Assembly: GCF_900090205.1 (NCBI RefSeq)
Contig: NZ_LT607802.1
Span: 3,555,279 to 3,619,278, forward strand
Length of the DNA: 64,000 bases
Reading direction: 5' to 3'
From: Vogesella sp. LIG4
GTDB taxonomy: Bacteria > Pseudomonadota > Gammaproteobacteria > Burkholderiales > Chromobacteriaceae
This document shows, in pieces, positions 1 through 64,000 of the stretch. The position numbers were made by a program, and so were the translations under genes. Positions within the stretch are counted from its first letter, which is position 1, and every line of letters starts with the position of its first letter. The notes below the pieces were generated by a model that saw only the letters and a program-made list of their open reading frames with translations, searched no databases and was not told where the DNA came from.

Positions 1-13
1 CATCCGCCATGTA

Positions 14-92
14 CGGCTGCTTTGGCCTCCGCTCTGCCGCTACTCACGGCTGTCAGGCCGCAGGTCGGCCGAAGCTACCCTTCGAAAAGGCT
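14..92. repeat. Diverged copy of REP-like palindromic repeat (uncertain)
   Basis: This stretch shares short blocks with the repeat whose best copy is at 60777-60822: a GGCTGCTTTGGCC block at one end and a GCAGGTCGGCCGAAGCT block at the other. The middle is diverged. It lies just before a broken transporter gene, a common place for such elements. No gene is seen in bases 1-124. Confidence 0.3.
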
Positions 93-127
93 GCAATCAG
101 ATTAAAAGCAGCCATAAAACCATCTAG

Positions 128-481
128 CAAGCGAGGTGCAATTCACACACCGACCCATGGCAGACCGGCCTTGCCTTCCTGATGCTGCTGCTCTTTACCG
201 ACATCAGTGGCATCAGCCACCTACTGCAGAAACTGGGGGTGGTGGCAGCAACAGGCTGGATCTACATGACCCCGGTGGTAGCGCTGCTCATCGGCGGGGC
301 TGCCGGAGAGCAGGTCGGGCTGCTGGAAATACTGGCTGTCATCGTGATTTTCGGCAGCATAGCCATGCTGGAGGCGGGCCGCCGGCAACTTGCCCGCAGA
401 GAAAGCGATTGGTTTCGAATGAGCCGGAGAAGCCACACCCCTGGCGCCCGCTGCTCGGAGCGTGCGGCCATTGCTTGCTAG
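128..481 (+). pseudogene. C-terminal remnant of an EamA/DMT-family transporter
   Basis: An open frame after the stop at 125 encodes about 117 residues. The central part looks like the last two membrane helices of an EamA (drug/metabolite) transporter: a WIYMTPVVALLIGG helix followed by ILAVIVIFGSIAMLEAGRR. Full-length members have about 300 residues and ten helices, so at least eight are missing. The last 25-30 residues read as unrelated sequence. There is no ribosome site or plausible start. I infer a decayed gene. The region 482-587 contains one copy of the recurrent 10-mer (547-556) and nothing else I can name. Confidence 0.5.
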
Positions 482-587
482 CGGCCTTCGCCTTGCCGAT
501 ATGGCTTGTCCGCTCTGCCGACCTTTACCCCTGCGCAAGCGTAAAGGTTGGCCGCATCAGGCGCGTATTTGTCCGCACCGTGCTGTT

Positions 588-1502
588 TCAAGCAAGCGGC
601 AAAGTTTGATCGCTACTGGTGCCCAGCCTGCCTTGCGCAAGCAGCCACTCGAATACAAGGGCGACGATCTCTGTTCGCGGCTTGCCTTCCACCCGCGAAA
701 TCCACCAGGTCACCCCCGGCAGACGTGGATAGCCCGCAAGAATTTCGAGCTTTCCTGTCTGCAAGCTGCTTTCAACAACCAGCTTGGAAAGCAGCGCGAT
801 ACCTCGTCCACGCTCCACGGCGTCAAGCACCAGGCGCTGATCATCATAGATGGCCCGCTGCTTGAATCCGGCCAGGCGCGTGCGAAATAGCGAGCCAGTC
901 AGCTCATCCGTCAGTTGTTGTTCCAGACAAATCAGCCCGGTGTGTTGCGGATGCTGGTCAATTGGCAGCTCCCCCAGGGCCTGACACACCTCGGCTTTGG
1001 CAACCATCACCCATTCATCCTGGAACAGCGGCACTTCATGCAAGCCCGGCTGCTGGATCGGCGGCGAACCGATAGAGATATCCACATTGATTTCGTCGAT
1101 GTAGTGAACCGACTCATCTGTCGACAGCAAGGGGCAGAGGGCGGGCAATTCTTGCTGCAACTGCTCCAGCCGGGGTTGCAACCAGCCATGCAGGATTGGC
1201 GCCGGGCCGACCAGGACAACCAGCCCGGGGTCCAGGTAAGTCGCTATCCGGCCAAGGCCGCTGCGCAGGGACTCCACCGAGCGCTGCACACTTCGTTGCA
1301 GCACTTCGCCGGCCACGGTCAACTCCACACCCCGCCCTTTGCGGCGGAACAGCTGCAGGCCAATCTGTTCCTCCAGCTGCTGAACCTGATGGCTGATAGC
1401 CGACTGCGACAGACAGAGTTCCTCGGCCGCGCGGGCAAAGCTGCCAAGCCTGGCCGCCGCTTCAAACCCCATCAGCAACTTGAGCGAAGGAATTCGGTTC
1501 AT
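588..1502 (-). CDS. LysR-family transcriptional regulator of the agmatine genes
   Basis: A 304-residue LysR regulator. The N-terminal winged helix-turn-helix is clear at about residues 10-65 (GSFARAAEELCLSQSAISHQ, then VQQLEEQIG), followed by a periplasmic-binding-like effector domain to the end. I start at the ATG at 1502 because it gives the usual LysR N-terminus (MNRIPSLKLL); an in-frame TTG at 1532 would add ten residues and has an AGGA only one base away. It is transcribed away from the agmatine deiminase gene at 1609, the normal layout for a LysR protein controlling its neighbour. The effector is not visible in sequence; agmatine, N-carbamoylputrescine or putrescine are guesses from context. 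Confidence 0.85.
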   Translation of the reverse strand: MNRIPSLKLLMGFEAAARLGSFARAAEELCLSQSAISHQVQQLEEQIGLQLFRRKGRGVELTVAGEVLQRSVQRSVESLRSGLGRIATYLDPGLVVLVGPAPILHGWLQPRLEQLQQELPALCPLLSTDESVHYIDEINVDISIGSPPIQQPGLHEVPLFQDEWVMVAKAEVCQALGELPIDQHPQHTGLICLEQQLTDELTGSLFRTRLAGFKQRAIYDDQRLVLDAVERGRGIALLSKLVVESSLQTGKLEILAGYPRLPGVTWWISRVEGKPRTEIVALVFEWLLAQGRLGTSSDQTLPLA

Positions 1503-1517
1503 TGCACACAACTCATG

Positions 1518-1568
1518 AGAAAACTTGGTCAATCCTACTAATAAACATCATTTTTCATCAAGTTTTCT
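1518..1568. promoter_or_regulatory. Inverted repeat between lysR and agmatine deiminase, candidate operator
   Basis: AGAAAACTTG at 1518-1527 and CAAGTTTTCT at 1559-1568 are perfect 10-base inverted copies whose centres are 41 bases (about four helical turns) apart, in the space between the divergent lysR and aguA genes. LysR proteins often bind paired sites in such spacers. Binding itself is inferred. Confidence 0.5.
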
Positions 1569-1608
1569 AAGCATTAAAGTGAGCTCATCACAAGAGGAGG
1601 ACTGAACG

Positions 1609-2643
1609 ATGAGCCGTTTCGATGCAACAAAGCAGGGGTACCGGATGCCCGCCGAATGGGAGGCCATGGCCGCCACCTGGCTCGGCTGGCCCATTCTGGA
1701 AAACCGCGAGGAAGTATGGGGGGAGCATTACCAACAAGTGTGCCGGGAGTTCGCCCTGGTAGCCCGCACCATTGCCAGATTTCAGCGCTGCATCGTTACC
1801 GCGCATCACAGTCAGGCCAGCATGGCGCGCGAATTGTGCGGCCCGGGCGTAGAAGTGCTGCCGGTAGCCGCGGAAGACAACTGGCTGCGCGACTGCGGGC
1901 CCATCTTCTTGCAGGGCTCGCAGGGGCAGTTTGGCGCCGCCTTGTTCCGCTTCAATTGCTGGGGCGAGAAATACCAGCCTTACGACGGCTGCCAGCAACT
2001 GGGCCAGGACATTGCCCGCCAGGCAGGCGCGCAGATTTTCAATTCCCATATGGTGCTGGAGGGCGGCGCATTCTACGTGGACGGCCAGGGCACCCTGCTC
2101 ACCACGGAAAGCTGCCTGCTGCACCCGAACCGCAACCCCCACATGAGCAAGGCCGAAATCGAGGCCGAGCTGCGACGCATGCTGGGTGTGCAGAAGATCA
2201 TCTGGCTGCCGGGCAACCCGGCAGAGGTGGAAACCAATGGCCACGTAGACGGCATTGCCTCCTTCATCGCCCCAGGCAAGGTGCTGTGCCAGACCGCTGC
2301 CCCGGATCAGGGCGACTACTACCGGGTCATGATGGAAAACCGTCGGGCGCTGGCGCTGGCGACCGACGTCAACGGCCGTCATTTCGAAATGCTGGACCTG
2401 CCTTCCCCCATCGTGAGCGAACGATTCGGCTCCGAGCGTTACTGCGACTGCTACGCGAATTACATCCTGACCAACGGCGCGGTGATCGGTACGGCATTCG
2501 GCGTGGAAGAAGACCGCCTGGCATTCGACACCTTCAGCCAGGCCTTTCCCGACCGGCAGATCATCCTGCTGCCGGTACCGACCCTGTCCATTGGTGGCGG
2601 CAGCCTGCACTGCTCCACGCAGCAGCAGCCCGCAAGTCTCTGA
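1609..2643 (+). CDS. aguA: Agmatine deiminase (agmatine iminohydrolase)
   Basis: This 344-residue enzyme of the peptidylarginine deiminase fold hydrolyses agmatine to N-carbamoylputrescine and ammonia in the cytoplasm. Visible family marks are NWLRDCGP (about residue 88), VLEGGAFYVDGQG with the acidic guanidino-binding residues, NGHVDG with the catalytic His, and GGGSLHCST near the C-terminus with the nucleophilic Cys. Length matches the family (about 340-370). AAGAGGAGG lies about 10 bases before the ATG. The next gene, the amidase for its product, starts 30 bases downstream, so the pair forms an operon controlled from the divergent LysR gene. A second homologue lies at 4990. Confidence 0.93.
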   Translation: MSRFDATKQGYRMPAEWEAMAATWLGWPILENREEVWGEHYQQVCREFALVARTIARFQRCIVTAHHSQASMARELCGPGVEVLPVAAEDNWLRDCGPIFLQGSQGQFGAALFRFNCWGEKYQPYDGCQQLGQDIARQAGAQIFNSHMVLEGGAFYVDGQGTLLTTESCLLHPNRNPHMSKAEIEAELRRMLGVQKIIWLPGNPAEVETNGHVDGIASFIAPGKVLCQTAAPDQGDYYRVMMENRRALALATDVNGRHFEMLDLPSPIVSERFGSERYCDCYANYILTNGAVIGTAFGVEEDRLAFDTFSQAFPDRQIILLPVPTLSIGGGSLHCSTQQQPASL

Positions 2644-2673
2644 TCAACACCCTTTGCAAGCGAGAAAGCAACC

Positions 2674-3591
2674 ATGACCGCAAGAACCATTACCGTAGCA
2701 TCCGTTCAGATGGCGTCCGGCAGCTGGACCATCGAACACAATATGGACCGGGCAGAACACCTGATCCGGCAAGCGGCGGCACAAGGCGCCAACCTGATCC
2801 TGTGCCCGGAACTATTCATGATGCCCTACTTCTGCCTGGACCAGAACGTGGACCATCTGCGCTGGGCCGAACCGTTGGAGGGCAATCCGCGTATTGCCCG
2901 TTTTGCCGCCCTGGCGGGCGAACTGGGCATCGTGCTGCCGATCGGCTTCTTCGAGCGCGCCGGCAACGCAGCCTACAACTCGATTGCCGTTGCCGATGCC
3001 GATGGCAAGGTGCTGGGGGTATACCGCAAGACCCATATCCCGGATGGCCCCGGCTATACCGAGAAATTCTATTTCACTCCCGGCGATACCGGCTTCAAGG
3101 TATGGGATACCCGATTCGGCAAGATCGGTATCGGCATCTGCTGGGACCAGTGGTACCCGGAAACCGCCCGTAGCCTGGCCCTGATGGGCGCAGAAGTGCT
3201 GTGCTTCCCGACCATCATCGGTTCGGAACCCTTCAGCAGCGAATTCGATTCGTCCGGCCATTGGCAGCGCACCATGCAAGGCCATGCCGCCGCCAATATG
3301 GTGCCGGTCGTTGCGGCCAACCGTATCGGCCAGGAAGCCGGCCTTGGCAATGGCAACTCCAGGCAGCAAGGGCTTACCGGTACTTTCTATGGCTCCAGCT
3401 TCATTGCCGACCATACCGGCGCCAAGGTGGCGGAGGCCAACCGCAGCGATGAAACCATTTTGCTGCACACCTTCGATCTGGACGCCATCCGCGCCGCACG
3501 CCAATGCTGGGGCTTTTTCCGTGACCGCCGTCCGGAAATGTACCGCACCCTGCTGACCAGCGACGGTCAGTCGTCCTGTTATCAAAAATAA
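2674..3591 (+). CDS. aguB: N-carbamoylputrescine amidase
   Basis: A 305-residue nitrilase-superfamily enzyme that converts N-carbamoylputrescine to putrescine, CO2 and ammonia. The Glu-Lys-Cys triad is visible in CPELFMMPYF (about residue 46), YRKTHIPDGPGY (about 120) and GICWDQWYPE (about 159). The WDQWYPE and GSEPFSSEFDS segments are typical of AguB rather than other nitrilases. It follows aguA with a short gap and AGCGAGAAAG upstream as ribosome site. Together with the upstream gene it completes the two-step route from agmatine to putrescine. One copy of the recurrent 10-mer (3312-3321, reverse orientation) sits inside the coding sequence. Confidence 0.93.
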   Translation: MTARTITVASVQMASGSWTIEHNMDRAEHLIRQAAAQGANLILCPELFMMPYFCLDQNVDHLRWAEPLEGNPRIARFAALAGELGIVLPIGFFERAGNAAYNSIAVADADGKVLGVYRKTHIPDGPGYTEKFYFTPGDTGFKVWDTRFGKIGIGICWDQWYPETARSLALMGAEVLCFPTIIGSEPFSSEFDSSGHWQRTMQGHAAANMVPVVAANRIGQEAGLGNGNSRQQGLTGTFYGSSFIADHTGAKVAEANRSDETILLHTFDLDAIRAARQCWGFFRDRRPEMYRTLLTSDGQSSCYQK

Positions 3592-3617
3592 ATAAAGACA
3601 GCCAAGCGCTACGACAT

Positions 3618-3639
3618 CCGCCGCCCTGGAGGGCGGCGG
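3618..3639 (+). terminator. Strong hairpin between aguB and the binding-protein gene
   Basis: CCGCCGCCC at 3618-3626 and GGGCGGCGG at 3631-3639 form a 9-bp stem with a TGGA loop. There is no following T run, so it is probably not a full terminator. It may protect mRNA ends or set different expression of the binding protein, as in many ABC operons. Confidence 0.45.
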
Positions 3640-3668
3640 GAATAGCAGCCGGAAAACAGAGGAGAGAC

Positions 3669-4769
3669 ATGATGAGAATCGACAAATACCCAACGATGGC
3701 ATTGGCTGCGGGCCTGTGCCTGGCAGCCTGTCTGGCTCAGGCCGCAGGTGTACTCAACATTGCAAACTGGGCGGACTACACCGGCAAAGACACCGTTCCC
3801 CGCTTCACGAAGGAAACCGGCATCAAGGTCAATCTTGATCCGATCGACAGCGAAGAAACCCTGCAGACCAAACTGCTGCTTGGCAAATCTTCGATTGATA
3901 TTGCGGTGCCGGCCAGCAGTTTTCTGCACAACCAGTTACAGGCCGGCTTGTATCAGAAACTCGACAAAAGCCGCCTGAGCAAGCTGGACAAGCTCGATAA
4001 AGAGCTGATGAAAAAACTGGCAGTCGTCGACCCCGGCAATCAGTATGGCATTCCGTATGGTTGGGGCACTACCGGCCTGGCCATCAATGTCACCAAGGTA
4101 CGCCAGATTCTCGGGCCGAACGTGCCGCTGGACAGCTGGGAATTGCTGTACAACCCGCAATACGTCTCCAGGCTCAAACAGTGTGGCGTTGGCTTGCTCG
4201 AATCCCCGGTCGATGTACTTGGCTCGATGCTTAAATATCAGCATAAAGATACAACCCGCTTTTCCGGCAGCGATGTGCAGGAAGCTTTTGCCAGGCTCAA
4301 GGAAATTCGTACCTATGTGACCCAGGTAAACTCCAGCAGCTATACCAGTGACCTGGCTCAGGGAGACCTGTGCCTGACGATGGCCTGGTCCGGCGATGCG
4401 GCAAGAGCGATCCAGCAGGCAAAACAGGGCAAGAAGCCCTACGAAATCAAATACGTACTTCCCAAGGAAGGCGCGGCAATCTGGTTCGACGTCATGGCCA
4501 TCCCCAAGGACGCACCACACCTGGATGCCGCTTATCAGTGGCTGAACTACATAGAAACCCCCGATGTTCATGCCGGCATCAGCAATGAAACCCTTTATCT
4601 GAGTGGCAACAGGGAAGCCAATGCACTGGTAAAGCCGGAAATTCGCAACGACCCGACCATCAGCCCGACACCGGCCCAGATTCTGACCTTGAGCCCGGTG
4701 GCAGGCATTACTTCCGAGCAGCAGCGCTTGCTGAATCGTTTGTGGACAGCCTTCAAAGCTGGCCGCTGA
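3669..4769 (+). CDS. Periplasmic putrescine/spermidine-type binding protein (PotF-like)
   Basis: A 366-residue extracellular solute-binding protein of the PotD/PotF family. A Sec signal peptide (AAGLCLAACLAQAAG, cleavage after about residue 26) precedes the typical start VLNIANWADYTGKDTVPRF. GIPYGWGTTGLAIN, LTMAWSGDAARA and KEGAAIWFDVMAIPKDAP are characteristic of polyamine-binding proteins. It belongs to the agmatine operon, so putrescine or agmatine is the likely ligand. No permease or ATPase is adjacent; a polyamine permease gene ends at the far side of the window (63812). GAGGAGAG stands before the ATG; the second Met (3672) is an alternative start. Confidence 0.88.
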   Translation: MMRIDKYPTMALAAGLCLAACLAQAAGVLNIANWADYTGKDTVPRFTKETGIKVNLDPIDSEETLQTKLLLGKSSIDIAVPASSFLHNQLQAGLYQKLDKSRLSKLDKLDKELMKKLAVVDPGNQYGIPYGWGTTGLAINVTKVRQILGPNVPLDSWELLYNPQYVSRLKQCGVGLLESPVDVLGSMLKYQHKDTTRFSGSDVQEAFARLKEIRTYVTQVNSSSYTSDLAQGDLCLTMAWSGDAARAIQQAKQGKKPYEIKYVLPKEGAAIWFDVMAIPKDAPHLDAAYQWLNYIETPDVHAGISNETLYLSGNREANALVKPEIRNDPTISPTPAQILTLSPVAGITSEQQRLLNRLWTAFKAGR

Positions 4770-4947
4770 GGGCGGGCTGATGGCCACGCAAAAGACCATG
4801 CAGGCTAGCCTGCGGCCAACCCTCTCCCGCCTTGCTGTCGCCGACGGCAAGCGCGCTGATGCCCTCAGCGCTGATGTCCTCAGCATTCAAGCCGTCCACA
4901 GCTTCTGAGCCGGGGAAGCTTCACCCCGCGCCACTTCTCCCTTGGTA

Positions 4948-4974
4948 CACCGGCCCAGTGCCGGTGCTTTTTTT
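4948..4974 (+). terminator. Rho-independent terminator
   Basis: CACCGG at 4948-4953 pairs with CCGGTG at 4961-4966 across a 7-base loop and is followed by a run of seven T (4968-4974). It ends the aguA-aguB-binding protein unit just before the second deiminase gene, so transcription of that gene probably needs readthrough or its own promoter. The 4770-4947 stretch also holds one recurrent 10-mer (4811-4820). Confidence 0.75.
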
Positions 4975-4989
4975 CAAGGAGCACCACTC

Positions 4990-6012
4990 GTGAATATCAA
5001 CACATTCAGCGGTTTTCGCATGCCTGGCGAATTCGAACCCCATGCTGCCTGCCTCATGGCCTGGCCTGGCAAGCCCGTCGCGTGGGACGGGTTTACGCTT
5101 GATGCAGTCCAGCAGGATTATCTGCGCGTGGCGCGCGCCATCAGGCAGTTTGAGCCAGTCACATTCGTCGTCGACCCAAGCGCCGAGCGCGAGGCCCGCA
5201 ATCGGCTTGGCAGCGATTTCGACATCATCACCTTGCCGCTTGCGGAAGCATGGTTCAGAGACACCGGGCCAAGCTTTGTAAAGCAACAGGATGGCAGCCT
5301 TGCCGGCGTTTGCTGGCGCTTCAATGGCTGGGGAAACTACAGCCCCGATTACGCGGCAGACACCATGCTCGCGCGTCGCCTGCTTGCAGCGAAAGACCTT
5401 CCTGCAATCAGTTCAGCACTGGCAATGGAAGGTGGCGCGCTGCATGTCGATGGCCAGGGAACGCTACTTACCACCGAAACTGTCGTACTGAACAACAACC
5501 GCAACCCGGGGATGACGCGCGAGGCCGCGGAAGCGGAATTTCAGCGCACGCTGGGCATCGAGAAAACCATCTGGCTGCCAGGCAGCCACCTCGAAAAAGG
5601 TACCGATGGCCATATCGATGGTATTGCCTGCTTTGTTCGGCCAGGCGTCGTGCTTTTCGAAACAAGCTCATCCTGCCGCCCCGCCTATGCCGGGATAACG
5701 CAGCGCAACCTTGCCGCCTTGCAAGGCCAGGTGGATGCACAGGGTCGTCAACTGGACATCCTGTTTGTGGCAGAAGCACCGGACCAGCGCTCCTTGAGCC
5801 ATCAGGCATGGGGCTACTCCACCTCCTACATCAACTGCTATTTGGCCAATGGCGCTGTGGTCATGCCAAAGTTCGGCATCCCGGAGGATGCGCCCGCCTT
5901 TGATGCCATCTCAGCGGCCTTCCCGGACCGCACGGTAGTGCAGGTGGACATTTCCGTGCTTGCCGCCGGCGGTGGCGGCATTCATTGCATTACCCAGCAA
6001 ATCCCGGGGTGA
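4990..6012 (+). CDS. Second agmatine deiminase-family protein
   Basis: A 340-residue paralogue of the protein at 1609. It keeps WFRDTGPSFV, AMEGGALHVDGQG, DGHIDGIACF and the terminal GGGGIHCITQ with the nucleophilic Cys, so it should be catalytically active. The start is a GTG at 4990, chosen because AAGGAG lies 10 bases upstream and MNINTFSGFRMPGEFEPHA matches the family N-terminus; a longer frame from 4942 would run through the terminator hairpin. It has fewer residues in common with classical AguA than its neighbour, so it may act on another guanidino compound (for example a hydroxylated or acylated agmatine). It lies beyond a terminator and so may be regulated separately. Confidence 0.88.
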   Translation: MNINTFSGFRMPGEFEPHAACLMAWPGKPVAWDGFTLDAVQQDYLRVARAIRQFEPVTFVVDPSAEREARNRLGSDFDIITLPLAEAWFRDTGPSFVKQQDGSLAGVCWRFNGWGNYSPDYAADTMLARRLLAAKDLPAISSALAMEGGALHVDGQGTLLTTETVVLNNNRNPGMTREAAEAEFQRTLGIEKTIWLPGSHLEKGTDGHIDGIACFVRPGVVLFETSSSCRPAYAGITQRNLAALQGQVDAQGRQLDILFVAEAPDQRSLSHQAWGYSTSYINCYLANGAVVMPKFGIPEDAPAFDAISAAFPDRTVVQVDISVLAAGGGGIHCITQQIPG

Positions 6013-6143
6013 CTCTGCGCGTAACAGTTTGCGAACCCGTCAGGCGCTGCCCCGGCAGTGGGCAGCGCCTGGTGCGCATGTACGGCAAGACAGGCCGGAG
6101 CCACAAGCACGCCGGCGCAGCCCCTGCTACAAGGTTGGCCGCA

Positions 6144-6569
6144 TCAGGCCTCGGCGCCTGCCGCGCGCAGCATGGCGCGCACCGGCTCGGGTATCGACAC
6201 CGTCTTGCCGGCCTGATAGTCCACCCACACCAGCGTGGCCTCGCCCACCGCATACACGGCAGTGGGGTCACCTTCCTTGTAGAAGTGGTGCCGCAGCTTG
6301 AGGCTGCTGCGGCCAACCTTTTCCACTTCGATGGTGATCGCCACCGTGGCCGGGTAGGTCAGCTCGCGCTTGTAGCTGCAGCTGGTATGCCCCAGCACCG
6401 GGCCGATGCCGGCGGGGTCGATGGGGAAGCCGGCGGCTTCCAGCCACTCCACGCGGATCTGCTCCATGTAGCGGAAGTAATAGGTATTGTTGAGATGCCC
6501 GACCGCATCCATGTCGCCCCAGCGCATGGTGATGATGCGGGTATCCAGCAGCGGTAGTTGTTTTTCCAT
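6144..6569 (-). CDS. Acyl-CoA thioesterase, 4HBT hot-dog fold
   Basis: A 141-residue single hot-dog protein. The 4-hydroxybenzoyl-CoA thioesterase signature is clear near the N-terminus: MRWGDMDAVGHLNNTYYFRY, with the catalytic Asp in GDMD and HxNN. Such proteins (YbgC/FadM type) hydrolyse short or medium acyl-CoA esters in the cytoplasm. It has no operon partner on its strand. Two recurrent 10-mers lie at its edges: 6134-6143 directly after the stop and 6308-6317 inside the gene. The intergenic stretch 6013-6133 shows nothing else. Confidence 0.87.
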   Translation of the reverse strand: MEKQLPLLDTRIITMRWGDMDAVGHLNNTYYFRYMEQIRVEWLEAAGFPIDPAGIGPVLGHTSCSYKRELTYPATVAITIEVEKVGRSSLKLRHHFYKEGDPTAVYAVGEATLVWVDYQAGKTVSIPEPVRAMLRAAGAEA

Positions 6570-6728
6570 GTGTTAGCCCGTGTTGTTGGCGCCCGTCCGT
6601 AGCGCAGGCGCTTTATATGTGCAGCGCAGCAATGATACCCGCGCAGTGACGTTAACGTAAGCAGTGTCCGGTTCACCCGGCGCCCGCCGGCGGGTACAAT
6701 GCCGCCCTTTCCGTATCACGCTGCCGCC

Positions 6729-7292
6729 ATGGCCAAACTTTTCTACCGCTATGCCGCCATGAACAGCGGCAAGAGCACGATGCTGCTGCAGATCGCCCAT
6801 AACTACGAAACCATGGGCAAGGCAGTGCGGCTGTACACCGCCGCCATCGACGACCGCTACGGCCGCGGCAAGATCACCTCGCGGCTGGACATCCAGCGCG
6901 ATGCCGACACCTTCGACGCCGGGCATGATTTCCTGGCCGGCAACTACGACGGCCTGGCCTGCCTGCTGCTGGACGAGGCACAGTTCCTCACCCCGGAGCA
7001 GGTACGCCAGCTGCACCGTCTGGCGCACACCAGCCAGCTGCCGGTGATCTGCTTCGGCCTGCGCAGCGATTTCCGTGGCGAGCCGTTCCCCGGCGCCGCC
7101 TGGCTGCTGGCGCTGGCCGAGGATATCGAGGAGATCAAGACCATCTGCGCCTGCGGCCGCAAGGCCACCATGCACATTCGTACCGATGCCGCCGGCCAGC
7201 GCCTGCACCATGGCCCGCAGGTGGAAATCGGCGACGAAAGCCGCTACCACGCGGTATGTGCCGATTGCTTCTACGCCGGAGACCCCGCATGA
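6729..7292 (+). CDS. tdk: Thymidine kinase (type II)
   Basis: A 187-residue salvage enzyme phosphorylating thymidine to dTMP. The P-loop is MNSGKST at about residue 13, the Walker-B-like LLLDEAQFL at about 80, FGLRSDFRGEPFPGA forms the lasso/nucleotide-binding part, and a structural zinc site is visible as CACGRKA plus CADC near the C-terminus. I start at MAKLFYRYAAM; ten upstream codons are in frame but not conserved in type. Its stop overlaps the next start (ATGA), so the small downstream gene is translationally coupled. Confidence 0.93.
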   Translation: MAKLFYRYAAMNSGKSTMLLQIAHNYETMGKAVRLYTAAIDDRYGRGKITSRLDIQRDADTFDAGHDFLAGNYDGLACLLLDEAQFLTPEQVRQLHRLAHTSQLPVICFGLRSDFRGEPFPGAAWLLALAEDIEEIKTICACGRKATMHIRTDAAGQRLHHGPQVEIGDESRYHAVCADCFYAGDPA

Positions 7293-7678
7293 ACGACAAG
7301 ACCCGCAAACCCGCCGGCAACAAGCAGGCCGAGCAACAGCGCTTTGCCCAGGCCGAGGCTGCCTGCGGCCAGACGCTGGCCCTGTTCGCCACCCTGGCGG
7401 AAGACCCGGCCTGGCAAGCGTGCGAGCTGGCCGGCAAGTACGCGCAGATGGCGGCGGTGTACGCGCGCCGCATCCGTAACGGCCGGGTGCTGTGCGCCGC
7501 CGATTTCAACGCCGCGGTGGAGGTGTGCACCAGCGCCCGCCGTGCACTGCGCGCGCTGGATGCCGAGCTGCAGTTCGCCGGCCACCCGCAGGCCGCGGCG
7601 CTGCAGCAGGCGGCGCAGGGCTGCTACCAGGTGCTGGCCGCCCACCACCAGCTCACCGGCGGCAAACGCCAGGGTTGA
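7289..7678 (+). CDS. Hypothetical protein coupled to thymidine kinase
   Basis: A 129-residue, alanine- and charge-rich, probably all-helical soluble protein. I do not recognise a family. There is no signal peptide or membrane segment. The ATG overlaps the tdk stop as ATGA, so it is co-translated with tdk. Two helices (EQQRFAQAEAACGQTLALFA and FNAAVEVCTSARRALRALDA) suggest a helical bundle. Function unknown. Confidence 0.75.
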   Translation: MNDKTRKPAGNKQAEQQRFAQAEAACGQTLALFATLAEDPAWQACELAGKYAQMAAVYARRIRNGRVLCAADFNAAVEVCTSARRALRALDAELQFAGHPQAAALQQAAQGCYQVLAAHHQLTGGKRQG

Positions 7679-7687
7679 GCCAGCCGG

Positions 7688-8152
7688 CTAGGCAGCCGGC
7701 CGCGCCAGCTGCCGGCACAGCCCGCGCCGGCCGGCTTCCATCAGGTAGTCGTGATTCCACTCGAACAGCGGCCGCGCCAGCGGCGCCAGCCAGTTCATCC
7801 AGCGTCGGGTGGTACGCACCTGCCACAGGTAGCGCACCACGGTGGCGCCCTGCTCGCGGCTGAACTGCCAGCAGCCCACGCCTTCGACCTCGCCGCTGGC
7901 CCGCCCCACCAGCAGCGCCAGCGGCTGTACCGCGGTGATGTGCACGTCGAAACTCAGCCGATACGGCAGCGCGCCCTTCCACACGTAGCGCTGGCGCGCC
8001 CCCACGCCGGCGGCGTCGCCGGGCGCCAGTTCCAGCACTTCCTCCACGCCCTGCCACCACTGCGGCCAACTGCGCACGTCGTAGATCACGCGCCACACCT
8101 CCTCCAGCGGCGCATCGAAACGCCACTGGGTGCAGAAGCGGTATTCGGCCAT
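7688..8152 (-). CDS. SRPBCC (START/polyketide cyclase-like) domain protein
   Basis: A 154-residue single-domain protein. The start-type fold is suggested by the N-terminal strand YRFCTQWRFDAPLEEVWRVI followed by YDVRSWPQWWQGVEEVLEL, the classic SRPBCC opening, and by the long C-terminal helix. These domains bind hydrophobic ligands in a deep cavity; the ligand is unknown. The ATG at 8152 is preferred because GAGG lies about 8 bases upstream; a GTG at 8161 is also in frame. It lies 10 bases from the next gene upstream, so it ends a probable four-gene unit (9638 to 7688). Confidence 0.8.
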   Translation of the reverse strand: MAEYRFCTQWRFDAPLEEVWRVIYDVRSWPQWWQGVEEVLELAPGDAAGVGARQRYVWKGALPYRLSFDVHITAVQPLALLVGRASGEVEGVGCWQFSREQGATVVRYLWQVRTTRRWMNWLAPLARPLFEWNHDYLMEAGRRGLCRQLARPAA

Positions 8153-8162
8153 GCCTGCCACC

Positions 8163-8813
8163 TCACTGCGAAGCGCGCTGCGGCTGGAACCAGTCGTCCG
8201 GCAGCGTCACGTCGAACTCGACGTCATCCATCCACACCGTTTCCAGCTCGGCGCCATCCGCACCGTAGCTGACCACCTTGAGCGGGAACAGGTGATCGCG
8301 CTCCAGCCACAGCTGGAAGCGGTGCACGCCGTCCACCGCCTGGCCATCGCCGCCGGTAACCGTTACCGGCCAGGCCTGCCAGTGCCCCAGCGGCGCCATC
8401 TGCGCCCGCTCCAGGCTGCCGTGCTGCAGCAGACGCTGCACGTTTTCCAGCAGCACGCCCACGTGCGAGCGGTCCACGGTATGGCCGTAGGGGTCGCGGA
8501 TCAGCCGGTTGTCCGGCGCCAGTTTCAATTGCGGGAAATGCCCCAGGCCGAACGGCCACAGCCGCACCTCGCGGCTGCCGGGGTCGTAGACCAGCACCGC
8601 GCCGTGGTGCGGGGTATCGAAATCCAGGCGCAGCCACCCAGGCCGGCGGTAGCTGTAGTGAATCCGCTGCGGCGCATGCCTGGCCGACGCCGAGCGCAAG
8701 GTGACGCGGTAGCTGTCCAGCGCCTGGAAGTGCGCCATGGCCGCGGCCAGCAGGTCCGCTTCGTCAGCGGGCGCGCCGGCCAGCGCGGCCACGGCAAGCA
8801 GGGTCAACAGCAT
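8163..8813 (-). CDS. Periplasmic LolA/DUF1571-like protein
   Basis: A 216-residue protein with a short signal peptide (MLLTLLAVAALAGAPA). The mature part begins ADLLAAAMAHFQALDSYRVT and continues with YRRPGWLRLDFDTPHHGAVL, the pattern of outer-membrane lipoprotein carrier-like half-barrels (LolA/LolB/DUF1571). Such folds bind lipids or acyl chains in the periplasm. It follows the cupredoxin gene by 27 bases. GGGAGG stands upstream of the ATG. The exact family is uncertain. Confidence 0.7.
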   Translation of the reverse strand: MLLTLLAVAALAGAPADEADLLAAAMAHFQALDSYRVTLRSASARHAPQRIHYSYRRPGWLRLDFDTPHHGAVLVYDPGSREVRLWPFGLGHFPQLKLAPDNRLIRDPYGHTVDRSHVGVLLENVQRLLQHGSLERAQMAPLGHWQAWPVTVTGGDGQAVDGVHRFQLWLERDHLFPLKVVSYGADGAELETVWMDDVEFDVTLPDDWFQPQRASQ

Positions 8814-8840
8814 GTTCGGGAACCTCCCTCCCTTGCCGCG

Positions 8841-9257
8841 CTACTCCACCACTTCCAGCACACCTTCCATGCCGCGCGCGCGGTGGCTGGCGAAGAACAG
8901 CAGCTTGTGCGCGCAGTAGTAGGGATAGCTCCCCACCACCGTGGGCACGAAGCGGACCAGCTTGGGCTGTGCGGCCAACTCGGTGCGGATGTTCATGCCG
9001 GCCTGCGGCGCTTCCAGCACGAAGCTGTGCGGAATCAGCCCCGACTCCATCTGCAGCGACAACTCCACCGGCACCCCGGCGCGCACGATGATGTGGGCGG
9101 GGTGGAAGAAATAACTGCCGCCCACCACCTGCACACGCTGCACGCCGTCGCCATCCACCTTGGCGCGGTAGGGCTCATCGCCGGCCCGCGCCCCTGCCGT
9201 AACAGTCAGCAGCGCCAGCAGCAACAGGCCGCGCCAGCTCAGGCAGTTTCCATCCAT
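8841..9257 (-). CDS. Secreted cupredoxin-domain protein
   Basis: A 138-residue protein with an N-terminal signal peptide (WRGLLLLALLTVTAGARA) and one cupredoxin barrel. Copper-ligand candidates are visible: His in IPHSFVLEAP, Cys and His in YYCAHKLLFF, and Met in ARGMEGVLEV. It may carry electrons or bind copper in the periplasm. The ATG at 9257 has GGGAGG five bases before it; a GTG at 9263 is also in frame. It lies between two other exported proteins on the same strand, which suggests a common envelope role. Confidence 0.82.
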   Translation of the reverse strand: MDGNCLSWRGLLLLALLTVTAGARAGDEPYRAKVDGDGVQRVQVVGGSYFFHPAHIIVRAGVPVELSLQMESGLIPHSFVLEAPQAGMNIRTELAAQPKLVRFVPTVVGSYPYYCAHKLLFFASHRARGMEGVLEVVE

Positions 9258-9278
9258 AGTCACCTCCCGAACGTCGTA

Positions 9279-9638
9279 TCAGGGCCGGGCCACGTGCCAC
9301 ATGCCACCCATGCCATCACCGCTGTGTTCACCCGGTTTGCTGTCCCCGGACCAGCGGTACAGCGGCCGCCCCTGGTAGGCCCACTGCATCTTGCCGTCCG
9401 CCCGCTTGAACATGCTCCACTTGCCAGCGGCCTTGTCATACGCATCGGCCACCACCGGCAGCCAGGAGCTGCTGCAACCTTCATTACAGGCACTGTTGCC
9501 CGGCTTGTCCTTGTCGAACACATACAAGGTCATGTGGTGCTCATCCACCAGCATGCCTTTGCCCACTTCCGGCTGCTCGGCCATTGCCGGCAGCACGCCA
9601 CCGGCCACCAGGGCCAGCAGCAACATGATCTGCTTCAT
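9279..9638 (-). CDS. Secreted protein with Yx(FWY)xxD-type repeats (COG4315-like)
   Basis: A 119-residue exported protein: signal peptide MKQIMLLLALVAGGVLPAMA, then two copies of the small repeat known from this family, seen as MTLYVFDKDKPGNSACN and RPLYRWSGDSKPGEHSGD. CNEGCSSSWLPV between them is also typical. The role of the family is unknown; many members lie near redox or metal genes. The ATG at 9638 is chosen because the signal peptide begins there; 67 upstream in-frame codons read as unrelated sequence. Confidence 0.82.
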   Translation of the reverse strand: MKQIMLLLALVAGGVLPAMAEQPEVGKGMLVDEHHMTLYVFDKDKPGNSACNEGCSSSWLPVVADAYDKAAGKWSMFKRADGKMQWAYQGRPLYRWSGDSKPGEHSGDGMGGMWHVARP

Positions 9639-9854
9639 CTCACTACTCCTTGCCGATGCGCCGGTCGCCGCGCCCCTATGGGCAAAGGCGTCACCATGCA
9701 CGCCACGGCGGCACAACGCTTCACTCCCCCTATAGCCCGCTTTTGCCCGCAGGGCCATATAAAATCCACCATCTTTTGCCCGCACGCACCGGTGGCCGGC
9801 AGCCACGGAAGGGGCATGACCACCGCCCGGCACATGCATAGCAGAAAAACATAT

Positions 9855-9890
9855 TTGTAGTACTCGCTACCAGAAAGTAGCATTCACTAC
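9855..9890 (+). promoter_or_regulatory. chrB promoter/operator with GTAG and CTAC every 10 bases
   Basis: GTAG at 9857-9860, CTAC at 9867-9870, GTAG at 9877-9880 and CTAC at 9887-9890 alternate at exactly 10-base spacing right up to the ATG at 9891. TTGTAG (9855-9860) and TAGCAT (9878-9883) are 17 bases apart and could be the -35 and -10 boxes, which would place the mRNA start at or next to the ATG. Protein binding and the start site are inferred. The rest of 9639-9854 shows no gene. Confidence 0.5.
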
Positions 9891-10838
9891 ATGAATACCT
9901 GGCTACTGCTGATCACCACCCTGCCCACCGAAAACGCCACCGCACGCATGCGCGCCTGGCGCGCGCTGAAGGCATCCGGCGCCGCCGTGCTGCGCGACGG
10001 CGTCTACCTGCTGCCCGACCACCCACCCTGCACCGATGCGTTACGCGCCGTGGCTGCCGACGTGCAGGACAACGGCGGCAGCGTGTACCTGCTGCCGCTG
10101 GCGGCGGATGGCATGCCGCCGTTTGCCGGCCTGTTCGACCGCCAGCAGGACTACGCCGCGCTGCTGGCCGAGGTGACGCAGCTGCGTGCCACGCTGACAG
10201 CAAGCAACGCCGACGATGCCTTGAAGCCGGCCCGCAAGCTGCGCAAGACCCTGGCGGCACTGGCCGCCATCGATTTCTTCCCCGGCGAGGCGCAGGGCCA
10301 GGCGGAAGCCGCCGTGGCCGAGCTGGAGCAGCAACTGGCCCGCCTTCTGTCTCCCGACGAGCCGCAGCCGGCGGCCGGCACCGTCCCCCGCCTTGATGAG
10401 GCCAACTACCAGGGCCGGCTGTGGGCCACGCGCCGCCGCCCCTGGGTGGACCGGGTGGCCAGCGCCTGGCTGATCCGCCGCTTCATCGATGCCGATGCCC
10501 GCTTCCTGTGGCTGGAGCAGCCACAACACTGCCCGGCCGATGCGCTCGGCTTCGATTTCGACGGTGCCAGCTTCAGCCACGTCGGCCAGCGGGTGACTTT
10601 CGAAGTGCTGCTGGCCAGCTTCGGGCTGGAGCAGGATGCAGGCCTGCTGCGGCTGGCCGCCATGGTGCACACGCTGGACGTGGGCGGGGTAATGGTGCCG
10701 GAGGCCGGTGGCTTCGAAGCCATGCTGCACGGCGCGCGCCAGCGCCTAGCCGATGACGACCAGCTGCTGGCCGAGGCCTCGCTGATGCTGGATTCGCTGT
10801 ACGCCTACTTCTGCCTGCCACAAGGGAGCCCGACATGA
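9891..10838 (+). CDS. chrB: Chromate resistance regulator ChrB
   Basis: A 315-residue protein of the ChrB family, a chromate-sensing regulator usually encoded before ChrA. The N-terminal half begins MNTWLLLITTLPTENATAR and contains DGVYLLPD, typical of ChrB; the C-terminal domain begins at about residue 170 (WATRRRPWVDRVASAWLIRR) and carries FDFDGASFSHVG and a His-rich MVHTLD segment thought to bind metal or oxyanion. No Shine-Dalgarno sequence precedes the ATG, so translation may be leaderless. The stop overlaps the chrA start (ATGA), showing tight coupling. Confidence 0.9.
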   Translation: MNTWLLLITTLPTENATARMRAWRALKASGAAVLRDGVYLLPDHPPCTDALRAVAADVQDNGGSVYLLPLAADGMPPFAGLFDRQQDYAALLAEVTQLRATLTASNADDALKPARKLRKTLAALAAIDFFPGEAQGQAEAAVAELEQQLARLLSPDEPQPAAGTVPRLDEANYQGRLWATRRRPWVDRVASAWLIRRFIDADARFLWLEQPQHCPADALGFDFDGASFSHVGQRVTFEVLLASFGLEQDAGLLRLAAMVHTLDVGGVMVPEAGGFEAMLHGARQRLADDDQLLAEASLMLDSLYAYFCLPQGSPT

Positions 10839-12007
10839 CCGCCACCACCCTCGCCGCACCGCGCTACACCCTGTGGCAGCTGCTGCGCTACTTCCTGCAG
10901 CTGGGCACGCTGGGCTTTGGCGGCCCGGTGGCGCTGGTGGGCTATATGCATCGCGATTTGGTGGAACGCCGCGGCTGGATCAGCGAAGCGGACTACAAGG
11001 AAGGGCTGGCGCTGGCCCAGCTCGCGCCCGGGCCGATGGCAGCCCAGACCGCCATCTACCTGGGCTATGTGCACTACCGCGCACTGGGCGCCACCCTGGT
11101 GGGGCTGGCCTTCGTGCTACCGTCGTTCCTGATGGTGCTGGCGCTGGGCTGGGCTTACCAGCGCTTTGGCGGTTTGCAGTGGATGCAGGCGGTGTTCTAC
11201 GGCGTGGGCGCCGCGGTCATCGGCATCATCGCCATCAGCGCGCACAAGCTCACCGTCAAGAGCCTGGGCCGCGACAAGCTGCTGTGGGCGATCTACCTGA
11301 CCCTGCTCGCCGTCACCGTCATCACCGAATCGGAAATCGCCTGGCTGTTCCTGGCAGCCGGCGTGCTGGGCTGGCTGTGGCATGCGCCGCCGCGCTGGCT
11401 GCCCCGCTCCGGCGCCAATGCGGTGGCCGCCGTGCAGCTGCCCGCCGCCGGCAGCCTGCTGAGCGGGCTGGACTGGCCGCTGCTGAGCCAGATCGGCGTG
11501 TTCTTCACCAAAGCCGGCGCCTTCGTGTTCGGCTCCGGGCTGGCCATTGTGCCCTTCCTGTACGGCGGCGTGGTCACCGAGCACCACTGGCTCAGCGACA
11601 AGCAGTTTGTGGACGCGGTGGCGGTGGCGATGATCACCCCCGGCCCAGTGGTGATCACCGTCGGCTTCATCGGCTACCTGGTGGCCGGCCTGCCCGGCGC
11701 CTGCGTGGCCGCGCTGGGCACCTTCCTGCCCTGCTACCTGTTCACCGTGCTGCCGGCGCCGTACTTCAAGAAATACGGCAAGCTGCCGGCGGTAGTGGCC
11801 TTCGTCAACGCCATCACCGCCGCTGCGGTGGGCGCCATCACCGGCTCGGTGATCGTCATCGCCCGCCGCTCGCTGGTCGACATCCCCACCGTGCTGCTGG
11901 CACTGGCCGCCGTACTGCTGCTGTGGCGCTTCAAGAAACTGCCGGAGCCGCTGCTGGTGGCCGGCGCAGCCGCACTCGGCCTACTGCTGTACCCGCTGCT
12001 GCACTGA
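10835..12007 (+). CDS. chrA: Chromate efflux transporter ChrA
   Basis: A 390-residue inner-membrane CHR-family transporter that exports chromate. It has the long two-domain form: the first chromate_transp domain has LGFGGPVALVGYM and LAQLAPGPMAAQTAIYLG, the second repeats the pattern as FVFGSGLAIVPFLYGGVV and MITPGPVVITVGFIGYL. About ten hydrophobic segments are visible. It is translated from an ATGA overlap with chrB and is probably induced by chromate through ChrB. A recurrent 10-mer (12010-12019) lies just after the stop. Confidence 0.95.
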   Translation: MTATTLAAPRYTLWQLLRYFLQLGTLGFGGPVALVGYMHRDLVERRGWISEADYKEGLALAQLAPGPMAAQTAIYLGYVHYRALGATLVGLAFVLPSFLMVLALGWAYQRFGGLQWMQAVFYGVGAAVIGIIAISAHKLTVKSLGRDKLLWAIYLTLLAVTVITESEIAWLFLAAGVLGWLWHAPPRWLPRSGANAVAAVQLPAAGSLLSGLDWPLLSQIGVFFTKAGAFVFGSGLAIVPFLYGGVVTEHHWLSDKQFVDAVAVAMITPGPVVITVGFIGYLVAGLPGACVAALGTFLPCYLFTVLPAPYFKKYGKLPAVVAFVNAITAAAVGAITGSVIVIARRSLVDIPTVLLALAAVLLLWRFKKLPEPLLVAGAAALGLLLYPLLH

Positions 12008-12031
12008 TGGTTGGCCGCAAGCTGCCCCACG

Positions 12032-12835
12032 TCAGGCGCCGATGAAATCCGCCAGCGCCCGCCACATGAACGGCGGGTTGGCATACATAGGAAAGTGGCC
12101 GCACGCCGGCACCTCGGCCAACCGTACGCCGTGGCGGCGGATGTGCGCCAGGTAGCTCAGGCCGGCGTTCTGCTCGCCATACATGAACATCTTGCGGCAA
12201 GGCAGCGACAGGAAGCGCGTCATCAGCTCGCCGTGATCCGACAGCGCCACCATGGATTCGAAGATGCCGCGCACCGCGCCGGCGCGCACCTTGTGCCGCA
12301 GGTTGGCCGCATACAGCGCACTGGACCACGCCGGCGCCTGATAGGTACGGGCGATGAAATCGTCGAAGAAGGCCTGCACATCCGGGTTGGCATGCTCGAC
12401 GATCTGCCGGCTCAAAAAGCAGTCCTCCGGCGCGATATTGCCCTCGATATTGCAGAAGCTGATAACGCGGCCCGGCAACTGCGACGCCAGCAGCAAGGCG
12501 GTGAGCCCGCCCATGGAGTGTCCCACCAGGTGGAATTTGTCCACCCGGTAGTGCTGCAGCACCCGCAGCGCGGTGCCAAGCAGCAAGGGTATCGACACCC
12601 TAGTCAGGTCGCTGCAGCCGCTGTCGCCACAGCCCGGCGCATCGTAGGCGATGAGCGGATGCCCGTCGAAGGCGGCGTGCCGCACCATGTCGGCGTAGTC
12701 CTCCTTGCTGGAGCCGAAGCCGTGCAGAAACAGGATGGGCGCCTTGTCGCCAGGGCGATGGAGGGCAGCCAGATCCAGCGCCACGCCATCGATTTCGAAT
12801 GCCAGCCGCTGGCTGGCGAGTTGCTTTGTCGTCAT
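12032..12835 (-). CDS. Alpha/beta hydrolase
   Basis: A 267-residue serine hydrolase fold protein. LFLHGFGSSKEDY is the oxyanion loop, GHSMGGLTALL carries the nucleophilic Ser (about residue 105), and ACGHFPMYANP holds the catalytic His near the C-terminus. There is no signal peptide, so it is cytosolic. The substrate is unknown; members of this shape cleave esters or C-C bonds of small ring-fission products. It stands alone, convergent with chrA. Two recurrent 10-mers (12302-12311 inside and 12858-12867 upstream) mark it as part of the older backbone. Confidence 0.85.
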   Translation of the reverse strand: MTTKQLASQRLAFEIDGVALDLAALHRPGDKAPILFLHGFGSSKEDYADMVRHAAFDGHPLIAYDAPGCGDSGCSDLTRVSIPLLLGTALRVLQHYRVDKFHLVGHSMGGLTALLLASQLPGRVISFCNIEGNIAPEDCFLSRQIVEHANPDVQAFFDDFIARTYQAPAWSSALYAANLRHKVRAGAVRGIFESMVALSDHGELMTRFLSLPCRKMFMYGEQNAGLSYLAHIRRHGVRLAEVPACGHFPMYANPPFMWRALADFIGA

Positions 12836-12893
12836 ATGCAGTTCACTGAGTAAAGTGTGCGGCCAACCTTGCAGGCAGGCCGCAACGGGTGGC

Positions 12894-14114
12894 CTAGTCG
12901 CCGGCGTACATCACCGCTTCGCAGAAATCGCGTATCGCCGCACAGGCCTGCTCCAGCGCGGCATCGTCCAGCGCGTAGGCGATGCGCAGATAAGGCCCCA
13001 GCCCGAAGGCACTGCCCTGCACCACTGCCACGCCGGCTTCGTCCAGCAGTGCGGCGGCCACGTCGGCATCGCTATGCAGCGGTCGGCCCGCCGGGCTGCG
13101 GCGCCCCAGCAGGGCGGCGCAGTCGGCGAACACGTAGAACGCACCGCCCGGCGCCTCGCAATGCAGGCCGGGGATGGCGTTCAGCCACTGCAGCATGCGG
13201 TCGCGGCGGCGGGCGAATACCTCACATGCCTGGCCGATGAAATCCTGCGGCCCGTTCAGCGCTGCCAGTGCGGCATGCTGCGCAATGGAGCAGGCGCCGG
13301 AGGTCTGCTGGCCCTGCAGTTTTTCCATCGCTTGCAGCAGCCAGCGCGGGCCGGTGGCATAGCCGATGCGCCAGCCGGTCATGGCATAGGATTTCGACAC
13401 GCCGTTCATAGTCAGCGTGCGCGGCTGCAGCCGCGGCTCGACCTGGGCCAGGGTGTGGAAGGGCTGGCCATCGAACAGCAGGTGCTCGTAGATATCGTCC
13501 GACAGCACCAGCAGCTGCGGGCGGGCCAGCAGCACCACCGCCAGCGCCTGCAGCTCCTCGCGGCGGTATACCGCGCCACTGGGGTTGGACGGTGAGTTGA
13601 GGATCAACCAGCGCGTACGCGGGGTAATGGCCGCCGCCAGCGCCTCGGCAGTGAGCTTGAAGCCGCTGCCCTGCCCGCAGGGCACGATCACCGGGCGGGC
13701 GCCGCACAGCTGCACGATCTCCGGGTAGCTCACCCAGTACGGCGCCGGCACGATCACCTCATCGCCCTCGTTCAGCGTGGCCGCCAGCGCATTGAAGATC
13801 ACCTGCTTGCCGCCGGAGCAGACGATGGTGTCCTGCCAGTCCACCGCCAGGCCGTTTTCACGGCGGAACTTGTCGGCCACCGCCTCGCGCAGTGCGCGCA
13901 GACCGGCCACCTGGGTGTAGCGGGTGTGGCCGGCGTCAATAGCGGCAATGGCTGCGGCGCGGATGTGTGCCGGCGTATCGAAATCCGGCTCGCCGGCACA
14001 CAGCGAAATCACCGGCCGACCAGCGGCGCGGCGTGCCGCCACGCGATCCATCACCTGGTAGGTGGCCGACGCCCTGGCGCTCGCCAGGTGCCGGTTCAAG
14101 AATTGCTCGCTCAT
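12894..14114 (-). CDS. PLP-dependent aminotransferase, class I (aspartate/aromatic type)
   Basis: A 406-residue fold-type I aminotransferase. ISLCAGEPDFDTPAHI opens the family pattern, NSPSNPSGAVY holds the Asn for PLP, SDDIYEHLLF the Asp and Tyr, and NGVSKSYAMTGWRIGY carries the Schiff-base Lys. The nearest type is aspartate aminotransferase subgroup I-gamma. GAGAGGG lies seven bases before the ATG at 14114; the ATG at 14120 overlaps the upstream stop and is an alternative. It is the last gene of the operon with three RraA-like genes, so it may transaminate an amino acid that yields an aldolase substrate, or use their products. Confidence 0.88.
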   Translation of the reverse strand: MSEQFLNRHLASARASATYQVMDRVAARRAAGRPVISLCAGEPDFDTPAHIRAAAIAAIDAGHTRYTQVAGLRALREAVADKFRRENGLAVDWQDTIVCSGGKQVIFNALAATLNEGDEVIVPAPYWVSYPEIVQLCGARPVIVPCGQGSGFKLTAEALAAAITPRTRWLILNSPSNPSGAVYRREELQALAVVLLARPQLLVLSDDIYEHLLFDGQPFHTLAQVEPRLQPRTLTMNGVSKSYAMTGWRIGYATGPRWLLQAMEKLQGQQTSGACSIAQHAALAALNGPQDFIGQACEVFARRRDRMLQWLNAIPGLHCEAPGGAFYVFADCAALLGRRSPAGRPLHSDADVAAALLDEAGVAVVQGSAFGLGPYLRIAYALDDAALEQACAAIRDFCEAVMYAGD

Positions 14115-14116
14115 AT

Positions 14117-14758
14117 TCATACCCTCTCGCGCCAGGCAGCCAGGCCCATCAGCTCCAGGGTGGTCGCCCCCTGCGTCAGCTGGCTCATCATCATGCTTTC
14201 CTTGTCGGCGCGCGCTTCTCCGGCCTGCAGCGTACGCGCCGCATCCACCGCCGGGATGATCACCACACCGTCGTCGTCCGCCACCAGCAGGTCGCCGGCA
14301 GCCACCGGCGCGCCGCCGAAGATCAGCGGCTGGCCCACTGCCGGCGCACTGGCCTTCACCGTGCCGCGCACCGATACGCCACGGGCAAATACCGGGAAGC
14401 GTCGCTTGGCGATGGCGGCGATGTCGCGCACGCCGCCGTTGATCACCAGGCCGGCAAGGCCGGCCGCCTCCGCCGCCACGGTCAGCACCTCGCCCCAGTA
14501 GCCGGCGATGAAGCCGGCGGCATCCACCACCAGCACGCTGCCGCGCGGCGCGCGCTCCAGCGCAATGTGGATGGCCAGGTTGTCGCCGGGCGAGCACTGC
14601 AGCGGGTAGGCCGGCGCAGCGATGAAGGCGCCGGGCCAGATGCTGCGGATCTGCGGGTCCACCGCGCAAGGTTGGCCGCATGCCTCGTACAGGGTGGCGC
14701 TACCCAGCTGGCGGCAGCGCGCCGCCAGCGCCGGGTCGGTAAACAGTTGCTCCATCAT
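14117..14758 (-). CDS. RraA/HMG-aldolase-like protein (third in operon)
   Basis: A 213-residue member of the RraA-like family, which includes 4-hydroxy-4-methyl-2-oxoglutarate aldolase and oxaloacetate decarboxylase as well as RNase E inhibitors. The active region is visible as GEVLTVAAEAAGLAGL then VINGGVRD at about residues 90-112. In known aldolases the pattern is Asp-X20-Arg-Asp; here the first residue is Glu, unlike its two neighbours. The stop overlaps the next gene. It shares the operon with two paralogues, so it probably has a different substrate from them rather than being redundant. Confidence 0.85.
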   Translation of the reverse strand: MMEQLFTDPALAARCRQLGSATLYEACGQPCAVDPQIRSIWPGAFIAAPAYPLQCSPGDNLAIHIALERAPRGSVLVVDAAGFIAGYWGEVLTVAAEAAGLAGLVINGGVRDIAAIAKRRFPVFARGVSVRGTVKASAPAVGQPLIFGGAPVAAGDLLVADDDGVVIIPAVDAARTLQAGEARADKESMMMSQLTQGATTLELMGLAAWRERV

Positions 14759-15417
14759 GCTTTCCTTTGCAGGGTGTGGTAGCCCAGCGCGGCGCGCGCC
14801 TCGGCCAGGCTGCAGCCGTCGGCCAGTTGCTGGCGGATGCCGGCTTCCACGGTTTCGATCTGCTGTGCCAGCGCCGCCACTTCCGCCGCACGCCCGCGCG
14901 GCACCACCACCACGCCGTTGGCGTCGGCCACCACGATGTCGCGCGGCTCGACGCGCGCATTGCCTATCGATACCGTGCCGTTCACCGTCTCCACCTGCAC
15001 GCGGTCCTTGCCGGTGCGCATGAAGCGCCCACGGCTGAACAGCGGATAGCCATCGCCCAGCGCCTTGTTCACGTCACGGCACACGCCGTCGATGACGGTG
15101 CCGGCGATATGCCGCAGCCCGGCGTACTGGGTCATGATGTCGCCCCAGACCGTGCAGTCGCTGCGGCCATCGTTGTCGATCACCACCACGTCGCCGGCGG
15201 CTACATCGTCGATGAAATCGCCCACCGTGCCCGGCGGCGTACTGGCCGCCACGTATTTGACGGTGAATGCCGGCCCAACCACCACCTGGCAGTAGTTGTC
15301 CAGCGGCAGAATGCCCAGGCACTGCCCCGACAGGCCCAGCCTGTCCATGGCGTCGGATACGCCGGCGGTGTCCAGGCCGGCGAACAGCGCCACCAGCTCG
15401 CGATCTTGCTGATTCAT
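14755..15417 (-). CDS. RraA/HMG-aldolase-like protein (second in operon)
   Basis: A 220-residue RraA-family protein. The aldolase motif Asp-X20-Arg-Asp is complete, running from the Asp in WGDIMTQY to the Arg-Asp in VIDGVCRD. VVIDNDGRSDCTVWGD and ADANGVVVVP are further family marks. It likely cleaves or decarboxylates a 2-oxo acid with Mg2+. The ATG at 15417 overlaps the stop of the upstream gene, and its own stop overlaps the next start (both ATGA), so the three paralogues are translated as a coupled set. Confidence 0.87.
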   Translation of the reverse strand: MNQQDRELVALFAGLDTAGVSDAMDRLGLSGQCLGILPLDNYCQVVVGPAFTVKYVAASTPPGTVGDFIDDVAAGDVVVIDNDGRSDCTVWGDIMTQYAGLRHIAGTVIDGVCRDVNKALGDGYPLFSRGRFMRTGKDRVQVETVNGTVSIGNARVEPRDIVVADANGVVVVPRGRAAEVAALAQQIETVEAGIRQQLADGCSLAEARAALGYHTLQRKA

Positions 15418-16082
15418 TTGCCGCCCTCCTGCCTGATGGCCTCGAATTGGCTGTCGTGCATCACCTCTTCCACCGAGCGGCCGCTGCGCACCGCCGCCAC
15501 CATGCCGTCCTGCCGCCGCGCGATGCGCTCGGCCAGCGCCAGCACTTCTTCGATGCGCGCCGCCGGCACGAATACCGTGCCGCAGTTGTCGGCAATCACG
15601 TAGTCGTCCTGCGCCACCTGCACGCCGGCCATGTTCACCGGCTGGCCGGACGACAGCTGGATCAAGCGGTTGCGCGCGCTGATCATGGTGACGCCGCGGC
15701 CAAACACCGGGTAGCCGATATCGGCACTGCCGTCGATATCGCGGCTGAAGCCGTCGATCACCGTGCCGCGCACGCCCTTCACCTGCGCGGCATTGGCCAG
15801 GATGTCGCCCCAGCAGGAAATACCGTCCACGCCGCCGGCAATCACCAGCACGCGCTCGTCGCTGTCCACGGCGGCAATTACCGGCGAGATCAGGTGCACG
15901 GCCGGGGCGCTGTCGGTCTTGCGCCCCAGCTGTACGGTGCTGGCGCGGCCAACTACCGTGGGGCACGGCCATAGCGGGCGCAGGCCGCAGCTGGCGCCGG
16001 GCAGGTCCAGAAAATCGAGCGCATCGGACACCGTGTTGCTGTCCAGCCGGCTCAGGCGCTGCAGCAGGTTTGCTTCACTCAT
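15414..16082 (-). CDS. RraA/HMG-aldolase-like protein (first in operon)
   Basis: A 222-residue RraA-family protein with a complete Asp-X20-Arg-Asp motif from WGDILANAA to VIDGFSRD, and ADNCGTVFVPAARIEEV near the C-terminus. The start is the ATG at 16082, with AAGGAG eight bases before it; a longer in-frame extension to 16181 would cover the promoter region. It is the first gene of the four-gene operon and is divergent from a LysR gene, which probably controls it. The likely activity is aldol cleavage of a 4-hydroxy-2-oxo acid to pyruvate, by family. Confidence 0.87.
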   Translation of the reverse strand: MSEANLLQRLSRLDSNTVSDALDFLDLPGASCGLRPLWPCPTVVGRASTVQLGRKTDSAPAVHLISPVIAAVDSDERVLVIAGGVDGISCWGDILANAAQVKGVRGTVIDGFSRDIDGSADIGYPVFGRGVTMISARNRLIQLSSGQPVNMAGVQVAQDDYVIADNCGTVFVPAARIEEVLALAERIARRQDGMVAAVRSGRSVEEVMHDSQFEAIRQEGGK

Positions 16083-16131
16083 CGAACTCTCCTTGTGGGC
16101 TTGTGTGCTGCTACTTTCCACCCTACAGTTC

Positions 16132-16179
16132 GATAGGTAAATTCCGTATTTTGTAACGTTCACATACGCCAAACCTATC
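16132..16179. promoter_or_regulatory. Inverted repeat between RraA operon and lysR
   Basis: GATAGGT at 16132-16138 and ACCTATC at 16173-16179 are inverted copies with centres 41 bases apart in the divergent spacer. The same centre-to-centre distance is seen for the inverted repeat at 1518-1568. It is a candidate LysR operator; binding is inferred. Confidence 0.4.
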
Positions 16180-16186
16180 AATCGCC

Positions 16187-17095
16187 ATGATCAACTTCCG
16201 CCTTATCCGCCACCTGTGGCTGTTCCTCGCCGTAGCCGAGGAACAGCATTTCGGCCGCGCCGCCAAGCGCCTGGGCATGTCGCAGCCACCGCTTACCGAG
16301 CAGATCCAGATCCTGGAACAGGCACTGAAAGTGAAGCTGTTCGAGCGCTCGCGTCGTGGCGCGCAGCTCACCGCGGTTGGCCACGCCATCCTGCCGGCAG
16401 TAAGAAAATTCGCCGAACAGCTGGAAAGCCTGGAGCTGGCGGTAAGGGAGGCGGCAGCCGGACAGACCGGCACACTGACCATAGGTGCCATCACCTCGGC
16501 TATGCTGGACGTGCTGCCGGGGCTGATCACGCGCATCCGCCAGGAGCACCCGGGGCTGACGGTGGCGGTAAAGGAAATAGACAGCTACGAGGCGATACCG
16601 GCGTTGCAGAGTGGCGATATCGATCTGGCGTTTGCCAGGCTGGAAGGCAGGCTGGACGAGGATATCCAGTCGCTGCCATTGCAGGAGGACCCGCTGGCGG
16701 TGGCGCTGCCGGCCGGCCACCCGCTGAGCGACGGCGAGGCCCTGCCGCTGGCGGCATTGGCGCAGCAGGACTTCATCATGTTTGCGCGCAAGGTGAGCCC
16801 GCTGTCGTACGACACGCTGATCACCGCCTGCCGCAACAGCGGGTTTTCCCCGCGCGTGCTGCACGAGGTGCGCTCGGTTGCCTCGCAGATCGCCTTCGTC
16901 GGCATGGGACAGGGCGTGGCGCTGGTGCCGGCGTCAGTGCGCGGCATGGCGCCAGCCAATGTGGTGATCCGCCCGCTGGCGGACCAGCTGCACGTGGTCA
17001 CCACCGCCATGGCGTGGAACAGCCGGCGGGAAAACCAGCTGACGCGCGAGGTGATTGCCACCATCACCCGCCAGCCGCCGGCCGGTGACAGCTAG
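16187..17095 (+). CDS. LysR-family regulator of the RraA/aminotransferase operon
   Basis: A 302-residue LysR protein. The helix-turn-helix is at about residues 16-60 (QHFGRAAKRLGMSQPPLTEQ, then IQILEQALKVKLFERSRRG). The effector domain shows IGAITSAMLDVLPGLITR and a C-terminal TTAMAWNSRRENQL. It has the form of CatR/CbbR-like regulators that sense small organic acids. It is divergent from the RraA operon across 104 bases with an inverted repeat. Its stop overlaps the convergent VOC gene by four bases. Confidence 0.9.
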   Translation: MINFRLIRHLWLFLAVAEEQHFGRAAKRLGMSQPPLTEQIQILEQALKVKLFERSRRGAQLTAVGHAILPAVRKFAEQLESLELAVREAAAGQTGTLTIGAITSAMLDVLPGLITRIRQEHPGLTVAVKEIDSYEAIPALQSGDIDLAFARLEGRLDEDIQSLPLQEDPLAVALPAGHPLSDGEALPLAALAQQDFIMFARKVSPLSYDTLITACRNSGFSPRVLHEVRSVASQIAFVGMGQGVALVPASVRGMAPANVVIRPLADQLHVVTTAMAWNSRRENQLTREVIATITRQPPAGDS

Positions 17096-17487
17096 GGCTG
17101 GTAGCTGGAGATTTCTACCAGGTTGCCGTCCGGGTCGCGCACGTAGAGCGACAGGATGCGGCCCATGGCGCCGGTGCGCGGCACCGGGCCTTCTTCTATG
17201 GCTACCCCGTGCGCCTTCAGCTGCGCGGCCACCTGTTCCAGCGGCAGGCTCGCCACGAAGCACAGGTCCAGCGCGCCCGGCGTCGGCAGCAGCGCCTTGG
17301 GCTCGAACTCGCGCCCCTTGAGATGCAGATTGATCTTCTGGCTGCCGAACTTCAGTGCCAGGCGCTCCACCGGCGGGGTGCCGCCGACGAAGCTTTCCAG
17401 CGTCATGCCCAATACGTCGCGATAGAAAGCGATACAGCGCGCCAGGTCGGCGGTGGTCAAAACAATGTGGTCGATGGCGGCGATCAT
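17092..17487 (-). CDS. VOC-family (glyoxalase/dioxygenase fold) protein
   Basis: A 131-residue single VOC protein. DHIVLTTADLARCIAFYRDV is the standard opening with a metal His, and the C-terminal VRDPDGNLVEI supplies the metal Glu. The family includes glyoxalase I, fosfomycin resistance enzymes and extradiol dioxygenase domains; this short form is often named a VOC family virulence protein. Exact substrate unknown. It lies 20 bases after the EamA transporter gene on the same strand, so the two may form an operon. Confidence 0.83.
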   Translation of the reverse strand: MIAAIDHIVLTTADLARCIAFYRDVLGMTLESFVGGTPPVERLALKFGSQKINLHLKGREFEPKALLPTPGALDLCFVASLPLEQVAAQLKAHGVAIEEGPVPRTGAMGRILSLYVRDPDGNLVEISSYQP

Positions 17488-17507
17488 GCGTGTCTCCCGG
17501 GTGATGT

Positions 17508-18455
17508 CTAGCGGCGGCTGGCCAGCAGTACGCCGCCGATCACCAGCACGGTGCCGGCCAGCTGCGGCAGCGATACCGGCTCATGCAGCAGCCACCAGCC
17601 AAAGAAAATGGTCAGCGCCGGGCCCAGCGTGCCGATCAGCACGGTACGCGCCGCACCCAGGTGGCGGATGGCGGTGGACTGCCAGAAGATGGGCAGCATG
17701 GTGGAAAACAGCGCCATGCCCAGGCTGTAACCGTACACCGGCAGCGGCAGCTGCAGCACCTGCAACGGGCGCGACAGCACGAAGTGCAGCGTCACCGCCG
17801 CGGTGGCGGTGAGGATGGCCAGGATGGAAAAACGCAGCGAACCCAGCCGCTGGATGGCCAGCTCGGAGCCGGCGCTGTACAGCGCATACAGCACCGCGCA
17901 GCCGAACACGAAGCCGGCGCCGATCAGCACGCTCTGCAATTCGCGGCTCTGGCTGGCGTCGTGCACGAAGGCAATGGCGATGCCGCCATAGGACAGCGCC
18001 GCAGCCAGTAGCATGCGCCCTTCCGCCTTGCGCCCCAGGAACAGCACGCCTATCAGGATGGTAAGCGTGGGATAGGTGAACAGGATCAAGCGCTCCAGCC
18101 CGGCGGAGATGTATTGCAGGCCGTAGAAATCGAGCATGCTGGAACCGTAGTAACCGGCCACGCCCAGCATGAGCAGCAGGCCGACATCCCTTGCGGCCAA
18201 CCTTGGCATGTCCCGCAGCACCGGCAGCGCCGCCAGCAGTACAAACGGCAGGCACAGCACCATGCGCAGGGTGAGCAGGGTTACCGCATCCACCGTGGCC
18301 GCGGCGTAGGCCAGTTTGACGAAGATGGCCTTGAAGGAAAAACCGAATGCCGCCAGCAGGGCAAACATGACGCCGCGTCGTGGCGCGGCCTGTACCGTAT
18401 TCAATTTTCGACTTTCGTGATCAGACCCCGCCATGGTCTTTGCCGGCGCCGGCAT
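17508..18455 (-). CDS. EamA/DMT-family inner-membrane transporter
   Basis: A 315-residue protein with ten predicted membrane helices in two EamA repeats (MFALLAAFGFSFKAIFVKLA in the first, IGAGFVFGCAVLYALYS in the second) and the ending GTVLVIGGVLLASRR. Such carriers export amino acids, metabolites or drugs; the substrate is unknown. Start is uncertain: ATGs at 18455 and 18434 are both in frame and neither has a clear ribosome site. It precedes a VOC gene and lies near the RraA operon, but regulation in common is not visible. A recurrent 10-mer lies inside (18192-18201). Confidence 0.82.
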   Translation of the reverse strand: MPAPAKTMAGSDHESRKLNTVQAAPRRGVMFALLAAFGFSFKAIFVKLAYAAATVDAVTLLTLRMVLCLPFVLLAALPVLRDMPRLAARDVGLLLMLGVAGYYGSSMLDFYGLQYISAGLERLILFTYPTLTILIGVLFLGRKAEGRMLLAAALSYGGIAIAFVHDASQSRELQSVLIGAGFVFGCAVLYALYSAGSELAIQRLGSLRFSILAILTATAAVTLHFVLSRPLQVLQLPLPVYGYSLGMALFSTMLPIFWQSTAIRHLGAARTVLIGTLGPALTIFFGWWLLHEPVSLPQLAGTVLVIGGVLLASRR

Positions 18456-18518
18456 TGTGAAATACTTTTAGCCTAAGGCGGTGATACGCGCCGCATATCG
18501 CCGGCGGCGGCAGCAAGC

Positions 18519-18546
18519 AAAAAGGTTGGCCGCGGCCAACCTTTTT
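18519..18546. terminator. Palindromic terminator built from two facing copies of the recurrent word
   Basis: A perfect 28-base palindrome centred at 18532/18533. Its arm reads AAAAAGGTTGGCCG and it ends in a T run on either strand, so it should terminate transcription in both directions. It lies after the ribbon-helix-helix gene. The stem is made from the 9-base core GTTGGCCGC and its inverse overlapping at the centre. Confidence 0.8.
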
Positions 18547-18551
18547 TACTG

Positions 18552-18905
18552 TCAGGCACCCTTGTGCCGCCGCGTTTTGCGCCGCGCCGGCGGCGGCTCG
18601 ATGTCGAACTCGAACAGCGAGGCGGTGCGGCCGGTCTGCGACTGGCAGGCAATCAGCATGGCACGGTTGATGGCTTCCTTCTTGCTCACCCCCCACCACT
18701 CGATCATCTTGTCCAGCGCCTTCTGCGCATCGCGCGACAGCTCCACCGTGACCGACAGCTCCTGCAGCCGGTTGCGCCGCAGTTCACGGCTGCGGCGCTT
18801 GCGCTCCGCCGGCGTCATAGCCCGCTCCCCCAGCGGTTTGCGACCGGGCTTGGCGCGTACGCCGCCAATCAGGTCAATGGTGTAGTGATCGCAGGGGTCT
18901 CGCAT
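18552..18905 (-). CDS. Small basic ribbon-helix-helix-like regulator
   Basis: A 117-residue, strongly basic protein. The first part has a DHYTIDLIGG..KPGRKPLGERAMTPAERKRR pattern seen in small LexA-regulated or plasmid-type regulators; the second has LSVTVELSRDAQKALDKMIE then WWGVSKKEAINRAML, a plausible ribbon-helix-helix DNA-binding unit. The C-terminus is Arg/Lys rich. An internal ATG at 18818 has a better ribosome site (GGGGGAG), but the N-terminal pattern argues for the longer form. A palindrome lies directly upstream. Function not proven. Confidence 0.65.
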   Translation of the reverse strand: MRDPCDHYTIDLIGGVRAKPGRKPLGERAMTPAERKRRSRELRRNRLQELSVTVELSRDAQKALDKMIEWWGVSKKEAINRAMLIACQSQTGRTASLFEFDIEPPPARRKTRRHKGA

Positions 18906-18912
18906 GGGTTGG

Positions 18913-18924
18913 GTGACGCGTCAC
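18913..18924. promoter_or_regulatory. 12-base perfect palindrome before the RHH-like gene
   Basis: GTGACGCGTCAC is a perfect palindrome located eight bases before the start of the gene at 18905. If the product is a ribbon-helix-helix repressor this is a natural autoregulatory site. Inference only. Confidence 0.4.
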
Positions 18925-19014
18925 GCTGAAAAAAGGGGCGCAAGGATAGCACGAAGCGTGCCCCCGGCCCAAGCCGTGGCGCACAATACCCCTACAGCAT
19001 GGCGGCCGGCGACC

Positions 19015-19368
19015 CTACCAGTCCTCCACCGGCAGCGGCGGCAGGCCGTGGCGGCTGCGCGCGCGGTTGCAGGCTTCCTCGTAGATGCCTACCGAGGCCA
19101 GCTGGCCGAATTCGCGGCACGGCGACGGGCGATGCTCGTAGATGCTGCACGACACCTGCACGCCCACCTCGCCCACCAGCGCCACGCAGCGCGATACCGA
19201 TTCGTCGGTGCCGCACATGCGCATGGTGTTGTTCACCTCGTGCACCGCCATCTGCGGCGGCACACCCGGCACGTCGCCATGGGCGAGTTCGGACTTGTGG
19301 AAGGACACGCGGAAGGCGGCGCAGCAGGCGCCGCACTCGGTACAGCTGACGCGAAGAGCAGATTGCAT
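19015..19368 (-). CDS. YkgJ-family cysteine-cluster protein
   Basis: A 117-residue protein with a metal-binding Cys cluster: CTECGACCAAF near the N-terminus, then CGTDESVSRCVALVG and CSIYEHRPSPCREF. This Cys arrangement defines the YkgJ/UPF0153 family, proposed to hold zinc or an iron-sulfur cluster. Function unknown. The ATG at 19368 is chosen because the conserved part follows directly; earlier in-frame codons extend toward the divergent neighbour. Confidence 0.82.
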   Translation of the reverse strand: MQSALRVSCTECGACCAAFRVSFHKSELAHGDVPGVPPQMAVHEVNNTMRMCGTDESVSRCVALVGEVGVQVSCSIYEHRPSPCREFGQLASVGIYEEACNRARSRHGLPPLPVEDW

Positions 19369-19439
19369 GGCAAGCGGATGGGCAGGCACGGCCCGGCATG
19401 GTAAAACCCGCACTATACCCGCCACTTGCCACCCTCGCC

Positions 19440-20618
19440 ATGCACACGCCCGACCAGCTTCCCGCTACCCTGCCCCGCCCCGACTACCTGCTAAGCCTGG
19501 CCAACCTGGCGGCGCGCCTGCATGGCCGCCACGGCGTGCCGCCGCTGCAGCATGCGCTGCTGGACGGGCTGGAAGAAATCGAAACCGTGATCCTGCTGCT
19601 GATCGACGGCATGGGCGAGGCACAGCTGGCCGAGCTGGCGCCGGATGGCTGGCTGGCGCATCAGCCGCGCACCCGGCTGCACTCGGTGTTCCCCAGCACC
19701 ACCACGGCGGCAATCACCACCCTGCTCACCGGCGCGGCGCCGTCCGAGCACGGCCTGCTGTCCTGGCACGTGTGGGCGCCGCAGGCCGGCTGCATCGCCA
19801 CGCCGCTGCCACTGCGCGAGCACTGGCGTGCGGAAGGCGAAGCGCTGCCGGACCAGACGCTGGCCGCCGCGCTGTACACCCAGCCTTCGGCACTGGCCGG
19901 CGGCGACCGCCGCCACTACGTGCTGCAGCCCGAGTACATTGCCGATTCGCAGTACAGCCGCCACCACGGCGGCGCGGCCGAGGCGCTGCCCTGGCACGGC
20001 TACGATGCGCTGTTCGCGCAGCTGGCGGCACTGGCACGCCAGCCGGGGCGCAAGTTCATCTATGCCTATATTCCGGACCTGGATTCGCTGATGCATCACA
20101 AGGGCACCCGCCACCCCAGGGCAGCGCAGCTGCTGCAGCGTATCGATGCGCACTGCGCCGCGCTGGCGGTCACGCTACCCGCCAGTGCGCGGCTGCTGGT
20201 CACCGCCGACCACGGCCAGCTGGACATTCCGCCGGAAAAGCTGCTGTTCATCAACGACTACCCCGAGCTGGCCGCCATGCTGGCGCGGCCGCTGTGGGGC
20301 GAGCCGCGGGTGGCGTTCTGCACGCCGCGGCCGGAATGCCGCGATGCCTTCCCAGCCTCCATCGAGGCGGCACTGGGGCATGTGCTGTGGGTATTGAAGG
20401 CGGAAGACGTGCTGGCGGCGCAGTGGTTCGGCCCGGCGCCGCAGCACCCGCAGTTGGCCGCAAGGGCCGGCGACTACGTGCTGCTGCTGAAGGATGACTG
20501 GGGCCTGCTGCAGATGGTGGATGACAGCGAGCGGCCGCGGCTGATCGGCAACCACGGCGGCCTGAGCGCCGCCGAGATGCAGATTCCGCTGATTGTGTAT
20601 CAGGGCACGGCCGGCTGA
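19440..20618 (+). CDS. Alkaline phosphatase-superfamily phosphodiesterase/nucleotide pyrophosphatase
   Basis: A 392-residue protein of the type I phosphodiesterase/nucleotide pyrophosphatase fold. Metal and catalytic residues can be followed: Asp in LLLIDGMGEAQ, nucleophilic Thr in SVFPSTTTAA, AYIPDLDSLMHH, VTADHGQLD and GNHGGLSAAEM. No signal peptide is seen, so it probably acts in the cytoplasm on a phosphodiester or phosphonate. The start could also be the ATG at 19398. No operon partner. One recurrent 10-mer is inside (20453-20462). The following 147 bases to 20765 contain no gene. Confidence 0.82.
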   Translation: MHTPDQLPATLPRPDYLLSLANLAARLHGRHGVPPLQHALLDGLEEIETVILLLIDGMGEAQLAELAPDGWLAHQPRTRLHSVFPSTTTAAITTLLTGAAPSEHGLLSWHVWAPQAGCIATPLPLREHWRAEGEALPDQTLAAALYTQPSALAGGDRRHYVLQPEYIADSQYSRHHGGAAEALPWHGYDALFAQLAALARQPGRKFIYAYIPDLDSLMHHKGTRHPRAAQLLQRIDAHCAALAVTLPASARLLVTADHGQLDIPPEKLLFINDYPELAAMLARPLWGEPRVAFCTPRPECRDAFPASIEAALGHVLWVLKAEDVLAAQWFGPAPQHPQLAARAGDYVLLLKDDWGLLQMVDDSERPRLIGNHGGLSAAEMQIPLIVYQGTAG

Positions 20619-20765
20619 GCGCCTGCCCACGATCTGCTGCGCGTCGGCGATACGGCGTTAAAAACGGCCCAGGAAGGCTCGTTTACTCTGTATAAACTCC
20701 GCGCCCCTCAGTTTTTGCCTTGTCTCGCCCTAGCTCGCCAGATCGTGAACACACTCGGCGCACGC

Positions 20766-21761
20766 TCACAGTACCGGCGTGCTCTCCTGCTGCGGCCAAC
20801 GTTGCTGCCATTCGCGCCAGGCCTCGCGGCTGAGCGTGGCCGGAAACACCGCGCGGCGGCGCTGCTGCAGGTAGCCCAGCAGCACTTCGGCATAGTCCAG
20901 CTGCTGCCCGCCCTGCTCCGGCGGCGTCAGCACTCCCATGCGATTCACCCAGACCGTATCCTGCCGCGCCTGGATGTATTCCTCCGGGCCATCCAGCACC
21001 TGCTGCAGCAGGAGCAGCTTGCCGCTGAGCGAGCCCGGTTGGCCACCGGCCAGCAGTTCGCGCTCCACCTCATCCAGCCGCTGCTCGGCCTGCTCGCGGC
21101 TCAGGTTGCTGCCCAGGCTCAGCGCCTCGGCATTGAGCAGGCTGCTGCCGCTCTTCAGCTGCAACTGCAGCGCCTGGCGTTCGATCTGCAGCAGCTTGTG
21201 CCGCGCCTCCAGCTGCTGCATGCCCTGCCCCAGGCTGGCGCACCACACCGCAAACGCATGCTCGCGCCCCTTGCGCACCGCTTCCTCGCGGGTGCTGCCG
21301 GCGGCAACGAAGCGGTGGCGGTCGAAGCTCAGCACCGTCTGCGGCACGTCCTTGCGAATGGAGCCATCCGGCAGCAGCACGCTGCCGAGGCGGTGCGATT
21401 CGGTAGGCTGCATCGACAGCATCAGCTGCACGGTGTCGGCGGACGACGGGTGGGAAAAATACTCGTGCAGCGATTCGCTGCCGGCCAGGATGTCACTGAG
21501 CGACTGCGGCGAGGCAAACAGCAGGCCGACGCGGCGGTCCAGGCTGTAGCCGGGCACGCTCAGGTCCAGCGAATCCGGCAGGTGGTCGCACAGGTCGTGC
21601 ATGTACTGCAGGGTGCGTTTCACCCCGCGGCGCAGCTTGCGGCGGCCGTCCGGCAGCAGGCGGATGCGCGGGTCAACCTCCTCCACCAGCAGCTCCATCG
21701 CCGCTTCCACGTTTTGCCGGGTAATTGCCTGGGCATTGCCCAGCAGCCATTCCCACATCAT
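20766..21761 (-). CDS. Hypothetical coiled-coil protein
   Basis: A 331-residue soluble protein that I do not recognise. Residues 1-60 are helical and basic ([20 protein letters not shown]). A middle part contains [19 protein letters not shown] text and a [13 protein letters not shown] strand. Residues about 190-260 have heptad-like spacing ([20 protein letters not shown], then [20 protein letters not shown]), a likely coiled coil. The C-terminus ends in an Arg/Gln-rich tail. It is divergent from a chemoreceptor gene. A recurrent 10-mer (20791-20800) is near the 3' end. The length and codon pattern support a real gene. Confidence 0.7.
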
Positions 21762-21976
21762 TGCCCTGCCCTCGCCATGTATATAGCCGCCAACAAGGCC
21801 TCGCAGAGAACCTGGGCCAGGGTGCGCCGACGCAGGTTCAGGGGTTTGTTGCGGATATCAAGCTATGTATATTGAAATATTGTCGTTTACCGGCTTGCCA
21901 GTCGGTTATCGGCACGGATAATACACCCGCTTCCCGCAGGAATATGCCCACTGCTGCCGTCAGGCCAGGAATAACA

Positions 21977-23242
21977 ATGAACCGCTCCCTGATCCGTTTT
22001 GCCGCACCGGCACTCATTCCGCTGCTCGTGCTGCCGCTCGCCAGCCTGCTGCTCCCTGCCACCATGCTGCTGCAGACACTGCTGGCGCTGGGCTGCGGCT
22101 TGCTGGTAATGGCCATATGCGCCTGGCAGGCACAGCGTCACTTCATCCGACCGCTGCAGCACCTGGGTGTTCATCTTGAAGCGCTGGCCACGGTGCCGAT
22201 CGATCTTTCCCCGCAATGGCCAGACGATGAATCCCCGCTGCCGGGCAACTGTGGCAGCCATATGAACCGCGTGTTCCAGCGCATAGACAGCGCCTTTGGC
22301 GACGTTACCGCCTCCACCGCCCGACTGGTGCCGATGGCGCAGGAGCTCACCGACACCTACAGCGCCATCCTGCAGAAAAACCTGCTGCAGGCCAGCCATG
22401 GCGAGATACTGATCAACGGCATCGCCAGCATGATCGCCCAGGCGGAATCGCTGCGCGGCCAGCTGGAGGCCATCACCCGGGCAGCCGGCAACGCCGGCAG
22501 CAATATGGCGGTGAGCCGCGAGGCTACGCTGATCGTGATCGACGGCGTAACCGACGTGGCGCGCACGCTGGAGCAATCGGAACGCGACGTTGCCGCGCTG
22601 TCCGCCGCCTCCGACCGTATCGGCAGCATCCTGGACGTGATCCGCGACATTGCCGACCAGACCAACCTGCTGGCGCTGAACGCCGCCATCGAGGCTGCGC
22701 GCGCCGGCGAGCAGGGCCGCGGTTTCGCGGTGGTGGCCGACGAGGTGCGCAAGCTGGCGCACCGCACCCAGGAAGCCACCACCCAGGTGCGCGACATCAT
22801 GGCCGAGGTGCAGCAAGGCACCCGCACCGTGGTGCAGGCCATGGCGGCGTCGCAGCAGCGCGCCGACTACGCCGCTACCCATGCCGACCAGTCGCGCAGC
22901 ACGCTGGACCAGGTCACCGCCGCCATTGCCGATATCGACCACGCCGCCGACGGCATCGGCGAGGCCGTGGCCGCCCAGGCCGAGGCGGTCAACGCCTCCA
23001 AGAACTCCTGCGACATCCTGGTGCAGCTCAACCAGGACGCGCTGGCCACCAGCCGCATCCATGCGGTATCGCCGGAAGACCTGCGCAAGCTGAGCGACAA
23101 GCTGAAATCCTCGCTGGCGCACTTCGAGCTGGGCCATTACCGGTTCAGTGAACAGAAACGGGTGAAGGCACGCACCAGCGAGCTATCGCTGGGCAACCAT
23201 GACACAGCGCAGAGCGCTAGCGGTGATATCGAGTTGTTCTGA
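21977..23242 (+). CDS. Methyl-accepting chemotaxis protein lacking a periplasmic domain
   Basis: A 421-residue chemoreceptor. Two adjacent membrane helices (about residues 10-50) form a hairpin with no periplasmic ligand domain between them. The signalling hairpin tip is clear: [20 protein letters not shown], then [20 protein letters not shown]. It therefore anchors in the membrane and senses something in the cytoplasm or membrane, or works through partners. The ATG at 21977 has CCAGGA upstream. The gene is followed by an inverted-repeat terminator. No che genes are nearby, so it is an orphan receptor. Confidence 0.9.
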
Positions 23243-23252
23243 ACAGCCTCCC

Positions 23253-23284
23253 CCTTGCGGCCAACCCCATAGTTGGCCGCAAGG
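23253..23284. terminator. Terminator formed by an inverted pair of the recurrent word
   Basis: A 13-bp stem: 23253-23265 (CCTTGCGGCCAAC) pairs with 23272-23284 (GTTGGCCGCAAGG) around a six-base loop. It lies between the convergent ends of the chemoreceptor gene and the GMC oxidoreductase gene and contains two full copies of the 10-mer. A T-rich tail is weak on both sides. Confidence 0.65.
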
Positions 23285-23288
23285 CATT

Positions 23289-24887
23289 TCAGGCCGCCTG
23301 CATGCGCCGGTGCAGTGCATCGGCGGCGCGCAGCGCGAAAGCGTATACCGACAGCTGCGGGTTGGCGCCCACGCTGCTAGGAAACAGCGAGCCGTCGATG
23401 ATGGTGAGGTTGGCCAGCTGCCAGTGGCGGCCCAGCTGATCCACCACACCGTCGCGCTCGCTCGCCGCCATCGCCGCCCCACCCATTACGTGCGCACTCA
23501 CCACCCGGGTGCGCAGCGCCTGCATCGGCAGCTCGGCTATCATCTGCCGCGCCTGGCGCCAGCTGCGCGCCAGCCCTGCGTCCTCGTGCACCGGCAGCAC
23601 CGCGCGGGCGCCGGCGGCGAACTGGACCTCGGCCATGGTGAGCAGCGCGCGCCGCGCCGCCTCCCACTCCACCTCGCCCAGCGGGTAGTCCAGCTGCGGC
23701 GAGCCGTCGGTGCGTAACCGCACCGTGCCACCCTGGCTGCGCGGGTGGAAGCCGTCGCGCAGCAGCGCCAGCACCACGTTCAGATGCGGCATCTGCTGCA
23801 TCAGCCGCTGGTGCGCCACACCCAGCCCCGGCAGAGTGGCGGCCATGATCAGCGGGTGGATGGGCGGCACCTCCAGCTTGTAGCCCAGCGGCCCGTCGAT
23901 GGCGCCGGTGTGCAGGAAGTGATCGCTGTACACCGACTGCGGCGCGCCGTAATAGCCTTCGATGCGCTCGGCAAAGATCGCACCGGACAGCAACACCGGA
24001 TGCAGAAAGGTGCGCCGCCCCAGCTGGTGGTACGGGTCCGGTGCGTGGCTGCGCAGTAGTACGGCCGGGGTGCCGATGGCGCCGGCGGACAGTACCACCT
24101 GCCGCGCCCTCACCGTCAGCGTCACGCCGCTGGCGTGCACGCCGTCGGCCTGCAGCGCATCGGCCAGCACGCCGGCCACCTTGTCACCCTCCAGCAGCAG
24201 ATGGCGCACCCGCACCCGGCTGAACAGCCGCGCACCGGCCGCCAGCGCCGCCGGGATGGTGGTGACCAGCATCGATTGCTTGGCATTGGTGGCGCAGCCG
24301 GTGCCGCAATAGCCCAGGTTCCAGCAGCCACGCACATTGCGGCGCATGCGCGCATGGCGCAGACCCAGCGCCTGGCAGCCGCGCTCCAGCACGCTGTTGT
24401 TGGCATTGGGCTCGGTCTGCCACGGCGCAATGCCCAGCCGTTCCTCGGCGCGCTGGAACCACGGCGCCAGCGCTGCATCCTCCAGCTCGCCCAGGCCGTG
24501 GCGCTGCCGCCACCAGGCCAGGGTTTCCGCCGGGGTGCGGAAGCTGCTGGTCCAGTTCACCGTGGTGCTGCCACCCACGCTGCGCCCCTGCAGGATGGTG
24601 ATGGCCTTGTCGGCGGTCTGGCGGTTGGCGGACTCCTGGTACAGCTGCGGGTAGGCTTCGGCCTCGTTGAGGCGGAAATCCTGCGAGCTGTGCAGCGCGC
24701 CCTCTTCCAGCAGCAGCACGCGCAGGCCGGCCTGCGCCAGCAGCTCCGCCGCCATGCCGCCGCCGGCGCCGCTGCCGACGATGGCCACATCGCATTCCAG
24801 CATGACATCGCGCTGCAGCGCGGCGCCATCCTGCACTTGCCAGCCTGCGGCCAACCCTGCCTGCCACGGATCGGGCAAACGGCTCAT
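23289..24887 (-). CDS. GMC-family FAD-dependent oxidoreductase
   Basis: A 532-residue flavoprotein. The FAD Rossmann motif is VGSGAGGGMAAELLAQAGL at about residue 38; GRSVGGSTTVNWTSSFR is the second FAD-binding signature; the C-terminal GMC_oxred_C part has AHVMGGAAMA and FPSSVGANPQLSVYAFALRA. It probably oxidises an alcohol. AAGGATTGCT precedes the ATG. The gene overlaps the stop of a Tat-signal protein by four bases and belongs to an operon with an aldehyde dehydrogenase, which suggests stepwise oxidation alcohol-aldehyde-acid. Recurrent 10-mer at 24846-24855. Confidence 0.88.
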   Translation of the reverse strand: MSRLPDPWQAGLAAGWQVQDGAALQRDVMLECDVAIVGSGAGGGMAAELLAQAGLRVLLLEEGALHSSQDFRLNEAEAYPQLYQESANRQTADKAITILQGRSVGGSTTVNWTSSFRTPAETLAWWRQRHGLGELEDAALAPWFQRAEERLGIAPWQTEPNANNSVLERGCQALGLRHARMRRNVRGCWNLGYCGTGCATNAKQSMLVTTIPAALAAGARLFSRVRVRHLLLEGDKVAGVLADALQADGVHASGVTLTVRARQVVLSAGAIGTPAVLLRSHAPDPYHQLGRRTFLHPVLLSGAIFAERIEGYYGAPQSVYSDHFLHTGAIDGPLGYKLEVPPIHPLIMAATLPGLGVAHQRLMQQMPHLNVVLALLRDGFHPRSQGGTVRLRTDGSPQLDYPLGEVEWEAARRALLTMAEVQFAAGARAVLPVHEDAGLARSWRQARQMIAELPMQALRTRVVSAHVMGGAAMAASERDGVVDQLGRHWQLANLTIIDGSLFPSSVGANPQLSVYAFALRAADALHRRMQAA

Positions 24888-25381
24888 AGCAATCCTTTCA
24901 TCATCGCCGGCAGGCGGTAGTCGATGGCCAGCCAGCTGGCTTCGGCGCCATACCAGCCGGCGTACAGCAGGCTGTGCAGCGCCTGGTAGCCGCTGCGCAG
25001 CAGCACGAAGCGGCTGTGGCGCCAGCGCTGCAGAAAGCCCTGCATCGCGGCGGCATCGGCCTGTTGCCACGGGGTGGCCACGCCGGCCAGCAGCCGGCGC
25101 CCCGGCAGGCTGTGCAGCAGGTCGAACAGCTGACGCAGCTCGGCCTGCACTGCAGGCGGCAGGCCGGCAATGGCGCTCAGCACATTGTCCGCCAGCGACA
25201 ATGCGCCACTGGCCGGTAAGGGGCCCAGCATGCCGCGCCCCAGCGCGGCGATCAGCTCGCGGTCGGCAAGGTTGGCCGCAAAGCCCGGTGCCGGCAGCGT
25301 CCGTGCCAGCCGCCCGCCCAGCACCAGCGCCACGCCGCCCAGCAGCCCGGTGCGGATCAGCTGCCGCCGGCTCAGCTTCAT
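24884..25381 (-). CDS. Tat-signal small protein, likely partner of the GMC oxidoreductase
   Basis: A 165-residue protein starting with a twin-arginine signal (SRRQLIRTGLLGGVALVLGG). The rest is helical with FDLLHSLPGRRLLAGVATPW and SRFVLLRSGYQALHSLLYAG. Small Tat proteins of this size next to GMC dehydrogenases often act as an accessory or chaperone subunit that carries the flavoprotein across the membrane; this is inference from context. It overlaps the genes on both sides by four bases. Confidence 0.75.
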   Translation of the reverse strand: MKLSRRQLIRTGLLGGVALVLGGRLARTLPAPGFAANLADRELIAALGRGMLGPLPASGALSLADNVLSAIAGLPPAVQAELRQLFDLLHSLPGRRLLAGVATPWQQADAAAMQGFLQRWRHSRFVLLRSGYQALHSLLYAGWYGAEASWLAIDYRLPAMMKGLL

Positions 25382-26805
25382 TGCATTTCCCCCAGCATCA
25401 GCCGCAGCAGGCGCTGCACCACACTGCCATGCGGCGGCCGGGTCAGTACGGCGCCGGCCAGCCGCGACTGGCGCAGCACCGGCAGCAGCTTGCTGAAGGT
25501 CAGAAAGCCCTCGTGGCCGTGGTAGTGGCCCATGCCGGAAGGGCCGATGCCGCCGAACGGCAGCTGGTCCTGCACTACGTGCAGCAGGGTGTCGTTCACC
25601 GTTACCCCGCCGCAGCGGGTGCTGCGCAGCACCTGTTCGATGCGCGCGGCGTCGTCATCGAACAGATACAGCGCCAGCGGGCGCGGCCGTGCATTGATAT
25701 GCGCCAGCGCCGCGTCGAATTCGCGGTAGGTGATGACGGGCAGCAGCGGGCCGAAGATTTCCTCCTGCATCACCGTCGCCTGTGGCGGGGCGTTTTCGAT
25801 CAGCGTCAGCGGCAGCTTGCGCGCCGCCGCCATCGCGGCATCGTCCTGCTCGCACATCGCCTCCACCCGCGCGCCCAGCTCGCGTGCCTGTTCGCGCCAG
25901 GCCACCAGCCGGCTGTAATGCGCCTGGTTGATGATGGCGGTGTAATCCGGGTTTGCCGCCGGCTGCGGGTAGGCACGCAGCGCCTGCTGGCGGATGGCGG
26001 CGACAAAGGCGTCACGGTCGCGCTCGTGCAGCAGCACGTAGTCCGGTGCCACGCAGGTCTGGCCGGCGTTCAGCAGCTTGCCGGCGACGATGCTGCCCAC
26101 CGCCCGCGCCATGTCGAAGCCTGGTGCGAGCAGCAGCGGGCATTTGCCGCCCAGCTCCAGCGTCACCGGCGTAAGGTTGGCCGCAGCCGCCTGCATCACC
26201 ATGCGGCCCACCCGGGTGGAGCCGGTGAACAGCAGGTGGTCGAACGGCAGCGCGGCAAACGCCGCCGCCACATCCGCATCGCCATTCACCACCCGCACCA
26301 CATCCGGCCCCAGGTAGCGCTGGCACAGCCGCTCCAGCAGCGCGCCGGTGCGCGGTGTCAGCTCCGACATCTTCACCATCACCCGGTTGCCGGCTGCCAG
26401 CGCGCTGACCAGCGGCCCCAGGCTCAGGAACACCGGGTAGTTCCACGGCACGATCACCCCCACCACCCCCAGCGGCAGCGGCCGCACCTCGGCGCGCGCC
26501 GGCCAGAACCAGATACTGGTGCCGCGCCGCTGCGGCCGCATCCAGCCGCGCAACTTGCGCCGCGCCAGCGTCACCGCCTCCAGCGAGGGGAACAGCTCGG
26601 CCAGCCGGGTTTCCACTGCGCTGCGGCCGCCGAAATCGGCATCCACCGCCGCCACCCATTCGGCCTGATGGTCGCGGATCATGCGCGCCAGGCCATCCAG
26701 CCAGCGGCGGCGGGTAGCCAGATCCGGCCAGCCGGCTGCAGCCTGTTGTTGCAGTTGGCCAAGACTTGCGCGCAGACTGTCGGCCATGGGGCTGCCTGGT
26801 TTCAT
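25378..26805 (-). CDS. Aldehyde dehydrogenase, coniferyl-aldehyde type
   Basis: A 475-residue NAD(P)-dependent aldehyde dehydrogenase. VIVPWNYPVFLSLGPLVSAL is the family N-terminal core, FTGSTRVGRMV the cofactor turn, LELGGKCPLL the general-base Glu, LNAGQTCVAPDYVL the catalytic Cys, and EEIFGPLLPVI the cofactor-binding Glu. The lack of a long N-terminal region and the QDQLPFGGIGPSGMGHYHGH ending fit the coniferyl aldehyde dehydrogenase (CalB) group. GGAG precedes the ATG at 26805; a second Met lies at 26787. First gene of the operon with the Tat and GMC proteins. Confidence 0.9.
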   Translation of the reverse strand: MKPGSPMADSLRASLGQLQQQAAAGWPDLATRRRWLDGLARMIRDHQAEWVAAVDADFGGRSAVETRLAELFPSLEAVTLARRKLRGWMRPQRRGTSIWFWPARAEVRPLPLGVVGVIVPWNYPVFLSLGPLVSALAAGNRVMVKMSELTPRTGALLERLCQRYLGPDVVRVVNGDADVAAAFAALPFDHLLFTGSTRVGRMVMQAAAANLTPVTLELGGKCPLLLAPGFDMARAVGSIVAGKLLNAGQTCVAPDYVLLHERDRDAFVAAIRQQALRAYPQPAANPDYTAIINQAHYSRLVAWREQARELGARVEAMCEQDDAAMAAARKLPLTLIENAPPQATVMQEEIFGPLLPVITYREFDAALAHINARPRPLALYLFDDDAARIEQVLRSTRCGGVTVNDTLLHVVQDQLPFGGIGPSGMGHYHGHEGFLTFSKLLPVLRQSRLAGAVLTRPPHGSVVQRLLRLMLGEMQ

Positions 26806-26889
26806 ATGCTATGCTCCGGCACTATCAAACGATTGTTTAGAGTCACAACTCTAGGCAGATTTTGTGAATTTGTCACTGCCTTTTTCGCC

Positions 26890-28074
26890 ATGCTGCTCGA
26901 TTTCTTCCTCGCCCTGCGCAATGCCGGCCTGCCGGTATCGCTGAAAGAACACCTCACCCTGCTGCAGGCACTGCAACAGCAACTGGCCTTTGGCAGCGTG
27001 GATGCCTTCTACCAGCTGTCTCGCACGGTACTGATCAAGGACGAGAAATACTTCGACCGCTTCGACCAGGTGTTCGCTCACTACGCGCAGGGCATCGAAG
27101 CGGCGCTGGCCAACCTCCAAACCGACATCCCGGAAGACTGGCTGAAGAAGCAGGTGGAGAAATACCTGAGCGAGGAAGAGAAGCAGCAGATCCAGGCCAT
27201 GGGCTGGGACAAGCTGATGGACACCTTGCACCAGCGGCTGGAAGAACAGAAGGAACGCCACCAGGGCGGTAACAAGTGGATAGGCACCGGCGGCACCAGC
27301 CCCTTCGGCGCCTATGGCTACAACCCGGAAGGCGTGCGCATCGGCCAGCACGAATCACGGCACCGTCGCGCGGTAAAGGTGTGGGATCAGCGCGAATTCC
27401 GCAATTTCGACGACTCGGTGGAACTGGGCACCCGCAACATCAAGGTGGCGCTGCGCCGGCTACGCGAATTCGCCCGCGCCGGCGCCGCCGAAACGCTGGA
27501 CCTGCCGGCCACCATCGCCGCCACCGCGAAGAACGCCGGCCTGCTGGATCTGCAGCTGACGCCGGAGCTGCACAACACAGTGAAGGTGCTGGTGCTGTTC
27601 GACGTGGGCGGCTCCATGGACGACCACATCCGCGTGTGCGAGGAGCTGTTCTCCGCTGCCAAGGCCGAGTTCAAGCACCTGGAGTACTACTACTTCCACA
27701 ACTGCGTGTACGAGAAACTGTGGCAGGACAACGCGCGCCGCTTCAGCGAGCAGACTTCCACCTGGGACGTGATCCACACCTTTGGCAACGACTACAAGCT
27801 GATCTTTGTCGGCGACGCCAGCATGAGCCCCTACGAGATCGTGCTCAAGGGCGGCAGCGTGGAGCACATGAATGCGGAGCCGGGCGAAGTATGGCTGCGC
27901 CGCCTGCTCGCGCAGTTCCGCCATGCGGTGTGGCTCAACCCATTGCCGCAGGAACACTGGCAGTACACCCAGTCGGTGGAGATGATTCGGGAGATGATGG
28001 GCGAGCGCATGTTCCCGCTCACCGTGGCCGGGCTCAGCGACGCCATGCGGGCACTCAAGCGCGGTGCCGCATAG
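26890..28074 (+). CDS. VWA-domain protein, CoxE-like
   Basis: A 394-residue protein. It begins MLLDFFLALRNAGLPVSLKE, the usual start of CoxE-like proteins, and ends with a von Willebrand A-type domain whose metal site reads LFDVGGSMDDHIRVCEELF. FHNCVYEKLW and FVGDASMSPYEI are family marks. CoxE-like proteins pair with MoxR AAA+ ATPases to remodel metalloenzymes; no such ATPase is seen next to it here. The true start is the ATG at 26890; the same frame is open far upstream but only as antisense to the ALDH operon. It is divergent from that operon. Confidence 0.85.
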   Translation: MLLDFFLALRNAGLPVSLKEHLTLLQALQQQLAFGSVDAFYQLSRTVLIKDEKYFDRFDQVFAHYAQGIEAALANLQTDIPEDWLKKQVEKYLSEEEKQQIQAMGWDKLMDTLHQRLEEQKERHQGGNKWIGTGGTSPFGAYGYNPEGVRIGQHESRHRRAVKVWDQREFRNFDDSVELGTRNIKVALRRLREFARAGAAETLDLPATIAATAKNAGLLDLQLTPELHNTVKVLVLFDVGGSMDDHIRVCEELFSAAKAEFKHLEYYYFHNCVYEKLWQDNARRFSEQTSTWDVIHTFGNDYKLIFVGDASMSPYEIVLKGGSVEHMNAEPGEVWLRRLLAQFRHAVWLNPLPQEHWQYTQSVEMIREMMGERMFPLTVAGLSDAMRALKRGAA

Positions 28075-28442
28075 ATACGCGCCTGGGCAATGATGTCGCT
28101 ACAAAATATGCGGCCAACCTTGTGAAGCACCTAGTGCCCCACGGGGAGCGCCGGCCAAAATGGTGTTCGCCAGGTTTTAAGACGGCAGCTGAGCCGTTTG
28201 ACGTTAGCAAACGGTGAATTGCCGGCGCCTGGCGAATACCTTTTTGGACGGGGTTTCGCGGACCATAAGGGGCGAGCGGGGTCGCTAGGGGCAGCGGTAC
28301 GCCCCCTAGCCCGTTCGCCGGGCGGAACCGGCGACTTCAAACATCATCCGCGCAGCGGATTCCACACTCGACAACACAAGCATTGAAGCGTGGCCAACGT
28401 TGGCCGCATGGCCCCCGGCGGATCGCCCTGCGGGCATCCGCC
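28075..28442. other. Intergenic region with nested hairpins
   Basis: No gene is convincing in these 368 bases. A 13-base arm at 28162-28174 pairs fully (one G-U) with 28228-28240 and encloses a hairpin CCGTTTG (28194-28200)/CAAACGG (28208-28214). A third hairpin is CTAGGGGC (28285-28292) with its inverse at 28301-28309. A fourth at 28417-28442 (GGCGGAT...ATCCGCC) directly follows the stop of the TPR gene and may end its transcript. Recurrent 10-mers are at 28109-28118 and 28399-28408. It could be a mobile palindromic element or a structured RNA. Confidence 0.5.
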
Positions 28443-28766
28443 CTACTCTCCCTGCGCTTTCTCGATGCGGCGCGCGAACACCTTCATTTCCTTGGCCGCC
28501 TGGATATCGCCCTTGCCTTCGGCGATGGCGATGCCTTCCTGGTAGGCGGCCAGCGCCGCCGCCGCATCGCCGGCATTCAGCAGCGCCTTGCCCAGCAGCT
28601 TCCAGGCCGCGGAAAAGTCGTGCTGCCGCTCCACCGCCTGGCGGGCGAAGCTGGCGGCCTGCGCCCAGTCCTGCAGATGTGCGTATTCGTTGGCAATACC
28701 GAAGCGCAGCATGGCGCCGTCACGCGGGCCGTCCTGCAGTTTCAACAGATTATCCAGCATGCTCAT
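28443..28766 (-). CDS. Small tetratricopeptide-like protein
   Basis: A 107-residue helical protein. Residues 20-90 read as TPR-like hairpins (RFGIANEYAHLQDWAQAASF then WKLLGKALLNAGDAAAALAA), with typical Ala and Tyr/Leu positions. No signal peptide. Such small TPR proteins serve as protein-binding adaptors; partner unknown. It lies downstream of rhlE on the same strand but beyond a strong terminator. Confidence 0.75.
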   Translation of the reverse strand: MSMLDNLLKLQDGPRDGAMLRFGIANEYAHLQDWAQAASFARQAVERQHDFSAAWKLLGKALLNAGDAAAALAAYQEGIAIAEGKGDIQAAKEMKVFARRIEKAQGE

Positions 28767-28823
28767 GTCCGGCTCCTATCGATATTGCCGCCAGCATGCG
28801 CCCGCCACCCGCAGTAGGCAACC

Positions 28824-28848
28824 CTGCGGCCAGCAGGGTTGGCCGCAG
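28824..28848. repeat. Inverted repeat containing the recurrent word
   Basis: CTGCGGCCA at 28824-28832 and TGGCCGCAG at 28840-28848 form a 9-bp stem with a seven-base loop between the TPR gene and the rhlE terminator. One arm contains the complete 10-mer (28838-28847); the other has CTGCGGCCAGC in place of the TGCGGCCAAC end, a one-base variant. Confidence 0.6.
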
Positions 28849-28861
28849 CGCAGGAGGCAAC

Positions 28862-28889
28862 AAAAAACCCCGCCGTAGCGGGGTTTTTT
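28862..28889. terminator. Rho-independent terminator after rhlE
   Basis: ACCCCG and CGGGGT arms around a short loop are flanked by six A on the left and six T on the right, so the structure works on both strands. It ends the rhlE transcript 16 bases after the stop codon. Confidence 0.9.
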
Positions 28890-28904
28890 GGTTCAAGCCG
28901 AAGC

Positions 28905-30236
28905 TTACTCGGCGCGCGGTGCGCGGCGTTCGCCGCCCTGGCCGCCCTGGCGCGGGCCGCTGCTGCCACGACGATCGCCGTAGCCGCCACGGTTGCCAGC
29001 GTAACCCGAACCCGAACCCGGCTTGCGGTCGCCGTAGCCACCACGACGCTGGCCGTCACGGGCACCGGCGCCTTGCGGGCGGCGGCCTTTCGGCGGACGA
29101 CGGGTCGGCTCCATGCCCTGGATCACGGCTTCGGCCAGTTGGCGCTTCAGGTACTGCTCGATACGGCGTACGCGGTGGAATTCGCGCGATTCGGCGATGG
29201 TGATCGCCACGCCGCTGCGGCCGGCACGGCCGGTACGGCCGATACGGTGCACGTAGTCTTCCGCCTGCTTCGGCAGATCGTAGTTCACTACCAGGCCGAT
29301 GCCCGGTACGTCGATGCCGCGGGCAGCCACGTCGGTAGCCACCAGGATCTTGATGCGGCCGCGACGCAGGTCGTTCAGGGTACGGTTACGCCAGCTTTGC
29401 GGCATGTCGCCATGCAGGCAGGCAGCGGAGTAGCCCATGTCGCACAGTTTGTCGGCGATTTCCTCGGAACCGATCTTGGTGGCGGTGAACACCACGGCCT
29501 GTTCGAAGTCGGACTCCTTCAGGATGGCGTCCAGCAGGCGGTTCTTGTGGTTGTTGTCGTCGGCGTACAGCAGATGCTCTTCGATGCTGCCGCTGTCATC
29601 CTTGCGCTCGATCTCGATACGCTGCGGGTCGCGGGTCATGCGCTCGGCCATCTTGCCCACGATACCGTCCAGGGTAGCGGAGAACAGCAGGGTCTGACGC
29701 TCGGCCGGGGTAGCGGCAACGATGGTTTCGATGTCTTCGATGAAGCCCATGTCCAGCATGCGGTCGGCTTCGTCCAGCACCAGCATTTCCAGGCGCGAGA
29801 AGTCGATGCGGCCGGAGCGCATGTGGTCCATCAGGCGGCCCGGGGTGGCCACGATGATGTCAACCGGGCGCGACAGGGCGCGGGTCTGGAAGCCGAAGGA
29901 AGCGCCACCCACCAGGGTAACGGTGCGCAGGAAGCGCATGCCTTCGCCGTAAACCATGGCGTTCTTTTCAACCTGCTGAGCCAGTTCGCGGGTCGGGGTC
30001 AGAACCAGAACGCGCGGGCCGTTGCCGGAACCCTTGGAGCGCTCGCTGATGCGGGTCAGGGCCGGCAGCAGGAAGGCTGCGGTCTTGCCGCTACCGGTTT
30101 GTGCGGAAACCAGCAGGTCGCGGCCGGCGATGGCTGCCGGCACGGCTTCGGCCTGTACCGGGGTCGGGGTATCGTAACCGGCTTGTTCCAGGGCCTTGGC
30201 AACAACAACGGGGAGTCCGAGATCGGAGAAATGCAT
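28905..30236 (-). CDS. rhlE: DEAD-box RNA helicase RhlE
   Basis: A 443-residue ATP-dependent RNA helicase. All motifs are visible: TPVQAEAVPA (Q), AQTGSGKTAAF (I), PTRELAQQ (Ia), VLDEADRMLDMGF (II), FSATL (III), ATDVAARGIDVPG (V) and HRIGRTGRAGRSG (VI). The C-terminal 80 residues are a Gly/Arg-rich tail with RGG-like repeats (RDGQRRGGYGDRKPG), typical of RhlE and used for RNA binding. It acts in ribosome assembly and RNA decay. The ATG at 30236 has AAGGATTGAT before it. A near-consensus promoter about 200 bases upstream predicts a long leader. Confidence 0.93.
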   Translation of the reverse strand: MHFSDLGLPVVVAKALEQAGYDTPTPVQAEAVPAAIAGRDLLVSAQTGSGKTAAFLLPALTRISERSKGSGNGPRVLVLTPTRELAQQVEKNAMVYGEGMRFLRTVTLVGGASFGFQTRALSRPVDIIVATPGRLMDHMRSGRIDFSRLEMLVLDEADRMLDMGFIEDIETIVAATPAERQTLLFSATLDGIVGKMAERMTRDPQRIEIERKDDSGSIEEHLLYADDNNHKNRLLDAILKESDFEQAVVFTATKIGSEEIADKLCDMGYSAACLHGDMPQSWRNRTLNDLRRGRIKILVATDVAARGIDVPGIGLVVNYDLPKQAEDYVHRIGRTGRAGRSGVAITIAESREFHRVRRIEQYLKRQLAEAVIQGMEPTRRPPKGRRPQGAGARDGQRRGGYGDRKPGSGSGYAGNRGGYGDRRGSSGPRQGGQGGERRAPRAE

Positions 30237-30438
30237 ATCAATCCTTTCAGTCCGGCAGCAATGCCGGGTGTAAGCCCGCTTGAAGGGGTAACAGGTCATC
30301 GAACCAACCTGACAAGCGGCAAACAGCGGTCCTGAAAGCAAGGACATGGCGGCAACGGGCCAAAAGGCGTCAGAGGCGATGAAATATCAGAGGCCGACGG
30401 CGCGGGTTGAATCCGCCGGCTAATTTCGAAGAGTGCGC

Positions 30439-30467
30439 ACTATACGGAAAATATTTTTTTATTGCAA
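30439..30467 (-). promoter_or_regulatory. Near-consensus sigma-70 promoter for rhlE
   Basis: On the minus strand TTGCAA (30462-30467) and TATAGT (30439-30444) are exactly 17 bases apart, with an AT-rich spacer. The mRNA would start near 30432 and have a leader of about 195 bases (30237-30432), a feature of cold-shock-type helicase genes. The rest of 30237-30535 has no gene. Confidence 0.65.
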
Positions 30468-30535
30468 CTCATTTTCCGGCTAATGCACGGCAAGCCCCTG
30501 ATTTTTCAGCAGCCACTTTTTTTGTATGCAAAAAA

Positions 30536-31315
30536 TCAACAAGCAGCGGCCGGCAACCAGCCCAGGGTTTCCGCCGTAGGCCGTGTCGGCCGGTATTCCG
30601 CCGCCAGCCAGCCGCGGTAGCCCAGCTGCACCAGCAGCGCAAAGTATTGTTGCAGCGGCAGATTTCCGCTGCCGGGTTCGCCCCGCCCCGGTGCATCGGC
30701 AAACTGCACATGGGCAATGGCCGGCAGATGCGTTGCCAGCAGCACCGGGATGTCCTGCCCCATGCGCGCCATGTGATAGATATCCACCTGCATGCCAATG
30801 TCACGACTATTGCAGGCCGCCAGCACTTCGGCCACTTCGTCGGCAGTACGCAGCAGGAAGCCGGGCATATCGATATCATTGATCGCCTCGCACAGCACGC
30901 GGATGCCGTGCGGGCGGAAGTAATCCGCCGCCAGGTCAAGGTTGGCCGCAAGCGTGGCCAGCGCCTGCTCCCGGCCGACACCTTCCGCCAGCCGCCCCGG
31001 CAACACGTTGAGCATGCGCACACCCAGCGCCCGGGCATAGGCCAGCGCCTGCGGCAGCACGGCAGCAAACTCCGCCTGCCGCGCCGGGTGCCCGGCCAGG
31101 CCGGCGCCGCCCTGCATCAGGTCGCCGGCCGGCACGTTGATCAGGATCACTTCCACCCCGGCAGCCGATGCAGCAGCGGCCAGCACATCTGCCGGGTAGT
31201 CATAAGGAAACTGGATCTCCACCGCGCCAAAGCCGGCCTGCGCCGCGGCGGCAAAGCGCTGCAGCAGCGGCAGCTCGGTAAACAGCAGGCTAAGGTTGGC
31301 CGCAAACTTCAGCAT
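30536..31315 (-). CDS. hyi: Hydroxypyruvate isomerase-like TIM barrel protein
   Basis: A 259-residue sugar isomerase-type TIM barrel (xylose isomerase-like/AP endonuclease 2 family). MLKFAANLSLLFTELPLLQR, AGFGAVEIQFPYDYP, CEAINDIDMPGFLL, QVDIYHMARMGQDI and AEYRPT are the pattern of hydroxypyruvate isomerase, which interconverts hydroxypyruvate and tartronate semialdehyde. The next enzyme, a tartronate semialdehyde-type reductase, is encoded upstream with a seven-base overlap, supporting this role in glyoxylate/glycolate use. No glyoxylate carboligase gene is in the window. Recurrent 10-mers at 30941 and 31295. Confidence 0.85.
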   Translation of the reverse strand: MLKFAANLSLLFTELPLLQRFAAAAQAGFGAVEIQFPYDYPADVLAAAASAAGVEVILINVPAGDLMQGGAGLAGHPARQAEFAAVLPQALAYARALGVRMLNVLPGRLAEGVGREQALATLAANLDLAADYFRPHGIRVLCEAINDIDMPGFLLRTADEVAEVLAACNSRDIGMQVDIYHMARMGQDIPVLLATHLPAIAHVQFADAPGRGEPGSGNLPLQQYFALLVQLGYRGWLAAEYRPTRPTAETLGWLPAAAC

Positions 31316-32190
31316 GCCTCTCCTCCCGCATACAGTTCGATAATGCTGGCCAGATCGCGCTGCGCATTGTCGCCCAGCGCCGCGTGCTGCTGCATCAGTT
31401 GCTGCGCAAGACCTGCCAGCGGCAGCGGGCTGTCGCTCTCCTGCCCCAGCGCCAGCGCGTTGCCAAGGTCTTTCAGCAGCGTGGCCACTTTCCACTGCAG
31501 CGGTTCGAACTGCCGCGCCGCCATGCGCGGCGCCAGTATCTGGAACGGCAGCGAGTCGGCAAAGCCGCCGGCCAGCGCCGGCGCCAGCAGCGCGGCGTCC
31601 ACGCCAGCCTGCTCGGCCAGGCGCACGGTCTCTGCGATCAGCATGGCATTGCTGGCCACGATCAGCTGGTTGCACACCTTGGTGACCTGCCCGGCGCCCA
31701 GCGGCCCCATGCGCGTTACCCGTTGCGACAGCGGCGCCAGCAGCGGGCGCAGCGTGTCGATGTCCGCCGCGTCGCCGCCGGCCATGATCACCAGCTGGCC
31801 GCTTTCGGCGCCGCGCACGCCACCGGATACCGGCGCATCCACCCAGCGCATGCCGCACTGCTGCCGCAGCTGCGCCGCCATATCGCGGGTAGCGGCCGGG
31901 GCGATGCTGGAAAAATCCAGCAGCAGCTGATCGGCACGGCCATGTGCGGCAATCCCACCCGGCGCCAGCACCAGCTCGCGCACCGCGGCGGCATCCGACA
32001 CGCACAGCATCAGCACATCGCTGCCCTGCACCAGCTCCGCCACGCTGCCAGCCAGTTGCGCCCCGGCTGCCAGCAAGGCATCCGCCTTGCCGGGGCTGCG
32101 GTTCCACACCGTCAACGCCACGCCCGCCGCCAGCAGGCGCCGGCACATAGGCACTCCCATCAGGCCCAGGCCAATGAATCCGACTCGCAC
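31309..32190 (-). CDS. NAD(P)-dependent 2-hydroxy-3-oxopropionate reductase-like protein
   Basis: A 293-residue beta-hydroxyacid dehydrogenase. VRVGFIGLGLMGVPMCRRLL is the cofactor motif (GxGxxG), LDFSSIAPAATRDMA and VDAPVSGGVRGAESGQL are family marks, and the catalytic Lys is in GAGQVTKVCNQLIVASN. With the hydroxypyruvate isomerase gene it suggests tartronate semialdehyde reductase (GarR/GlxR); 3-hydroxyisobutyrate dehydrogenase is the alternative. I start at the GTG at 32190 (GGGGGAG upstream) because conserved sequence begins there; in-frame codons back to 32304 include a recurrent 10-mer and are not protein-like. Confidence 0.85.
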   Translation of the reverse strand: MRVGFIGLGLMGVPMCRRLLAAGVALTVWNRSPGKADALLAAGAQLAGSVAELVQGSDVLMLCVSDAAAVRELVLAPGGIAAHGRADQLLLDFSSIAPAATRDMAAQLRQQCGMRWVDAPVSGGVRGAESGQLVIMAGGDAADIDTLRPLLAPLSQRVTRMGPLGAGQVTKVCNQLIVASNAMLIAETVRLAEQAGVDAALLAPALAGGFADSLPFQILAPRMAARQFEPLQWKVATLLKDLGNALALGQESDSPLPLAGLAQQLMQQHAALGDNAQRDLASIIELYAGGEAC

Positions 32191-32478
32191 CACTCCCCCT
32201 TGCGGCCAACGCCGCAGCTGATTTGCAACCATGCTAGCGCAAAATGCGGCGACGCAAAAAAAGCGGGCCGGCCACAAGGCCAGCCCGTCAAGGTATTGCA
32301 ACAAGGGAAGGATTGATAGCGGTACGGCGTACCACCGATCACATCCACGCCAGAGATAGCAAAATCTCGACGTGCAGCTAGATTACTCATAATTTCATGC
32401 CATTTCAATGACATGCACCGGCGGTGGGGGCAATGCGCTACAATCGCGCCCTTTTGCATTGCGCAGGACAAGCACCGC

Positions 32479-33333
32479 ATGGATTTTCACAGTTTCCGCT
32501 ACCAGGCCAGCCGCCCGTGGGCACGGCGCGTGGCCCAGGCTTTCCAGCAAGCCACCACGCAGCAACAGGGCTGCGATGCCGCCGCCGCCATCGTGCAGCG
32601 CGAGCTGGAGCAGGCCGCCCAGCTGCACCGCATCAGCGACACCCAGCGCGAAACCGAGTTCGTGCTGGCCGAGGCCTATGGCCAGTTCGTGCGCGACGGT
32701 CGCCGCATCCATGCGCTGGACGACAGCCTGCAGCAGGCGCTGGCACACACCCGCGCCCCGGCGGCAATGCCGGCCACGCTGCAGCTGCCCGCCGGCACCT
32801 TCATGCTGCAGCTGGCGCACGCCGGCCAGCACAGCGCGGCTTTCGTGACCCACGCCCCGGCCAACCACCGCCTCGACATGCTGCTGCTGCAGCCGGATTT
32901 CGCCCCGGCCGGCAGCCCGTGGTTTGCCCGCCTGGAAGCGGCGCTGACGCTGGGCATCAACTATCCGGATTCGGTACAGGTACCGGACACCCCGGCACTG
33001 GCCAACTGGCGCCCGTGGCTGCAGGCCGCCTTCGGCAGCCTGACCCTGCTCACCCAGCCGCGGCTGCACCACTCCGGCAGCTGGCTACTGCCGCTGAGTG
33101 CCGCTGAAAGCGCGGCACTGGCAGGCGACGCCAAAAGCCAGCAGAAACAGCGTGCCGAGCTGCTGAAGAACGGTAATCAGGAAGTGCAATTGGCCAGCAT
33201 GCCGGGCCTGCCGGCAAGTTGGCCGCAAGCGGTGCGCGCCGGCTACTGGCGCAGCCAGGCCGGCAAGCAGGCCCAGGCGGAGCGCCTGGTGTGGGTGGCG
33301 CCGCGCGCCGAGGCCGCTACAGAAACTGCGTAA
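32479..33333 (+). CDS. Hypothetical protein
   Basis: A 284-residue soluble protein of unknown family. The N-terminal third is helical (QAFQQATTQQQGCDAAAAIV) and the rest has strands such as MLQLAHAGQHSAAFVTHA. No signal peptide, membrane segment or catalytic motif is recognised. The ATG at 32479 has ACAGGACAAG-like text before it. It converges with the response regulator gene, overlapping it by 17 bases. One recurrent 10-mer at 33218-33227. Confidence 0.7.
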   Translation: MDFHSFRYQASRPWARRVAQAFQQATTQQQGCDAAAAIVQRELEQAAQLHRISDTQRETEFVLAEAYGQFVRDGRRIHALDDSLQQALAHTRAPAAMPATLQLPAGTFMLQLAHAGQHSAAFVTHAPANHRLDMLLLQPDFAPAGSPWFARLEAALTLGINYPDSVQVPDTPALANWRPWLQAAFGSLTLLTQPRLHHSGSWLLPLSAAESAALAGDAKSQQKQRAELLKNGNQEVQLASMPGLPASWPQAVRAGYWRSQAGKQAQAERLVWVAPRAEAATETA

Positions 33334-34111
33334 TCAGCTGGCGCAGGGTGTCGATCTCGAACGGCTTGTCGCAGATGGCCGATACCCCCGCCTCCTCCAC
33401 CGCCGCCAGCCGCGCAAAATCCTGCTCGCCGGAGATCATCAGCACCGGACAGGACATGTTCACCGGGTGGCTGCGGATGTATTCGATCAGCGCCTTGCCA
33501 TCCATTTCCGGCATGTTGTAGTCGGTGAGGATAAGGTCGAACTGCTGCGCGTCCAGCAACGGCACCGCCTCGACACCGTTGCCCGCCTCGCTGATGTGCT
33601 CGAAGCCCATGCGCTCCAGCACCGAGCGCAGGTAGTGGCGCGAGGTGGTGCTGTCGTCCACCAGCAGCACCTGGCGTGCGTCCAGATCGTAGCCCTCCAG
33701 GCTGGCGCGCAGGTCGGCTGCGTTCAGGTAGTCCAGCGCCGAGCACAGCGCACGATCCAGCTGCGACAGGTTGAACGGCTTGGGCAGGATGGCCATGGCG
33801 CCGGCCTGGCGGATGGCATCCAGCTGCTGTGGCCGCGTCTCGCTGGAAATCAGCACGAAGGGCATTTCGCGCAGGTCGTCGTCACCGCGCATGACATGCA
33901 CCAGGTCGGCGCCGGTCATGTCCGGCAGATACATGGCACTGACCACAATGTCCGGCCGCGGCACCGCATGCATGCGGGCGATGCCAGCCTGGCCATCGGT
34001 AACAATGTCTATTTTTTCGATACCAAGCTGTTTCAGGTATCCCTGAATGATGGTGCCCTGCGGGCGGGACGGCTCCACCAGGCACACGCTCAGATGCTGC
34101 AGATTAAACAT
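33317..34111 (-). CDS. Response regulator with two receiver domains
   Basis: A 264-residue protein made only of two CheY-like receiver domains (about 5-122 and 137-262), without an output domain. In the second, LLVDDSTTSRHYLRSVLERM, LILTDYNMPEMDG with the phosphate-accepting Asp, and CDKPFEID with the conserved Lys are all present. In the first, the acceptor position in IVVSAMYLPDMTG is Ala and the opening acidic pair is VEPS, so it cannot be phosphorylated in the usual way; LPKPFNLS keeps the Lys. Such PatA/CheY-like tandems relay or compete for phosphoryl groups. ATG at 34111; GTG at 34120 is also possible. Confidence 0.87.
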   Translation of the reverse strand: MFNLQHLSVCLVEPSRPQGTIIQGYLKQLGIEKIDIVTDGQAGIARMHAVPRPDIVVSAMYLPDMTGADLVHVMRGDDDLREMPFVLISSETRPQQLDAIRQAGAMAILPKPFNLSQLDRALCSALDYLNAADLRASLEGYDLDARQVLLVDDSTTSRHYLRSVLERMGFEHISEAGNGVEAVPLLDAQQFDLILTDYNMPEMDGKALIEYIRSHPVNMSCPVLMISGEQDFARLAAVEEAGVSAICDKPFEIDTLRQLITQFL

Positions 34112-34230
34112 GCTGTTCACATCCCACTATTCGGTTGTGGCACCAGCATAGCCAATCGGCAGCACCACACCATGGCATTGGACAAATAAAGTAGCACTTA
34201 TTAAAAAGCGCACACTTGAAAGTGCAGCTT

Positions 34231-35115
34231 TTACACCACCGCCGCCTGCTGTTCCAGCCACTGGCAGAAGGCGTGGATCGCGCTGTCATCCAGCGCGGCG
34301 CGCGGCGCAATCCAGCAGTAGTCGCGCACCGGCACTACCGGTGCGGCCAACGGTGCCACCAGTTGCCCCGCCTCCAGCGCCCGCTGCGCCATCGGCAACG
34401 GCCCCAGCACCACGCCCAGCCCCTCGATGGCGGCTTGCAGCGCCAGCGAGAAGCGCTCGAAATGCAGGCTGCTGGCCGGCTTCAGATCCGGCACCCCGGC
34501 CAGGGTGAACCAGCGCTGCCACGCCGTGGGGCGAGTATCGGCGTACAGCAGCGTGTGCCGCGCCAGGTCCGCCGCCGTAGCCACCGGCAGCGCCGCCAGC
34601 AGCGCCGGGCTGCACAGCGGCAGCTCCCACTCCTTCAGGAACGGCTTGGCGATATGCCCCGGCCAGTCACCCGGCCCGCGACGGATGGCGATGTCGAACG
34701 GCGATTCCAGCCGGCTGATGTCGCGGTCGGAGGTCACCAGGTGCAGGTCGATGTCCGGGTACTGGCGGCGAAAATCCGCCAGCCGCGGCAGCAGCCAGAA
34801 CGAGGCCAGCGTTGGCGTGGAGTTGATCACCAGCCGCCGCTGCCGGTCCGGCTGCAGCAGCTGCGAGGTGGCGTTGGCGATCAGGTCCAGCCCGTCCTGC
34901 ACCTGCACCAGGTAGCGCCAACCGGTCTCGGTGAGCTTGACGCGGCCGCCGGCGCGCTCGAACAGTGGCACGTTCAGCCACTCCTCCAGCTGCTTGATCT
35001 GCTTGCTCACAGCACCGTGGGTGACGTGCAACTCGTTGGCCGCAGCGGAAAAGCTTTCCAGCCTTGCTGCCGCCTCGAAAATACGCAATGCATTCAGGGG
35101 GGGATATGTACTCAT
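34231..35115 (-). CDS. LysR-family regulator, GcvA type
   Basis: A 294-residue LysR protein. NALRIFEAAARLESFSAAAN and ELHVTHGAVSKQIKQLEEWL form the helix-turn-helix; PLFERAGGRVKLTETGWRYL follows. This subgroup resembles GcvA/AmpR-like regulators. It is divergent from acnB across 176 bases, so it may control acnB or its own gene; neither is proven. Two recurrent 10-mers lie within it (34342 and 35035). Confidence 0.88.
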   Translation of the reverse strand: MSTYPPLNALRIFEAAARLESFSAAANELHVTHGAVSKQIKQLEEWLNVPLFERAGGRVKLTETGWRYLVQVQDGLDLIANATSQLLQPDRQRRLVINSTPTLASFWLLPRLADFRRQYPDIDLHLVTSDRDISRLESPFDIAIRRGPGDWPGHIAKPFLKEWELPLCSPALLAALPVATAADLARHTLLYADTRPTAWQRWFTLAGVPDLKPASSLHFERFSLALQAAIEGLGVVLGPLPMAQRALEAGQLVAPLAAPVVPVRDYCWIAPRAALDDSAIHAFCQWLEQQAAVV

Positions 35116-35291
35116 CGTGTGATTTTAACTCACAGCCAGTGTTTCGATTACTCGTTTGTGCAGCATGCTGCATGAGCGTAATCTTCGTGTAGTCACAACC
35201 GGGTAGAACAAGCGTTCCCCGGGGGCTGTCGCAGCCGACACCCGCTGCCACAGACTTGTTGCAAACAACCCAAGCAAAAAGGTCCCGAGCC

Positions 35292-37883
35292 ATGCTAGAA
35301 GCTTACCGCCAACATGTTGCCGAACGCGCTGCCCTGGGCATTCCGCCGCTGGCGCTGAACGCCAAACAGGTTGCAGAACTGGTTGAACTCCTGAAGAACC
35401 CGCCGGCTGGCGAAGAAGAGACCCTGGTCGAGCTGATCTCCCACCGTGTACCGCCGGGCGTGGATGATGCCGCCAAGGTGAAAGCCTCCTTCCTGGCAGC
35501 CGTAGCCGACAGCGAAGTGAAATCGCCGCTGATCAGCCGCGCCAAGGCTACCGAACTGCTGGGCACCATGCTGGGCGGCTACAACGTGAAGCCGCTGATC
35601 GACCTGCTGGGCGACGCCGAAGTGGGCGCCGTGGCCGCCGCCGGCCTGAAGAAGACCCTGCTGGTATTCGACTACTTCAACGACGTGAAAGAGCTGGCCG
35701 ACAAGGGCAATGCCAACGCCAAGGGCGTGCTGCAGAGCTGGGCCGATGCCGAGTGGTTCACCAGCCGTCCGGAAGTGGAAAAGAAAATCACCGTGACCGT
35801 GTTCAAGGTGCCGGGCGAAACCAACACCGACGACCTGTCCCCGGCCCCGGACGCCTGGAGCCGCCCGGACATCCCGCTGCACTACCTGGCCATGCTGAAG
35901 AACACCCGCCCGGACGCGGCGTTCAAGCCGGAAGAAGACGGCAAGCGCGGCCCGATGCAGTTCATCGAAGACCTGAAGAAAAAAGGCCACCTGGTTGCCT
36001 ACGTGGGCGACGTGGTAGGCACCGGCTCCTCGCGTAAATCCGCCACCAACTCCGTGGTATGGGCTACCGGCCAGGACATCCCCTTCGTACCGAACAAGCG
36101 CTATGGCGGCGTGACCCTGGGCGGCAAGATCGCTCCGATCTTCTTCAACACCCAGGAAGACTCCGGCTCGCTGCCGATCGAAGTTGACGTTTCCAAGCTG
36201 GAAATGGGCGATGTGATCGACGTGTACCCGTACGACGGCAAGATCGAGAAAAACGGCCAGCTGGTCGAGAAATTCAGCCTGAAATCCGACGTGCTGCTGG
36301 ACGAAGTGCGTGCCGGCGGCCGTATCAACCTGATCATCGGCCGTGGCCTGACCGCCAAGGCACGTGAAGCGCTGGGCCTGCCCGCCTCCACCGAATTCCG
36401 CCTGCCCAAAGCACCGGTCGATTCCGGCAAGGGCTTCTCGCTGGCACAGAAGATGGTTGGCCGCGCCTGTGGCCTGCAGGAAGGCCACGGCGTACGCCCG
36501 GGCACCTACTGCGAACCGCGCATGACCACCGTGGGCTCCCAGGACACCACCGGCCCGATGACCCGCGACGAGCTGAAAGACCTGGCTTGCCTGGGCTTCT
36601 CCGCCGACCTGGTAATGCAATCCTTCTGCCACACCGCCGCCTACCCGAAACCGGTGGACGTGAAGATGCACAAGGAACTGCCGGCCTTCATCTCCACCCG
36701 TGGCGGCGTGGCACTGCGCCCGGGCGACGGCGTGATCCACAGCTGGCTGAACCGCCTGCTGCTGCCGGATACCGTGGGTACCGGTGGTGACTCGCACACC
36801 CGCTTCCCGATCGGCATCTCCTTCCCGGCCGGCTCCGGCCTGGTAGCCTTTGCCGCCGCCACCGGCGTAATGCCGCTGGACATGCCGGAATCGGTACTGG
36901 TGCGCTTCAAGGGCGAACTGCAGCCGGGCGTGACCCTGCGTGACCTGGTGAACGCCATTCCGCTGTACGCCATCAAGCAGGGCCTGCTGACCGTGGCCAA
37001 GGCTGGCAAGAAGAACATCTTCTCCGGCCGCATCCTGGAAATCGAAGGCCTGCCGCAGCTGAAAGTGGAACAGGCATTCGAGCTGTCCGATGCCTCCGCC
37101 GAGCGTTCCGCCGCCGGTTGTACCGTGCGCCTGGACAAGGCCCCTATCGTCGAATACATGAACTCCAACATCACCCTGATGAAGGTCATGATCGCCGAAG
37201 GCTACGCCGATGCCCGCACCCTGGAGCGCCGCATCAAGAAGATGGAAGAGTGGATCGCCAACGGCGAACTGCTGCAGCCGGATGCCGATGCCGAATACGC
37301 CGCCGTGATCGACATCGATCTGGCCGACGTGAAAGAGCCGATCGTAGCCTGCCCGAACGACCCGGACGACGTGAAATTCATGTCCGAAGTTGCCGGCACC
37401 AAGATCGACGAAGTGTTCATCGGCTCCTGCATGACCAACATCGGTCACTTCCGTGCCGCTTCCAAGCTGCTGGAAGGCAAGCGCGACCTGCCGGTGAAAC
37501 TGTGGCTGGCTCCGCCGACCAAGATGGACGCCGAACAGCTGACCAACGAAGGCCATTACGGCGTGTTCGGCATGGCCGGCGCGCGCACCGAAATGCCGGG
37601 CTGCTCGCTGTGCATGGGTAACCAGGCACAGGTTCGCGAAGGCGCCACCGTGATGTCCACCTCGACCCGTAACTTCCCGAACCGTCTGGGCAAGAACACC
37701 AATGTGTTCCTGGGCTCCGCCGAACTGGCCGCCATCTGCTCCAAGCTGGGCAAGATTCCGACCATCGAGGAATACCAGGCCAACATCGGCATCATCAACG
37801 AGAAAGGCGCCGAAGTTTACCGCTACATGAACTTCAACCAGATCCAGGACTACCAGGATGTGGCTGACGGCGTAAATGTTTAA
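35292..37883 (+). CDS. acnB: Aconitate hydratase B (2-methylisocitrate dehydratase)
   Basis: An 863-residue bifunctional aconitase of the TCA and methylcitrate cycles. It has the AcnB order: N-terminal HEAT-like domain ([20 protein letters not shown]), swivel domain, then the three catalytic domains. The [4Fe-4S] Cys ligands are in [11 protein letters not shown] and [11 protein letters not shown]. Substrate-site GDSHTRFP and SFCHTAAYP are present. Length matches E. coli AcnB (865). No strong ribosome site beyond AAGGTCCCGAG. Codons are strongly biased as in highly expressed genes; the recurrent 10-mer is absent inside. Tandem terminators follow. Confidence 0.97.
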
Positions 37884-37914
37884 TTAGATCAGCATATTAG
37901 CTAGATTAAACTTT

Positions 37915-37969
37915 GGGGAGCCAGTAAGGGAATCAAGATCGATACCCCCACTGGCACCCCCAATTTTTT
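37915..37969 (+). terminator. First terminator after acnB
   Basis: GGGGAGCCAGT at 37915-37925 pairs with ACTGGCACCCC at 37950-37960 (one bulge/mismatch) and is followed by six T within 37964-37969. The loop of 24 bases is long but contains a further short stem. Confidence 0.6.
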
Positions 37970-37970
37970 C

Positions 37971-37997
37971 AATGCCCTGCCCATGCAGGGCATTTTT
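37971..37997 (+). terminator. Second terminator after acnB
   Basis: AATGCCCTGC pairs with GCAGGGCATT around a short loop and the run ends in five T. It stands directly after the first terminator, giving tandem stops. The rest of the gap to 38203 has a 7-bp hairpin AACTCGC/GCGAGTT near 38045-38062 and no gene. Confidence 0.85.
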
Positions 37998-38203
37998 ATT
38001 ACCTTGCAAGAACGGCACAGTTGCGATGTGACGCCACACCAGCTAACTCGCAAGGGCGAGTTGCTTCCCTAACATGCGAACCCTTGCTGCCTAAGTCCGA
38101 GATTCGACACTTAGCTTCCCTCAGCTTTCTATGCCCAAACAGGAGTTGAGAGACACAATCACCGGTCTCCTTCTTGCCGAATACTTCCGTGGCACCAAGA
38201 CAA

Positions 38204-38234
38204 ACCGCCCTCCCGGTCGGGGCCGGAGGGCGGT
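38204..38234 (-). terminator. Hairpin at the end of the indigoidine operon
   Basis: ACCGCCCTCC (38204-38213) pairs with GGAGGGCGGT (38225-38234): a 10-bp GC-rich stem about 30 bases past the stop of the MFS gene. In that direction only a short TTTG tail follows, so efficiency is uncertain. Confidence 0.55.
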
Positions 38235-38265
38235 GACATGGATCAGACAGTAATGCCAGGTAGTA

Positions 38266-39492
38266 TTAGGCCGGCTTGGGCTCGCCCAGCTGAATTTCGG
38301 CTAGATCCTGTTGAAAACGCTGGTAGCTGGCCGGCGAGAAGCGTATTGCAAGTACCAGCATGCCCAGACTGGCAATGGTCATCAGCCACCAGATGTAAGA
38401 CAGATCATTGAATGCATCACGCAGGCTACCGGCAGTCAGCGGGACCAAGCTGGCAATGATGAAGCCACCCCCTTGTACGAAGCCAGTAAAGTTGCCGGCC
38501 AAGGTCGGGTCTTTCAGATGGTCCATGGCGACGATGATGGATAGCGGGAACAAGAGACCTATGCCGACGCCCAGCAGCGATACGGCAATGTAAGGTGCCT
38601 GCAGTGGTGCCACGATCAACATCACGTAGCTAGCTGCGACTAGCAGCAGCGAGGTAGCCAGCAAGCCACGACGATCGGGGAATCGGCCAATGACAAACGA
38701 CAGCCACAGCGCGGTCAATGCCTCGACAATGGTCAGCACCGACAACAGCAACCCAGCCGTGCCCTTGGGTAGGCCCAGACCGATATAGAACGGAGAGATC
38801 CAGGCCATGGCTAGCATGAAGGCGCCGGTGCCGATGCCAAAGAACAGTAGCAACGACCAGCAGCGGCCAATGCGCCAAAACGGTACGCTTCGGGCAGTTA
38901 CATGTACGCGGCTGCGGCTCTCGCTCTGGCTGTGGCGCGATGCCAGCAGCCAGAACACGGTGGCTGCTACGGCTGGCAGCGACCAGCTGGCCAGGGTGGA
39001 CAGCCAGCCGAACTGGTCTTCGAGCCAGGAGGCTGTACCGGAACCAATGGCGGCCCCCACCACGATGCCGGTGGAGTACAGCGCGATGACGCTGCTGGTG
39101 CGGGCACCGAAATTACGCTTGATGAAGCCCGGCAGCAGAGCCTGGATCACGGCGATGCCCAGCCCGACCAAGGCGGCGCTGGTGAACAGGCCATAACTGT
39201 TATCGGTCCACAAACGCATCAGGCAGGCGATGGTGATGACGGCGCCACCAATGGCAATACCGCCCCGCTCACCCAGTGCCTGGCGGATGCGTCCGGCATA
39301 GATGGCACCCAACCCCATCATCAAGACGGGGATGGAAGTCAGCAGGCTGATTCCAACCGATTTGACCCCGGCAAACTGGCTGATGGACTGGACCAGAGGA
39401 CCAATGGCGGCGATAGCCGGTCGCAGGTTAAGCGATAGCAGCAGGATAGCAAGCAGGAGGAGGAAGCCTGCCGGCTTGGGATGTTGACTCAT
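38266..39492 (-). CDS. MFS transporter, CynX/NimT family
   Basis: A 408-residue inner-membrane carrier with twelve predicted helices. FLLLLAILLLSLNLRPAIAA and IGPLVQSISQ are the classic opening of the CynX/NimT (cyanate/nitroimidazole) group. It is the last gene of the probable unit racemase-like, indigoidine synthetase, tautomerase-like, transporter (44475 to 38266), so it is a candidate exporter of the pigment, its precursor or a related toxic product. The substrate is not visible in the sequence. Confidence 0.85.
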   Translation of the reverse strand: MSQHPKPAGFLLLLAILLLSLNLRPAIAAIGPLVQSISQFAGVKSVGISLLTSIPVLMMGLGAIYAGRIRQALGERGGIAIGGAVITIACLMRLWTDNSYGLFTSAALVGLGIAVIQALLPGFIKRNFGARTSSVIALYSTGIVVGAAIGSGTASWLEDQFGWLSTLASWSLPAVAATVFWLLASRHSQSESRSRVHVTARSVPFWRIGRCWSLLLFFGIGTGAFMLAMAWISPFYIGLGLPKGTAGLLLSVLTIVEALTALWLSFVIGRFPDRRGLLATSLLLVAASYVMLIVAPLQAPYIAVSLLGVGIGLLFPLSIIVAMDHLKDPTLAGNFTGFVQGGGFIIASLVPLTAGSLRDAFNDLSYIWWLMTIASLGMLVLAIRFSPASYQRFQQDLAEIQLGEPKPA

Positions 39493-39556
39493 GACAATTC
39501 CTGTTCAAGCAGTGGGTGAACGGCTCGGCTGCCGCAAGGCGGCCGGGCCGGGTGAA

Positions 39557-39787
39557 TCAATAGGTGTAATCGGGCCGGCGCAGCAGATCCGTCATGCGCG
39601 GAACGATCAGCGTCTCGTAGACCTGTTGTTGCCACAGAGCTGGCTCAACAGGCTGCAGATCCACCGACACGGCCCCGGTAAGGCATGACAGTTCCTGTTG
39701 CAGCAACTGTGTGAGCGATTGCTGGATGCGCTCCAGGTTGGCCGCAGGGATGTCGGCCTTAAAACAATGAATGACAACATGTGGCAT
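39557..39787 (-). CDS. Tautomerase-family protein (4-oxalocrotonate tautomerase-like)
   Basis: A 76-residue protein starting Met-Pro; Pro1 becomes the N-terminal catalytic base in 4-oxalocrotonate tautomerase and PptA-like enzymes. PHVVIHCFKADIPAANLERI and SVDLQPVEPALWQQQVYE fit the beta-alpha-beta hexamer fold. It lies 15 bases after the indigoidine synthetase gene and ends 64 bases before the MFS gene. A role in isomerising an imine/enol intermediate of the pigment is possible and is inference only. One recurrent 10-mer is inside (39737-39746). Confidence 0.8.
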   Translation of the reverse strand: MPHVVIHCFKADIPAANLERIQQSLTQLLQQELSCLTGAVSVDLQPVEPALWQQQVYETLIVPRMTDLLRRPDYTY

Positions 39788-39802
39788 GAGGGGCTCCGGT
39801 GT

Positions 39803-42800
39803 TCAGCTCAGTCCGGCGGACTGCATGGCGGCAATGCCTTCCGGCTTCAGCACGGTGTAATGGCCCACGGCCAGATCGTGCCAGCAGATATCGAGACCGG
39901 TTTGGGCGCCCTCCGCGATGAAGGACTCACCATCACCATGCGCCCGCCAAACCGAGATGGTGCAGCGCAGGGGCTTGTCGGCCAGGGCAATCTGGTAATC
40001 CGGCGAGTAGGTCACGGTCACGACGTTGACGATGGCCTCGATCAGCGTGCGGTCCATGGCGGGGAATGCCTCCGCCACAAAGGTGATGAAAGCAGCATGG
40101 CTGTTTACGTGCGCCAGGCAGTCCGCGCTCAATGCCGGGTCGATATCATGTGCGAATACCGATAGCAGAATGGTCAGGAATGCCGGGTTGGCAAACAGCT
40201 CGCTCTCGTCCCGGCTGACCGGTTCGGCATAGGGCAGCTGTGGCGAACCCGGAGCCAGCAAGACCAGCTCGCTGACGGTTTCACCTTGCTGTTCAAGCTG
40301 ATAGGCCACTTCGTATGCAACCCGGGCACCAAAGGAGTACCCCCACAGGGCATATGGGCCCCGTGGTTGTAGGCTACGGATCAACCGCACATCTTCGATG
40401 GCCATGGCCTCGATGCTGCTGAAAGCGGTTTCACCCGCATTAATGCCGTGTGACTGCATGCCATAGAAACGGCCGTCACCGGCCATGGCTTCACCCAGTT
40501 GACGCAGGTTCATCGGATATCCGCCCAGACCGGGCCAGCAGAAGGTGGCGCGGTGACCGTTGTGTCCTGCCAGCAAAATGGCACGGCTGGCGGTCTGCCC
40601 ATCACCCTCGCTAACGACTTTTGCCAGCTTTTCGATGCTCGGGGCGCTGAAGATCAGCTGAATCGGCAGGTCGACCGCGAACTGGCGATTGATGGCACGG
40701 GCAATGGCCACGGCTTGAATCGAGTTGCCGCCCAGCGCGAAGAAATCGTCGACTACTGAGACTTGTTCCTGTCCGAGAATATGGCACCAGATCCGGCTAA
40801 TAGCCTGCTCCGTCGCATTGCGTGCCGGCACGAAAGGCTGCTCCTGATCGGCCAGCTGGAAGATGGCTGATTGTTTGAGTGCATGCACATCAACCTTCCC
40901 GGATGCGCTGTGCGGCATCTGGTTGACGATGACCATGAGCCCCGGAACCATGTAATCCGGCAAGCTGTTGAGTAGATCGGCCCGAATCAGCTCGGCCGGG
41001 CCTTTCATGTGGACGGCATCTTCATCCATGCCGATATGGCTGGCCTGTTCCTCACTGATCTTGCCAAACAGGCAAAAGTAGCTCGGGCCCACTTGTCGAT
41101 CTGCGTCGCTGATGATGTCGTTCAGACGCAAGGCGGTGGCCAGATTGTTACCACTCTTGGAGCTGTAGCCTGATGACATGGTGCCAAACCCGATGCGGTT
41201 CATTTGCACCCGCTGCAAGCTGCGCCCCAGATCGATGTATTGCCGCCACGGCTCGTGGCACTGGCTTACAAAAGAGAGGCCACCACTGGCTCGCTGGTAG
41301 ACCTGCTGATTGATTGCAATCACATGGCGCTGCTCAATCAGAAAGCTGGACACCTTGTTCAGCTTGCCCTGACGGTATAGATAACTACCGTCGGGCAGAT
41401 CGCTGACCCTGCCTTGCTGTGCCTGGACATAGATGTCTACGAGCATGTCATCGACCCGTTCGGCCAACGGTACGATGTCATAGCTACCCAGGTAATCATG
41501 TTCGTCCGGGCAATCCAACCGGGCCAGGACATCAGGCATATACGTACCTTGGCCAACTCCGTAGCCGTATGCCGGCAGGACATGATCCAGCATGCCCAGA
41601 ACGTGGCCGGTTTCCATTTCCAGCACTTCCAGGATGTTGTTCTTGTAGACCTCACGGATGGCGGGAGTTTTGCCGACAAAGTGCAGCCGCAAACGGGGAG
41701 CCGTTGCGGTGGTGTCGGCCAGCAGATAGAGGCAGTGCTGCACCGGATGGTAGTAATAGAACCCAGCAGGCAATCCGGCTACGTTGTTCAGCTCGATATA
41801 CACCTGGGTGGCGTACAGTGCACCAGGCGAGGCATAGCCAAATTTTGGCAATAGCCGCTCAACGCTGTGGAATTGCCCCAGATAACGAAGCATTTCGCCC
41901 AACTTGGCCGCGTCCAGATCGGCTAGCCGAGCCGATGTAGCACCTTCCGGTTGCATGGCCAGCAGCTGCAGGATATCGGCCGCTGCCACGGGCGCTCCGC
42001 GGAAGAAGCGATAAGTCTTGCGGGCGAATACCCGCTCACGCTGGGCTGGGGTTTCCTGCTGGCCAGCCAGGGGAATCTGCCGCTTGCCTACTAGGCTGTC
42101 TTCGCTGCGAAAGCCACGCCCGGATAACTGGGCCTTGATCTGATGGCGAGTCGATTTAGTCTGGTGGTGTGACTCGGCGGCCCCCTGATCCATCAGCCGC
42201 GCCTCGTTCGGGTTCAGTTCAACCGCTCCGATCAACTGAGCATGACCACTGCGGGCGTTTTCTTTTACAAACACGGCCGCCGATTTCACCCAGTCGTGGT
42301 TCTCGATGGCGAGGCGAATTTCATCCAGTTCGATGCGGTAGCCGCGGAATTTAATCTGGTTGTCCGTGCGGCCAACGAAGTGCAACACGCCATCCCGATC
42401 GACTTTGACCAAATCCCCGGTGCGATACATCCTCACTGGAGGATGTGCTGCGTCCAATTGGACCGCGGGGAACTTTTCTTCAGTTTGTTCAGGGCGGAAT
42501 AGGTAGCCATTTGCCAGCTGGGTTCCGCCGATAAACAGTTCTCCAGTCTCGCCCGGTGCGACTGGCACTAACTGGGGGTCAAGCACCTGGCTGTGCAGCC
42601 CGGCAACCGGCAGACCAATCGGAGCGATCTCCCATTCGTGGGCCAAGCTACGTTGATCAATACGATAGTGTGTGGCGTTGATAGTGCATTCGGTCGGGCC
42701 GTACAGGTTGACCAGCCGGCAATCCGGCAGCATCTGCAACAAATTTCGGGCCAGCTTGCGTGACAGCCCTTCACCACCGCTGAACAAACTGTGCAGGCTG

Positions 42801-43666
42801 TCGCAATCGGCAAATCCTGGTAGCTCGCTCAAGGCTTGCAGCAATGTCGGTACGCCTTGCAGCGTGGTAATGCCATGTTGCTGAATCTGGCGGATCAGCT
42901 CTTCCGGGTCACGGTAGACACCCGGAAACCCCATGACCACTCTGGCACCGCAGCACATTCCCAATAGCTCCCACTGTGCGGCATCAAAGCTGACTGGTGT
43001 TTTCTGCAGAATGCGGTGACCGGGTGCCAGATAGCCTTCACGTGCAATCCATGCCAACTGGTTGGCAATAGCTTGCTGCGAAATGGCCACGCCTTTGGGT
43101 TTGCCTGTGGTACCCGAGGTATAGATGACATAGGCAAGGTCACCGCCGTCCTGTTCGACCAGTTCACTTAGCACTTGGTCGACATCGGTGATGCTTGCTG
43201 GCGGGACATCATCGATATTGAACACGCCGACACCCGGCAACAATAAGCTGGCAAGGCGGTTGCGGGTGCGATTGTTGGTGAGCACCAGCTTGACCCTTGC
43301 ATCACCCACCATATAGCTCAGGCGGTCTTGCGGGTAGTCGGTGGCCAGTGGCAAATAGGCGGCACCGGCAAACAGGATGCCCCACATCGCCAGTGCCAGA
43401 TCAGCTGAAGCATCGATAAACAGGCCAATGCAATCGTTGTAGCTCACGCCTTTGGCGCGCAGCGCGGCTGCAATGCCCACGGCGCGCAGCAAGGTGGTTT
43501 CATAGCTGTATTCGTTGGCCTGATCGGCAATGGCGATTTCGTCCTTTCGGCTGTGTACTTGTGCCAGCAGCATGGCGGGCAAGGTACGGAGGTCTTGTGC
43601 GGAGGCGTGCGGTGCTTGGCGATGTTGCTGTAACAAGGCCAACAAAGTATTCGCAGGGACTGACAT
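39803..43666 (-). CDS. indC: Indigoidine synthetase, single-module NRPS (A-Ox-T-TE)
   Basis: A 1287-residue synthetase that should turn two L-glutamines into the blue pigment indigoidine. Adenylation domain: YTSGTTGKPKG (about 182), NLYGPTECTIN (about 320), YRTGDLVKVDRDG and KFRGYRIELDEI (about 439-450). An FMN-type oxidase (nitroreductase-like, McbC-type) is inserted at about 545-880, opening with KTYRFFRGAP; the A10 Lys returns after it in SASGKVDV (about 924). The carrier domain has DDFFALGGNSIQA with the pantetheine Ser (about 982). The thioesterase has WGYSFGARVA (Ser about 1111) and a late VGHYTVLKPEG His. This inserted oxidase is special to BpsA/IndC/IgiD enzymes, whose length (about 1280) matches. 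AAGAGA precedes the ATG. I recall the name IgiD for the Vogesella enzyme but cannot check it here. Confidence 0.95.
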   Translation of the reverse strand: MSVPANTLLALLQQHRQAPHASAQDLRTLPAMLLAQVHSRKDEIAIADQANEYSYETTLLRAVGIAAALRAKGVSYNDCIGLFIDASADLALAMWGILFAGAAYLPLATDYPQDRLSYMVGDARVKLVLTNNRTRNRLASLLLPGVGVFNIDDVPPASITDVDQVLSELVEQDGGDLAYVIYTSGTTGKPKGVAISQQAIANQLAWIAREGYLAPGHRILQKTPVSFDAAQWELLGMCCGARVVMGFPGVYRDPEELIRQIQQHGITTLQGVPTLLQALSELPGFADCDSLHSLFSGGEGLSRKLARNLLQMLPDCRLVNLYGPTECTINATHYRIDQRSLAHEWEIAPIGLPVAGLHSQVLDPQLVPVAPGETGELFIGGTQLANGYLFRPEQTEEKFPAVQLDAAHPPVRMYRTGDLVKVDRDGVLHFVGRTDNQIKFRGYRIELDEIRLAIENHDWVKSAAVFVKENARSGHAQLIGAVELNPNEARLMDQGAAESHHQTKSTRHQIKAQLSGRGFRSEDSLVGKRQIPLAGQQETPAQRERVFARKTYRFFRGAPVAAADILQLLAMQPEGATSARLADLDAAKLGEMLRYLGQFHSVERLLPKFGYASPGALYATQVYIELNNVAGLPAGFYYYHPVQHCLYLLADTTATAPRLRLHFVGKTPAIREVYKNNILEVLEMETGHVLGMLDHVLPAYGYGVGQGTYMPDVLARLDCPDEHDYLGSYDIVPLAERVDDMLVDIYVQAQQGRVSDLPDGSYLYRQGKLNKVSSFLIEQRHVIAINQQVYQRASGGLSFVSQCHEPWRQYIDLGRSLQRVQMNRIGFGTMSSGYSSKSGNNLATALRLNDIISDADRQVGPSYFCLFGKISEEQASHIGMDEDAVHMKGPAELIRADLLNSLPDYMVPGLMVIVNQMPHSASGKVDVHALKQSAIFQLADQEQPFVPARNATEQAISRIWCHILGQEQVSVVDDFFALGGNSIQAVAIARAINRQFAVDLPIQLIFSAPSIEKLAKVVSEGDGQTASRAILLAGHNGHRATFCWPGLGGYPMNLRQLGEAMAGDGRFYGMQSHGINAGETAFSSIEAMAIEDVRLIRSLQPRGPYALWGYSFGARVAYEVAYQLEQQGETVSELVLLAPGSPQLPYAEPVSRDESELFANPAFLTILLSVFAHDIDPALSADCLAHVNSHAAFITFVAEAFPAMDRTLIEAIVNVVTVTYSPDYQIALADKPLRCTISVWRAHGDGESFIAEGAQTGLDICWHDLAVGHYTVLKPEGIAAMQSAGLS

Positions 43667-43716
43667 GTTGTTCTCTTGCAGGAGTGGATCGGTTGTTCGG
43701 CGTGCCAACAATGCTG

Positions 43717-44475
43717 TTAGCAACAGCCGAACAAGCGACCAAAGCCGTCAAATTGATCGCCAACGCCACTCATTCTCATCGCGTGCCAATATAAAACCGT
43801 GTTGTTCGCGATAACTGGCTTGCCAGTCCACTGTTCTGCGGTATGCGCGAAGCTGCTCATCGGCACATTGGTACCCACTTGGACAATGGCCTCGACACCC
43901 GGCGCATTGGCCGTTTCCACCGCTTGCCGCAGGTCTTGCAGGCTGACCTCTGCAATTCGGGATGGGCTCTGCCCCCCCAGATTGGCCAGTGCCACTACCT
44001 CATAGCCCTTGTCCACAAAGAACTGCGACACGGCCTCATTCCCAATAGCGGTATACGGGGAAATCAGGCCGATGCGGCGCACATTTCCCAGGCGAGCCAG
44101 AGCTTCTTCAATGGCATCGGCGCTGGTGGTGATCCCGATGCCGCCCGCAGCGTCCTGCAAGTGCCCCAGCATCTGCTGATGCCCCTCTACCCCTCTCCAG
44201 TAAGCATCCGGCGAGACAGCCACGATGATGCGGTTGAGCTGGCAATCTTTCAGGGTCTTGATTGCCGGTTCGGTCGATCTGCGCATGGCATGGATCACAC
44301 TGTTGAAGCCTGGCTCTGCAGTAAGCGCCTCATCCACGATGACCATGCGGCCAACATGGTTGGTCACGCCAAACGGGCGCATGCTGTCCATTTCCGGCTG
44401 GGCAGAAGTGTTAGTCGACGGGATGACTACGCCTATACGCAAACGGTGGCCGAGAACTTTGGGTGTATTGCTCAT
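43717..44475 (-). CDS. Asp/Glu racemase-superfamily protein (maleate isomerase-like) without the usual Cys pair
   Basis: A 252-residue protein of the Asp/Glu racemase, maleate isomerase and arylmalonate decarboxylase superfamily. GVVIPSTNTSAQPEMD is the N-terminal maleate-isomerase-like signature; IGLISPYTAIGNEAV is the middle hinge; VGTNVPMSSFAH is where the second catalytic Cys normally stands. The first Cys position reads AVSPDAYW. The only Cys residues are in KDCQ and the last two of the chain, so both catalytic thiols appear to be missing. It lies 50 bases upstream of the synthetase gene and is probably its operon leader. It may act by another mechanism or have only a binding role. Confidence 0.82.
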   Translation of the reverse strand: MSNTPKVLGHRLRIGVVIPSTNTSAQPEMDSMRPFGVTNHVGRMVIVDEALTAEPGFNSVIHAMRRSTEPAIKTLKDCQLNRIIVAVSPDAYWRGVEGHQQMLGHLQDAAGGIGITTSADAIEEALARLGNVRRIGLISPYTAIGNEAVSQFFVDKGYEVVALANLGGQSPSRIAEVSLQDLRQAVETANAPGVEAIVQVGTNVPMSSFAHTAEQWTGKPVIANNTVLYWHAMRMSGVGDQFDGFGRLFGCC

Positions 44476-44766
44476 TTTTGATCTGCTTTGCCTCTGTCAA
44501 GTGCTGGAAATCGCGATCCATCTGGCTACAAATGCCAAATGGGTTGACCACGAATCGGCGGCATCATACAGTGACTGGAATGATCATTCCAAATTAATTA
44601 TTCATTTTGTATTTTTTGGCCGTGAAACCACAGAGCATGGACGCATGATCTGAAACGACCGGAATGATCAGGGCAATGGCACGCAACCACAGGCGGCCTA
44701 ACAGGCCGCGGATACACCCACAAAGACGTCGGTTTATCACCGGCAAGACAAATCAAGGACATCACA

Positions 44767-45642
44767 ATGAACAGCACAATCCCCACCGTTGCAGTATTGG
44801 GTACCGGCCTGATTGGCGCGCCTGTAGCGCGCAATCTGGCAAATAAGGGATTCAAGGTGAAGGTATGGAACCGCACTGCCGCCAAGGCGCAGGCTATCGA
44901 GCAGGGCAATCTGCAGGCATGCGCCAGCGTGGCCGAGGCCGTGAGCGATGCCAGCTACATCTTGACCGTGCTGAAGGACGGCGACAGCGTCGCTTCGGCA
45001 ATGGAGGCCGGCAGCGGGCATTTTCAGCCTGGTGCCAAATGGCTACAGCTCAGTACCGTGGGTATCGACGCCAGCGTCCGCCTGGCCAGCCTGGCCCGGC
45101 AACGGCAACTGGTGTACTTCGATGCGCCAGTGCAAGGGACACGTCAACCTGCCGAGCAAGGCCAGCTGATCATTCTGGCTGCCGGACCACAGGCCGAGAG
45201 AGAGTCGGTGCAGCCCTTGTTTGATGCCATCGGCAAACGCACACTGTGGGTGGACAACGAGCCTGGTCAGGCAAGCCGGCTGAAGCTGGCACTGAACAAC
45301 TGGGCATTTGCCCTGACCCATGGGCTGGCAGAGAGTCTGGCTCTGGCCAAAGGCCTGGGGGTAGACCCGGCACTGGTCGTCAACGTGGTCAGCAACGGGC
45401 CAATGGATTGTGCCTATTTCCAGCTCAAGAGCGCGGCCATTCTGGCAGACAACTACACGCCAAGCTTTACGGTTGCCAACGCGGTAAAGGACGGCAAACT
45501 CATCATCGAGGCCGCTCGCCAAGCCGGTGTGCAGGCCAATGTAGCCGCCGCGGGATTAGAACGCTTTGAACGAGCCCTTGCTGCGGGCCATGGCGACAAA
45601 GACATGGCCGCCAGCTTCCTAGCGTCAGACCTACCTGTCTGA
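44767..45642 (+). CDS. NAD(P)-dependent beta-hydroxyacid dehydrogenase-family protein
   Basis: A 291-residue protein. The cofactor motif is VLGTGLIGAPVARNLANKG, followed by VWNRT; DAPVQGTRQPAEQGQLI replaces the usual DAPVSGG; the catalytic Lys is in QASRLKLALNNWA. This fits a group of 6-phosphogluconate dehydrogenase-like reductases or imine reductases. It is divergent from the racemase-like gene across 291 bases of AT-rich DNA (44476-44766) that should hold both promoters, and AAGGACATCACA precedes its ATG. A role in the pigment locus is likely from position but its substrate is unknown. Confidence 0.83.
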   Translation: MNSTIPTVAVLGTGLIGAPVARNLANKGFKVKVWNRTAAKAQAIEQGNLQACASVAEAVSDASYILTVLKDGDSVASAMEAGSGHFQPGAKWLQLSTVGIDASVRLASLARQRQLVYFDAPVQGTRQPAEQGQLIILAAGPQAERESVQPLFDAIGKRTLWVDNEPGQASRLKLALNNWAFALTHGLAESLALAKGLGVDPALVVNVVSNGPMDCAYFQLKSAAILADNYTPSFTVANAVKDGKLIIEAARQAGVQANVAAAGLERFERALAAGHGDKDMAASFLASDLPV

Positions 45643-45658
45643 CTGTCGCCTGCGGGTA

Positions 45659-46438
45659 TCAAGGAGTCCACCACACACGGCCACGCAGATCGACTGAGGT
45701 GTGTACGCTACCTGCTGCAAAAGCAAAATTCACCTCGAACGGCTGGATTCGGTGTTGCCATTCACTGTGAGCGGCCGGCGCCAGCCACAAGCGGCCGGCA
45801 TCCCGTTCCAGCTGGCAGACTTCGAATTCGGTGAATTCAACGATGCGGCCAAGGCGGTAAGACATGGCCTTGTAGCCGGCCTCTTTGGCCGAAAAGATCA
45901 GAGTGGCCACGGCGGCCAGGTCCTCCCGAGGCAAGTAGGCACGGTCTGCAGCGGTACAGCAGACAGCCAGAATACTGTCCAGCCGATCGCCGGTCGCCAA
46001 CGGTTCGCAATCCAGCCCCAACTCGCCGGGTTCCGTACTGAATGCCGCCACTGCTGCAGCAAGATCAGGGCTATGGGTAATGGCCCCCGTGGCGCCGTCA
46101 GGCCACCGGGGCATACCTGCTGCATCGCGCCCGACCACCGCTCCGTGCATATGCAAGCTGGCCAGCGCCTGTTCAGCACACAAACGACCGGCCAGAAAAG
46201 ACATCTGCCGGGAGCGGACTGCCTGTGCGGGAATTGCAGGGTGCAGGCTGGCGGGTGTGACATCCCCCAGCAAAGCGTCCAGCGCCGGCAGCGACAAGGC
46301 AGCTGTCGCCACCTTACCCGTCTGCAGTGGCCACGGTCGCCACAATGCAGTCAGGCTGGCGGCGGCCTCCATGCCCCGGATTGACAGCCAATGCAGCAGC
46401 GTGGGCAATACGCCCGCCTGCCCAACATCGCTTAACAT
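45659..46438 (-). CDS. 4'-Phosphopantetheinyl transferase, EntD/Sfp type
   Basis: A 259-residue enzyme that attaches phosphopantetheine from CoA to carrier-protein Ser residues, needed to activate the indigoidine synthetase. The EntD motifs are visible: QMSFLAGRLCAEQAL, GAITHSPDLAAAVAA, LGLDCEPL (Mg-binding Asp and Glu), and FSAKEAGYKAMS with WxxKE-like Glu-Lys. The ATG at 46438 has AAAAGG about ten bases upstream; a frame open to 46477 would add thirteen residues. It is convergent with the dehydrogenase gene and divergent from the TetR gene. Confidence 0.88.
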   Translation of the reverse strand: MLSDVGQAGVLPTLLHWLSIRGMEAAASLTALWRPWPLQTGKVATAALSLPALDALLGDVTPASLHPAIPAQAVRSRQMSFLAGRLCAEQALASLHMHGAVVGRDAAGMPRWPDGATGAITHSPDLAAAVAAFSTEPGELGLDCEPLATGDRLDSILAVCCTAADRAYLPREDLAAVATLIFSAKEAGYKAMSYRLGRIVEFTEFEVCQLERDAGRLWLAPAAHSEWQHRIQPFEVNFAFAAGSVHTSVDLRGRVWWTP

Positions 46439-46566
46439 GGTGTGATAGCCTTTTGCGCTTGCAGACATGCCGAGCATACTAACAGAGCACCAGCCAGCTC
46501 TTCCGTGGACGAACGGTCAAGTAGCGAAGTCAACGTCAACCACTCCACTCCCATTTGCCGATTACT

Positions 46567-47163
46567 ATGCATATCCCTCATTTTCATCCCGACGACGCAG
46601 CCGACGCGGCTATGCGCATTTTCTGGCAGAAAGGCTATGCCGCCACGTCGATCCAGGATCTGGTCGAGGGAACCAGCCTATCGCGCAGCAGCCTTTACAA
46701 CACCTTTGAGAGCAAACACGGCCTGTTTCAGCACGCCTTGCGCCGTTACCATGGCCAGACTGCGGCCATCGTTGCCCTGCTGGCTGAGGATGGCTCTGCC
46801 GTAGCTCGCGTGCGTGCCCTGTTGCAGCAGATTGCCACGGACGAACTGACCGACGCATCCTGTTGTGGCTGCCTGGTGGCTAATACGGCACTGGAACTTG
46901 GCGGACGCGACAGTATGGTAACCAGCTTGCTGGGCGAACACTTCAATACCCTTGAGGTTGCCCTTACCGCCCTGATACAGCGAGGACAGCAACAGGGAGA
47001 GATCTCCGCCGACAAATCGCCCACCGCCTTGGCGCGTTTCATTGTCGCTACCATTCAGGGCCTGCGTGTGCTGGGCCGTGGCTATAGAGGAGTCGAACAG
47101 CCGCAGCGCCTGAACGATGTCATCGATATCGCCCTCGCCTCCCTGTGTAGAGCGAAGGCGTGA
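46567..47163 (+). CDS. TetR-family transcriptional regulator
   Basis: A 198-residue regulator. The N-terminal helix-turn-helix is AMRIFWQKGYAATSIQDLVE then GTSLSRSSLYNTFESKHGLF. The C-terminal ligand domain contains CCGCLVANTALELGGRD, the TetR_C_16-like pattern with Cys residues. It is divergent from the PPTase gene and may control it, or the nearby pigment genes. The ATG at 46567 is preferred over a TTG at 46555. Confidence 0.87.
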   Translation: MHIPHFHPDDAADAAMRIFWQKGYAATSIQDLVEGTSLSRSSLYNTFESKHGLFQHALRRYHGQTAAIVALLAEDGSAVARVRALLQQIATDELTDASCCGCLVANTALELGGRDSMVTSLLGEHFNTLEVALTALIQRGQQQGEISADKSPTALARFIVATIQGLRVLGRGYRGVEQPQRLNDVIDIALASLCRAKA

Positions 47164-47310
47164 AGAAGTGAATCGCCCCCAGCCTCTCCAGACACTCTTG
47201 GGCCGTTGGTGGTCTGCCCCAGCTTCAGCTTGCAGTAAAAACATTGGCTGCGTACTTAAAGAAAGCGGTTAAGGCCGGCGCAAAAAGAAAGTTCGCGTGA
47301 AATCTGCAGG

Positions 47311-48204
47311 CTAGAGGAAACTAGCACCAACCGACTCCACCGACAGTGATAATCCACTGATTTCCCTATAGAACAACCGACACAACTGCTCTACCCCCGG
47401 CTCGGAACCCTCACGCGCATAGAGCGCCAACTGCACCGGAGGCAAAGCCGGCAAGCGTTCATGACGCAGGGCCTGCACCCCGGCCGGTAACGTGCCCGCA
47501 AGCAGGGTACTGACGCCAAGACCAGCCTGTAGTGCCACCTGCACCGCCTGCAGATTAGAGCTCTCGAATCCGCAACGCCATGTCAAACCGGCCTGCTGCA
47601 GACTGGCGAGTGAAATATCACGCCACAGGCAAGGTGCTGCAAAGAGCACCAGCGGCAACGGAGAAGCTGTCAGGTCGAGCGTTGCCAGGCCTGCCCACAG
47701 CAAGGGACAGGACACCTGCCAGCGGGGCGTCAAACCTAGCGGCCAGGCTGGGTCAGCGATGATTAGGTCTAGCTCACCGGCAGCAAGTAGCTCGCCTAGC
47801 CGGGTGGTTGGCGCCACCGTTATGCTCAGCTGCCAACGAGGATGAGCTGCAACGAAATCACTCAGCACCGTCACCAGTCGCGCCCCAACGATATCCTCGA
47901 TCAAGCCGATGCGATAGCACACCTCCTCAGCCTGCTCACCCGCGCCACAACCGGGCACCAACTCGTCAGTCAGCGCCAGGATGCGTTCGGCGTATGGCAA
48001 CAATGCCGCTCCGGCCATTGTCGGCACAATGCCGCGTGGAGAACGCTGCAGCAGCGTCTGGCCGACATGCTCCTCCAATTTGCGGATCTGTTGGCTCAGC
48101 GCCGGCTGTGTGCGGGCTAGCCCACTGGCAGCCCGGTTGATGCTGCCTGCACGCAGCACGGCCACGAAAGCACGTAGCAAGCCGGTATCGAGGTCAATGG
48201 CCAT
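47311..48204 (-). CDS. LysR-family regulator
   Basis: A 297-residue LysR protein. GLLRAFVAVLRAGSINRAAS and GLARTQPALSQQIRKLEEHV form the helix-turn-helix; RSPRGIVPTMAGAALLPYAE follows. The effector domain is longer than average and Leu/Ala-rich. It is divergent from the small EamA-like gene across about 92 bases and is the likely regulator of that gene. Confidence 0.88.
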   Translation of the reverse strand: MAIDLDTGLLRAFVAVLRAGSINRAASGLARTQPALSQQIRKLEEHVGQTLLQRSPRGIVPTMAGAALLPYAERILALTDELVPGCGAGEQAEEVCYRIGLIEDIVGARLVTVLSDFVAAHPRWQLSITVAPTTRLGELLAAGELDLIIADPAWPLGLTPRWQVSCPLLWAGLATLDLTASPLPLVLFAAPCLWRDISLASLQQAGLTWRCGFESSNLQAVQVALQAGLGVSTLLAGTLPAGVQALRHERLPALPPVQLALYAREGSEPGVEQLCRLFYREISGLSLSVESVGASFL

Positions 48205-48296
48205 AACGTAAGCTTATAGCTGGTCTAATAAGATGCAGTCTACCTATAACTTTACTGCCGAGCCACAATCAAGCACCCTCCACTCAGGACATCATC

Positions 48297-48710
48297 ATGT
48301 ACTTCATGACAATTCTGGTGGCAGTGGCAGGCTCGGTAACTTATCACCTGTCACTCAAGCACCTGCCCAACACGCTCAACCCGTTCTTTTCGCTCGTGGC
48401 CATTTATGCCTTCGCCTTATTGATTAGTCTGGCGGGCATGGCGCTCTACCCCACCGGTAGCCGTAGCCTGAGTCAGCTCAACTGGAGCATCCTGGGTGCG
48501 TCCCTTGGCATTATCGGTATCGAGGTGGGCTTCCTGCTCGCTTACCGCGCCGGCTGGAGCATGGGTTACACCGCCTTGAGCGCCAATGTGCTAACCACCC
48601 TGATGCTCCTTCCGCTTGGCTATCTGCTGTACCGTGAGCAACCTACACTGGAGCGGCTTGCCGGCATGTTGCTCTGTTCAGGCGGGCTGTGGCTGTTGTT
48701 GCGCCGTTGA
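48297..48710 (+). CDS. Small four-helix EamA/SMR-like membrane protein
   Basis: A 137-residue protein with four predicted helices, equal to one half of an EamA transporter (MTILVAVAGSVTYHLSLKHL start, GMLLCSGGLWLLLRR end). Proteins of this size work as dimers, like small multidrug resistance pumps. CAGGACATCATC precedes the ATG. Being divergent from a LysR gene it probably forms a two-gene export/sensing unit. Substrate unknown. Confidence 0.8.
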   Translation: MYFMTILVAVAGSVTYHLSLKHLPNTLNPFFSLVAIYAFALLISLAGMALYPTGSRSLSQLNWSILGASLGIIGIEVGFLLAYRAGWSMGYTALSANVLTTLMLLPLGYLLYREQPTLERLAGMLLCSGGLWLLLRR

Positions 48711-48777
48711 GTGTCGAGCAAGCACTTCAAGACCTGCCGGCCAACCACATGCCAGCCTAGGCGAAGTCATCAGCGCA

Positions 48778-49224
48778 TCACTGCGACAAATCCACCCGTC
48801 GAAACAAAGTCACCAGAAAATCTACCAGCACCCTGACCCGCTGCGCCTTGCGCACATCAGGGTGCATCAACACGCGTAGGGGGCGGGCCAGTGGCGCCTC
48901 AACTTCTAGACACACCAGCTCTGGAAACAGCCTCCCCAGGAAATGCGGCAAAAGGGCAATTCCTCAGCCTTCACCCGCTGCCCACAGCTTCGTGGCCAGC
49001 TCATTGCGGCACAACACCTGTTGGCGTCTGGCCAGATGGGCATCAAACCAGTCGTTCAACCACAGCCCCGGCATGCTGTCGTCAAACCCGACGAACACTC
49101 GGTTCTCCTGGGGCGGCACCTTCCACAGCACCGTGCCGTACAGACCGTACCCCACCGAGGCAATCGGCCTACCGATCAGGTCCGGTGTTTGCGGCTCGCT
49201 CAGCCGGTCGGCCAAAGCAGTCAT
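48778..49224 (-). pseudogene. LysR-family regulator fragment with an in-frame stop
   Basis: The reading frame encodes the end of a LysR effector domain (RPIASVGYGLYGTVLWKVPP through NELATKLWAAGEG), then a TGA at 48964-48966, and continues in the same frame as GIALLPHFLGRLFPELVCLE and so on to a second stop at 48778. GIALLPHFL is the standard sequence after this point in LysR proteins. The DNA-binding half is missing upstream of 49224. So the gene is both truncated and interrupted. Confidence 0.75.
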
Positions 49225-49842
49225 GCATGACTGATGTTTGGAGTGGCTGCTTCTTTATCAAAAGCATGCCCCATGCTGCCAGGTAGAAAGACGGTCATTT
49301 TGCTACTTCAAACAATCCAACAATCAGCTTCGTGACAGCATGGCCGTTGCTCTAATCACGCCAGCTGCACGATCTGTTTACGGAACTCATCAGGCGTTGC
49401 CCCCATCATACGGTCGTCGGCAGCCTGTCGCAGCGATCGGATGCAATGTCGAGCACGTAGTAGCAAGCCGCGGACCGTGTACTGGCGCCATGCTCCGTAT
49501 TGGCATTGCATTTCGGATGTATTGCGGGGTGATTGAGTTGTCTGCCAGAATCTGCGGATTATTGGAGTAGGGAGAGTAAGAGATGCCCTTGTCGACCCGC
49601 CCCGTCACACTCCTGGATGCCGTCCTCGTTAGTCAGATGATTGGCTCACTCTTCAACGAGCTACGGGGCGTTCTGCCACCAGAAGCGCGAGCTCTAGATG
49701 TAAGGATGGTTGAGGGCGTGCTCGCTACTTCTCCATAAGTGAGCGGGTTCTTCCTTGTTGAAGATGAACTGCCCGTTGACCGATTATGCCGATCGAATAT
49801 CATATTGGTCGCTTTGATTGCGAACAACATGCAAAGGAAACC
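49225..49842. other. Gene-poor gap with possible transposase remnant
   Basis: No well-supported gene fills these bases. On the minus strand 49409-49356 reads MMGATPDEFRKQIVQLA then stop, resembling the first codons of an IS3-type transposase OrfA (xEFKxQIVxL), a possible scar of an insertion sequence. A short plus-strand frame at 49583-49738 is listed separately. The rest has no repeats or stems that I can name. Confidence 0.4.
49583..49738 (+). CDS. Possible small protein of 51 residues
   Basis: ATG to TAA frame with GGGAGAG seven bases upstream. The product (MPLSTRPVTLLDAVLVSQMI and on to GVLATSP) has no family I recognise and no membrane helix. It could equally be a random frame in degenerate DNA between a pseudogene and the GST gene. 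Confidence 0.25.
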   Translation: MPLSTRPVTLLDAVLVSQMIGSLFNELRGVLPPEARALDVRMVEGVLATSP

Positions 49843-50559
49843 ATGACCGACCTCTCCGCCTTTCCGATCACGAAGAAACGGCCCGCGCGCCATCCCGACC
49901 GTATCCAACTCTATTCCTTGCCGACGCCCAACGGTGTCAAGGTATCGATCATGTTGGAAGAAACCGGCCTGGCTTACGAACCGCATCTCGTGAGCTTCGA
50001 AACCAACGAGCAGATGTCGCCGGAGTTCCTGTCGCTTAATCCGAACAACAAGATCCCGGCGATCATCGATCCGAATGGTCCGGGTGGAAAGCCACTGCCG
50101 TTGTTCGAATCCGGTGCGATTCTCGTCTATCTTGCCGACAAGGCGGGAAAATTCATGCCGCAGGATCCGGCGGGCCGCTACGAGACGCTGCAATGGCTGA
50201 TGTTCCAGATGGGCGGCATCGGCCCGATGTTTGGACAGGTGGGGTTCTTCAACAAGTTCGCTGGCAAGGAGTATGAAGATAAGCGGCCACGCGACCGCTA
50301 CATTGCCGAGTCCCGGCGCTTACTTGGCGTACTCAACCAGAGACTCGCCGACCGCAAGTGGCTCATGGGAGATGCCTACACGATTGCCGACATGGCGATC
50401 TTCCCCTGGGTGCGCAACCTGATCGGTTACTACGAGGCCGGTGAACTGGTGGGGATTGCGGATTTTCCGCATGTCACGCGCGCGTTGGATCAATTCCTCG
50501 CACGCCCAGCCGTGGCAAGAGGGCTGACCATTCCCAGCCGGGACGCAGCCCCTGTGTAA
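49843..50559 (+). CDS. Glutathione S-transferase-family protein, YghU/Ure2p type
   Basis: A 238-residue GST-fold enzyme. PDRIQLYSLPTPNGVKVSIM opens the thioredoxin-like half with the TPNG turn used by the Nu-class (YghU/YfcG) enzymes, LNPNNKIPAI gives the cis-Pro, and FESGAILVYLADK the glutathione-binding Ser. The C-terminal helical half has DAYTIADMAIFPWV. Such enzymes show disulfide-bond oxidoreductase activity with glutathione. AAGGAAACC precedes the ATG at 49843. Surrounded by degenerate DNA; no operon partner. Confidence 0.88.
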   Translation: MTDLSAFPITKKRPARHPDRIQLYSLPTPNGVKVSIMLEETGLAYEPHLVSFETNEQMSPEFLSLNPNNKIPAIIDPNGPGGKPLPLFESGAILVYLADKAGKFMPQDPAGRYETLQWLMFQMGGIGPMFGQVGFFNKFAGKEYEDKRPRDRYIAESRRLLGVLNQRLADRKWLMGDAYTIADMAIFPWVRNLIGYYEAGELVGIADFPHVTRALDQFLARPAVARGLTIPSRDAAPV

Positions 50560-51022
50560 GAGCGTGCGAAGATTAAGAGAGACTACGTCAGAAATGCCCT
50601 GCTCTCGCTCGGGGCTGTATGCCACGTTACTCCGCTAACAATGGCTGGAGCATAGCCCTTCGAAAGGACTAAAACGGACTTTCAGCCAGCTGTCACACGA
50701 AGGTCTGCAGTGGGTCAGAAGTGGCTATCGGCCCCTCCGACCGGCATGACCGCTGTAGCCGCCCAGGAGGGATTAGCGGCAGATCGTCGGCCAGAGCGGC
50801 CGATTATCTTCTCCATGAAAAATGGCCGGTTCTGGTTACAGACCGGCCATTGGTTACTTGAGAGGCGGGATTGTTGCTTTACCACTGAGCCAAGTCGGCA
50901 TTCGACCCGTTCCGGCCGTTCAAGGCAACGTGGTCTAACCGCTGGTTTCTGAGCAGAGCTGTCGCCATGGCGAAGTCATTGCAATGACGTCAGGGTTGGT
51001 TGGGCGCCATGAGATTTGCTGG
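50560..51022. other. Gap of 463 bases with a repeat and a tRNA-like scrap
   Basis: The only structures I see are a REP-like repeat core (50762-50792), a hairpin-forming ATGGCCGGT/ACCGGCCAT pair around 50822-50850, and a stretch at 50869-50903 whose reverse complement resembles a tRNA D-arm (GGCTCAGTGGTAAAGC). No protein frame is convincing. Confidence 0.5.
50762..50792 (+). repeat. REP-like repeat, copy at 50.8 kb
   Basis: The 31-base core is identical to the core at 60792-60822 except for one base (GGATTAGC instead of GGATCAGC). It is followed by AGAGCGGCC. It lies in intergenic DNA. Confidence 0.75.
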
Positions 51023-52114
51023 CTAGGCGGACTCCGCCACCTGCGCCATGCTCTCAAGCGCGGCCAGTACTTGGCTACCAGCCGCCTCCATGGCGACCAC
51101 GGCGGCCAGGGTGGCGACAGGATCACCTCGGCTGTGGGCAGTCAGAGCGTCCTGAACGTGTTTGTGCAGGCTCAGGTGCGGTGCATCCATGTCTTTGTAG
51201 ACCGGCAGGTGAGAGTGCTGCTGCCCTTCGCCGGTGTAGTACCATTGGCCAAGGCGGCACTGGGTGTGGTCAACGAAGTCTTGTGCGCCTTCTTGCGACA
51301 TGCCAAAGAGGACGCGATATACGCGGAACTTGAAGAGTAGATGGTCGATCTTGGCCACCTCGCAAAAGCCCCGCAGGGATGAGGCTGCCGTGCTGCCCTC
51401 TGCAAGGCGCGATAGTTTGAGGACGTGGCTCATGGTGGCGGCGGCGGCCTTGCCATTGCGGCTGAACTCCCCCGCTTGCGTAGCAAGAATTTCCATCTGG
51501 CTGCGGCTAACCGTGCTGTCATTACGCATAGCAGCGACCAAGTCGGCGATTTCGCCGGTCGCACCGGTAGTCCGTTCTGCCAGCTTGCGTACCTCGTCGG
51601 CCACTACCGCGAAGCCGCGCCCGGCATCGCCTGCGCGGGCAGCCTCGATGGCAGCATTGAGGGCGAGCAGGTTGGTCTGGTCGGCAATGTCCTTGATCAA
51701 TTGCACGATGCCGCCGATCTGCCGGGCGCGTCCATCCAGGCTGGATACCTGTTCGGCGGCGGCGACCGAGTCCCTTGCAAGGTGGCCGAGCTGTTCGGCG
51801 ATGGCGGATATCTCTATGGTGCATTGATCGGCGACGGCGCAGGTTTTGCGGGCACGGTCCCGTTCGGCACGCATGCCCTGGGCCAGATCGCCCATGCTGG
51901 TCTGCGCGTGGGTCATGGCGGTGCCGACGCTTTGCAGTTGTTCGAGTAACTGCCGGGTTTGCGTGTAGCGTGCTTCGGCACTCTGCCACTGCGTGTCGCT
52001 GGCGCGGAGTTGGGCATCGGCCTGCGCCAGCTCGGCATCTCGTCCGGCCAATTCGCTTTCTAGCTGGGCAATGCGCGCCAAAGCGGCGCTCAGGTGTTTC
52101 CCTGGGACAAACAT
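51023..52114 (-). CDS. Soluble chemoreceptor with C-terminal zinc-binding CZB domain
   Basis: A 363-residue cytoplasmic methyl-accepting protein without membrane helices. Residues 10-55 are a coiled coil ([20 protein letters not shown]). The signalling tip is [20 protein letters not shown] then [16 protein letters not shown]. From about residue 250 a CZB domain follows with the Zn ligands in [33 protein letters not shown] and [15 protein letters not shown] receptors sense zinc or hypochlorous acid through this site. It is followed ten bases downstream by nothing on its strand and preceded by a flavin-type enzyme gene nine bases away, so these may be one unit. Confidence 0.9.
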
Positions 52115-52123
52115 GAGGGCTCC

Positions 52124-52717
52124 CTAGTCTTTCCGACGCTGTCGGTCGGCTTCGATGATGACGCGCACTTGGGCTTCGTCGTAAAGCCGAGGCAGGTGCT
52201 TGGGGCAGTTCCAGTCAAAGGCCTCGACGCGGATGAGGATCAGCCGCTCGACCGGAGCGCTATACTCCCGATCGCTGTAGGCTTCGCAGAGCTGCGGCGC
52301 GGCGGCGGCCTCCAGCAGCGAGGCACGGCCCCACAGTTTGAGGCGGCGCCCGTTGGCGTAGTCGGTCAGGATCAGCGCCACCCTGTCATCACCGGCCAAG
52401 TTGCCTTCGCTGATGTATTGGCGGTTGCCGGCGAAGGAGGTGTAGGCCAACGTTCTGGCATCAAGCACCCGCAGGAAACCGACCGGTCCGCCCCGGTGCT
52501 GGACATAGGGCCAGCCTGTCTCGGACACCGTGGCCTGGTAGAAGCTGCTGCGCTCGGCAATGAAGGCGGCTTCACGTGGGCCCAGTTGGCTCCCAGGGTT
52601 CGGGTCGTCGCGATCCGTCCCTTCAAGCAGCGGGCGATAGGCCTGGCGGCTGCCGTGGGCTTCTTGGGCAGCAAGGACACGGGGGGTGAAGGCGATGCGG
52701 GCAAAGGCGCGGGGCAT
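52124..52717 (-). CDS. Pyridoxamine 5'-phosphate oxidase-family (split-barrel) protein
   Basis: A 197-residue FMN-binding split-barrel protein. ERSSFYQATVSETGWPYVQH and RGGPVGFLRVLDARTLAYTS then FAGNRQYISEGNLAGDDRVA are typical of the PNPOx-like group related to general stress proteins. Substrate unknown. It lies between the AhpD-like gene upstream and the CZB chemoreceptor gene downstream, all on one strand with short gaps (52769 to 52717 and 52124 to 52114), suggesting one oxidative-stress-related unit. Confidence 0.85.
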   Translation of the reverse strand: MPRAFARIAFTPRVLAAQEAHGSRQAYRPLLEGTDRDDPNPGSQLGPREAAFIAERSSFYQATVSETGWPYVQHRGGPVGFLRVLDARTLAYTSFAGNRQYISEGNLAGDDRVALILTDYANGRRLKLWGRASLLEAAAAPQLCEAYSDREYSAPVERLILIRVEAFDWNCPKHLPRLYDEAQVRVIIEADRQRRKD

Positions 52718-52768
52718 GGCGGATCTCCTGCTCGATGTGGCGCCCCGCGCCAGGCGGGGCGACGGGCA

Positions 52769-53317
52769 TCAGGCGGTTTTACGCAGCTCGACCACGGGGA
52801 AGTCGATCTCGGTGGCAGCTACGTTATTGACGTAGTTGGTCAGCAGATTGAGGGCTACGTTGAGCACGATCTCGACTACTTCGCCGGGACCGAAGCCGGC
52901 GGCCTGCAAGGCGGCGAGTTCGGCATCGCTCACCTGACCGCGCGACTCGACCACCCGGCGGGCAAAGCGCAGCGCCGCATCGGCCTTGGTATCGGCGGAG
53001 TGGCCGTCTCGGGCGGCGTCCACCTCGGCGGCGTCGAGCTTGGCCAGATTCGTCGCCAGGTAGCTATGGGCGGCCAGGCAGTAGGCGCAGCCGTTGAGCT
53101 CGGCCACGGTCAGCGCGATCCGCTCACGCAGGCGCACATCGAGGTTACCTTTGGCGAGTGCACCGTTGAGCGCCAGGTAGCCTTCGAGAGCAGCCGGGCT
53201 GTTGCCCACCAGTTTCATCAGATTGGGAACCACGCCCAGTTGCTGATGGACCGCTGCGAGCAGAGGTTGAGCAGCGGGCAGTGCGTGTTCGACGGCGGGG
53301 ATGGGCAGACGGGACAT
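52769..53317 (-). CDS. Carboxymuconolactone decarboxylase/AhpD-like protein
   Basis: A 182-residue AhpD-fold protein. The CxxC redox pair with its nearby His is LTVAELNGCAYCLAAHSYLA, the hallmark of alkylhydroperoxidase AhpD-like proteins. FARRVVESRGQVSDAELAAL fits the uncharacterised peroxidase-related subgroup. CAGGAG precedes the ATG at 53317. It is divergent from a LysR gene across 142 bases that hold three TTCCA half-sites, so it is likely the target of that LysR protein. Confidence 0.88.
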   Translation of the reverse strand: MSRLPIPAVEHALPAAQPLLAAVHQQLGVVPNLMKLVGNSPAALEGYLALNGALAKGNLDVRLRERIALTVAELNGCAYCLAAHSYLATNLAKLDAAEVDAARDGHSADTKADAALRFARRVVESRGQVSDAELAALQAAGFGPGEVVEIVLNVALNLLTNYVNNVAATEIDFPVVELRKTA

Positions 53318-53420
53318 GGTGATTCTCCTGATTGAGTGGGAAGGGCCTCGCTGCCACGACAAGCGGTGCAGCAGCGGGTGACATCACTTTGCCAAACCCC
53401 ACTTGAAAGAAGAATCCTCA

Positions 53421-53452
53421 TGGAACACAATTGATTATTCCATTAAGTGGAA
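53421..53452. promoter_or_regulatory. Triple half-site operator before lysR
   Basis: TGGAA at 53421-53425, TTCCA at 53438-53442 and TGGAA at 53448-53452 alternate in orientation. The latter two form TTCCA-N5-TGGAA, a perfect short dyad eight bases before the lysR ATG, and the first adds a second dyad with a 12-base gap. LysR binding is inferred. Confidence 0.55.
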
Positions 53453-53459
53453 CAATAAA

Positions 53460-54362
53460 ATGGACCGCTTTCATCTGATGAGCACTTTTGTCGCGGTAGC
53501 CGAGGCCGAAAGCTTTGCCGGCGGGGCCCGTCGTCTGGGTCTCTCGGCCCCGGCAGTGACTCGCGCGGTGGCCGCCCTGGAGGCACGTCTCGGGGTCAAG
53601 CTGTTGCACCGGACTACGCGCCTGGTGCGCACCACTGAAGCAGGGCAGCGCTATCTGGAAGACGCGCGGCGAATCCTCGCCGAGGCCGACGAAGCCGACG
53701 ATGCCGCCGCCGGGATCAACGCCGGCCTACGCGGCCATGTAGCAGTGACTGCCCCCACTCTGTTTGGCAGGATCCACGTCACCCCGGTGCTGGTCGAGTT
53801 CATGCATCAGCATCCACAATTGCAGATTTCGGCGCTGTTCCTCGACCGGGTAGTAAATATGCTCGAAGAAGGGATTGACGTCGGCGTACGCATCGGCGAG
53901 TTGCCCGACTCTGACTTGCGGGCTCAGCGTGTGGGTGAGGTGCGCCGCGTGGTCTGCGCCTCGCCCGAATATCTGGCGCGGAATGGCACTCCGACACACC
54001 CTGAGCAGTTGCTGGGACACCAGATTATCTCGGCCTCTGCCGTCAGCCCTACCGTCGAGTGGAAGTTCCAGGCTCAAGGTATGCCTCTGGCGGTTCGTAT
54101 CCACCCCCGTATGCAGGTCAGCAGCAACGATGCGGCTATCGTCGCGGCGACCCGGGGCGCGGGCATTACCCGGTTACTCTCATATCAGATCAGGGAATGG
54201 GAAAGCGCAGGACGCCTGCAGGTGCTACTGACCGAATACGAGCCGCCGTCCTTGCCCATCCATGTAGTACACCGCAGCGGCCCCAATGGGGCGGCCAAGG
54301 TTCGCGCACTGGTTGACCATTTGGTGGCCAGCCTGCGTGCAGGGACGCCTGGGCGATACTGA
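53460..54362 (+). CDS. LysR-family regulator of the AhpD-like operon
   Basis: A 300-residue LysR protein of the common DhcR/PA-type group. MDRFHLMSTFVAVAEAESFA and GGARRLGLSAPAVTRAVAAL form the helix-turn-helix, and LLHRTTRLVRTTEAGQRYLE follows. It is divergent from the AhpD-like, PNPOx and chemoreceptor genes and is likely to control them. The ATG at 53460 is chosen because conserved sequence starts there. Confidence 0.9.
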   Translation: MDRFHLMSTFVAVAEAESFAGGARRLGLSAPAVTRAVAALEARLGVKLLHRTTRLVRTTEAGQRYLEDARRILAEADEADDAAAGINAGLRGHVAVTAPTLFGRIHVTPVLVEFMHQHPQLQISALFLDRVVNMLEEGIDVGVRIGELPDSDLRAQRVGEVRRVVCASPEYLARNGTPTHPEQLLGHQIISASAVSPTVEWKFQAQGMPLAVRIHPRMQVSSNDAAIVAATRGAGITRLLSYQIREWESAGRLQVLLTEYEPPSLPIHVVHRSGPNGAAKVRALVDHLVASLRAGTPGRY

Positions 54363-54502
54363 CAGCCCTTGATGCTAGTGCTGAAGAGACATTACCGCTT
54401 CGAATCGTGGGCAGTCCTGCGCTGCTTACAAAAGCGACCATTGAACTCTATAAGCAGTTGAGCGGCAGTTATCTGGCATATTGCCGACTAAACTAGAATA
54501 GA

Positions 54503-54568
54503 GGCTGAAGGGCGGCTTAGGCCGACGATCTGCCGCTGATCCTTCCTGGTTGGCTGCAGGTCGGCCTA
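54503..54568 (-). repeat. REP-like repeat, copy at 54.5 kb
   Basis: On the minus strand the core (54549 to 54520) matches the 60.8 kb copy with about two differences, and the flank GGCCGACCTGCAGCC (54566 to about 54552) also matches. It stands in a 245-base intergenic region between the LysR and AraC genes; nothing else is seen there. Confidence 0.7.
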
Positions 54569-54607
54569 GCATCTCGTGCTATTTGCTGGGTGTGTGCCAG
54601 TCTTCAC

Positions 54608-55528
54608 TTAAGTCCCAGTTTGCAACAGCTGTGAAATATCCCGCTTCGGTGGCAAACCAAACAGGCGGCCATACTCGCGGCTAAACTGTGACGGGCTTTC
54701 ATAGCCCACACGGAATGCTGCCGTGGCGGCATCCATTCTTTCATTCAGCATCAGGCGCCTGGCTTCATTCAGTCGCAGCCACTTCACATATTGCAGAGGG
54801 CTCATAGCCGTGAGCTGACGGAAATGGTGATGCAGACTGGAGGGACTCATCTGGATACGCGCCGCGAGCTCGTCAATTCTGAGCGGCTCGGTGTAATGCG
54901 ATTTCAGCCAGTCGATTGCCCTGGCAATGCGCTGACTGTAGCTGCCAGTAGCCAGTGTTTGCCACAGACGCGCCGCCTGATCGCTCATCAGCAAGCGATA
55001 ATGGATTTCCCGTTGGATCAGTGGCGACAAAATGGCGATGTGCTCCGGCTCATCCAGCAGCGACAGCAGGCGGCCGAAGGCGGCATGCAGCTCCGGCGTA
55101 ATCGTGCCAAGGGCCATACCATGGTGATGGCCTTTGTTCTGTGGCGCAGCAAGCCCTCCCTGGGCAATCAGCTCGGCCATGATGCGCAGATCTAGGCGCA
55201 GCACCAGGCCAAGACAGGGCTGCTCGACACTGGCATCCAGCACTTGTGAGCTGGCCGGCAAGTCAACCGAGTTCAGCAGGAAATGGCTGGCGTCATAAGG
55301 GTAGGACTGATCGCCAACCAACATCTGCTTTGCCCCCTGCACCACCAGCACCACGCTGGGCTCCACCATGCAAGCACACGGTTCAGTGCCTTGTTCGCGC
55401 CGGAAAAAACTGAGGTTAGGGACGGCGGTTTGGCGATCCTCGTTGCCCTGAGTACGCCTGGCGATGGCCGCTATCAACTGTACCTGCAGCGCGGATGATG
55501 TCGTTTGAGAAGCAGAAACCGAGTCCAT
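54608..55528 (-). CDS. AraC-family transcriptional regulator
   Basis: A 306-residue regulator. The N-terminal part has the AraC_N (PF06719-type) pattern GTEPCACMVEPSVVLVVQGA, and the C-terminal double helix-turn-helix is LRIDELAARIQMSPSSLHHH followed by AAFRVGYESPSQFSREYGRL. AAAGGACAACCCG precedes the ATG. A broken hydrolase gene lies divergent to it; the MFS pump and hydrolase genes further on may be its targets. This group often controls a neighbouring oxidoreductase or hydrolase. Confidence 0.9.
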   Translation of the reverse strand: MDSVSASQTTSSALQVQLIAAIARRTQGNEDRQTAVPNLSFFRREQGTEPCACMVEPSVVLVVQGAKQMLVGDQSYPYDASHFLLNSVDLPASSQVLDASVEQPCLGLVLRLDLRIMAELIAQGGLAAPQNKGHHHGMALGTITPELHAAFGRLLSLLDEPEHIAILSPLIQREIHYRLLMSDQAARLWQTLATGSYSQRIARAIDWLKSHYTEPLRIDELAARIQMSPSSLHHHFRQLTAMSPLQYVKWLRLNEARRLMLNERMDAATAAFRVGYESPSQFSREYGRLFGLPPKRDISQLLQTGT

Positions 55529-55641
55529 CGGGTTGTCCTTTGTTCGATAAATCGTACCCTAGCGCCATGAATTGGTTCTGTCTGCTTGATTTCCATGCAC
55601 TTACAGGATCAGGCAAGCAATCTGGGGGATCAGACCATGGG

Positions 55642-56004
55642 TTCATACAACTTCGCATCAAGAATGGACCATGGACGGGCTACGTACTGATGTCGGAGCA
55701 GAAGCGCCCGCTATTCAGTGGTGATAGCGGCTACAGGCCGCACTTCCGCGATATCGGCCAACGACTGGGCCGTTTGACCAGAGGGCCCTGGACATGGGGC
55801 ATGTACCATACACGCTGGCCGCTGTTACACATGACGTCCGAAGAGTCCGCTCTGGCCGCCACGCAGTTGGGCGCGCGGCGGCTACTGCCGGCACGCGGTG
55901 TGTCGCTTCAGCCTAGCAAGACACCGCTGGAACACGCCATTCGAGCGTATCGTGGCAGCCAGCCAGCGCCGTGCCTACCAGCAGCGAACACCGCGCATCA
56001 GTGA
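55642..56004 (+). pseudogene. C-terminal fragment of a metallo-beta-lactamase-fold hydrolase
   Basis: The frame reads NGPWTGYVLMSEQKRPLFSG then DSGYRPHFRDIGQRLGRLT, TRWPLLHMTSEESALAATQL and GARRLLPARG. This matches the end of the RomA/NAPE-PLD-like metallo-beta-lactamase fold (GDTGYxxHFxxIG ... MxPEEA ... GA). The N-terminal half with the HxHxDH metal site is missing, and the metal His/trailing end is altered. An open frame begins earlier (55495), inside the divergent AraC region, but that part is not family-like. Confidence 0.6.
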
Positions 56005-56106
56005 GTCAGTCGACCAGGACAGTACAGTGACTGCATCGACCCCGTGGTGGCAAAGCGTCGCCACTAATTAACTCACGGTAAAAAACATGCCGTAAATGAC
56101 ACTGAC

Positions 56107-57288
56107 TCAAACAGGCATCAAGCGCTGACCGCGGCCGACCAGGGAGGCGCCGAGCAACAGCAGAACCATCCCGCCCAGAAACGTCGCGTGGATCGAGAGG
56201 TGATCCAGCAGCGCGCCACCCAGCGCACCGCCCAGCAAAATTGCCAGCTGGATAGCGGCCACCAGCAAGCCGCCACCGGCCTCCTGCGCATCTGGCAGGC
56301 TGTGCGCCAGCCAGGCGGACCAACTCACCGGAATCGCGGCGTTCAATCCACCCCAGATCAGCAGACAAAGTGCTGCCCACACTGGCACGCTGCCGGTAAG
56401 CAACAAGGCCAGTGTGGCCAGGGCCAGCAATAGCGGCAGCCCGCCCAGCAAGCGATACAGATGCGATGTCAGTAGACGGCTGGCCAAGTGTGTGCCGGCA
56501 AAACCCGCCACACCCAGCACAAATAGCAGCAGTGAGAGCTGTGGCAGCGAAACGTGGGTTTGTGATTCGAGGAACGGACGGAAGTAGGTAAAGCTGGTAA
56601 AAGCACCCGCAAAAGTCAACATCACCGCCGGCATGGCGACCCGCACGTGAGAGCGTGCCCACAAGCTACGCAGCCTGAGGTTGGCCGCAGTCTGCCGGGC
56701 GGGCATGGGTGGCAGGCTACGCCATTGCCACCACAGGTTCAGGGCCACCAGCGGCACCATCAGCCAGAACACACCGCGCCACCCCACTAGACCGCCGAGA
56801 TAGCTGCCCAGCGGTGCGGCCAACGTGGTAGCCACAGCGTTGCCGGTATACAGAGCCCCCAGTGCAGACGGCACGGCTGCCGCCGGCACCAACCGGCTTA
56901 CTGTTGCCGTGGCCAACGACCAAAAGCCGCCAACCACGACTCCCAGCAGCGCCCGTGCCAACATCAGTACGCCAAAGTTGTGTGCCAGTGCCATACAAGC
57001 CAGCGAAAGCAGCATCAGACCGGTCAGGCCCAGTAGCACGTGGCGCCGATCCATGCCCCGGCATACACGGGTAATCAGCAGGCTCGCCAGCACGGCAAAA
57101 AAGCCGGAAATGGCAATGGCTTGTCCGGCCATGCCTTCGCTGGCACCCAGGTCAGCGGCTAGTGGCGTCAACAGGCTGACCGGCATGAACTCAGCAGCAA
57201 TCAGCATCGCCACGCAGAAAGACATCGACAAGACAGCGCTACGATGCGGTGCCGCGCTGGAGGCAGAAGCGCTAGAAAAATTAGACAT
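56107..57288 (-). CDS. MFS efflux transporter, DHA1 family
   Basis: A 393-residue inner-membrane carrier with twelve helices. MSFCVAMLIAAEFMPVSLLT then PLAADLGASEGMAGQAIAIS is the opening of the NepI/PbuE/AraJ type, and ARALLGVVVGGFWSLATATV is motif C. It likely exports a purine, sugar or drug-like compound. It lies 110 bases after the exported hydrolase gene on the same strand. Recurrent 10-mers inside at 56680 and 56815 mark where the backbone resumes after a long desert. Confidence 0.88.
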   Translation of the reverse strand: MSNFSSASASSAAPHRSAVLSMSFCVAMLIAAEFMPVSLLTPLAADLGASEGMAGQAIAISGFFAVLASLLITRVCRGMDRRHVLLGLTGLMLLSLACMALAHNFGVLMLARALLGVVVGGFWSLATATVSRLVPAAAVPSALGALYTGNAVATTLAAPLGSYLGGLVGWRGVFWLMVPLVALNLWWQWRSLPPMPARQTAANLRLRSLWARSHVRVAMPAVMLTFAGAFTSFTYFRPFLESQTHVSLPQLSLLLFVLGVAGFAGTHLASRLLTSHLYRLLGGLPLLLALATLALLLTGSVPVWAALCLLIWGGLNAAIPVSWSAWLAHSLPDAQEAGGGLLVAAIQLAILLGGALGGALLDHLSIHATFLGGMVLLLLGASLVGRGQRLMPV

Positions 57289-57398
57289 GGAATTCCCAAG
57301 AAGAGGCAGATCGTGCAGCACGAGAACCGTGGCGCACGCATGAAGACATGGCTGGACTACTCACCACCGTGGGTAGTCCAGCAACCTGAGGGAAGCGA

Positions 57399-58481
57399 TT
57401 ACTTCAGGTTCTTGCCGAAGAAGTCAGCAATGGCATCAAACGGAATGCGGTCGACACGATCGTACAAATCGACATGGTTGGCGCCCTTGACGATCAGCAG
57501 TTCCTTCGGTTCGGCTGCCGCGGCGTACGCAGTTTCGGCAAAGTAGCGGGAATGGGCCAACTCGCCATGCACGAATAGGATGGGGCGCGGCGAGATTTCC
57601 TTGATGTAGCTAAGGATGGGCATGTTCATGAATGACAGCGGCGTCGTCACCGTCCACGCATTGCCCGAGTTGACAGCCCGCGGATGGTAGCCACGCGGAG
57701 TCATATAGTAGTCGGCGTAGTCCAGCAGGAACTGCGGTTCGCCCCCCTTCAACTTGTTGTAGGCAGGCTGGTAGGCGGGCTGGCCGTTGGCCGCATCTTC
57801 CCAGCGCTGGCGGCTCAGTTGTTCAAGCGTCTTACGGCGTTGTTCCGGCGTAACGCTGTCGTTGTAGCCCCTGGACATGACGCGGGTCATATCGTACATG
57901 GTGCTGGCCACCACGGCTTTGACACGCTTGTCGACTGCCACCGCATTCAGCGCCATGCCACCCCAGCCACAAATGCCAATGGCACCGATGCGCTCCCGAT
58001 CGACGTAGGACTGCAGACCGATGAAGTCCACTGCCGCCATGAAGTCCTCGGTATTGATATCGGGTGATGCCACATTTCGTGGTTCGCCACCGCTCTCGCC
58101 GGTGTAGGAACCATCGAACGCCAGTGTGACAAAGCCACGCTCGGCCATGGATTGCGCATACAAGCCTGAAGCTTGTTCCTTCACCGCACCAAACGGGCCG
58201 CCCACCACAAGTGCGGCTAGACGCAGGCCTTGGCGGTTCTTTGGCAGGTATAGATCAGCAGCCAGGGTGATACCGTAGCGGTTTTTGAAGGTGACTTTTT
58301 GGTGGTCTACCTTGTCGCTCTTGGCAAAGGTCTTATCCCATTCTTGCGTCAGTTGCATGGCATGCTCCTCTGTTGCGAGAGGAGCGGCCACGGCACGCAC
58401 AGCATGGCTGCTGATGGCTAGCGCCATACCCGCAGCCATGGCGCTCAGGATGAAGCGCTTTCTGGATATTGTGATGCCCAT
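57399..58481 (-). CDS. Exported alpha/beta hydrolase, dienelactone hydrolase/YcjY-like
   Basis: A 360-residue enzyme with an N-terminal signal (SRKRFILSAMAAGMALAISS; a Tat-like twin-basic start is possible). The hydrolase part has VTFKNRYGITLAADLYLPKN, AFDGSYTGESGGEPRN, the nucleophile elbow GAIGICGWGGMALNA with Cys in place of Ser, and a C-terminal Asp/His region (ILFVHGELAHSRYF then VKGANHVDLYD). Cys nucleophiles are normal in dienelactone hydrolases. GGAGG precedes the ATG at 58481. It begins the unit with the MFS pump. The gap 58482-58714 shows nothing else. A recurrent 10-mer lies inside (57786-57795). Confidence 0.87.
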   Translation of the reverse strand: MGITISRKRFILSAMAAGMALAISSHAVRAVAAPLATEEHAMQLTQEWDKTFAKSDKVDHQKVTFKNRYGITLAADLYLPKNRQGLRLAALVVGGPFGAVKEQASGLYAQSMAERGFVTLAFDGSYTGESGGEPRNVASPDINTEDFMAAVDFIGLQSYVDRERIGAIGICGWGGMALNAVAVDKRVKAVVASTMYDMTRVMSRGYNDSVTPEQRRKTLEQLSRQRWEDAANGQPAYQPAYNKLKGGEPQFLLDYADYYMTPRGYHPRAVNSGNAWTVTTPLSFMNMPILSYIKEISPRPILFVHGELAHSRYFAETAYAAAAEPKELLIVKGANHVDLYDRVDRIPFDAIADFFGKNLK

Positions 58482-58714
58482 GTTGTACACCTCCGGCAGT
58501 TGTTCAATCCAAAAACAGTACGTCAACACCCGCGGATGTATCGGTACCCCTTGCCAGAAAGTGTACGAATCACGGTGCGCAGGGCGATATCACAGTCCTG
58601 CGGCATTCTTGCCTAATCCCGCATAGAACCGGATTAGCCACAACGTTATTTCCCGTTAAAGAGAGCACGCTATTCTGCGAATGCCAACATGAGAATCAGC
58701 GTATGAGCGCCACG

Positions 58715-59089
58715 TCACTGAAGCTGCTCTTGTGCTCTTGGTCCGCCAATTACTTGAAGCACGGCATCCCCCTGTCCCTGCTGCCGGATCAATCGGTAAG
58801 ACACGTCATCACCCGACTTACCCTGCCAGGTTTGAAAACCTTCATGGTCGCCCCCTTCCCCCTCCTGATACCAACAGTCGTAATCGCGACGCCCTCCCTT
58901 GCCCTCTGTGATAACAGCCCGCCAGAACATGGCGATCCACTCGCCACGCTCACAGCCACTGGTCAGCGCCGTGCCATCAAACACAAATAGCACCTTCAAA
59001 TACCAGGCTCCTTCTTCAGACCATGCGGTCGTCCAGACTGCCCCCAAGCAATACGCAAAGACCCCACCCCGTGATGGATACCTGAACAT
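58715..59089 (-). CDS. Hypothetical Trp-rich protein
   Basis: A possible 124-residue protein from ATG at 59089 (FMFRYPSRGGVF). It is rich in Trp, Gly and acidic residues (TTAWSEEGAWYLKVLFVFDG, MFWRAVITEGKGGRRDYDCW) and ends in QVIGGPRAQEQLQ. The frame stays open further upstream to 59167 from a TTG. Codon choice looks natural for coding DNA, but I recognise no family and no ribosome site is clear. Confidence 0.4.
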   Translation of the reverse strand: MFRYPSRGGVFAYCLGAVWTTAWSEEGAWYLKVLFVFDGTALTSGCERGEWIAMFWRAVITEGKGGRRDYDCWYQEGEGGDHEGFQTWQGKSGDDVSYRLIRQQGQGDAVLQVIGGPRAQEQLQ

Positions 59090-59187
59090 AAACTCGTCGT
59101 GTACCTGTGAATCCCCTCGTCCGTCAAAGTAGCCACGTGGTGAGCTTGTGCCGCGATCGCGCTGCAAACCCTCGACAGTTTTTGTTT

Positions 59188-59313
59188 TTGTGCAAAAATA
59201 AAATCGTGCTAAGCTTGTCGTGGTATCAAGAGTGTGAGAGCGACCCTTACAGGGTGGATACCAGCATCAGTACTAGACTGGGGCGTGGCCATCGAGCCAC
59301 GCCCCCTCTTTTT
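59188..59313 (+). ncRNA. Structured leader or small RNA before the ClC channel gene
   Basis: A promoter-like TTGTGC (59188-59193) and extended -10 TGCTAAGCT (59207-59215) point to transcription starting near 59221. From there TGGTATC (59221-59227) pairs with GATACCA (59257-59263), enclosing ACCCT/AGGGT (59243-59255); then a 10-bp stem at 59280-59289/59296-59305 is followed by CTC and five T to 59313, a textbook terminator. It ends 12 bases before the channel ATG. It is either a free small RNA of about 93 bases or a terminating riboswitch/attenuator. Confidence 0.6.
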
Positions 59314-59325
59314 CCCCGAGTCATC

Positions 59326-60654
59326 ATGCCGTATCTGGAACGTCCACTTTCCCGTCTATTCCATCTGATCCACTGGCGCCACTGGAAAGGCCGACTCGTG
59401 GTGTGGAGTGGAGCCATTCTGGCCGCGCTGGTCATTGTGGCCTTTGCGCGCCTGGTCGATTGGTCCAGTACCCTCTTCAACCAGCTCCGACTGCAATCTG
59501 CATGGCTACCGTTCCTGCTGACACCGGCAGGCGGCATGCTGATTACTTACCTGACTCGTCAGTATTTCCACGGCGCTGCGGGTAGCGGCATCCCGCAAGT
59601 GATCGCCGCGCTCAAAATGGCGCCTGAGCACAGTAAGCAGCAACTGGTTTCGCTGCGCATTGCCATCGGCAAAGTGCTACTGGGAACGGCTGCTCTTGCT
59701 TGTGGTTTTTCCAGTGGGCGCGAAGGGCCCTCAGTGCAGATCGGGGCCAGCTTGATGTATTCGGTACGCCAGCTGTTGCCCAGACGCTTTCCCATCCATT
59801 CGCATCATCTGATCCTTGCCGGTGGTGCTGCCGGAATCGCTGCCGCCTTCAATACGCCGCTGGCCGGCATTGTGTTTGCCATCGAAGAACTTGGCCGCAA
59901 ATTCGAAGAGCGCACGAATGGCGTGCTGTTGACTGCCATTATTCTTGCCGGCGTCATCTCCATTTCACTGCAGGGTAACTACACCTACTTTGGCCGGATC
60001 GTTGTGGGTCCAATCGACAGCCAGCTCGCGCTACCCATTCTGTTGAGTGGCAGCGTGGCAGGGTTGTGTGGCGGGATATTTGCCCGGCTCATGCTTGCCG
60101 GTGCCGCCTCTTGGCCAGGCCTTGCCGGTCAGATCAAACAACAGCAGCCGGTACTGTTTGCGGGTTTGTGTGGCCTGCTGGTGGCCCTGCTGGGATATCT
60201 GTCAGATGGTGCTGTGCACGGCAGTGGTTACCTGCCTACCCAGCAAGCCCTTAGCGGTATTACCCCACTGCCCGGGTGGTATGCACCAGGAAAAATACTG
60301 GCAACGCTGCTGTCTTACTATTCCGGCATTCCCGGCGGAATCTTTGCTCCCAGCCTGGCGGTAGGTGCAGGAATTGGGCAGGATCTGGCGAATTTACACT
60401 TAGTCACCAGCAACAACGCGGTCTGGATCGCCTTGTCCATGGCGGCCTTCCTGGCGGCAGTGACGCAGGCCCCCATTACTGCATTTGTCATCGTGATGGA
60501 AATGATCGACGGCCATGCCATGGTTGTCAGCCTGATTGCCTGCGCCTTTCTGGCCAGCCTTCTTTCCAAGGCAATTTCTCCGCCGTTGTATCACACCCTT
60601 GCACACAGATTCACGAAACAAGGCTCACTCCATGCCTCGGATGACAGGTCATAA
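59326..60654 (+). CDS. ClC-family chloride/fluoride channel or antiporter
   Basis: A 442-residue membrane protein. The ClC filter motifs are present: GSGIPQVIAAL (GSGIP), GREGPSVQIGAS with the gating Glu, and GIFAPSLAVGAGIG. The internal Tyr region cannot be placed by eye. A proton-coupled ClC exchanger is likely because the gating Glu is present; fluoride exporters are less likely since their motif differs (GREGT). A poor GAG ribosome site sits between the terminator and the ATG. It is divergent from the Trp-rich gene and follows the structured leader, so it may be controlled by it. Confidence 0.88.
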   Translation: MPYLERPLSRLFHLIHWRHWKGRLVVWSGAILAALVIVAFARLVDWSSTLFNQLRLQSAWLPFLLTPAGGMLITYLTRQYFHGAAGSGIPQVIAALKMAPEHSKQQLVSLRIAIGKVLLGTAALACGFSSGREGPSVQIGASLMYSVRQLLPRRFPIHSHHLILAGGAAGIAAAFNTPLAGIVFAIEELGRKFEERTNGVLLTAIILAGVISISLQGNYTYFGRIVVGPIDSQLALPILLSGSVAGLCGGIFARLMLAGAASWPGLAGQIKQQQPVLFAGLCGLLVALLGYLSDGAVHGSGYLPTQQALSGITPLPGWYAPGKILATLLSYYSGIPGGIFAPSLAVGAGIGQDLANLHLVTSNNAVWIALSMAAFLAAVTQAPITAFVIVMEMIDGHAMVVSLIACAFLASLLSKAISPPLYHTLAHRFTKQGSLHASDDRS

Positions 60655-60776
60655 CTAAATGAACCGTGGCGATGGTTCAGTTCTTCGGCAAATTATCTTC
60701 CGGCCGGAGCGGAGCGCAAATGGCTGCTTTTAACCCTGAAGCGACTGATCTCAAGTGACAAACTCGATGGCTGCTT

Positions 60777-60822
60777 TGGCCGACCTGCAACCCCAGGAGG
60801 GATCAGCGGCAGATCGTCGGCC
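60777..60822 (+). repeat. REP-like palindromic repeat, best copy
   Basis: GGCCGAC at 60777-60783 and GTCGGCC at 60816-60822 are the arms of an imperfect palindrome. The core CCCAGGAGGGATCAGCGGCA continues to 60822 with AGATCGTCGGCC. Copies are at 50762 and 54520 (reverse), with diverged relatives near 14-92 and 62017-62073. The rest of 60655-60929 shows no gene; a minus-strand frame across the repeat is an artefact. Confidence 0.75.
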
Positions 60823-60929
60823 GAAGCTGCCCCTCACCCTGCCCGTCCCGAACGTCCATTCAAAGCCATATACCGGCCGTTCTTCTACCATCAATGCAAA
60901 ATGAAAATTATCCAGTAGGCTCTCCCGCC

Positions 60930-61763
60930 TCAGGGCAGATGGGGGTTGAAGTGGTGCTGCATGATCGTGCTGGCGCGCGCCACAATGGCGGTTTGCTCCG
61001 GCACTTCCTCCCACACCTCGGGCAGGTCGACAAGCGGTTCGGACAGCACGAGGAAGGCATCGTCGCCGGCAGCCGTGATGCGCGGGTCGTCCGGATACAG
61101 TTCATGCAGGTGGTGGAACGACGTGCTGTGAAACAGCGAGCGCGACTGTGTCTCGCTGGAATAGCGCACGGCGACCAGCTGCTGCCCGTCGGTCGCGCAC
61201 ACGGTCATCGTCAGCGGCGCTTCCACCCCATGGCGCCGCCCGGTCTCCTCGACCAGCGCTGCCATCCGCTCCAGCGCCAGTACCGGCTCGGTCGCTAGGC
61301 CATATGTCAAGGCAAGAAAGAACAACAGTTCGGAATCGGTCGTCCCCTCTATCGAGGCGAACAGTTCGGGGGACACCGCCAGCATCAGATCACGGCGCAC
61401 GGTGTGATAGTCGCGCACCAAGCCATTGTGGACGAACAGCCAGTGCCCGTGCCGGAACGGATGGCAGTTGGTCTCCTGTACCGGCGTATCGGTGGCGGCA
61501 CGGATGTGGGCCAGAAAAAGCGGCGAATGGATGGCGCGTGCCGCCTCGCGCAGGTTGGGGTCGTTCCACGCCGGGCGCACGCTGCGGTAGCGATATGGCG
61601 TTTCGCCCGGGTGCCCGTACCAGCCGAGGCCGAAACCGTCGCCATTGGTGGTTGAGGTGCTGAGCCGTGAATGCAGGCTCTGATCGATCAAGGAGTGCTT
61701 TGCTTGAAACAGCACCGTTTCAAGCGGAACGGGGTTTCCCGAGTATGCGAGCCAGCGGCACAT
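60930..61763 (-). CDS. Class II glutamine amidotransferase, YafJ-like
   Basis: A 277-residue Ntn-type glutamine amidotransferase. It starts MCRWLAYSGNPVPLETVLFQ, with Cys2 as nucleophile after Met removal, and continues with NGDGFGLGWYG, SPLFLAHIRAATDTPVQETN, CHPFRHGHWLFVHNG and EGTTDSELLFFLAL. The family is YafJ/DUG3-like amidohydrolase of the gamma-glutamyl type; substrates are unclear. GGAGTCCAATC precedes the ATG. Confidence 0.88.
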   Translation of the reverse strand: MCRWLAYSGNPVPLETVLFQAKHSLIDQSLHSRLSTSTTNGDGFGLGWYGHPGETPYRYRSVRPAWNDPNLREAARAIHSPLFLAHIRAATDTPVQETNCHPFRHGHWLFVHNGLVRDYHTVRRDLMLAVSPELFASIEGTTDSELLFFLALTYGLATEPVLALERMAALVEETGRRHGVEAPLTMTVCATDGQQLVAVRYSSETQSRSLFHSTSFHHLHELYPDDPRITAAGDDAFLVLSEPLVDLPEVWEEVPEQTAIVARASTIMQHHFNPHLP

Positions 61764-62150
61764 GATTGGACTCCGGAGTGAAAATCCATTATGGCACTGC
61801 CCCATTTTCATATTGGGTGTTAGGGGTCGCCCTGCGCATTAACTTCGCCCAAGGCCTGCTACTGTGGGCCTTCCCCTTAAGTCGGTTCGGCATCGAAGCG
61901 AGAAGTTGCGAAAGTGCCAAGAACAGTGTGCTGCAGCCTTGCGCAGCCAAGTACAGATATCGACGGCTCACGGGTCAAAACCGGACTGGTTTAGATATGT
62001 ACCATCGGCAGCTCCGGCCGAGGATCCTACCGATGGGCATGGTGATCAGCCAGCTGATCGGCCGAAGCGGCCTTATTGGCTGGATGGATTAATCGACGGC
62101 TTTACGGGTCTTTCCGGCCATGGGGGGGGTGCTTACAAGATTAGAGCGAT
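61764..62150. other. Intergenic gap with a diverged REP-like copy
   Basis: No gene is seen in these 387 bases. From 62017 to 62073 GGCCGAGGATCC...GATCGGCCGAAGCGGCC is a diverged relative of the repeat at 60777. The remainder is AT-richer than the surrounding genes and has several short frames only. Confidence 0.45.
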
Positions 62151-63677
62151 TCAGCCAGATTTTCGCCGAACCACTTTGGCGAGAGCGGGGTTGGCACGAG
62201 CTTGCAGAAACTGCACCAGCAGCGGTACAGGGCGGCCTGTAGCACCTTTATCTTTTCCCGTTCGTGTAGCAGTACCGGCAATGTCCAAGTGCGCCCAATC
62301 GTATGCTTTGGCGTAGCGTGAAAGGAAGCACGCGGCCGTAATACTGCCAGCCGGCCGGCCACCAAAGTTCACCATATCGGCGAACGGGCTCTGGAGTTGC
62401 TCGTGGTACTCCTCGTTCAGTGGCATATGCCAGGCCCGGTCCCCCACTACCTCGCCAGCCTCAAGTAATTCGCGCGCCAGGGCATCATGATTACTGAACA
62501 GGCCAGACAGTACATGGCCTAAAGCAACGATGCAGGCGCCAGTCAGTGTGGCCACATCGATTACAGCGGCCGGGGTAAAGCGTTCGGCGTAGGTCAGCGC
62601 ATCACATAGGATCAACCGGCCTTCGGCATCCGTGTCAAGAATCTCGATTGTCTGGCCCGACATCGAGGTTACGATGTCGCCCGGCTTGATTGCATGCCCG
62701 GAAGGCATATTTTCGCATGCAGGCACGATGGCCACGAGGTTGATCGGAAGCTTCATCTCGGCAACGGCACGAAAGGCGCCCAGGACAGCGGCAGCCCCGC
62801 ACATGTCGAATTTCATTTCGTCCATCGCCTCACCCGGCTTGAGCGAGATACCGCCAGTATCGAAAGTGATACCCTTGCCGATCAGTACCACCGGCCGCAC
62901 TTGCTTGTCCTTGGCTCCATAGTGTTTGAGCACTATCAGGTATGGTGGCTCGTCCGAACCTTGCGATACCGACAGAAACGCACCCATGCCGAGCGCCCGG
63001 ATCTCGCTTTCCCCAAGAATTTCAGCCTCGGCTCCCAGTTGGGTGGCCATTTCGCGCGCGCTTTCGGCAAGATAGGTTGGTGTGCATATATTGCCTGGCA
63101 GGTTGCCCATATCCTTGGCAAAGCGCATGCCACTGGCAATGGCAAGACCACGCGCCAAGCCTTTCACGCCTACAGCTAGGTCGGTACGGCGCGAAACGGT
63201 CAGCGTCAGTTTCCTGAGCGCACAGAGTGAATCATCGATCTTGCTTTTAAACCTGTCGAAGCGGTACATGACATCGAGCGTTGCCACTGTTGCCTGCTCG
63301 ATCATCCATTCCACGTTGTGCTTTTTGATAGTTATTTCGCTTAGATAGCTGACCGCCTCGCTGGCGGAGGTCTTTGCCAGTGACTTGACGGAGGCCCGAA
63401 TCACCTCACGATATTCCTTGGCTTGAAACTCTAACTCCTTCCCCAGGCCAACCAGCATTACCCGGTCGCACAAGGTGTTTGGCACTGCATGCAGCAGCAG
63501 AGTGCTGCCGAGCTTGCCTTCCATATCTCCGCATTTGAGTACGTCGCTGAGATAGCCATTGGCAGCGCGGTCTATTAGTGCAGCGGCAAAACTGAGCTTG
63601 CGCGCCTCATATACGCCGACAATCACGCAGGCCGTGCGTTGCTTGTCCGGGCTACCGCTTTTGATGCAGATATCCAT
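62151..63677 (-). CDS. pepA: Leucyl aminopeptidase (M17)
   Basis: A 508-residue manganese/zinc aminopeptidase. The N-terminal domain begins MDICIKSGSPDKQRTACVIV, typical of PepA; the M17 catalytic core has LIGKGITFDTGGISLKPG (metal Lys and Asp), DMCGAAAVLGAF, and DTDAEGRLILCDALTYAE, where the family usually has Asn first (NTDAEGRL). The C-terminal Arg/metal region VNFGGRPAGSITAACFL is present. It cleaves N-terminal residues and PepA also binds DNA in some bacteria. ATG at 63677 with GGAAA upstream; a longer frame to 63761 is less family-like. It has no 10-mer within and lies in the motif desert. Confidence 0.9.
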   Translation of the reverse strand: MDICIKSGSPDKQRTACVIVGVYEARKLSFAAALIDRAANGYLSDVLKCGDMEGKLGSTLLLHAVPNTLCDRVMLVGLGKELEFQAKEYREVIRASVKSLAKTSASEAVSYLSEITIKKHNVEWMIEQATVATLDVMYRFDRFKSKIDDSLCALRKLTLTVSRRTDLAVGVKGLARGLAIASGMRFAKDMGNLPGNICTPTYLAESAREMATQLGAEAEILGESEIRALGMGAFLSVSQGSDEPPYLIVLKHYGAKDKQVRPVVLIGKGITFDTGGISLKPGEAMDEMKFDMCGAAAVLGAFRAVAEMKLPINLVAIVPACENMPSGHAIKPGDIVTSMSGQTIEILDTDAEGRLILCDALTYAERFTPAAVIDVATLTGACIVALGHVLSGLFSNHDALARELLEAGEVVGDRAWHMPLNEEYHEQLQSPFADMVNFGGRPAGSITAACFLSRYAKAYDWAHLDIAGTATRTGKDKGATGRPVPLLVQFLQARANPALAKVVRRKSG

Positions 63678-63768
63678 GGGAAATTTCCGTAACTCGGGTG
63701 GCAGACTCAGTGACATTGAGTCGCGACCAATAGGCAAGAGCCACAATCTGGCGGGGTGCAACTAGCTC

Positions 63769-63792
63769 AGGTTGGCCGCATGCGGCCAACCT
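63769..63792. terminator. Palindrome of two full 10-mers, likely transcription terminator
   Basis: 63771-63780 (GTTGGCCGCA) and 63781-63790 (its inverse) are placed head to head, giving a perfect 24-base palindrome with the AG/CT flanks. A CTTTG tail follows on the plus strand. It lies between the PepA gene and the end of the permease gene. Confidence 0.7.
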
Positions 63793-63811
63793 TTGACGGT
63801 CCTGCTTGTGT

Positions 63812-64000
63812 TTATTCCTGCACGAACGCCAGGCGCATTTCTTCGGCGCGGCGGCGTTCCTGGGCGCGCATGAACTGGTTGGCCAGCACCACGCCCACGG
63901 TCACCACGGTGATGAACAGGGTGGCCAGGGCGTTCATTTCCGGGTTCAGACCCAGACGTACCCGCGAGAAGATCACCATCGGCAGCGTGGTGGAGCCCGG
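63812..64000 (-). CDS. 3' end of a spermidine/putrescine ABC permease (PotC/PotI-like)
   Basis: Only the last 62 codons are in the window. They read PGSTTLPMVIFSRVRLGLNP then EMNALATLFITVVTVGVVLA and end in MRAQERRRAEEMRLAFVQE. The STTLPMVIFSRVRLGLNPEMNAL pattern is the end of the inner-membrane permease PotC or PotI of polyamine ABC importers, with one last membrane helix. It links with the agmatine/putrescine theme at the other end of the window. The start lies outside. Confidence 0.88.
   Translation of the reverse strand, partial: PGSTTLPMVIFSRVRLGLNPEMNALATLFITVVTVGVVLANQFMRAQERRRAEEMRLAFVQE

Follow-up and report, generated by a model that had tools for sequence, protein, structure and literature searches.

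A putative DNA uptake sequence of Vogesella and its dialects among the Chromobacteriaceae

The 10-base word GTTGGCCGCA, extended at its 5' side to about AAG-GTTGGCCGCA, very probably serves Vogesella as its DNA uptake sequence; it would be one dialect of a system spanning the whole family, with an orthologue of the minor pilin ComP as its predicted receptor. The original prediction, made from a single window (the whole 64-kb stretch of DNA analysed), proposed the word as the candidate uptake signal of its lineage, and this reading gains support from the excess over Markov expectation, the spread beyond the window, the ComP-like pilin and the dialects described below. What one window could not reveal is that the system appears to be family-wide, with dialects and losses.

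Abundance and placement of the word

The window holds 36 exact copies of GTTGGCCGCA, counting both strands (Table 1), against a mean of 0.58 and a maximum of 3 in 100 dinucleotide-preserving shuffles, in line with the predicted chance expectation of well under one. AAG lies directly 5' of the word in 12 of the 36 copies, as counted from the flank list. All 34 positions named in the original prediction are exact copies on one strand or the other, but its total fell short, the reverse-strand copies at 8061 and 8970 having been missed. Copies do occur both within and between genes and in both orientations, as had been claimed, with 21 in predicted genes and 15 outside according to a home-made gene caller.

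Table 1. Copies of the uptake-like word in the window, located by exact match and placed with the home-made gene caller; arms of inverted pairs come additionally from a pair search.
Position	Strand	Placement
547..556	+	between genes
3312..3321	-	in predicted gene
4811..4820	-	between genes
6134..6143	+	at predicted gene start
6308..6317	-	in predicted gene
8061..8070	-	in predicted gene; absent from original list
8970..8979	-	in predicted gene; absent from original list
12010..12019	+	between genes
12302..12311	+	in predicted gene
12858..12867	-	between genes
14671..14680	+	in predicted gene
18192..18201	-	in predicted gene
20453..20462	+	in predicted gene
20791..20800	-	in predicted gene
23256..23265	-	left arm of intergenic inverted pair
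23272..23281	+	right arm of intergenic inverted pair
24846..24855	-	between genes
25271..25280	+	in predicted gene
26176..26185	+	in predicted gene
28109..28118	-	between genes
28399..28408	+	between genes
28838..28847	+	at predicted gene start
30941..30950	+	in predicted gene
31295..31304	+	in predicted gene
32201..32210	-	between genes
33218..33227	+	in predicted gene
34342..34351	-	in predicted gene
35035..35044	+	in predicted gene
39737..39746	+	between genes
42367..42376	-	in predicted gene
44346..44355	-	in predicted gene
56680..56689	+	in predicted gene
56815..56824	-	in predicted gene
57786..57795	+	in predicted gene
63771..63780	+	left arm of abutting intergenic inverted pair
63781..63790	-	right arm of abutting intergenic inverted pair

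The word is not confined to the window. The whole window genome carries it 2895 times (1458 forward and 1437 reverse), against 8 copies (4 and 4) of the reversed word taken as a control, and it recurs in other Vogesella genomes. Sampling 484 kb of this genome, we observe 335 copies where a third-order Markov model expects 3.7, an excess of ~90-fold. In this sample the 30 one-letter variants, pooled, stand at background (108 observed, 111 expected); one variant above it, GTTGGCCGCG (22 against 5.2 expected), counts against such sharpness. Conservation of the flanks tails off within ~3 bases on each side of the word. Density is 1.36 per kb between genes against 0.54 per kb within them, a difference of ~2.5-fold (genes called as above, in 484 kb of this genome), and 220 of the 335 copies lie wholly within predicted genes, in all six frames. 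A reading of the word as a product of coding bias was rejected on these frame counts.

Close pairs of the word in the same sample are inverted in 25 of 26 cases, and 16 of the 25 inverted pairs lack predicted coding sequence, as might befit an interspersed repeat that has spread, for instance a terminator element or a REP-like extragenic palindrome. Such an origin is nevertheless highly improbable, given that only 26 close pairs occur among the 335 copies, that most copies are spread through predicted genes in every frame, and that the flanks diverge so soon. Chi-like and KOPS-like motifs are also short, dense and sharp, and a polar chromosome-maintenance motif guiding recombination or segregation would have these traits in common with the word. 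We consider this very unlikely as well: the leading strand carries 172 of the 335 copies, that is, without replication bias (a hand sum guided by the sign of GC skew), the genome-wide strand counts show no bias either, the word is enriched between genes, its close pairs are inverted, and its spelling differs between genera of one family.

Dialects and conservation within the family

Comparison of related genomes uncovered dialects of the same word. Each of the 13 Vogesella genomes holds 1871-2895 copies of GTTGGCCGCA, against 8-58 in the 48 remaining genomes of the family, while related genera spell the word GTTGGCCGAA or GTTGGCCGAG, one- or two-letter variants of the Vogesella form. In unsupervised word counts the same core ranks first among the 10-mers of five sampled groups (g5, g6, g7, g9 and g10); the sample of g4 came to ~120 kb rather than 140, one stretch having been read as N. 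Among the 61 family genomes, 23 bear the word in some dialect and 38 are word-less. One genome (G047) has it weakly, at 183 copies, and word counts found neither the word nor a variant in three genera, nor in a fourth bar one genome; their lack of it suggests that loss of the system is possible. A further spelling, GTTTGCCGAA, is in clear excess in G010 only (616 copies); it was rejected as the dialect of group g2, the first signal having come from one stretch of G010 pooled with G002. Applied as a positive control to nine genomes from a single genus, the same kind of search recovered the known neisserial DUS, with 247-4285 copies and at comparable density.

All four spellings found have CCG at +6 to +8. 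The 5' flank is semi-conserved in nine samples of the main words, with A at -2 in 49-81% and G the commonest letter at -1 in all nine; G010's second word (12 copies) has C and G equally often at -1. The ancestral spelling of the family word was probably AG-GTTGGCCGAA. The family tree is that of ComEC alone, in place of a concatenated tree rejected because it split genera and because some of the ORFs used as queries resembled antisense frames; a ComEC-family gene occurs in 59 of 61 family genomes, the two without a match being draft Vogesella genomes.

The word is also kept between species. Twelve of 19 word sites are conserved between the window genome and a second species (G055), against 17% of control 10-mers, and word sites are kept more often than controls in 10 of 10 directed comparisons (56-89% against 15-72%), hardly more often in the closest species pair (6/7 and 6/8 against 72% and 68%). 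Together with the background level of one-letter variants, this retention fits continued upkeep of the word. Both observations speak against the word being a fossil, a former uptake signal out of use in living species, which we regard as improbable even though the absence in related genera suggests that loss occurs and the literature matches listed, judged by title and the start of the abstract, contain no report of natural transformation in Vogesella. In a 2025 paper on V. indigofera DNA was moved by conjugation, and 'natural transformation' and 'competen-' are absent from the available part of its text (PMC12826045). As regards scarcity in foreign DNA, one secondary contig has 0 copies in 20 kb, against 67 in 100 kb of the chromosome of the same genome, and genes in the lowest quartile of codon score are only slightly poorer in the word (0.41 against 0.46-0.69 per kb).

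A ComP orthologue as predicted receptor

What could read the word? The original prediction pointed to ComP-like minor pilins, and such a pilin is present: an orthologue, recognised with a profile of Vogesella proteins, is encoded in all 23 word-bearing genomes. In the window genome the gene lies outside the window (G000:C1:1559002-1559418), beside aroB-aroK-pilQ, a neighbourhood that recurs in the Vogesella loci read and differs from that of Neisseria comP. The best PDB matches of the Vogesella profile and of two single sequences are neisserial ComP. In the pilin tree the ComP-like proteins of the family group with a neighbouring neisserial pilin as well as with neisserial ComP itself (split 97/86), and the 20 other family pilins in the tree lie outside this group; the tree is without three neisserial ComP-group loci (G224, G372, G286) and one second-group locus (G344) that gave no ORF by the pattern used, and without two ComP-group matches of G424, the second one of G315, and the second-group matches of G372 and G424. 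Profile, PDB searches and tree replaced the Pfam family ComP_DUS, which was rejected as a marker for being too broad, matching several pilins per genome; the window genome's ComP, at 23.8, falls short of the cut-off of 27.3, which two further pilins of the genome exceed.

The orthologue is found in word-less genera too, so its presence alone predicts nothing. Its basic residues do follow the word: column 61 is K or R in 22 of 23 word-bearing genomes, 0 of 12 word-less ones and 6 of 7 Neisseriaceae, and column 101 in 19 of 23, 0 of 12 and 6 of 7, respectively, a match that is confounded by descent. The word-less rows are the 12 of 38 genomes whose loci were fetched, and the seven Neisseriaceae rows are those remaining. 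These columns give a short list of candidate receptor residues.

The family protein and Neisseria ComP (2m3k, 5hz7, 2nba) share the pilin class, an F/Y-K...W-P-x-L-P stretch and basic residues at two places, assigned here by inference to the alpha1-beta1 and beta1-beta2 loops, each of which is implicated in contact with DNA in N. subflava ComP (PMC4906244). The basic stripe of ComP is given as R78, K94 and K108 (PMC12061091); in an alignment judged by eye, the place of K94 is R in 13 of 13 Vogesella and that of R78 is rarely basic. The two C-terminal cysteines of the ComP-like proteins are invariant (24 of 24). Two disulphides form the DD region of ComP (PMC4906244), whereas none of 35 family sequences, aligned by eye, has a cysteine at the C76 column, so that the C76-C125 bond and a two-disulphide DD region are absent.

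We infer from these sequence patterns that the word is bound by ComP and promotes DNA uptake, and that its spread is driven by uptake. The ComP-orthologous minor pilin would sit in a type IV pilus and bind free double-stranded DNA bearing the word, pilus retraction and ComEC would bring this DNA into the cell, and repeated import and recombination of word-bearing fragments would maintain the thousands of near-identical chromosomal copies. The uptake sequence could instead be read by a different minor pilin, such as the FimT/GspH-like one whose gene neighbours comP. In Vogesella this GspH-like gene directly adjoins comP; at 18 of 22 other loci a relative is found 2.4-6.4 kb away from comP, and FimT is reported to take part in DNA uptake during natural transformation (PMC8897410). 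The GspH-like gene, however, is present at loci with and without the word in their genomes, the basic residues of ComP vary along with the word, and the closest solved relative of the ComP-like pilin is the neisserial DUS receptor itself, which makes a reader other than ComP unlikely.

Relation to other uptake systems

Detailed knowledge of self-recognising DNA uptake comes from two families. The words described here resemble the neisserial DUS in being 10-mers preceded by two semi-conserved 5' bases (here A at -2 and, most commonly, G at -1; in the neisserial AG-DUS, A at -2 with G or T at -1; PMC3630211), in their hundreds to thousands of copies, lineage dialects and inverted pairs, and in the ComP relative that the genomes encode. 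AG-GTTGGCCGAA and AG-GCCGTCTGAA agree at 8 of 12 letters in register and differ at four, a likeness with chance odds, taken alone, of 0.7 to 4%. They differ in the core: the 5'-CTG-3' at +6 to +8 of neisserial dialects (PMC3630211) is missing from the family words, which have CCG. The family-wide system probably shares ancestry with the neisserial one, and the word itself may descend from a common ancestor with the DUS.

Frye et al. 2013 saw no obvious DUS in the genomes of five relatives, two Chromobacterium included, and the published view is that the system is younger than the separation from Chromobacterium violaceum (PMC3630211). The original statement that no such word had been described for this group fits that source, and the full-text literature matches listed contain no report of one. 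We lean slightly towards a joint reading in which transformation guided by an uptake sequence and a ComP receptor is older than the divergence of Neisseriaceae and Chromobacteriaceae. CTG, the core thought essential, would be the spelling of one lineage and CCG that of the other, where the ComP that reads the DNA would have a tail with a single disulphide; four or more lineages, probably including Chromobacterium, would have lost the system, which would explain why it was taken for a neisserial invention. If true, this would revise the published view of its origin. An additional branch, set apart by its own core and dialects and including a two-dialect genome and repeated losses, would constitute a natural experiment on the co-change of a pilin and its DNA word, and gene deletion is already established in V. 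indigofera, with allelic exchange and an igiD deletion strain that lacks pigment (PMC12826045).

The A-to-C change at +9 that distinguishes the Vogesella word is also one of the two changes that set king3DUS apart from kingDUS. The USS of Pasteurellaceae is unrelated to the Vogesella word. Its genome pattern is of the same kind (PMC7811141), and a different minor pilin, ComN, is predicted to be its receptor (PMC12616744).

Abundance and placement of the word in Vogesella

The proposal that the 10-base word GTTGGCCGCA is the uptake signal of this lineage agrees with its abundance both within and beyond the window. The window holds 36 copies against 0.58 expected, a number reached in none of 100 shuffles; all 34 copies of the original prediction are correct, and its total was too low, two having been overlooked (table). 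The host genome, a single contig of 4,147,242 bases in which the window spans 3555279-3619278, carries 1458 forward and 1437 reverse copies, as against only 4 and 4 of the reversed word used as a control. The excess also holds against a background model: 335 copies were observed in a 484-kb sample (the window and 21 stretches, about 12% of the host genome), where a third-order Markov model predicts 3.7. In the same sample the 30 one-letter variants together stay at background (108 observed, 111 expected), the most over-represented being GTTGGCCGCG (22 against 5.2), and AAG is favoured on the 5' flank, with 56, 54 and 55% at -3, -2 and -1; flank conservation tapers off within about three bases on both sides.

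With genes predicted by a home-made codon-usage caller (408 genes, 84% coding), the density between genes is 1.36 per kb, falling to 0.54 inside them (p 2.5e-13). Genic copies lie in the gene's direction (116) and opposite to it (104), with all frames represented. Neighbouring pairs at most 40 bases apart are inverted in 25 of 26 cases, 16 of the 25 being free of predicted coding sequence. With the leading strand assigned from the sign of GC skew, it holds 172 of the 335 copies, so that the motif shows no polarity.

Features of the window
Position	Strand	Feature
8061		Overlooked copy of GTTGGCCGCA
8970		Overlooked copy of GTTGGCCGCA
21887-23137	-	Predicted long gene, no Pfam or NCBIfam match at E 0.001
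28839-30335	+	Predicted long gene, no Pfam or NCBIfam match at E 0.001
39803-43573	-	Single-module non-ribosomal peptide synthetase, 1256 aa (adenylation, carrier, thioesterase); possibly igiD, an indigoidine synthase reported from Vogesella (PMC12826045)
44346-56680		Longest stretch without GTTGGCCGCA in sampled host DNA; lower GC, ordinary enzymes and regulators; foreign origin is not claimed
52094-53335	+	Predicted long gene, no Pfam or NCBIfam match at E 0.001

The word is also kept between species. In DNA aligned from the window genome to G055, 12 of 19 copies are retained, against 17.3% of 9633 10-mers of equal G+C, and retention is ahead of such 10-mers in all ten directed Vogesella comparisons (56-89% against 15-72%), some of which are reciprocal and so non-independent; in the closest species pair it barely exceeds the control. 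The second contig of G057 (164,538 bases), probably a plasmid, has no copy in 20 kb, against 67 in 100 kb of the chromosome. Its G+C is lower, at 0.51.

Spellings and range of the word in Chromobacteriaceae

Sixty-one genomes from ten genera (g1-g10) of the family were compared. We take g1 to be Vogesella because loci of its genome G052 match Vogesella indigofera DSM 3303 at 100% identity across 3.4 kb, and g3 is probably Chromobacterium, a C. haemolyticum record being nearest to its genome G022 (77%) among the loci compared. GTTGGCCGCA reaches 1871-2895 copies in all 13 Vogesella genomes and 8-58 in the other 48. Unsupervised counts in samples of 40 to 464 kb place GTTGGCCGAG first among 10-mers in g5 and GTTGGCCGAA first in g6, g7, g9 and g10; the samples of g2 (G002), g3, g4 and g8 contained no comparable 10-mer. 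In whole genomes, GTTGGCCGAA numbers 1368 in G010, 579 in G036, 2168 in G037, 1245 in G038, 1851 in G045, 1104 in G046, 183 in G047 and 893 in G048, with at most 78 copies in the remaining family genomes, and GTTGGCCGAG numbers 1940 in G034 and 1590 in G035, with at most 165 elsewhere in the family. G010, of g2, combines two spellings, adding 616 copies of GTTTGCCGAA; in the other nine g2 genomes neither is comparably over-represented (GTTTGCCGAA 25-66, controls 4-22).

Word-bearing genomes thus number 23 of 61 (13 of Vogesella, G010, two each of g5 and g6, one each of g7 and g9, three of g10), and 38 are word-less (nine of g2, 19 of g3, four of g4, six of g8). The weakest bearer is G047 of g10, a draft assembly 84% complete, whose count compares with 893 and 1104 in two sister genomes; decay, a dialect shift or poor assembly are candidate readings. 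Two word-less g8 genomes, G040 and G043, show a mild excess of GTTGGCCGAG (92 and 85, reversed-word controls 21 and 17), perhaps a remnant; the word-less g3 genome G018 also reaches 67 against 19. Before the main word, A at -2 and G at -1 are commonest in nine of nine samples from seven lineages.

An even draw of 399 genomes across the order included 13 Chromobacteriaceae. Among the 386 outside the family, GTTGGCCGAA never exceeds 47 copies. The neisserial DUS, GCCGTCTGAA, numbers 247-4285 in nine genomes that share a single genus, which from the word and its ComP we take to be Neisseria. The 13 Chromobacteriaceae hold 2-14 copies, and no other genome of the draw exceeds 68. The counting method recovers the known neisserial DUS, and the density is comparable.

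A ComP-like candidate receptor

Several pilins in each genome are hit by the Pfam ComP_DUS model; of these, one in each Vogesella genome carries F/Y-K...W-P-x-L-P and is the candidate for the ComP-like minor pilin sought. Searched against the PDB, a profile of nine such Vogesella proteins ranks two neisserial DUS receptor entries first, 2m3k (1.9e-11) and 5hz7; N. subflava ComP (2nba) comes fourth, behind a chain named Geopilin domain 1 protein. For one Vogesella sequence on its own, and for one from g10, the three ComP entries are the top three matches. The orthologue of word-less G017 likewise matches ComP best.

In a pilin tree of 70 rows, a branch (97/86) sets 35 family ComP-like pilins, seven of the neisserial ComP group and seven of a second neisserial group apart from 20 other family pilins and one further neisserial pilin. 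In neisserial G187 a second ComP-like gene lies directly upstream of comP, their starts 500 bases apart; this gene, a member of the second group, may, at a guess, be pilV. The two neisserial groups are weakly joined (87/57, or 89/80 without G147), which would mean duplication within Neisseriaceae. At the seven Vogesella loci examined, aroB-aroK-pilQ neighbours comP, and a GspH-like pilin gene abuts it. In 18 of 22 loci of other genera a relative of that pilin gene lies 2.4-6.4 kb from comP, and aroB-aroK-pilQ did not turn up within the stretch read. Against the Vogesella profile, all 23 word-bearing genomes score at least 90.5 bits and the 38 word-less at most 91.4, a pattern that partly reflects distance from Vogesella, on which the profile was built. 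ComEC-family genes occur in 59 of 61 family genomes and are weak evidence, being found also in 10 of 14 controls, E. coli included.

The residue comparison took ComP sequences from 23 word-bearing genomes, from 12 of the 38 word-less ones and from seven Neisseriaceae. K/R stands at alignment column 61 in 22, none and six of these, and at column 101 in 19, none and six; D at column 104 occurs in 22, one and none. Because the columns were chosen for differing and the sequences share descent, the p values of this comparison cannot be read literally. Among the Neisseriaceae only G147 lacks K/R at columns 61 and 101, and it has just two copies of GCCGTCTGAA itself. By hand count on the G103 protein the two columns correspond to K58 and R84 in the mature pilin, residues that would fall within the alpha1-beta1 and beta1-beta2 loops. 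N. subflava ComP is described as contacting DNA mainly through the beta1-beta2 loop and DD region, while of the alpha1-beta1 loop a small portion takes part (PMC4906244). The sequences suggest that word and candidate receptor change together.

History of the word and likeness to the neisserial DUS

Did the word arise once or repeatedly? In a midpoint-rooted tree of one gene, ComEC, from 34 family genomes (G045 on a long branch), the word-less genomes of g2, g3, g4 and g8 form separate groups amid word-bearing lineages, and well-supported branches require at least four changes. A single ancestral word, lost at least four times and respelled to CA in Vogesella and to AG in g5, is a simpler account than several independent inventions, because the ten letters of GTTGGCCGAA are identical in the distant lineages G010, g6, g7, g9 and g10. 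Frye et al. (PMC3630211) report that Laribacter, Lutiella, Pseudogulbenkiania and two Chromobacterium have no obvious DUS and that BLAST gave no ComP in C. violaceum, and conclude that the DUS system arose after the divergence from C. violaceum; our data suggest that this outgroup had lost the system. Among the full-text matches listed we found no description of an uptake word in Chromobacteriaceae; subscription papers and supplements fell beyond that scope, and an earlier description is possible.

Aligned in register, AG-GTTGGCCGAA and AG-GCCGTCTGAA are identical at 8 of 12 positions, a likeness that random words reach in 0.7% of cases in the same register and strand and in 3-4% when shifts and both strands are allowed; the functional core is CTG in the neisserial DUS, with CCG in its place in the family words. 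The likeness hints at shared ancestry without proving it; the kinship of the ComP proteins is the stronger argument. The A to C change at +9 in Vogesella matches one of the two changes described between kingDUS and king3DUS (PMC3630211).
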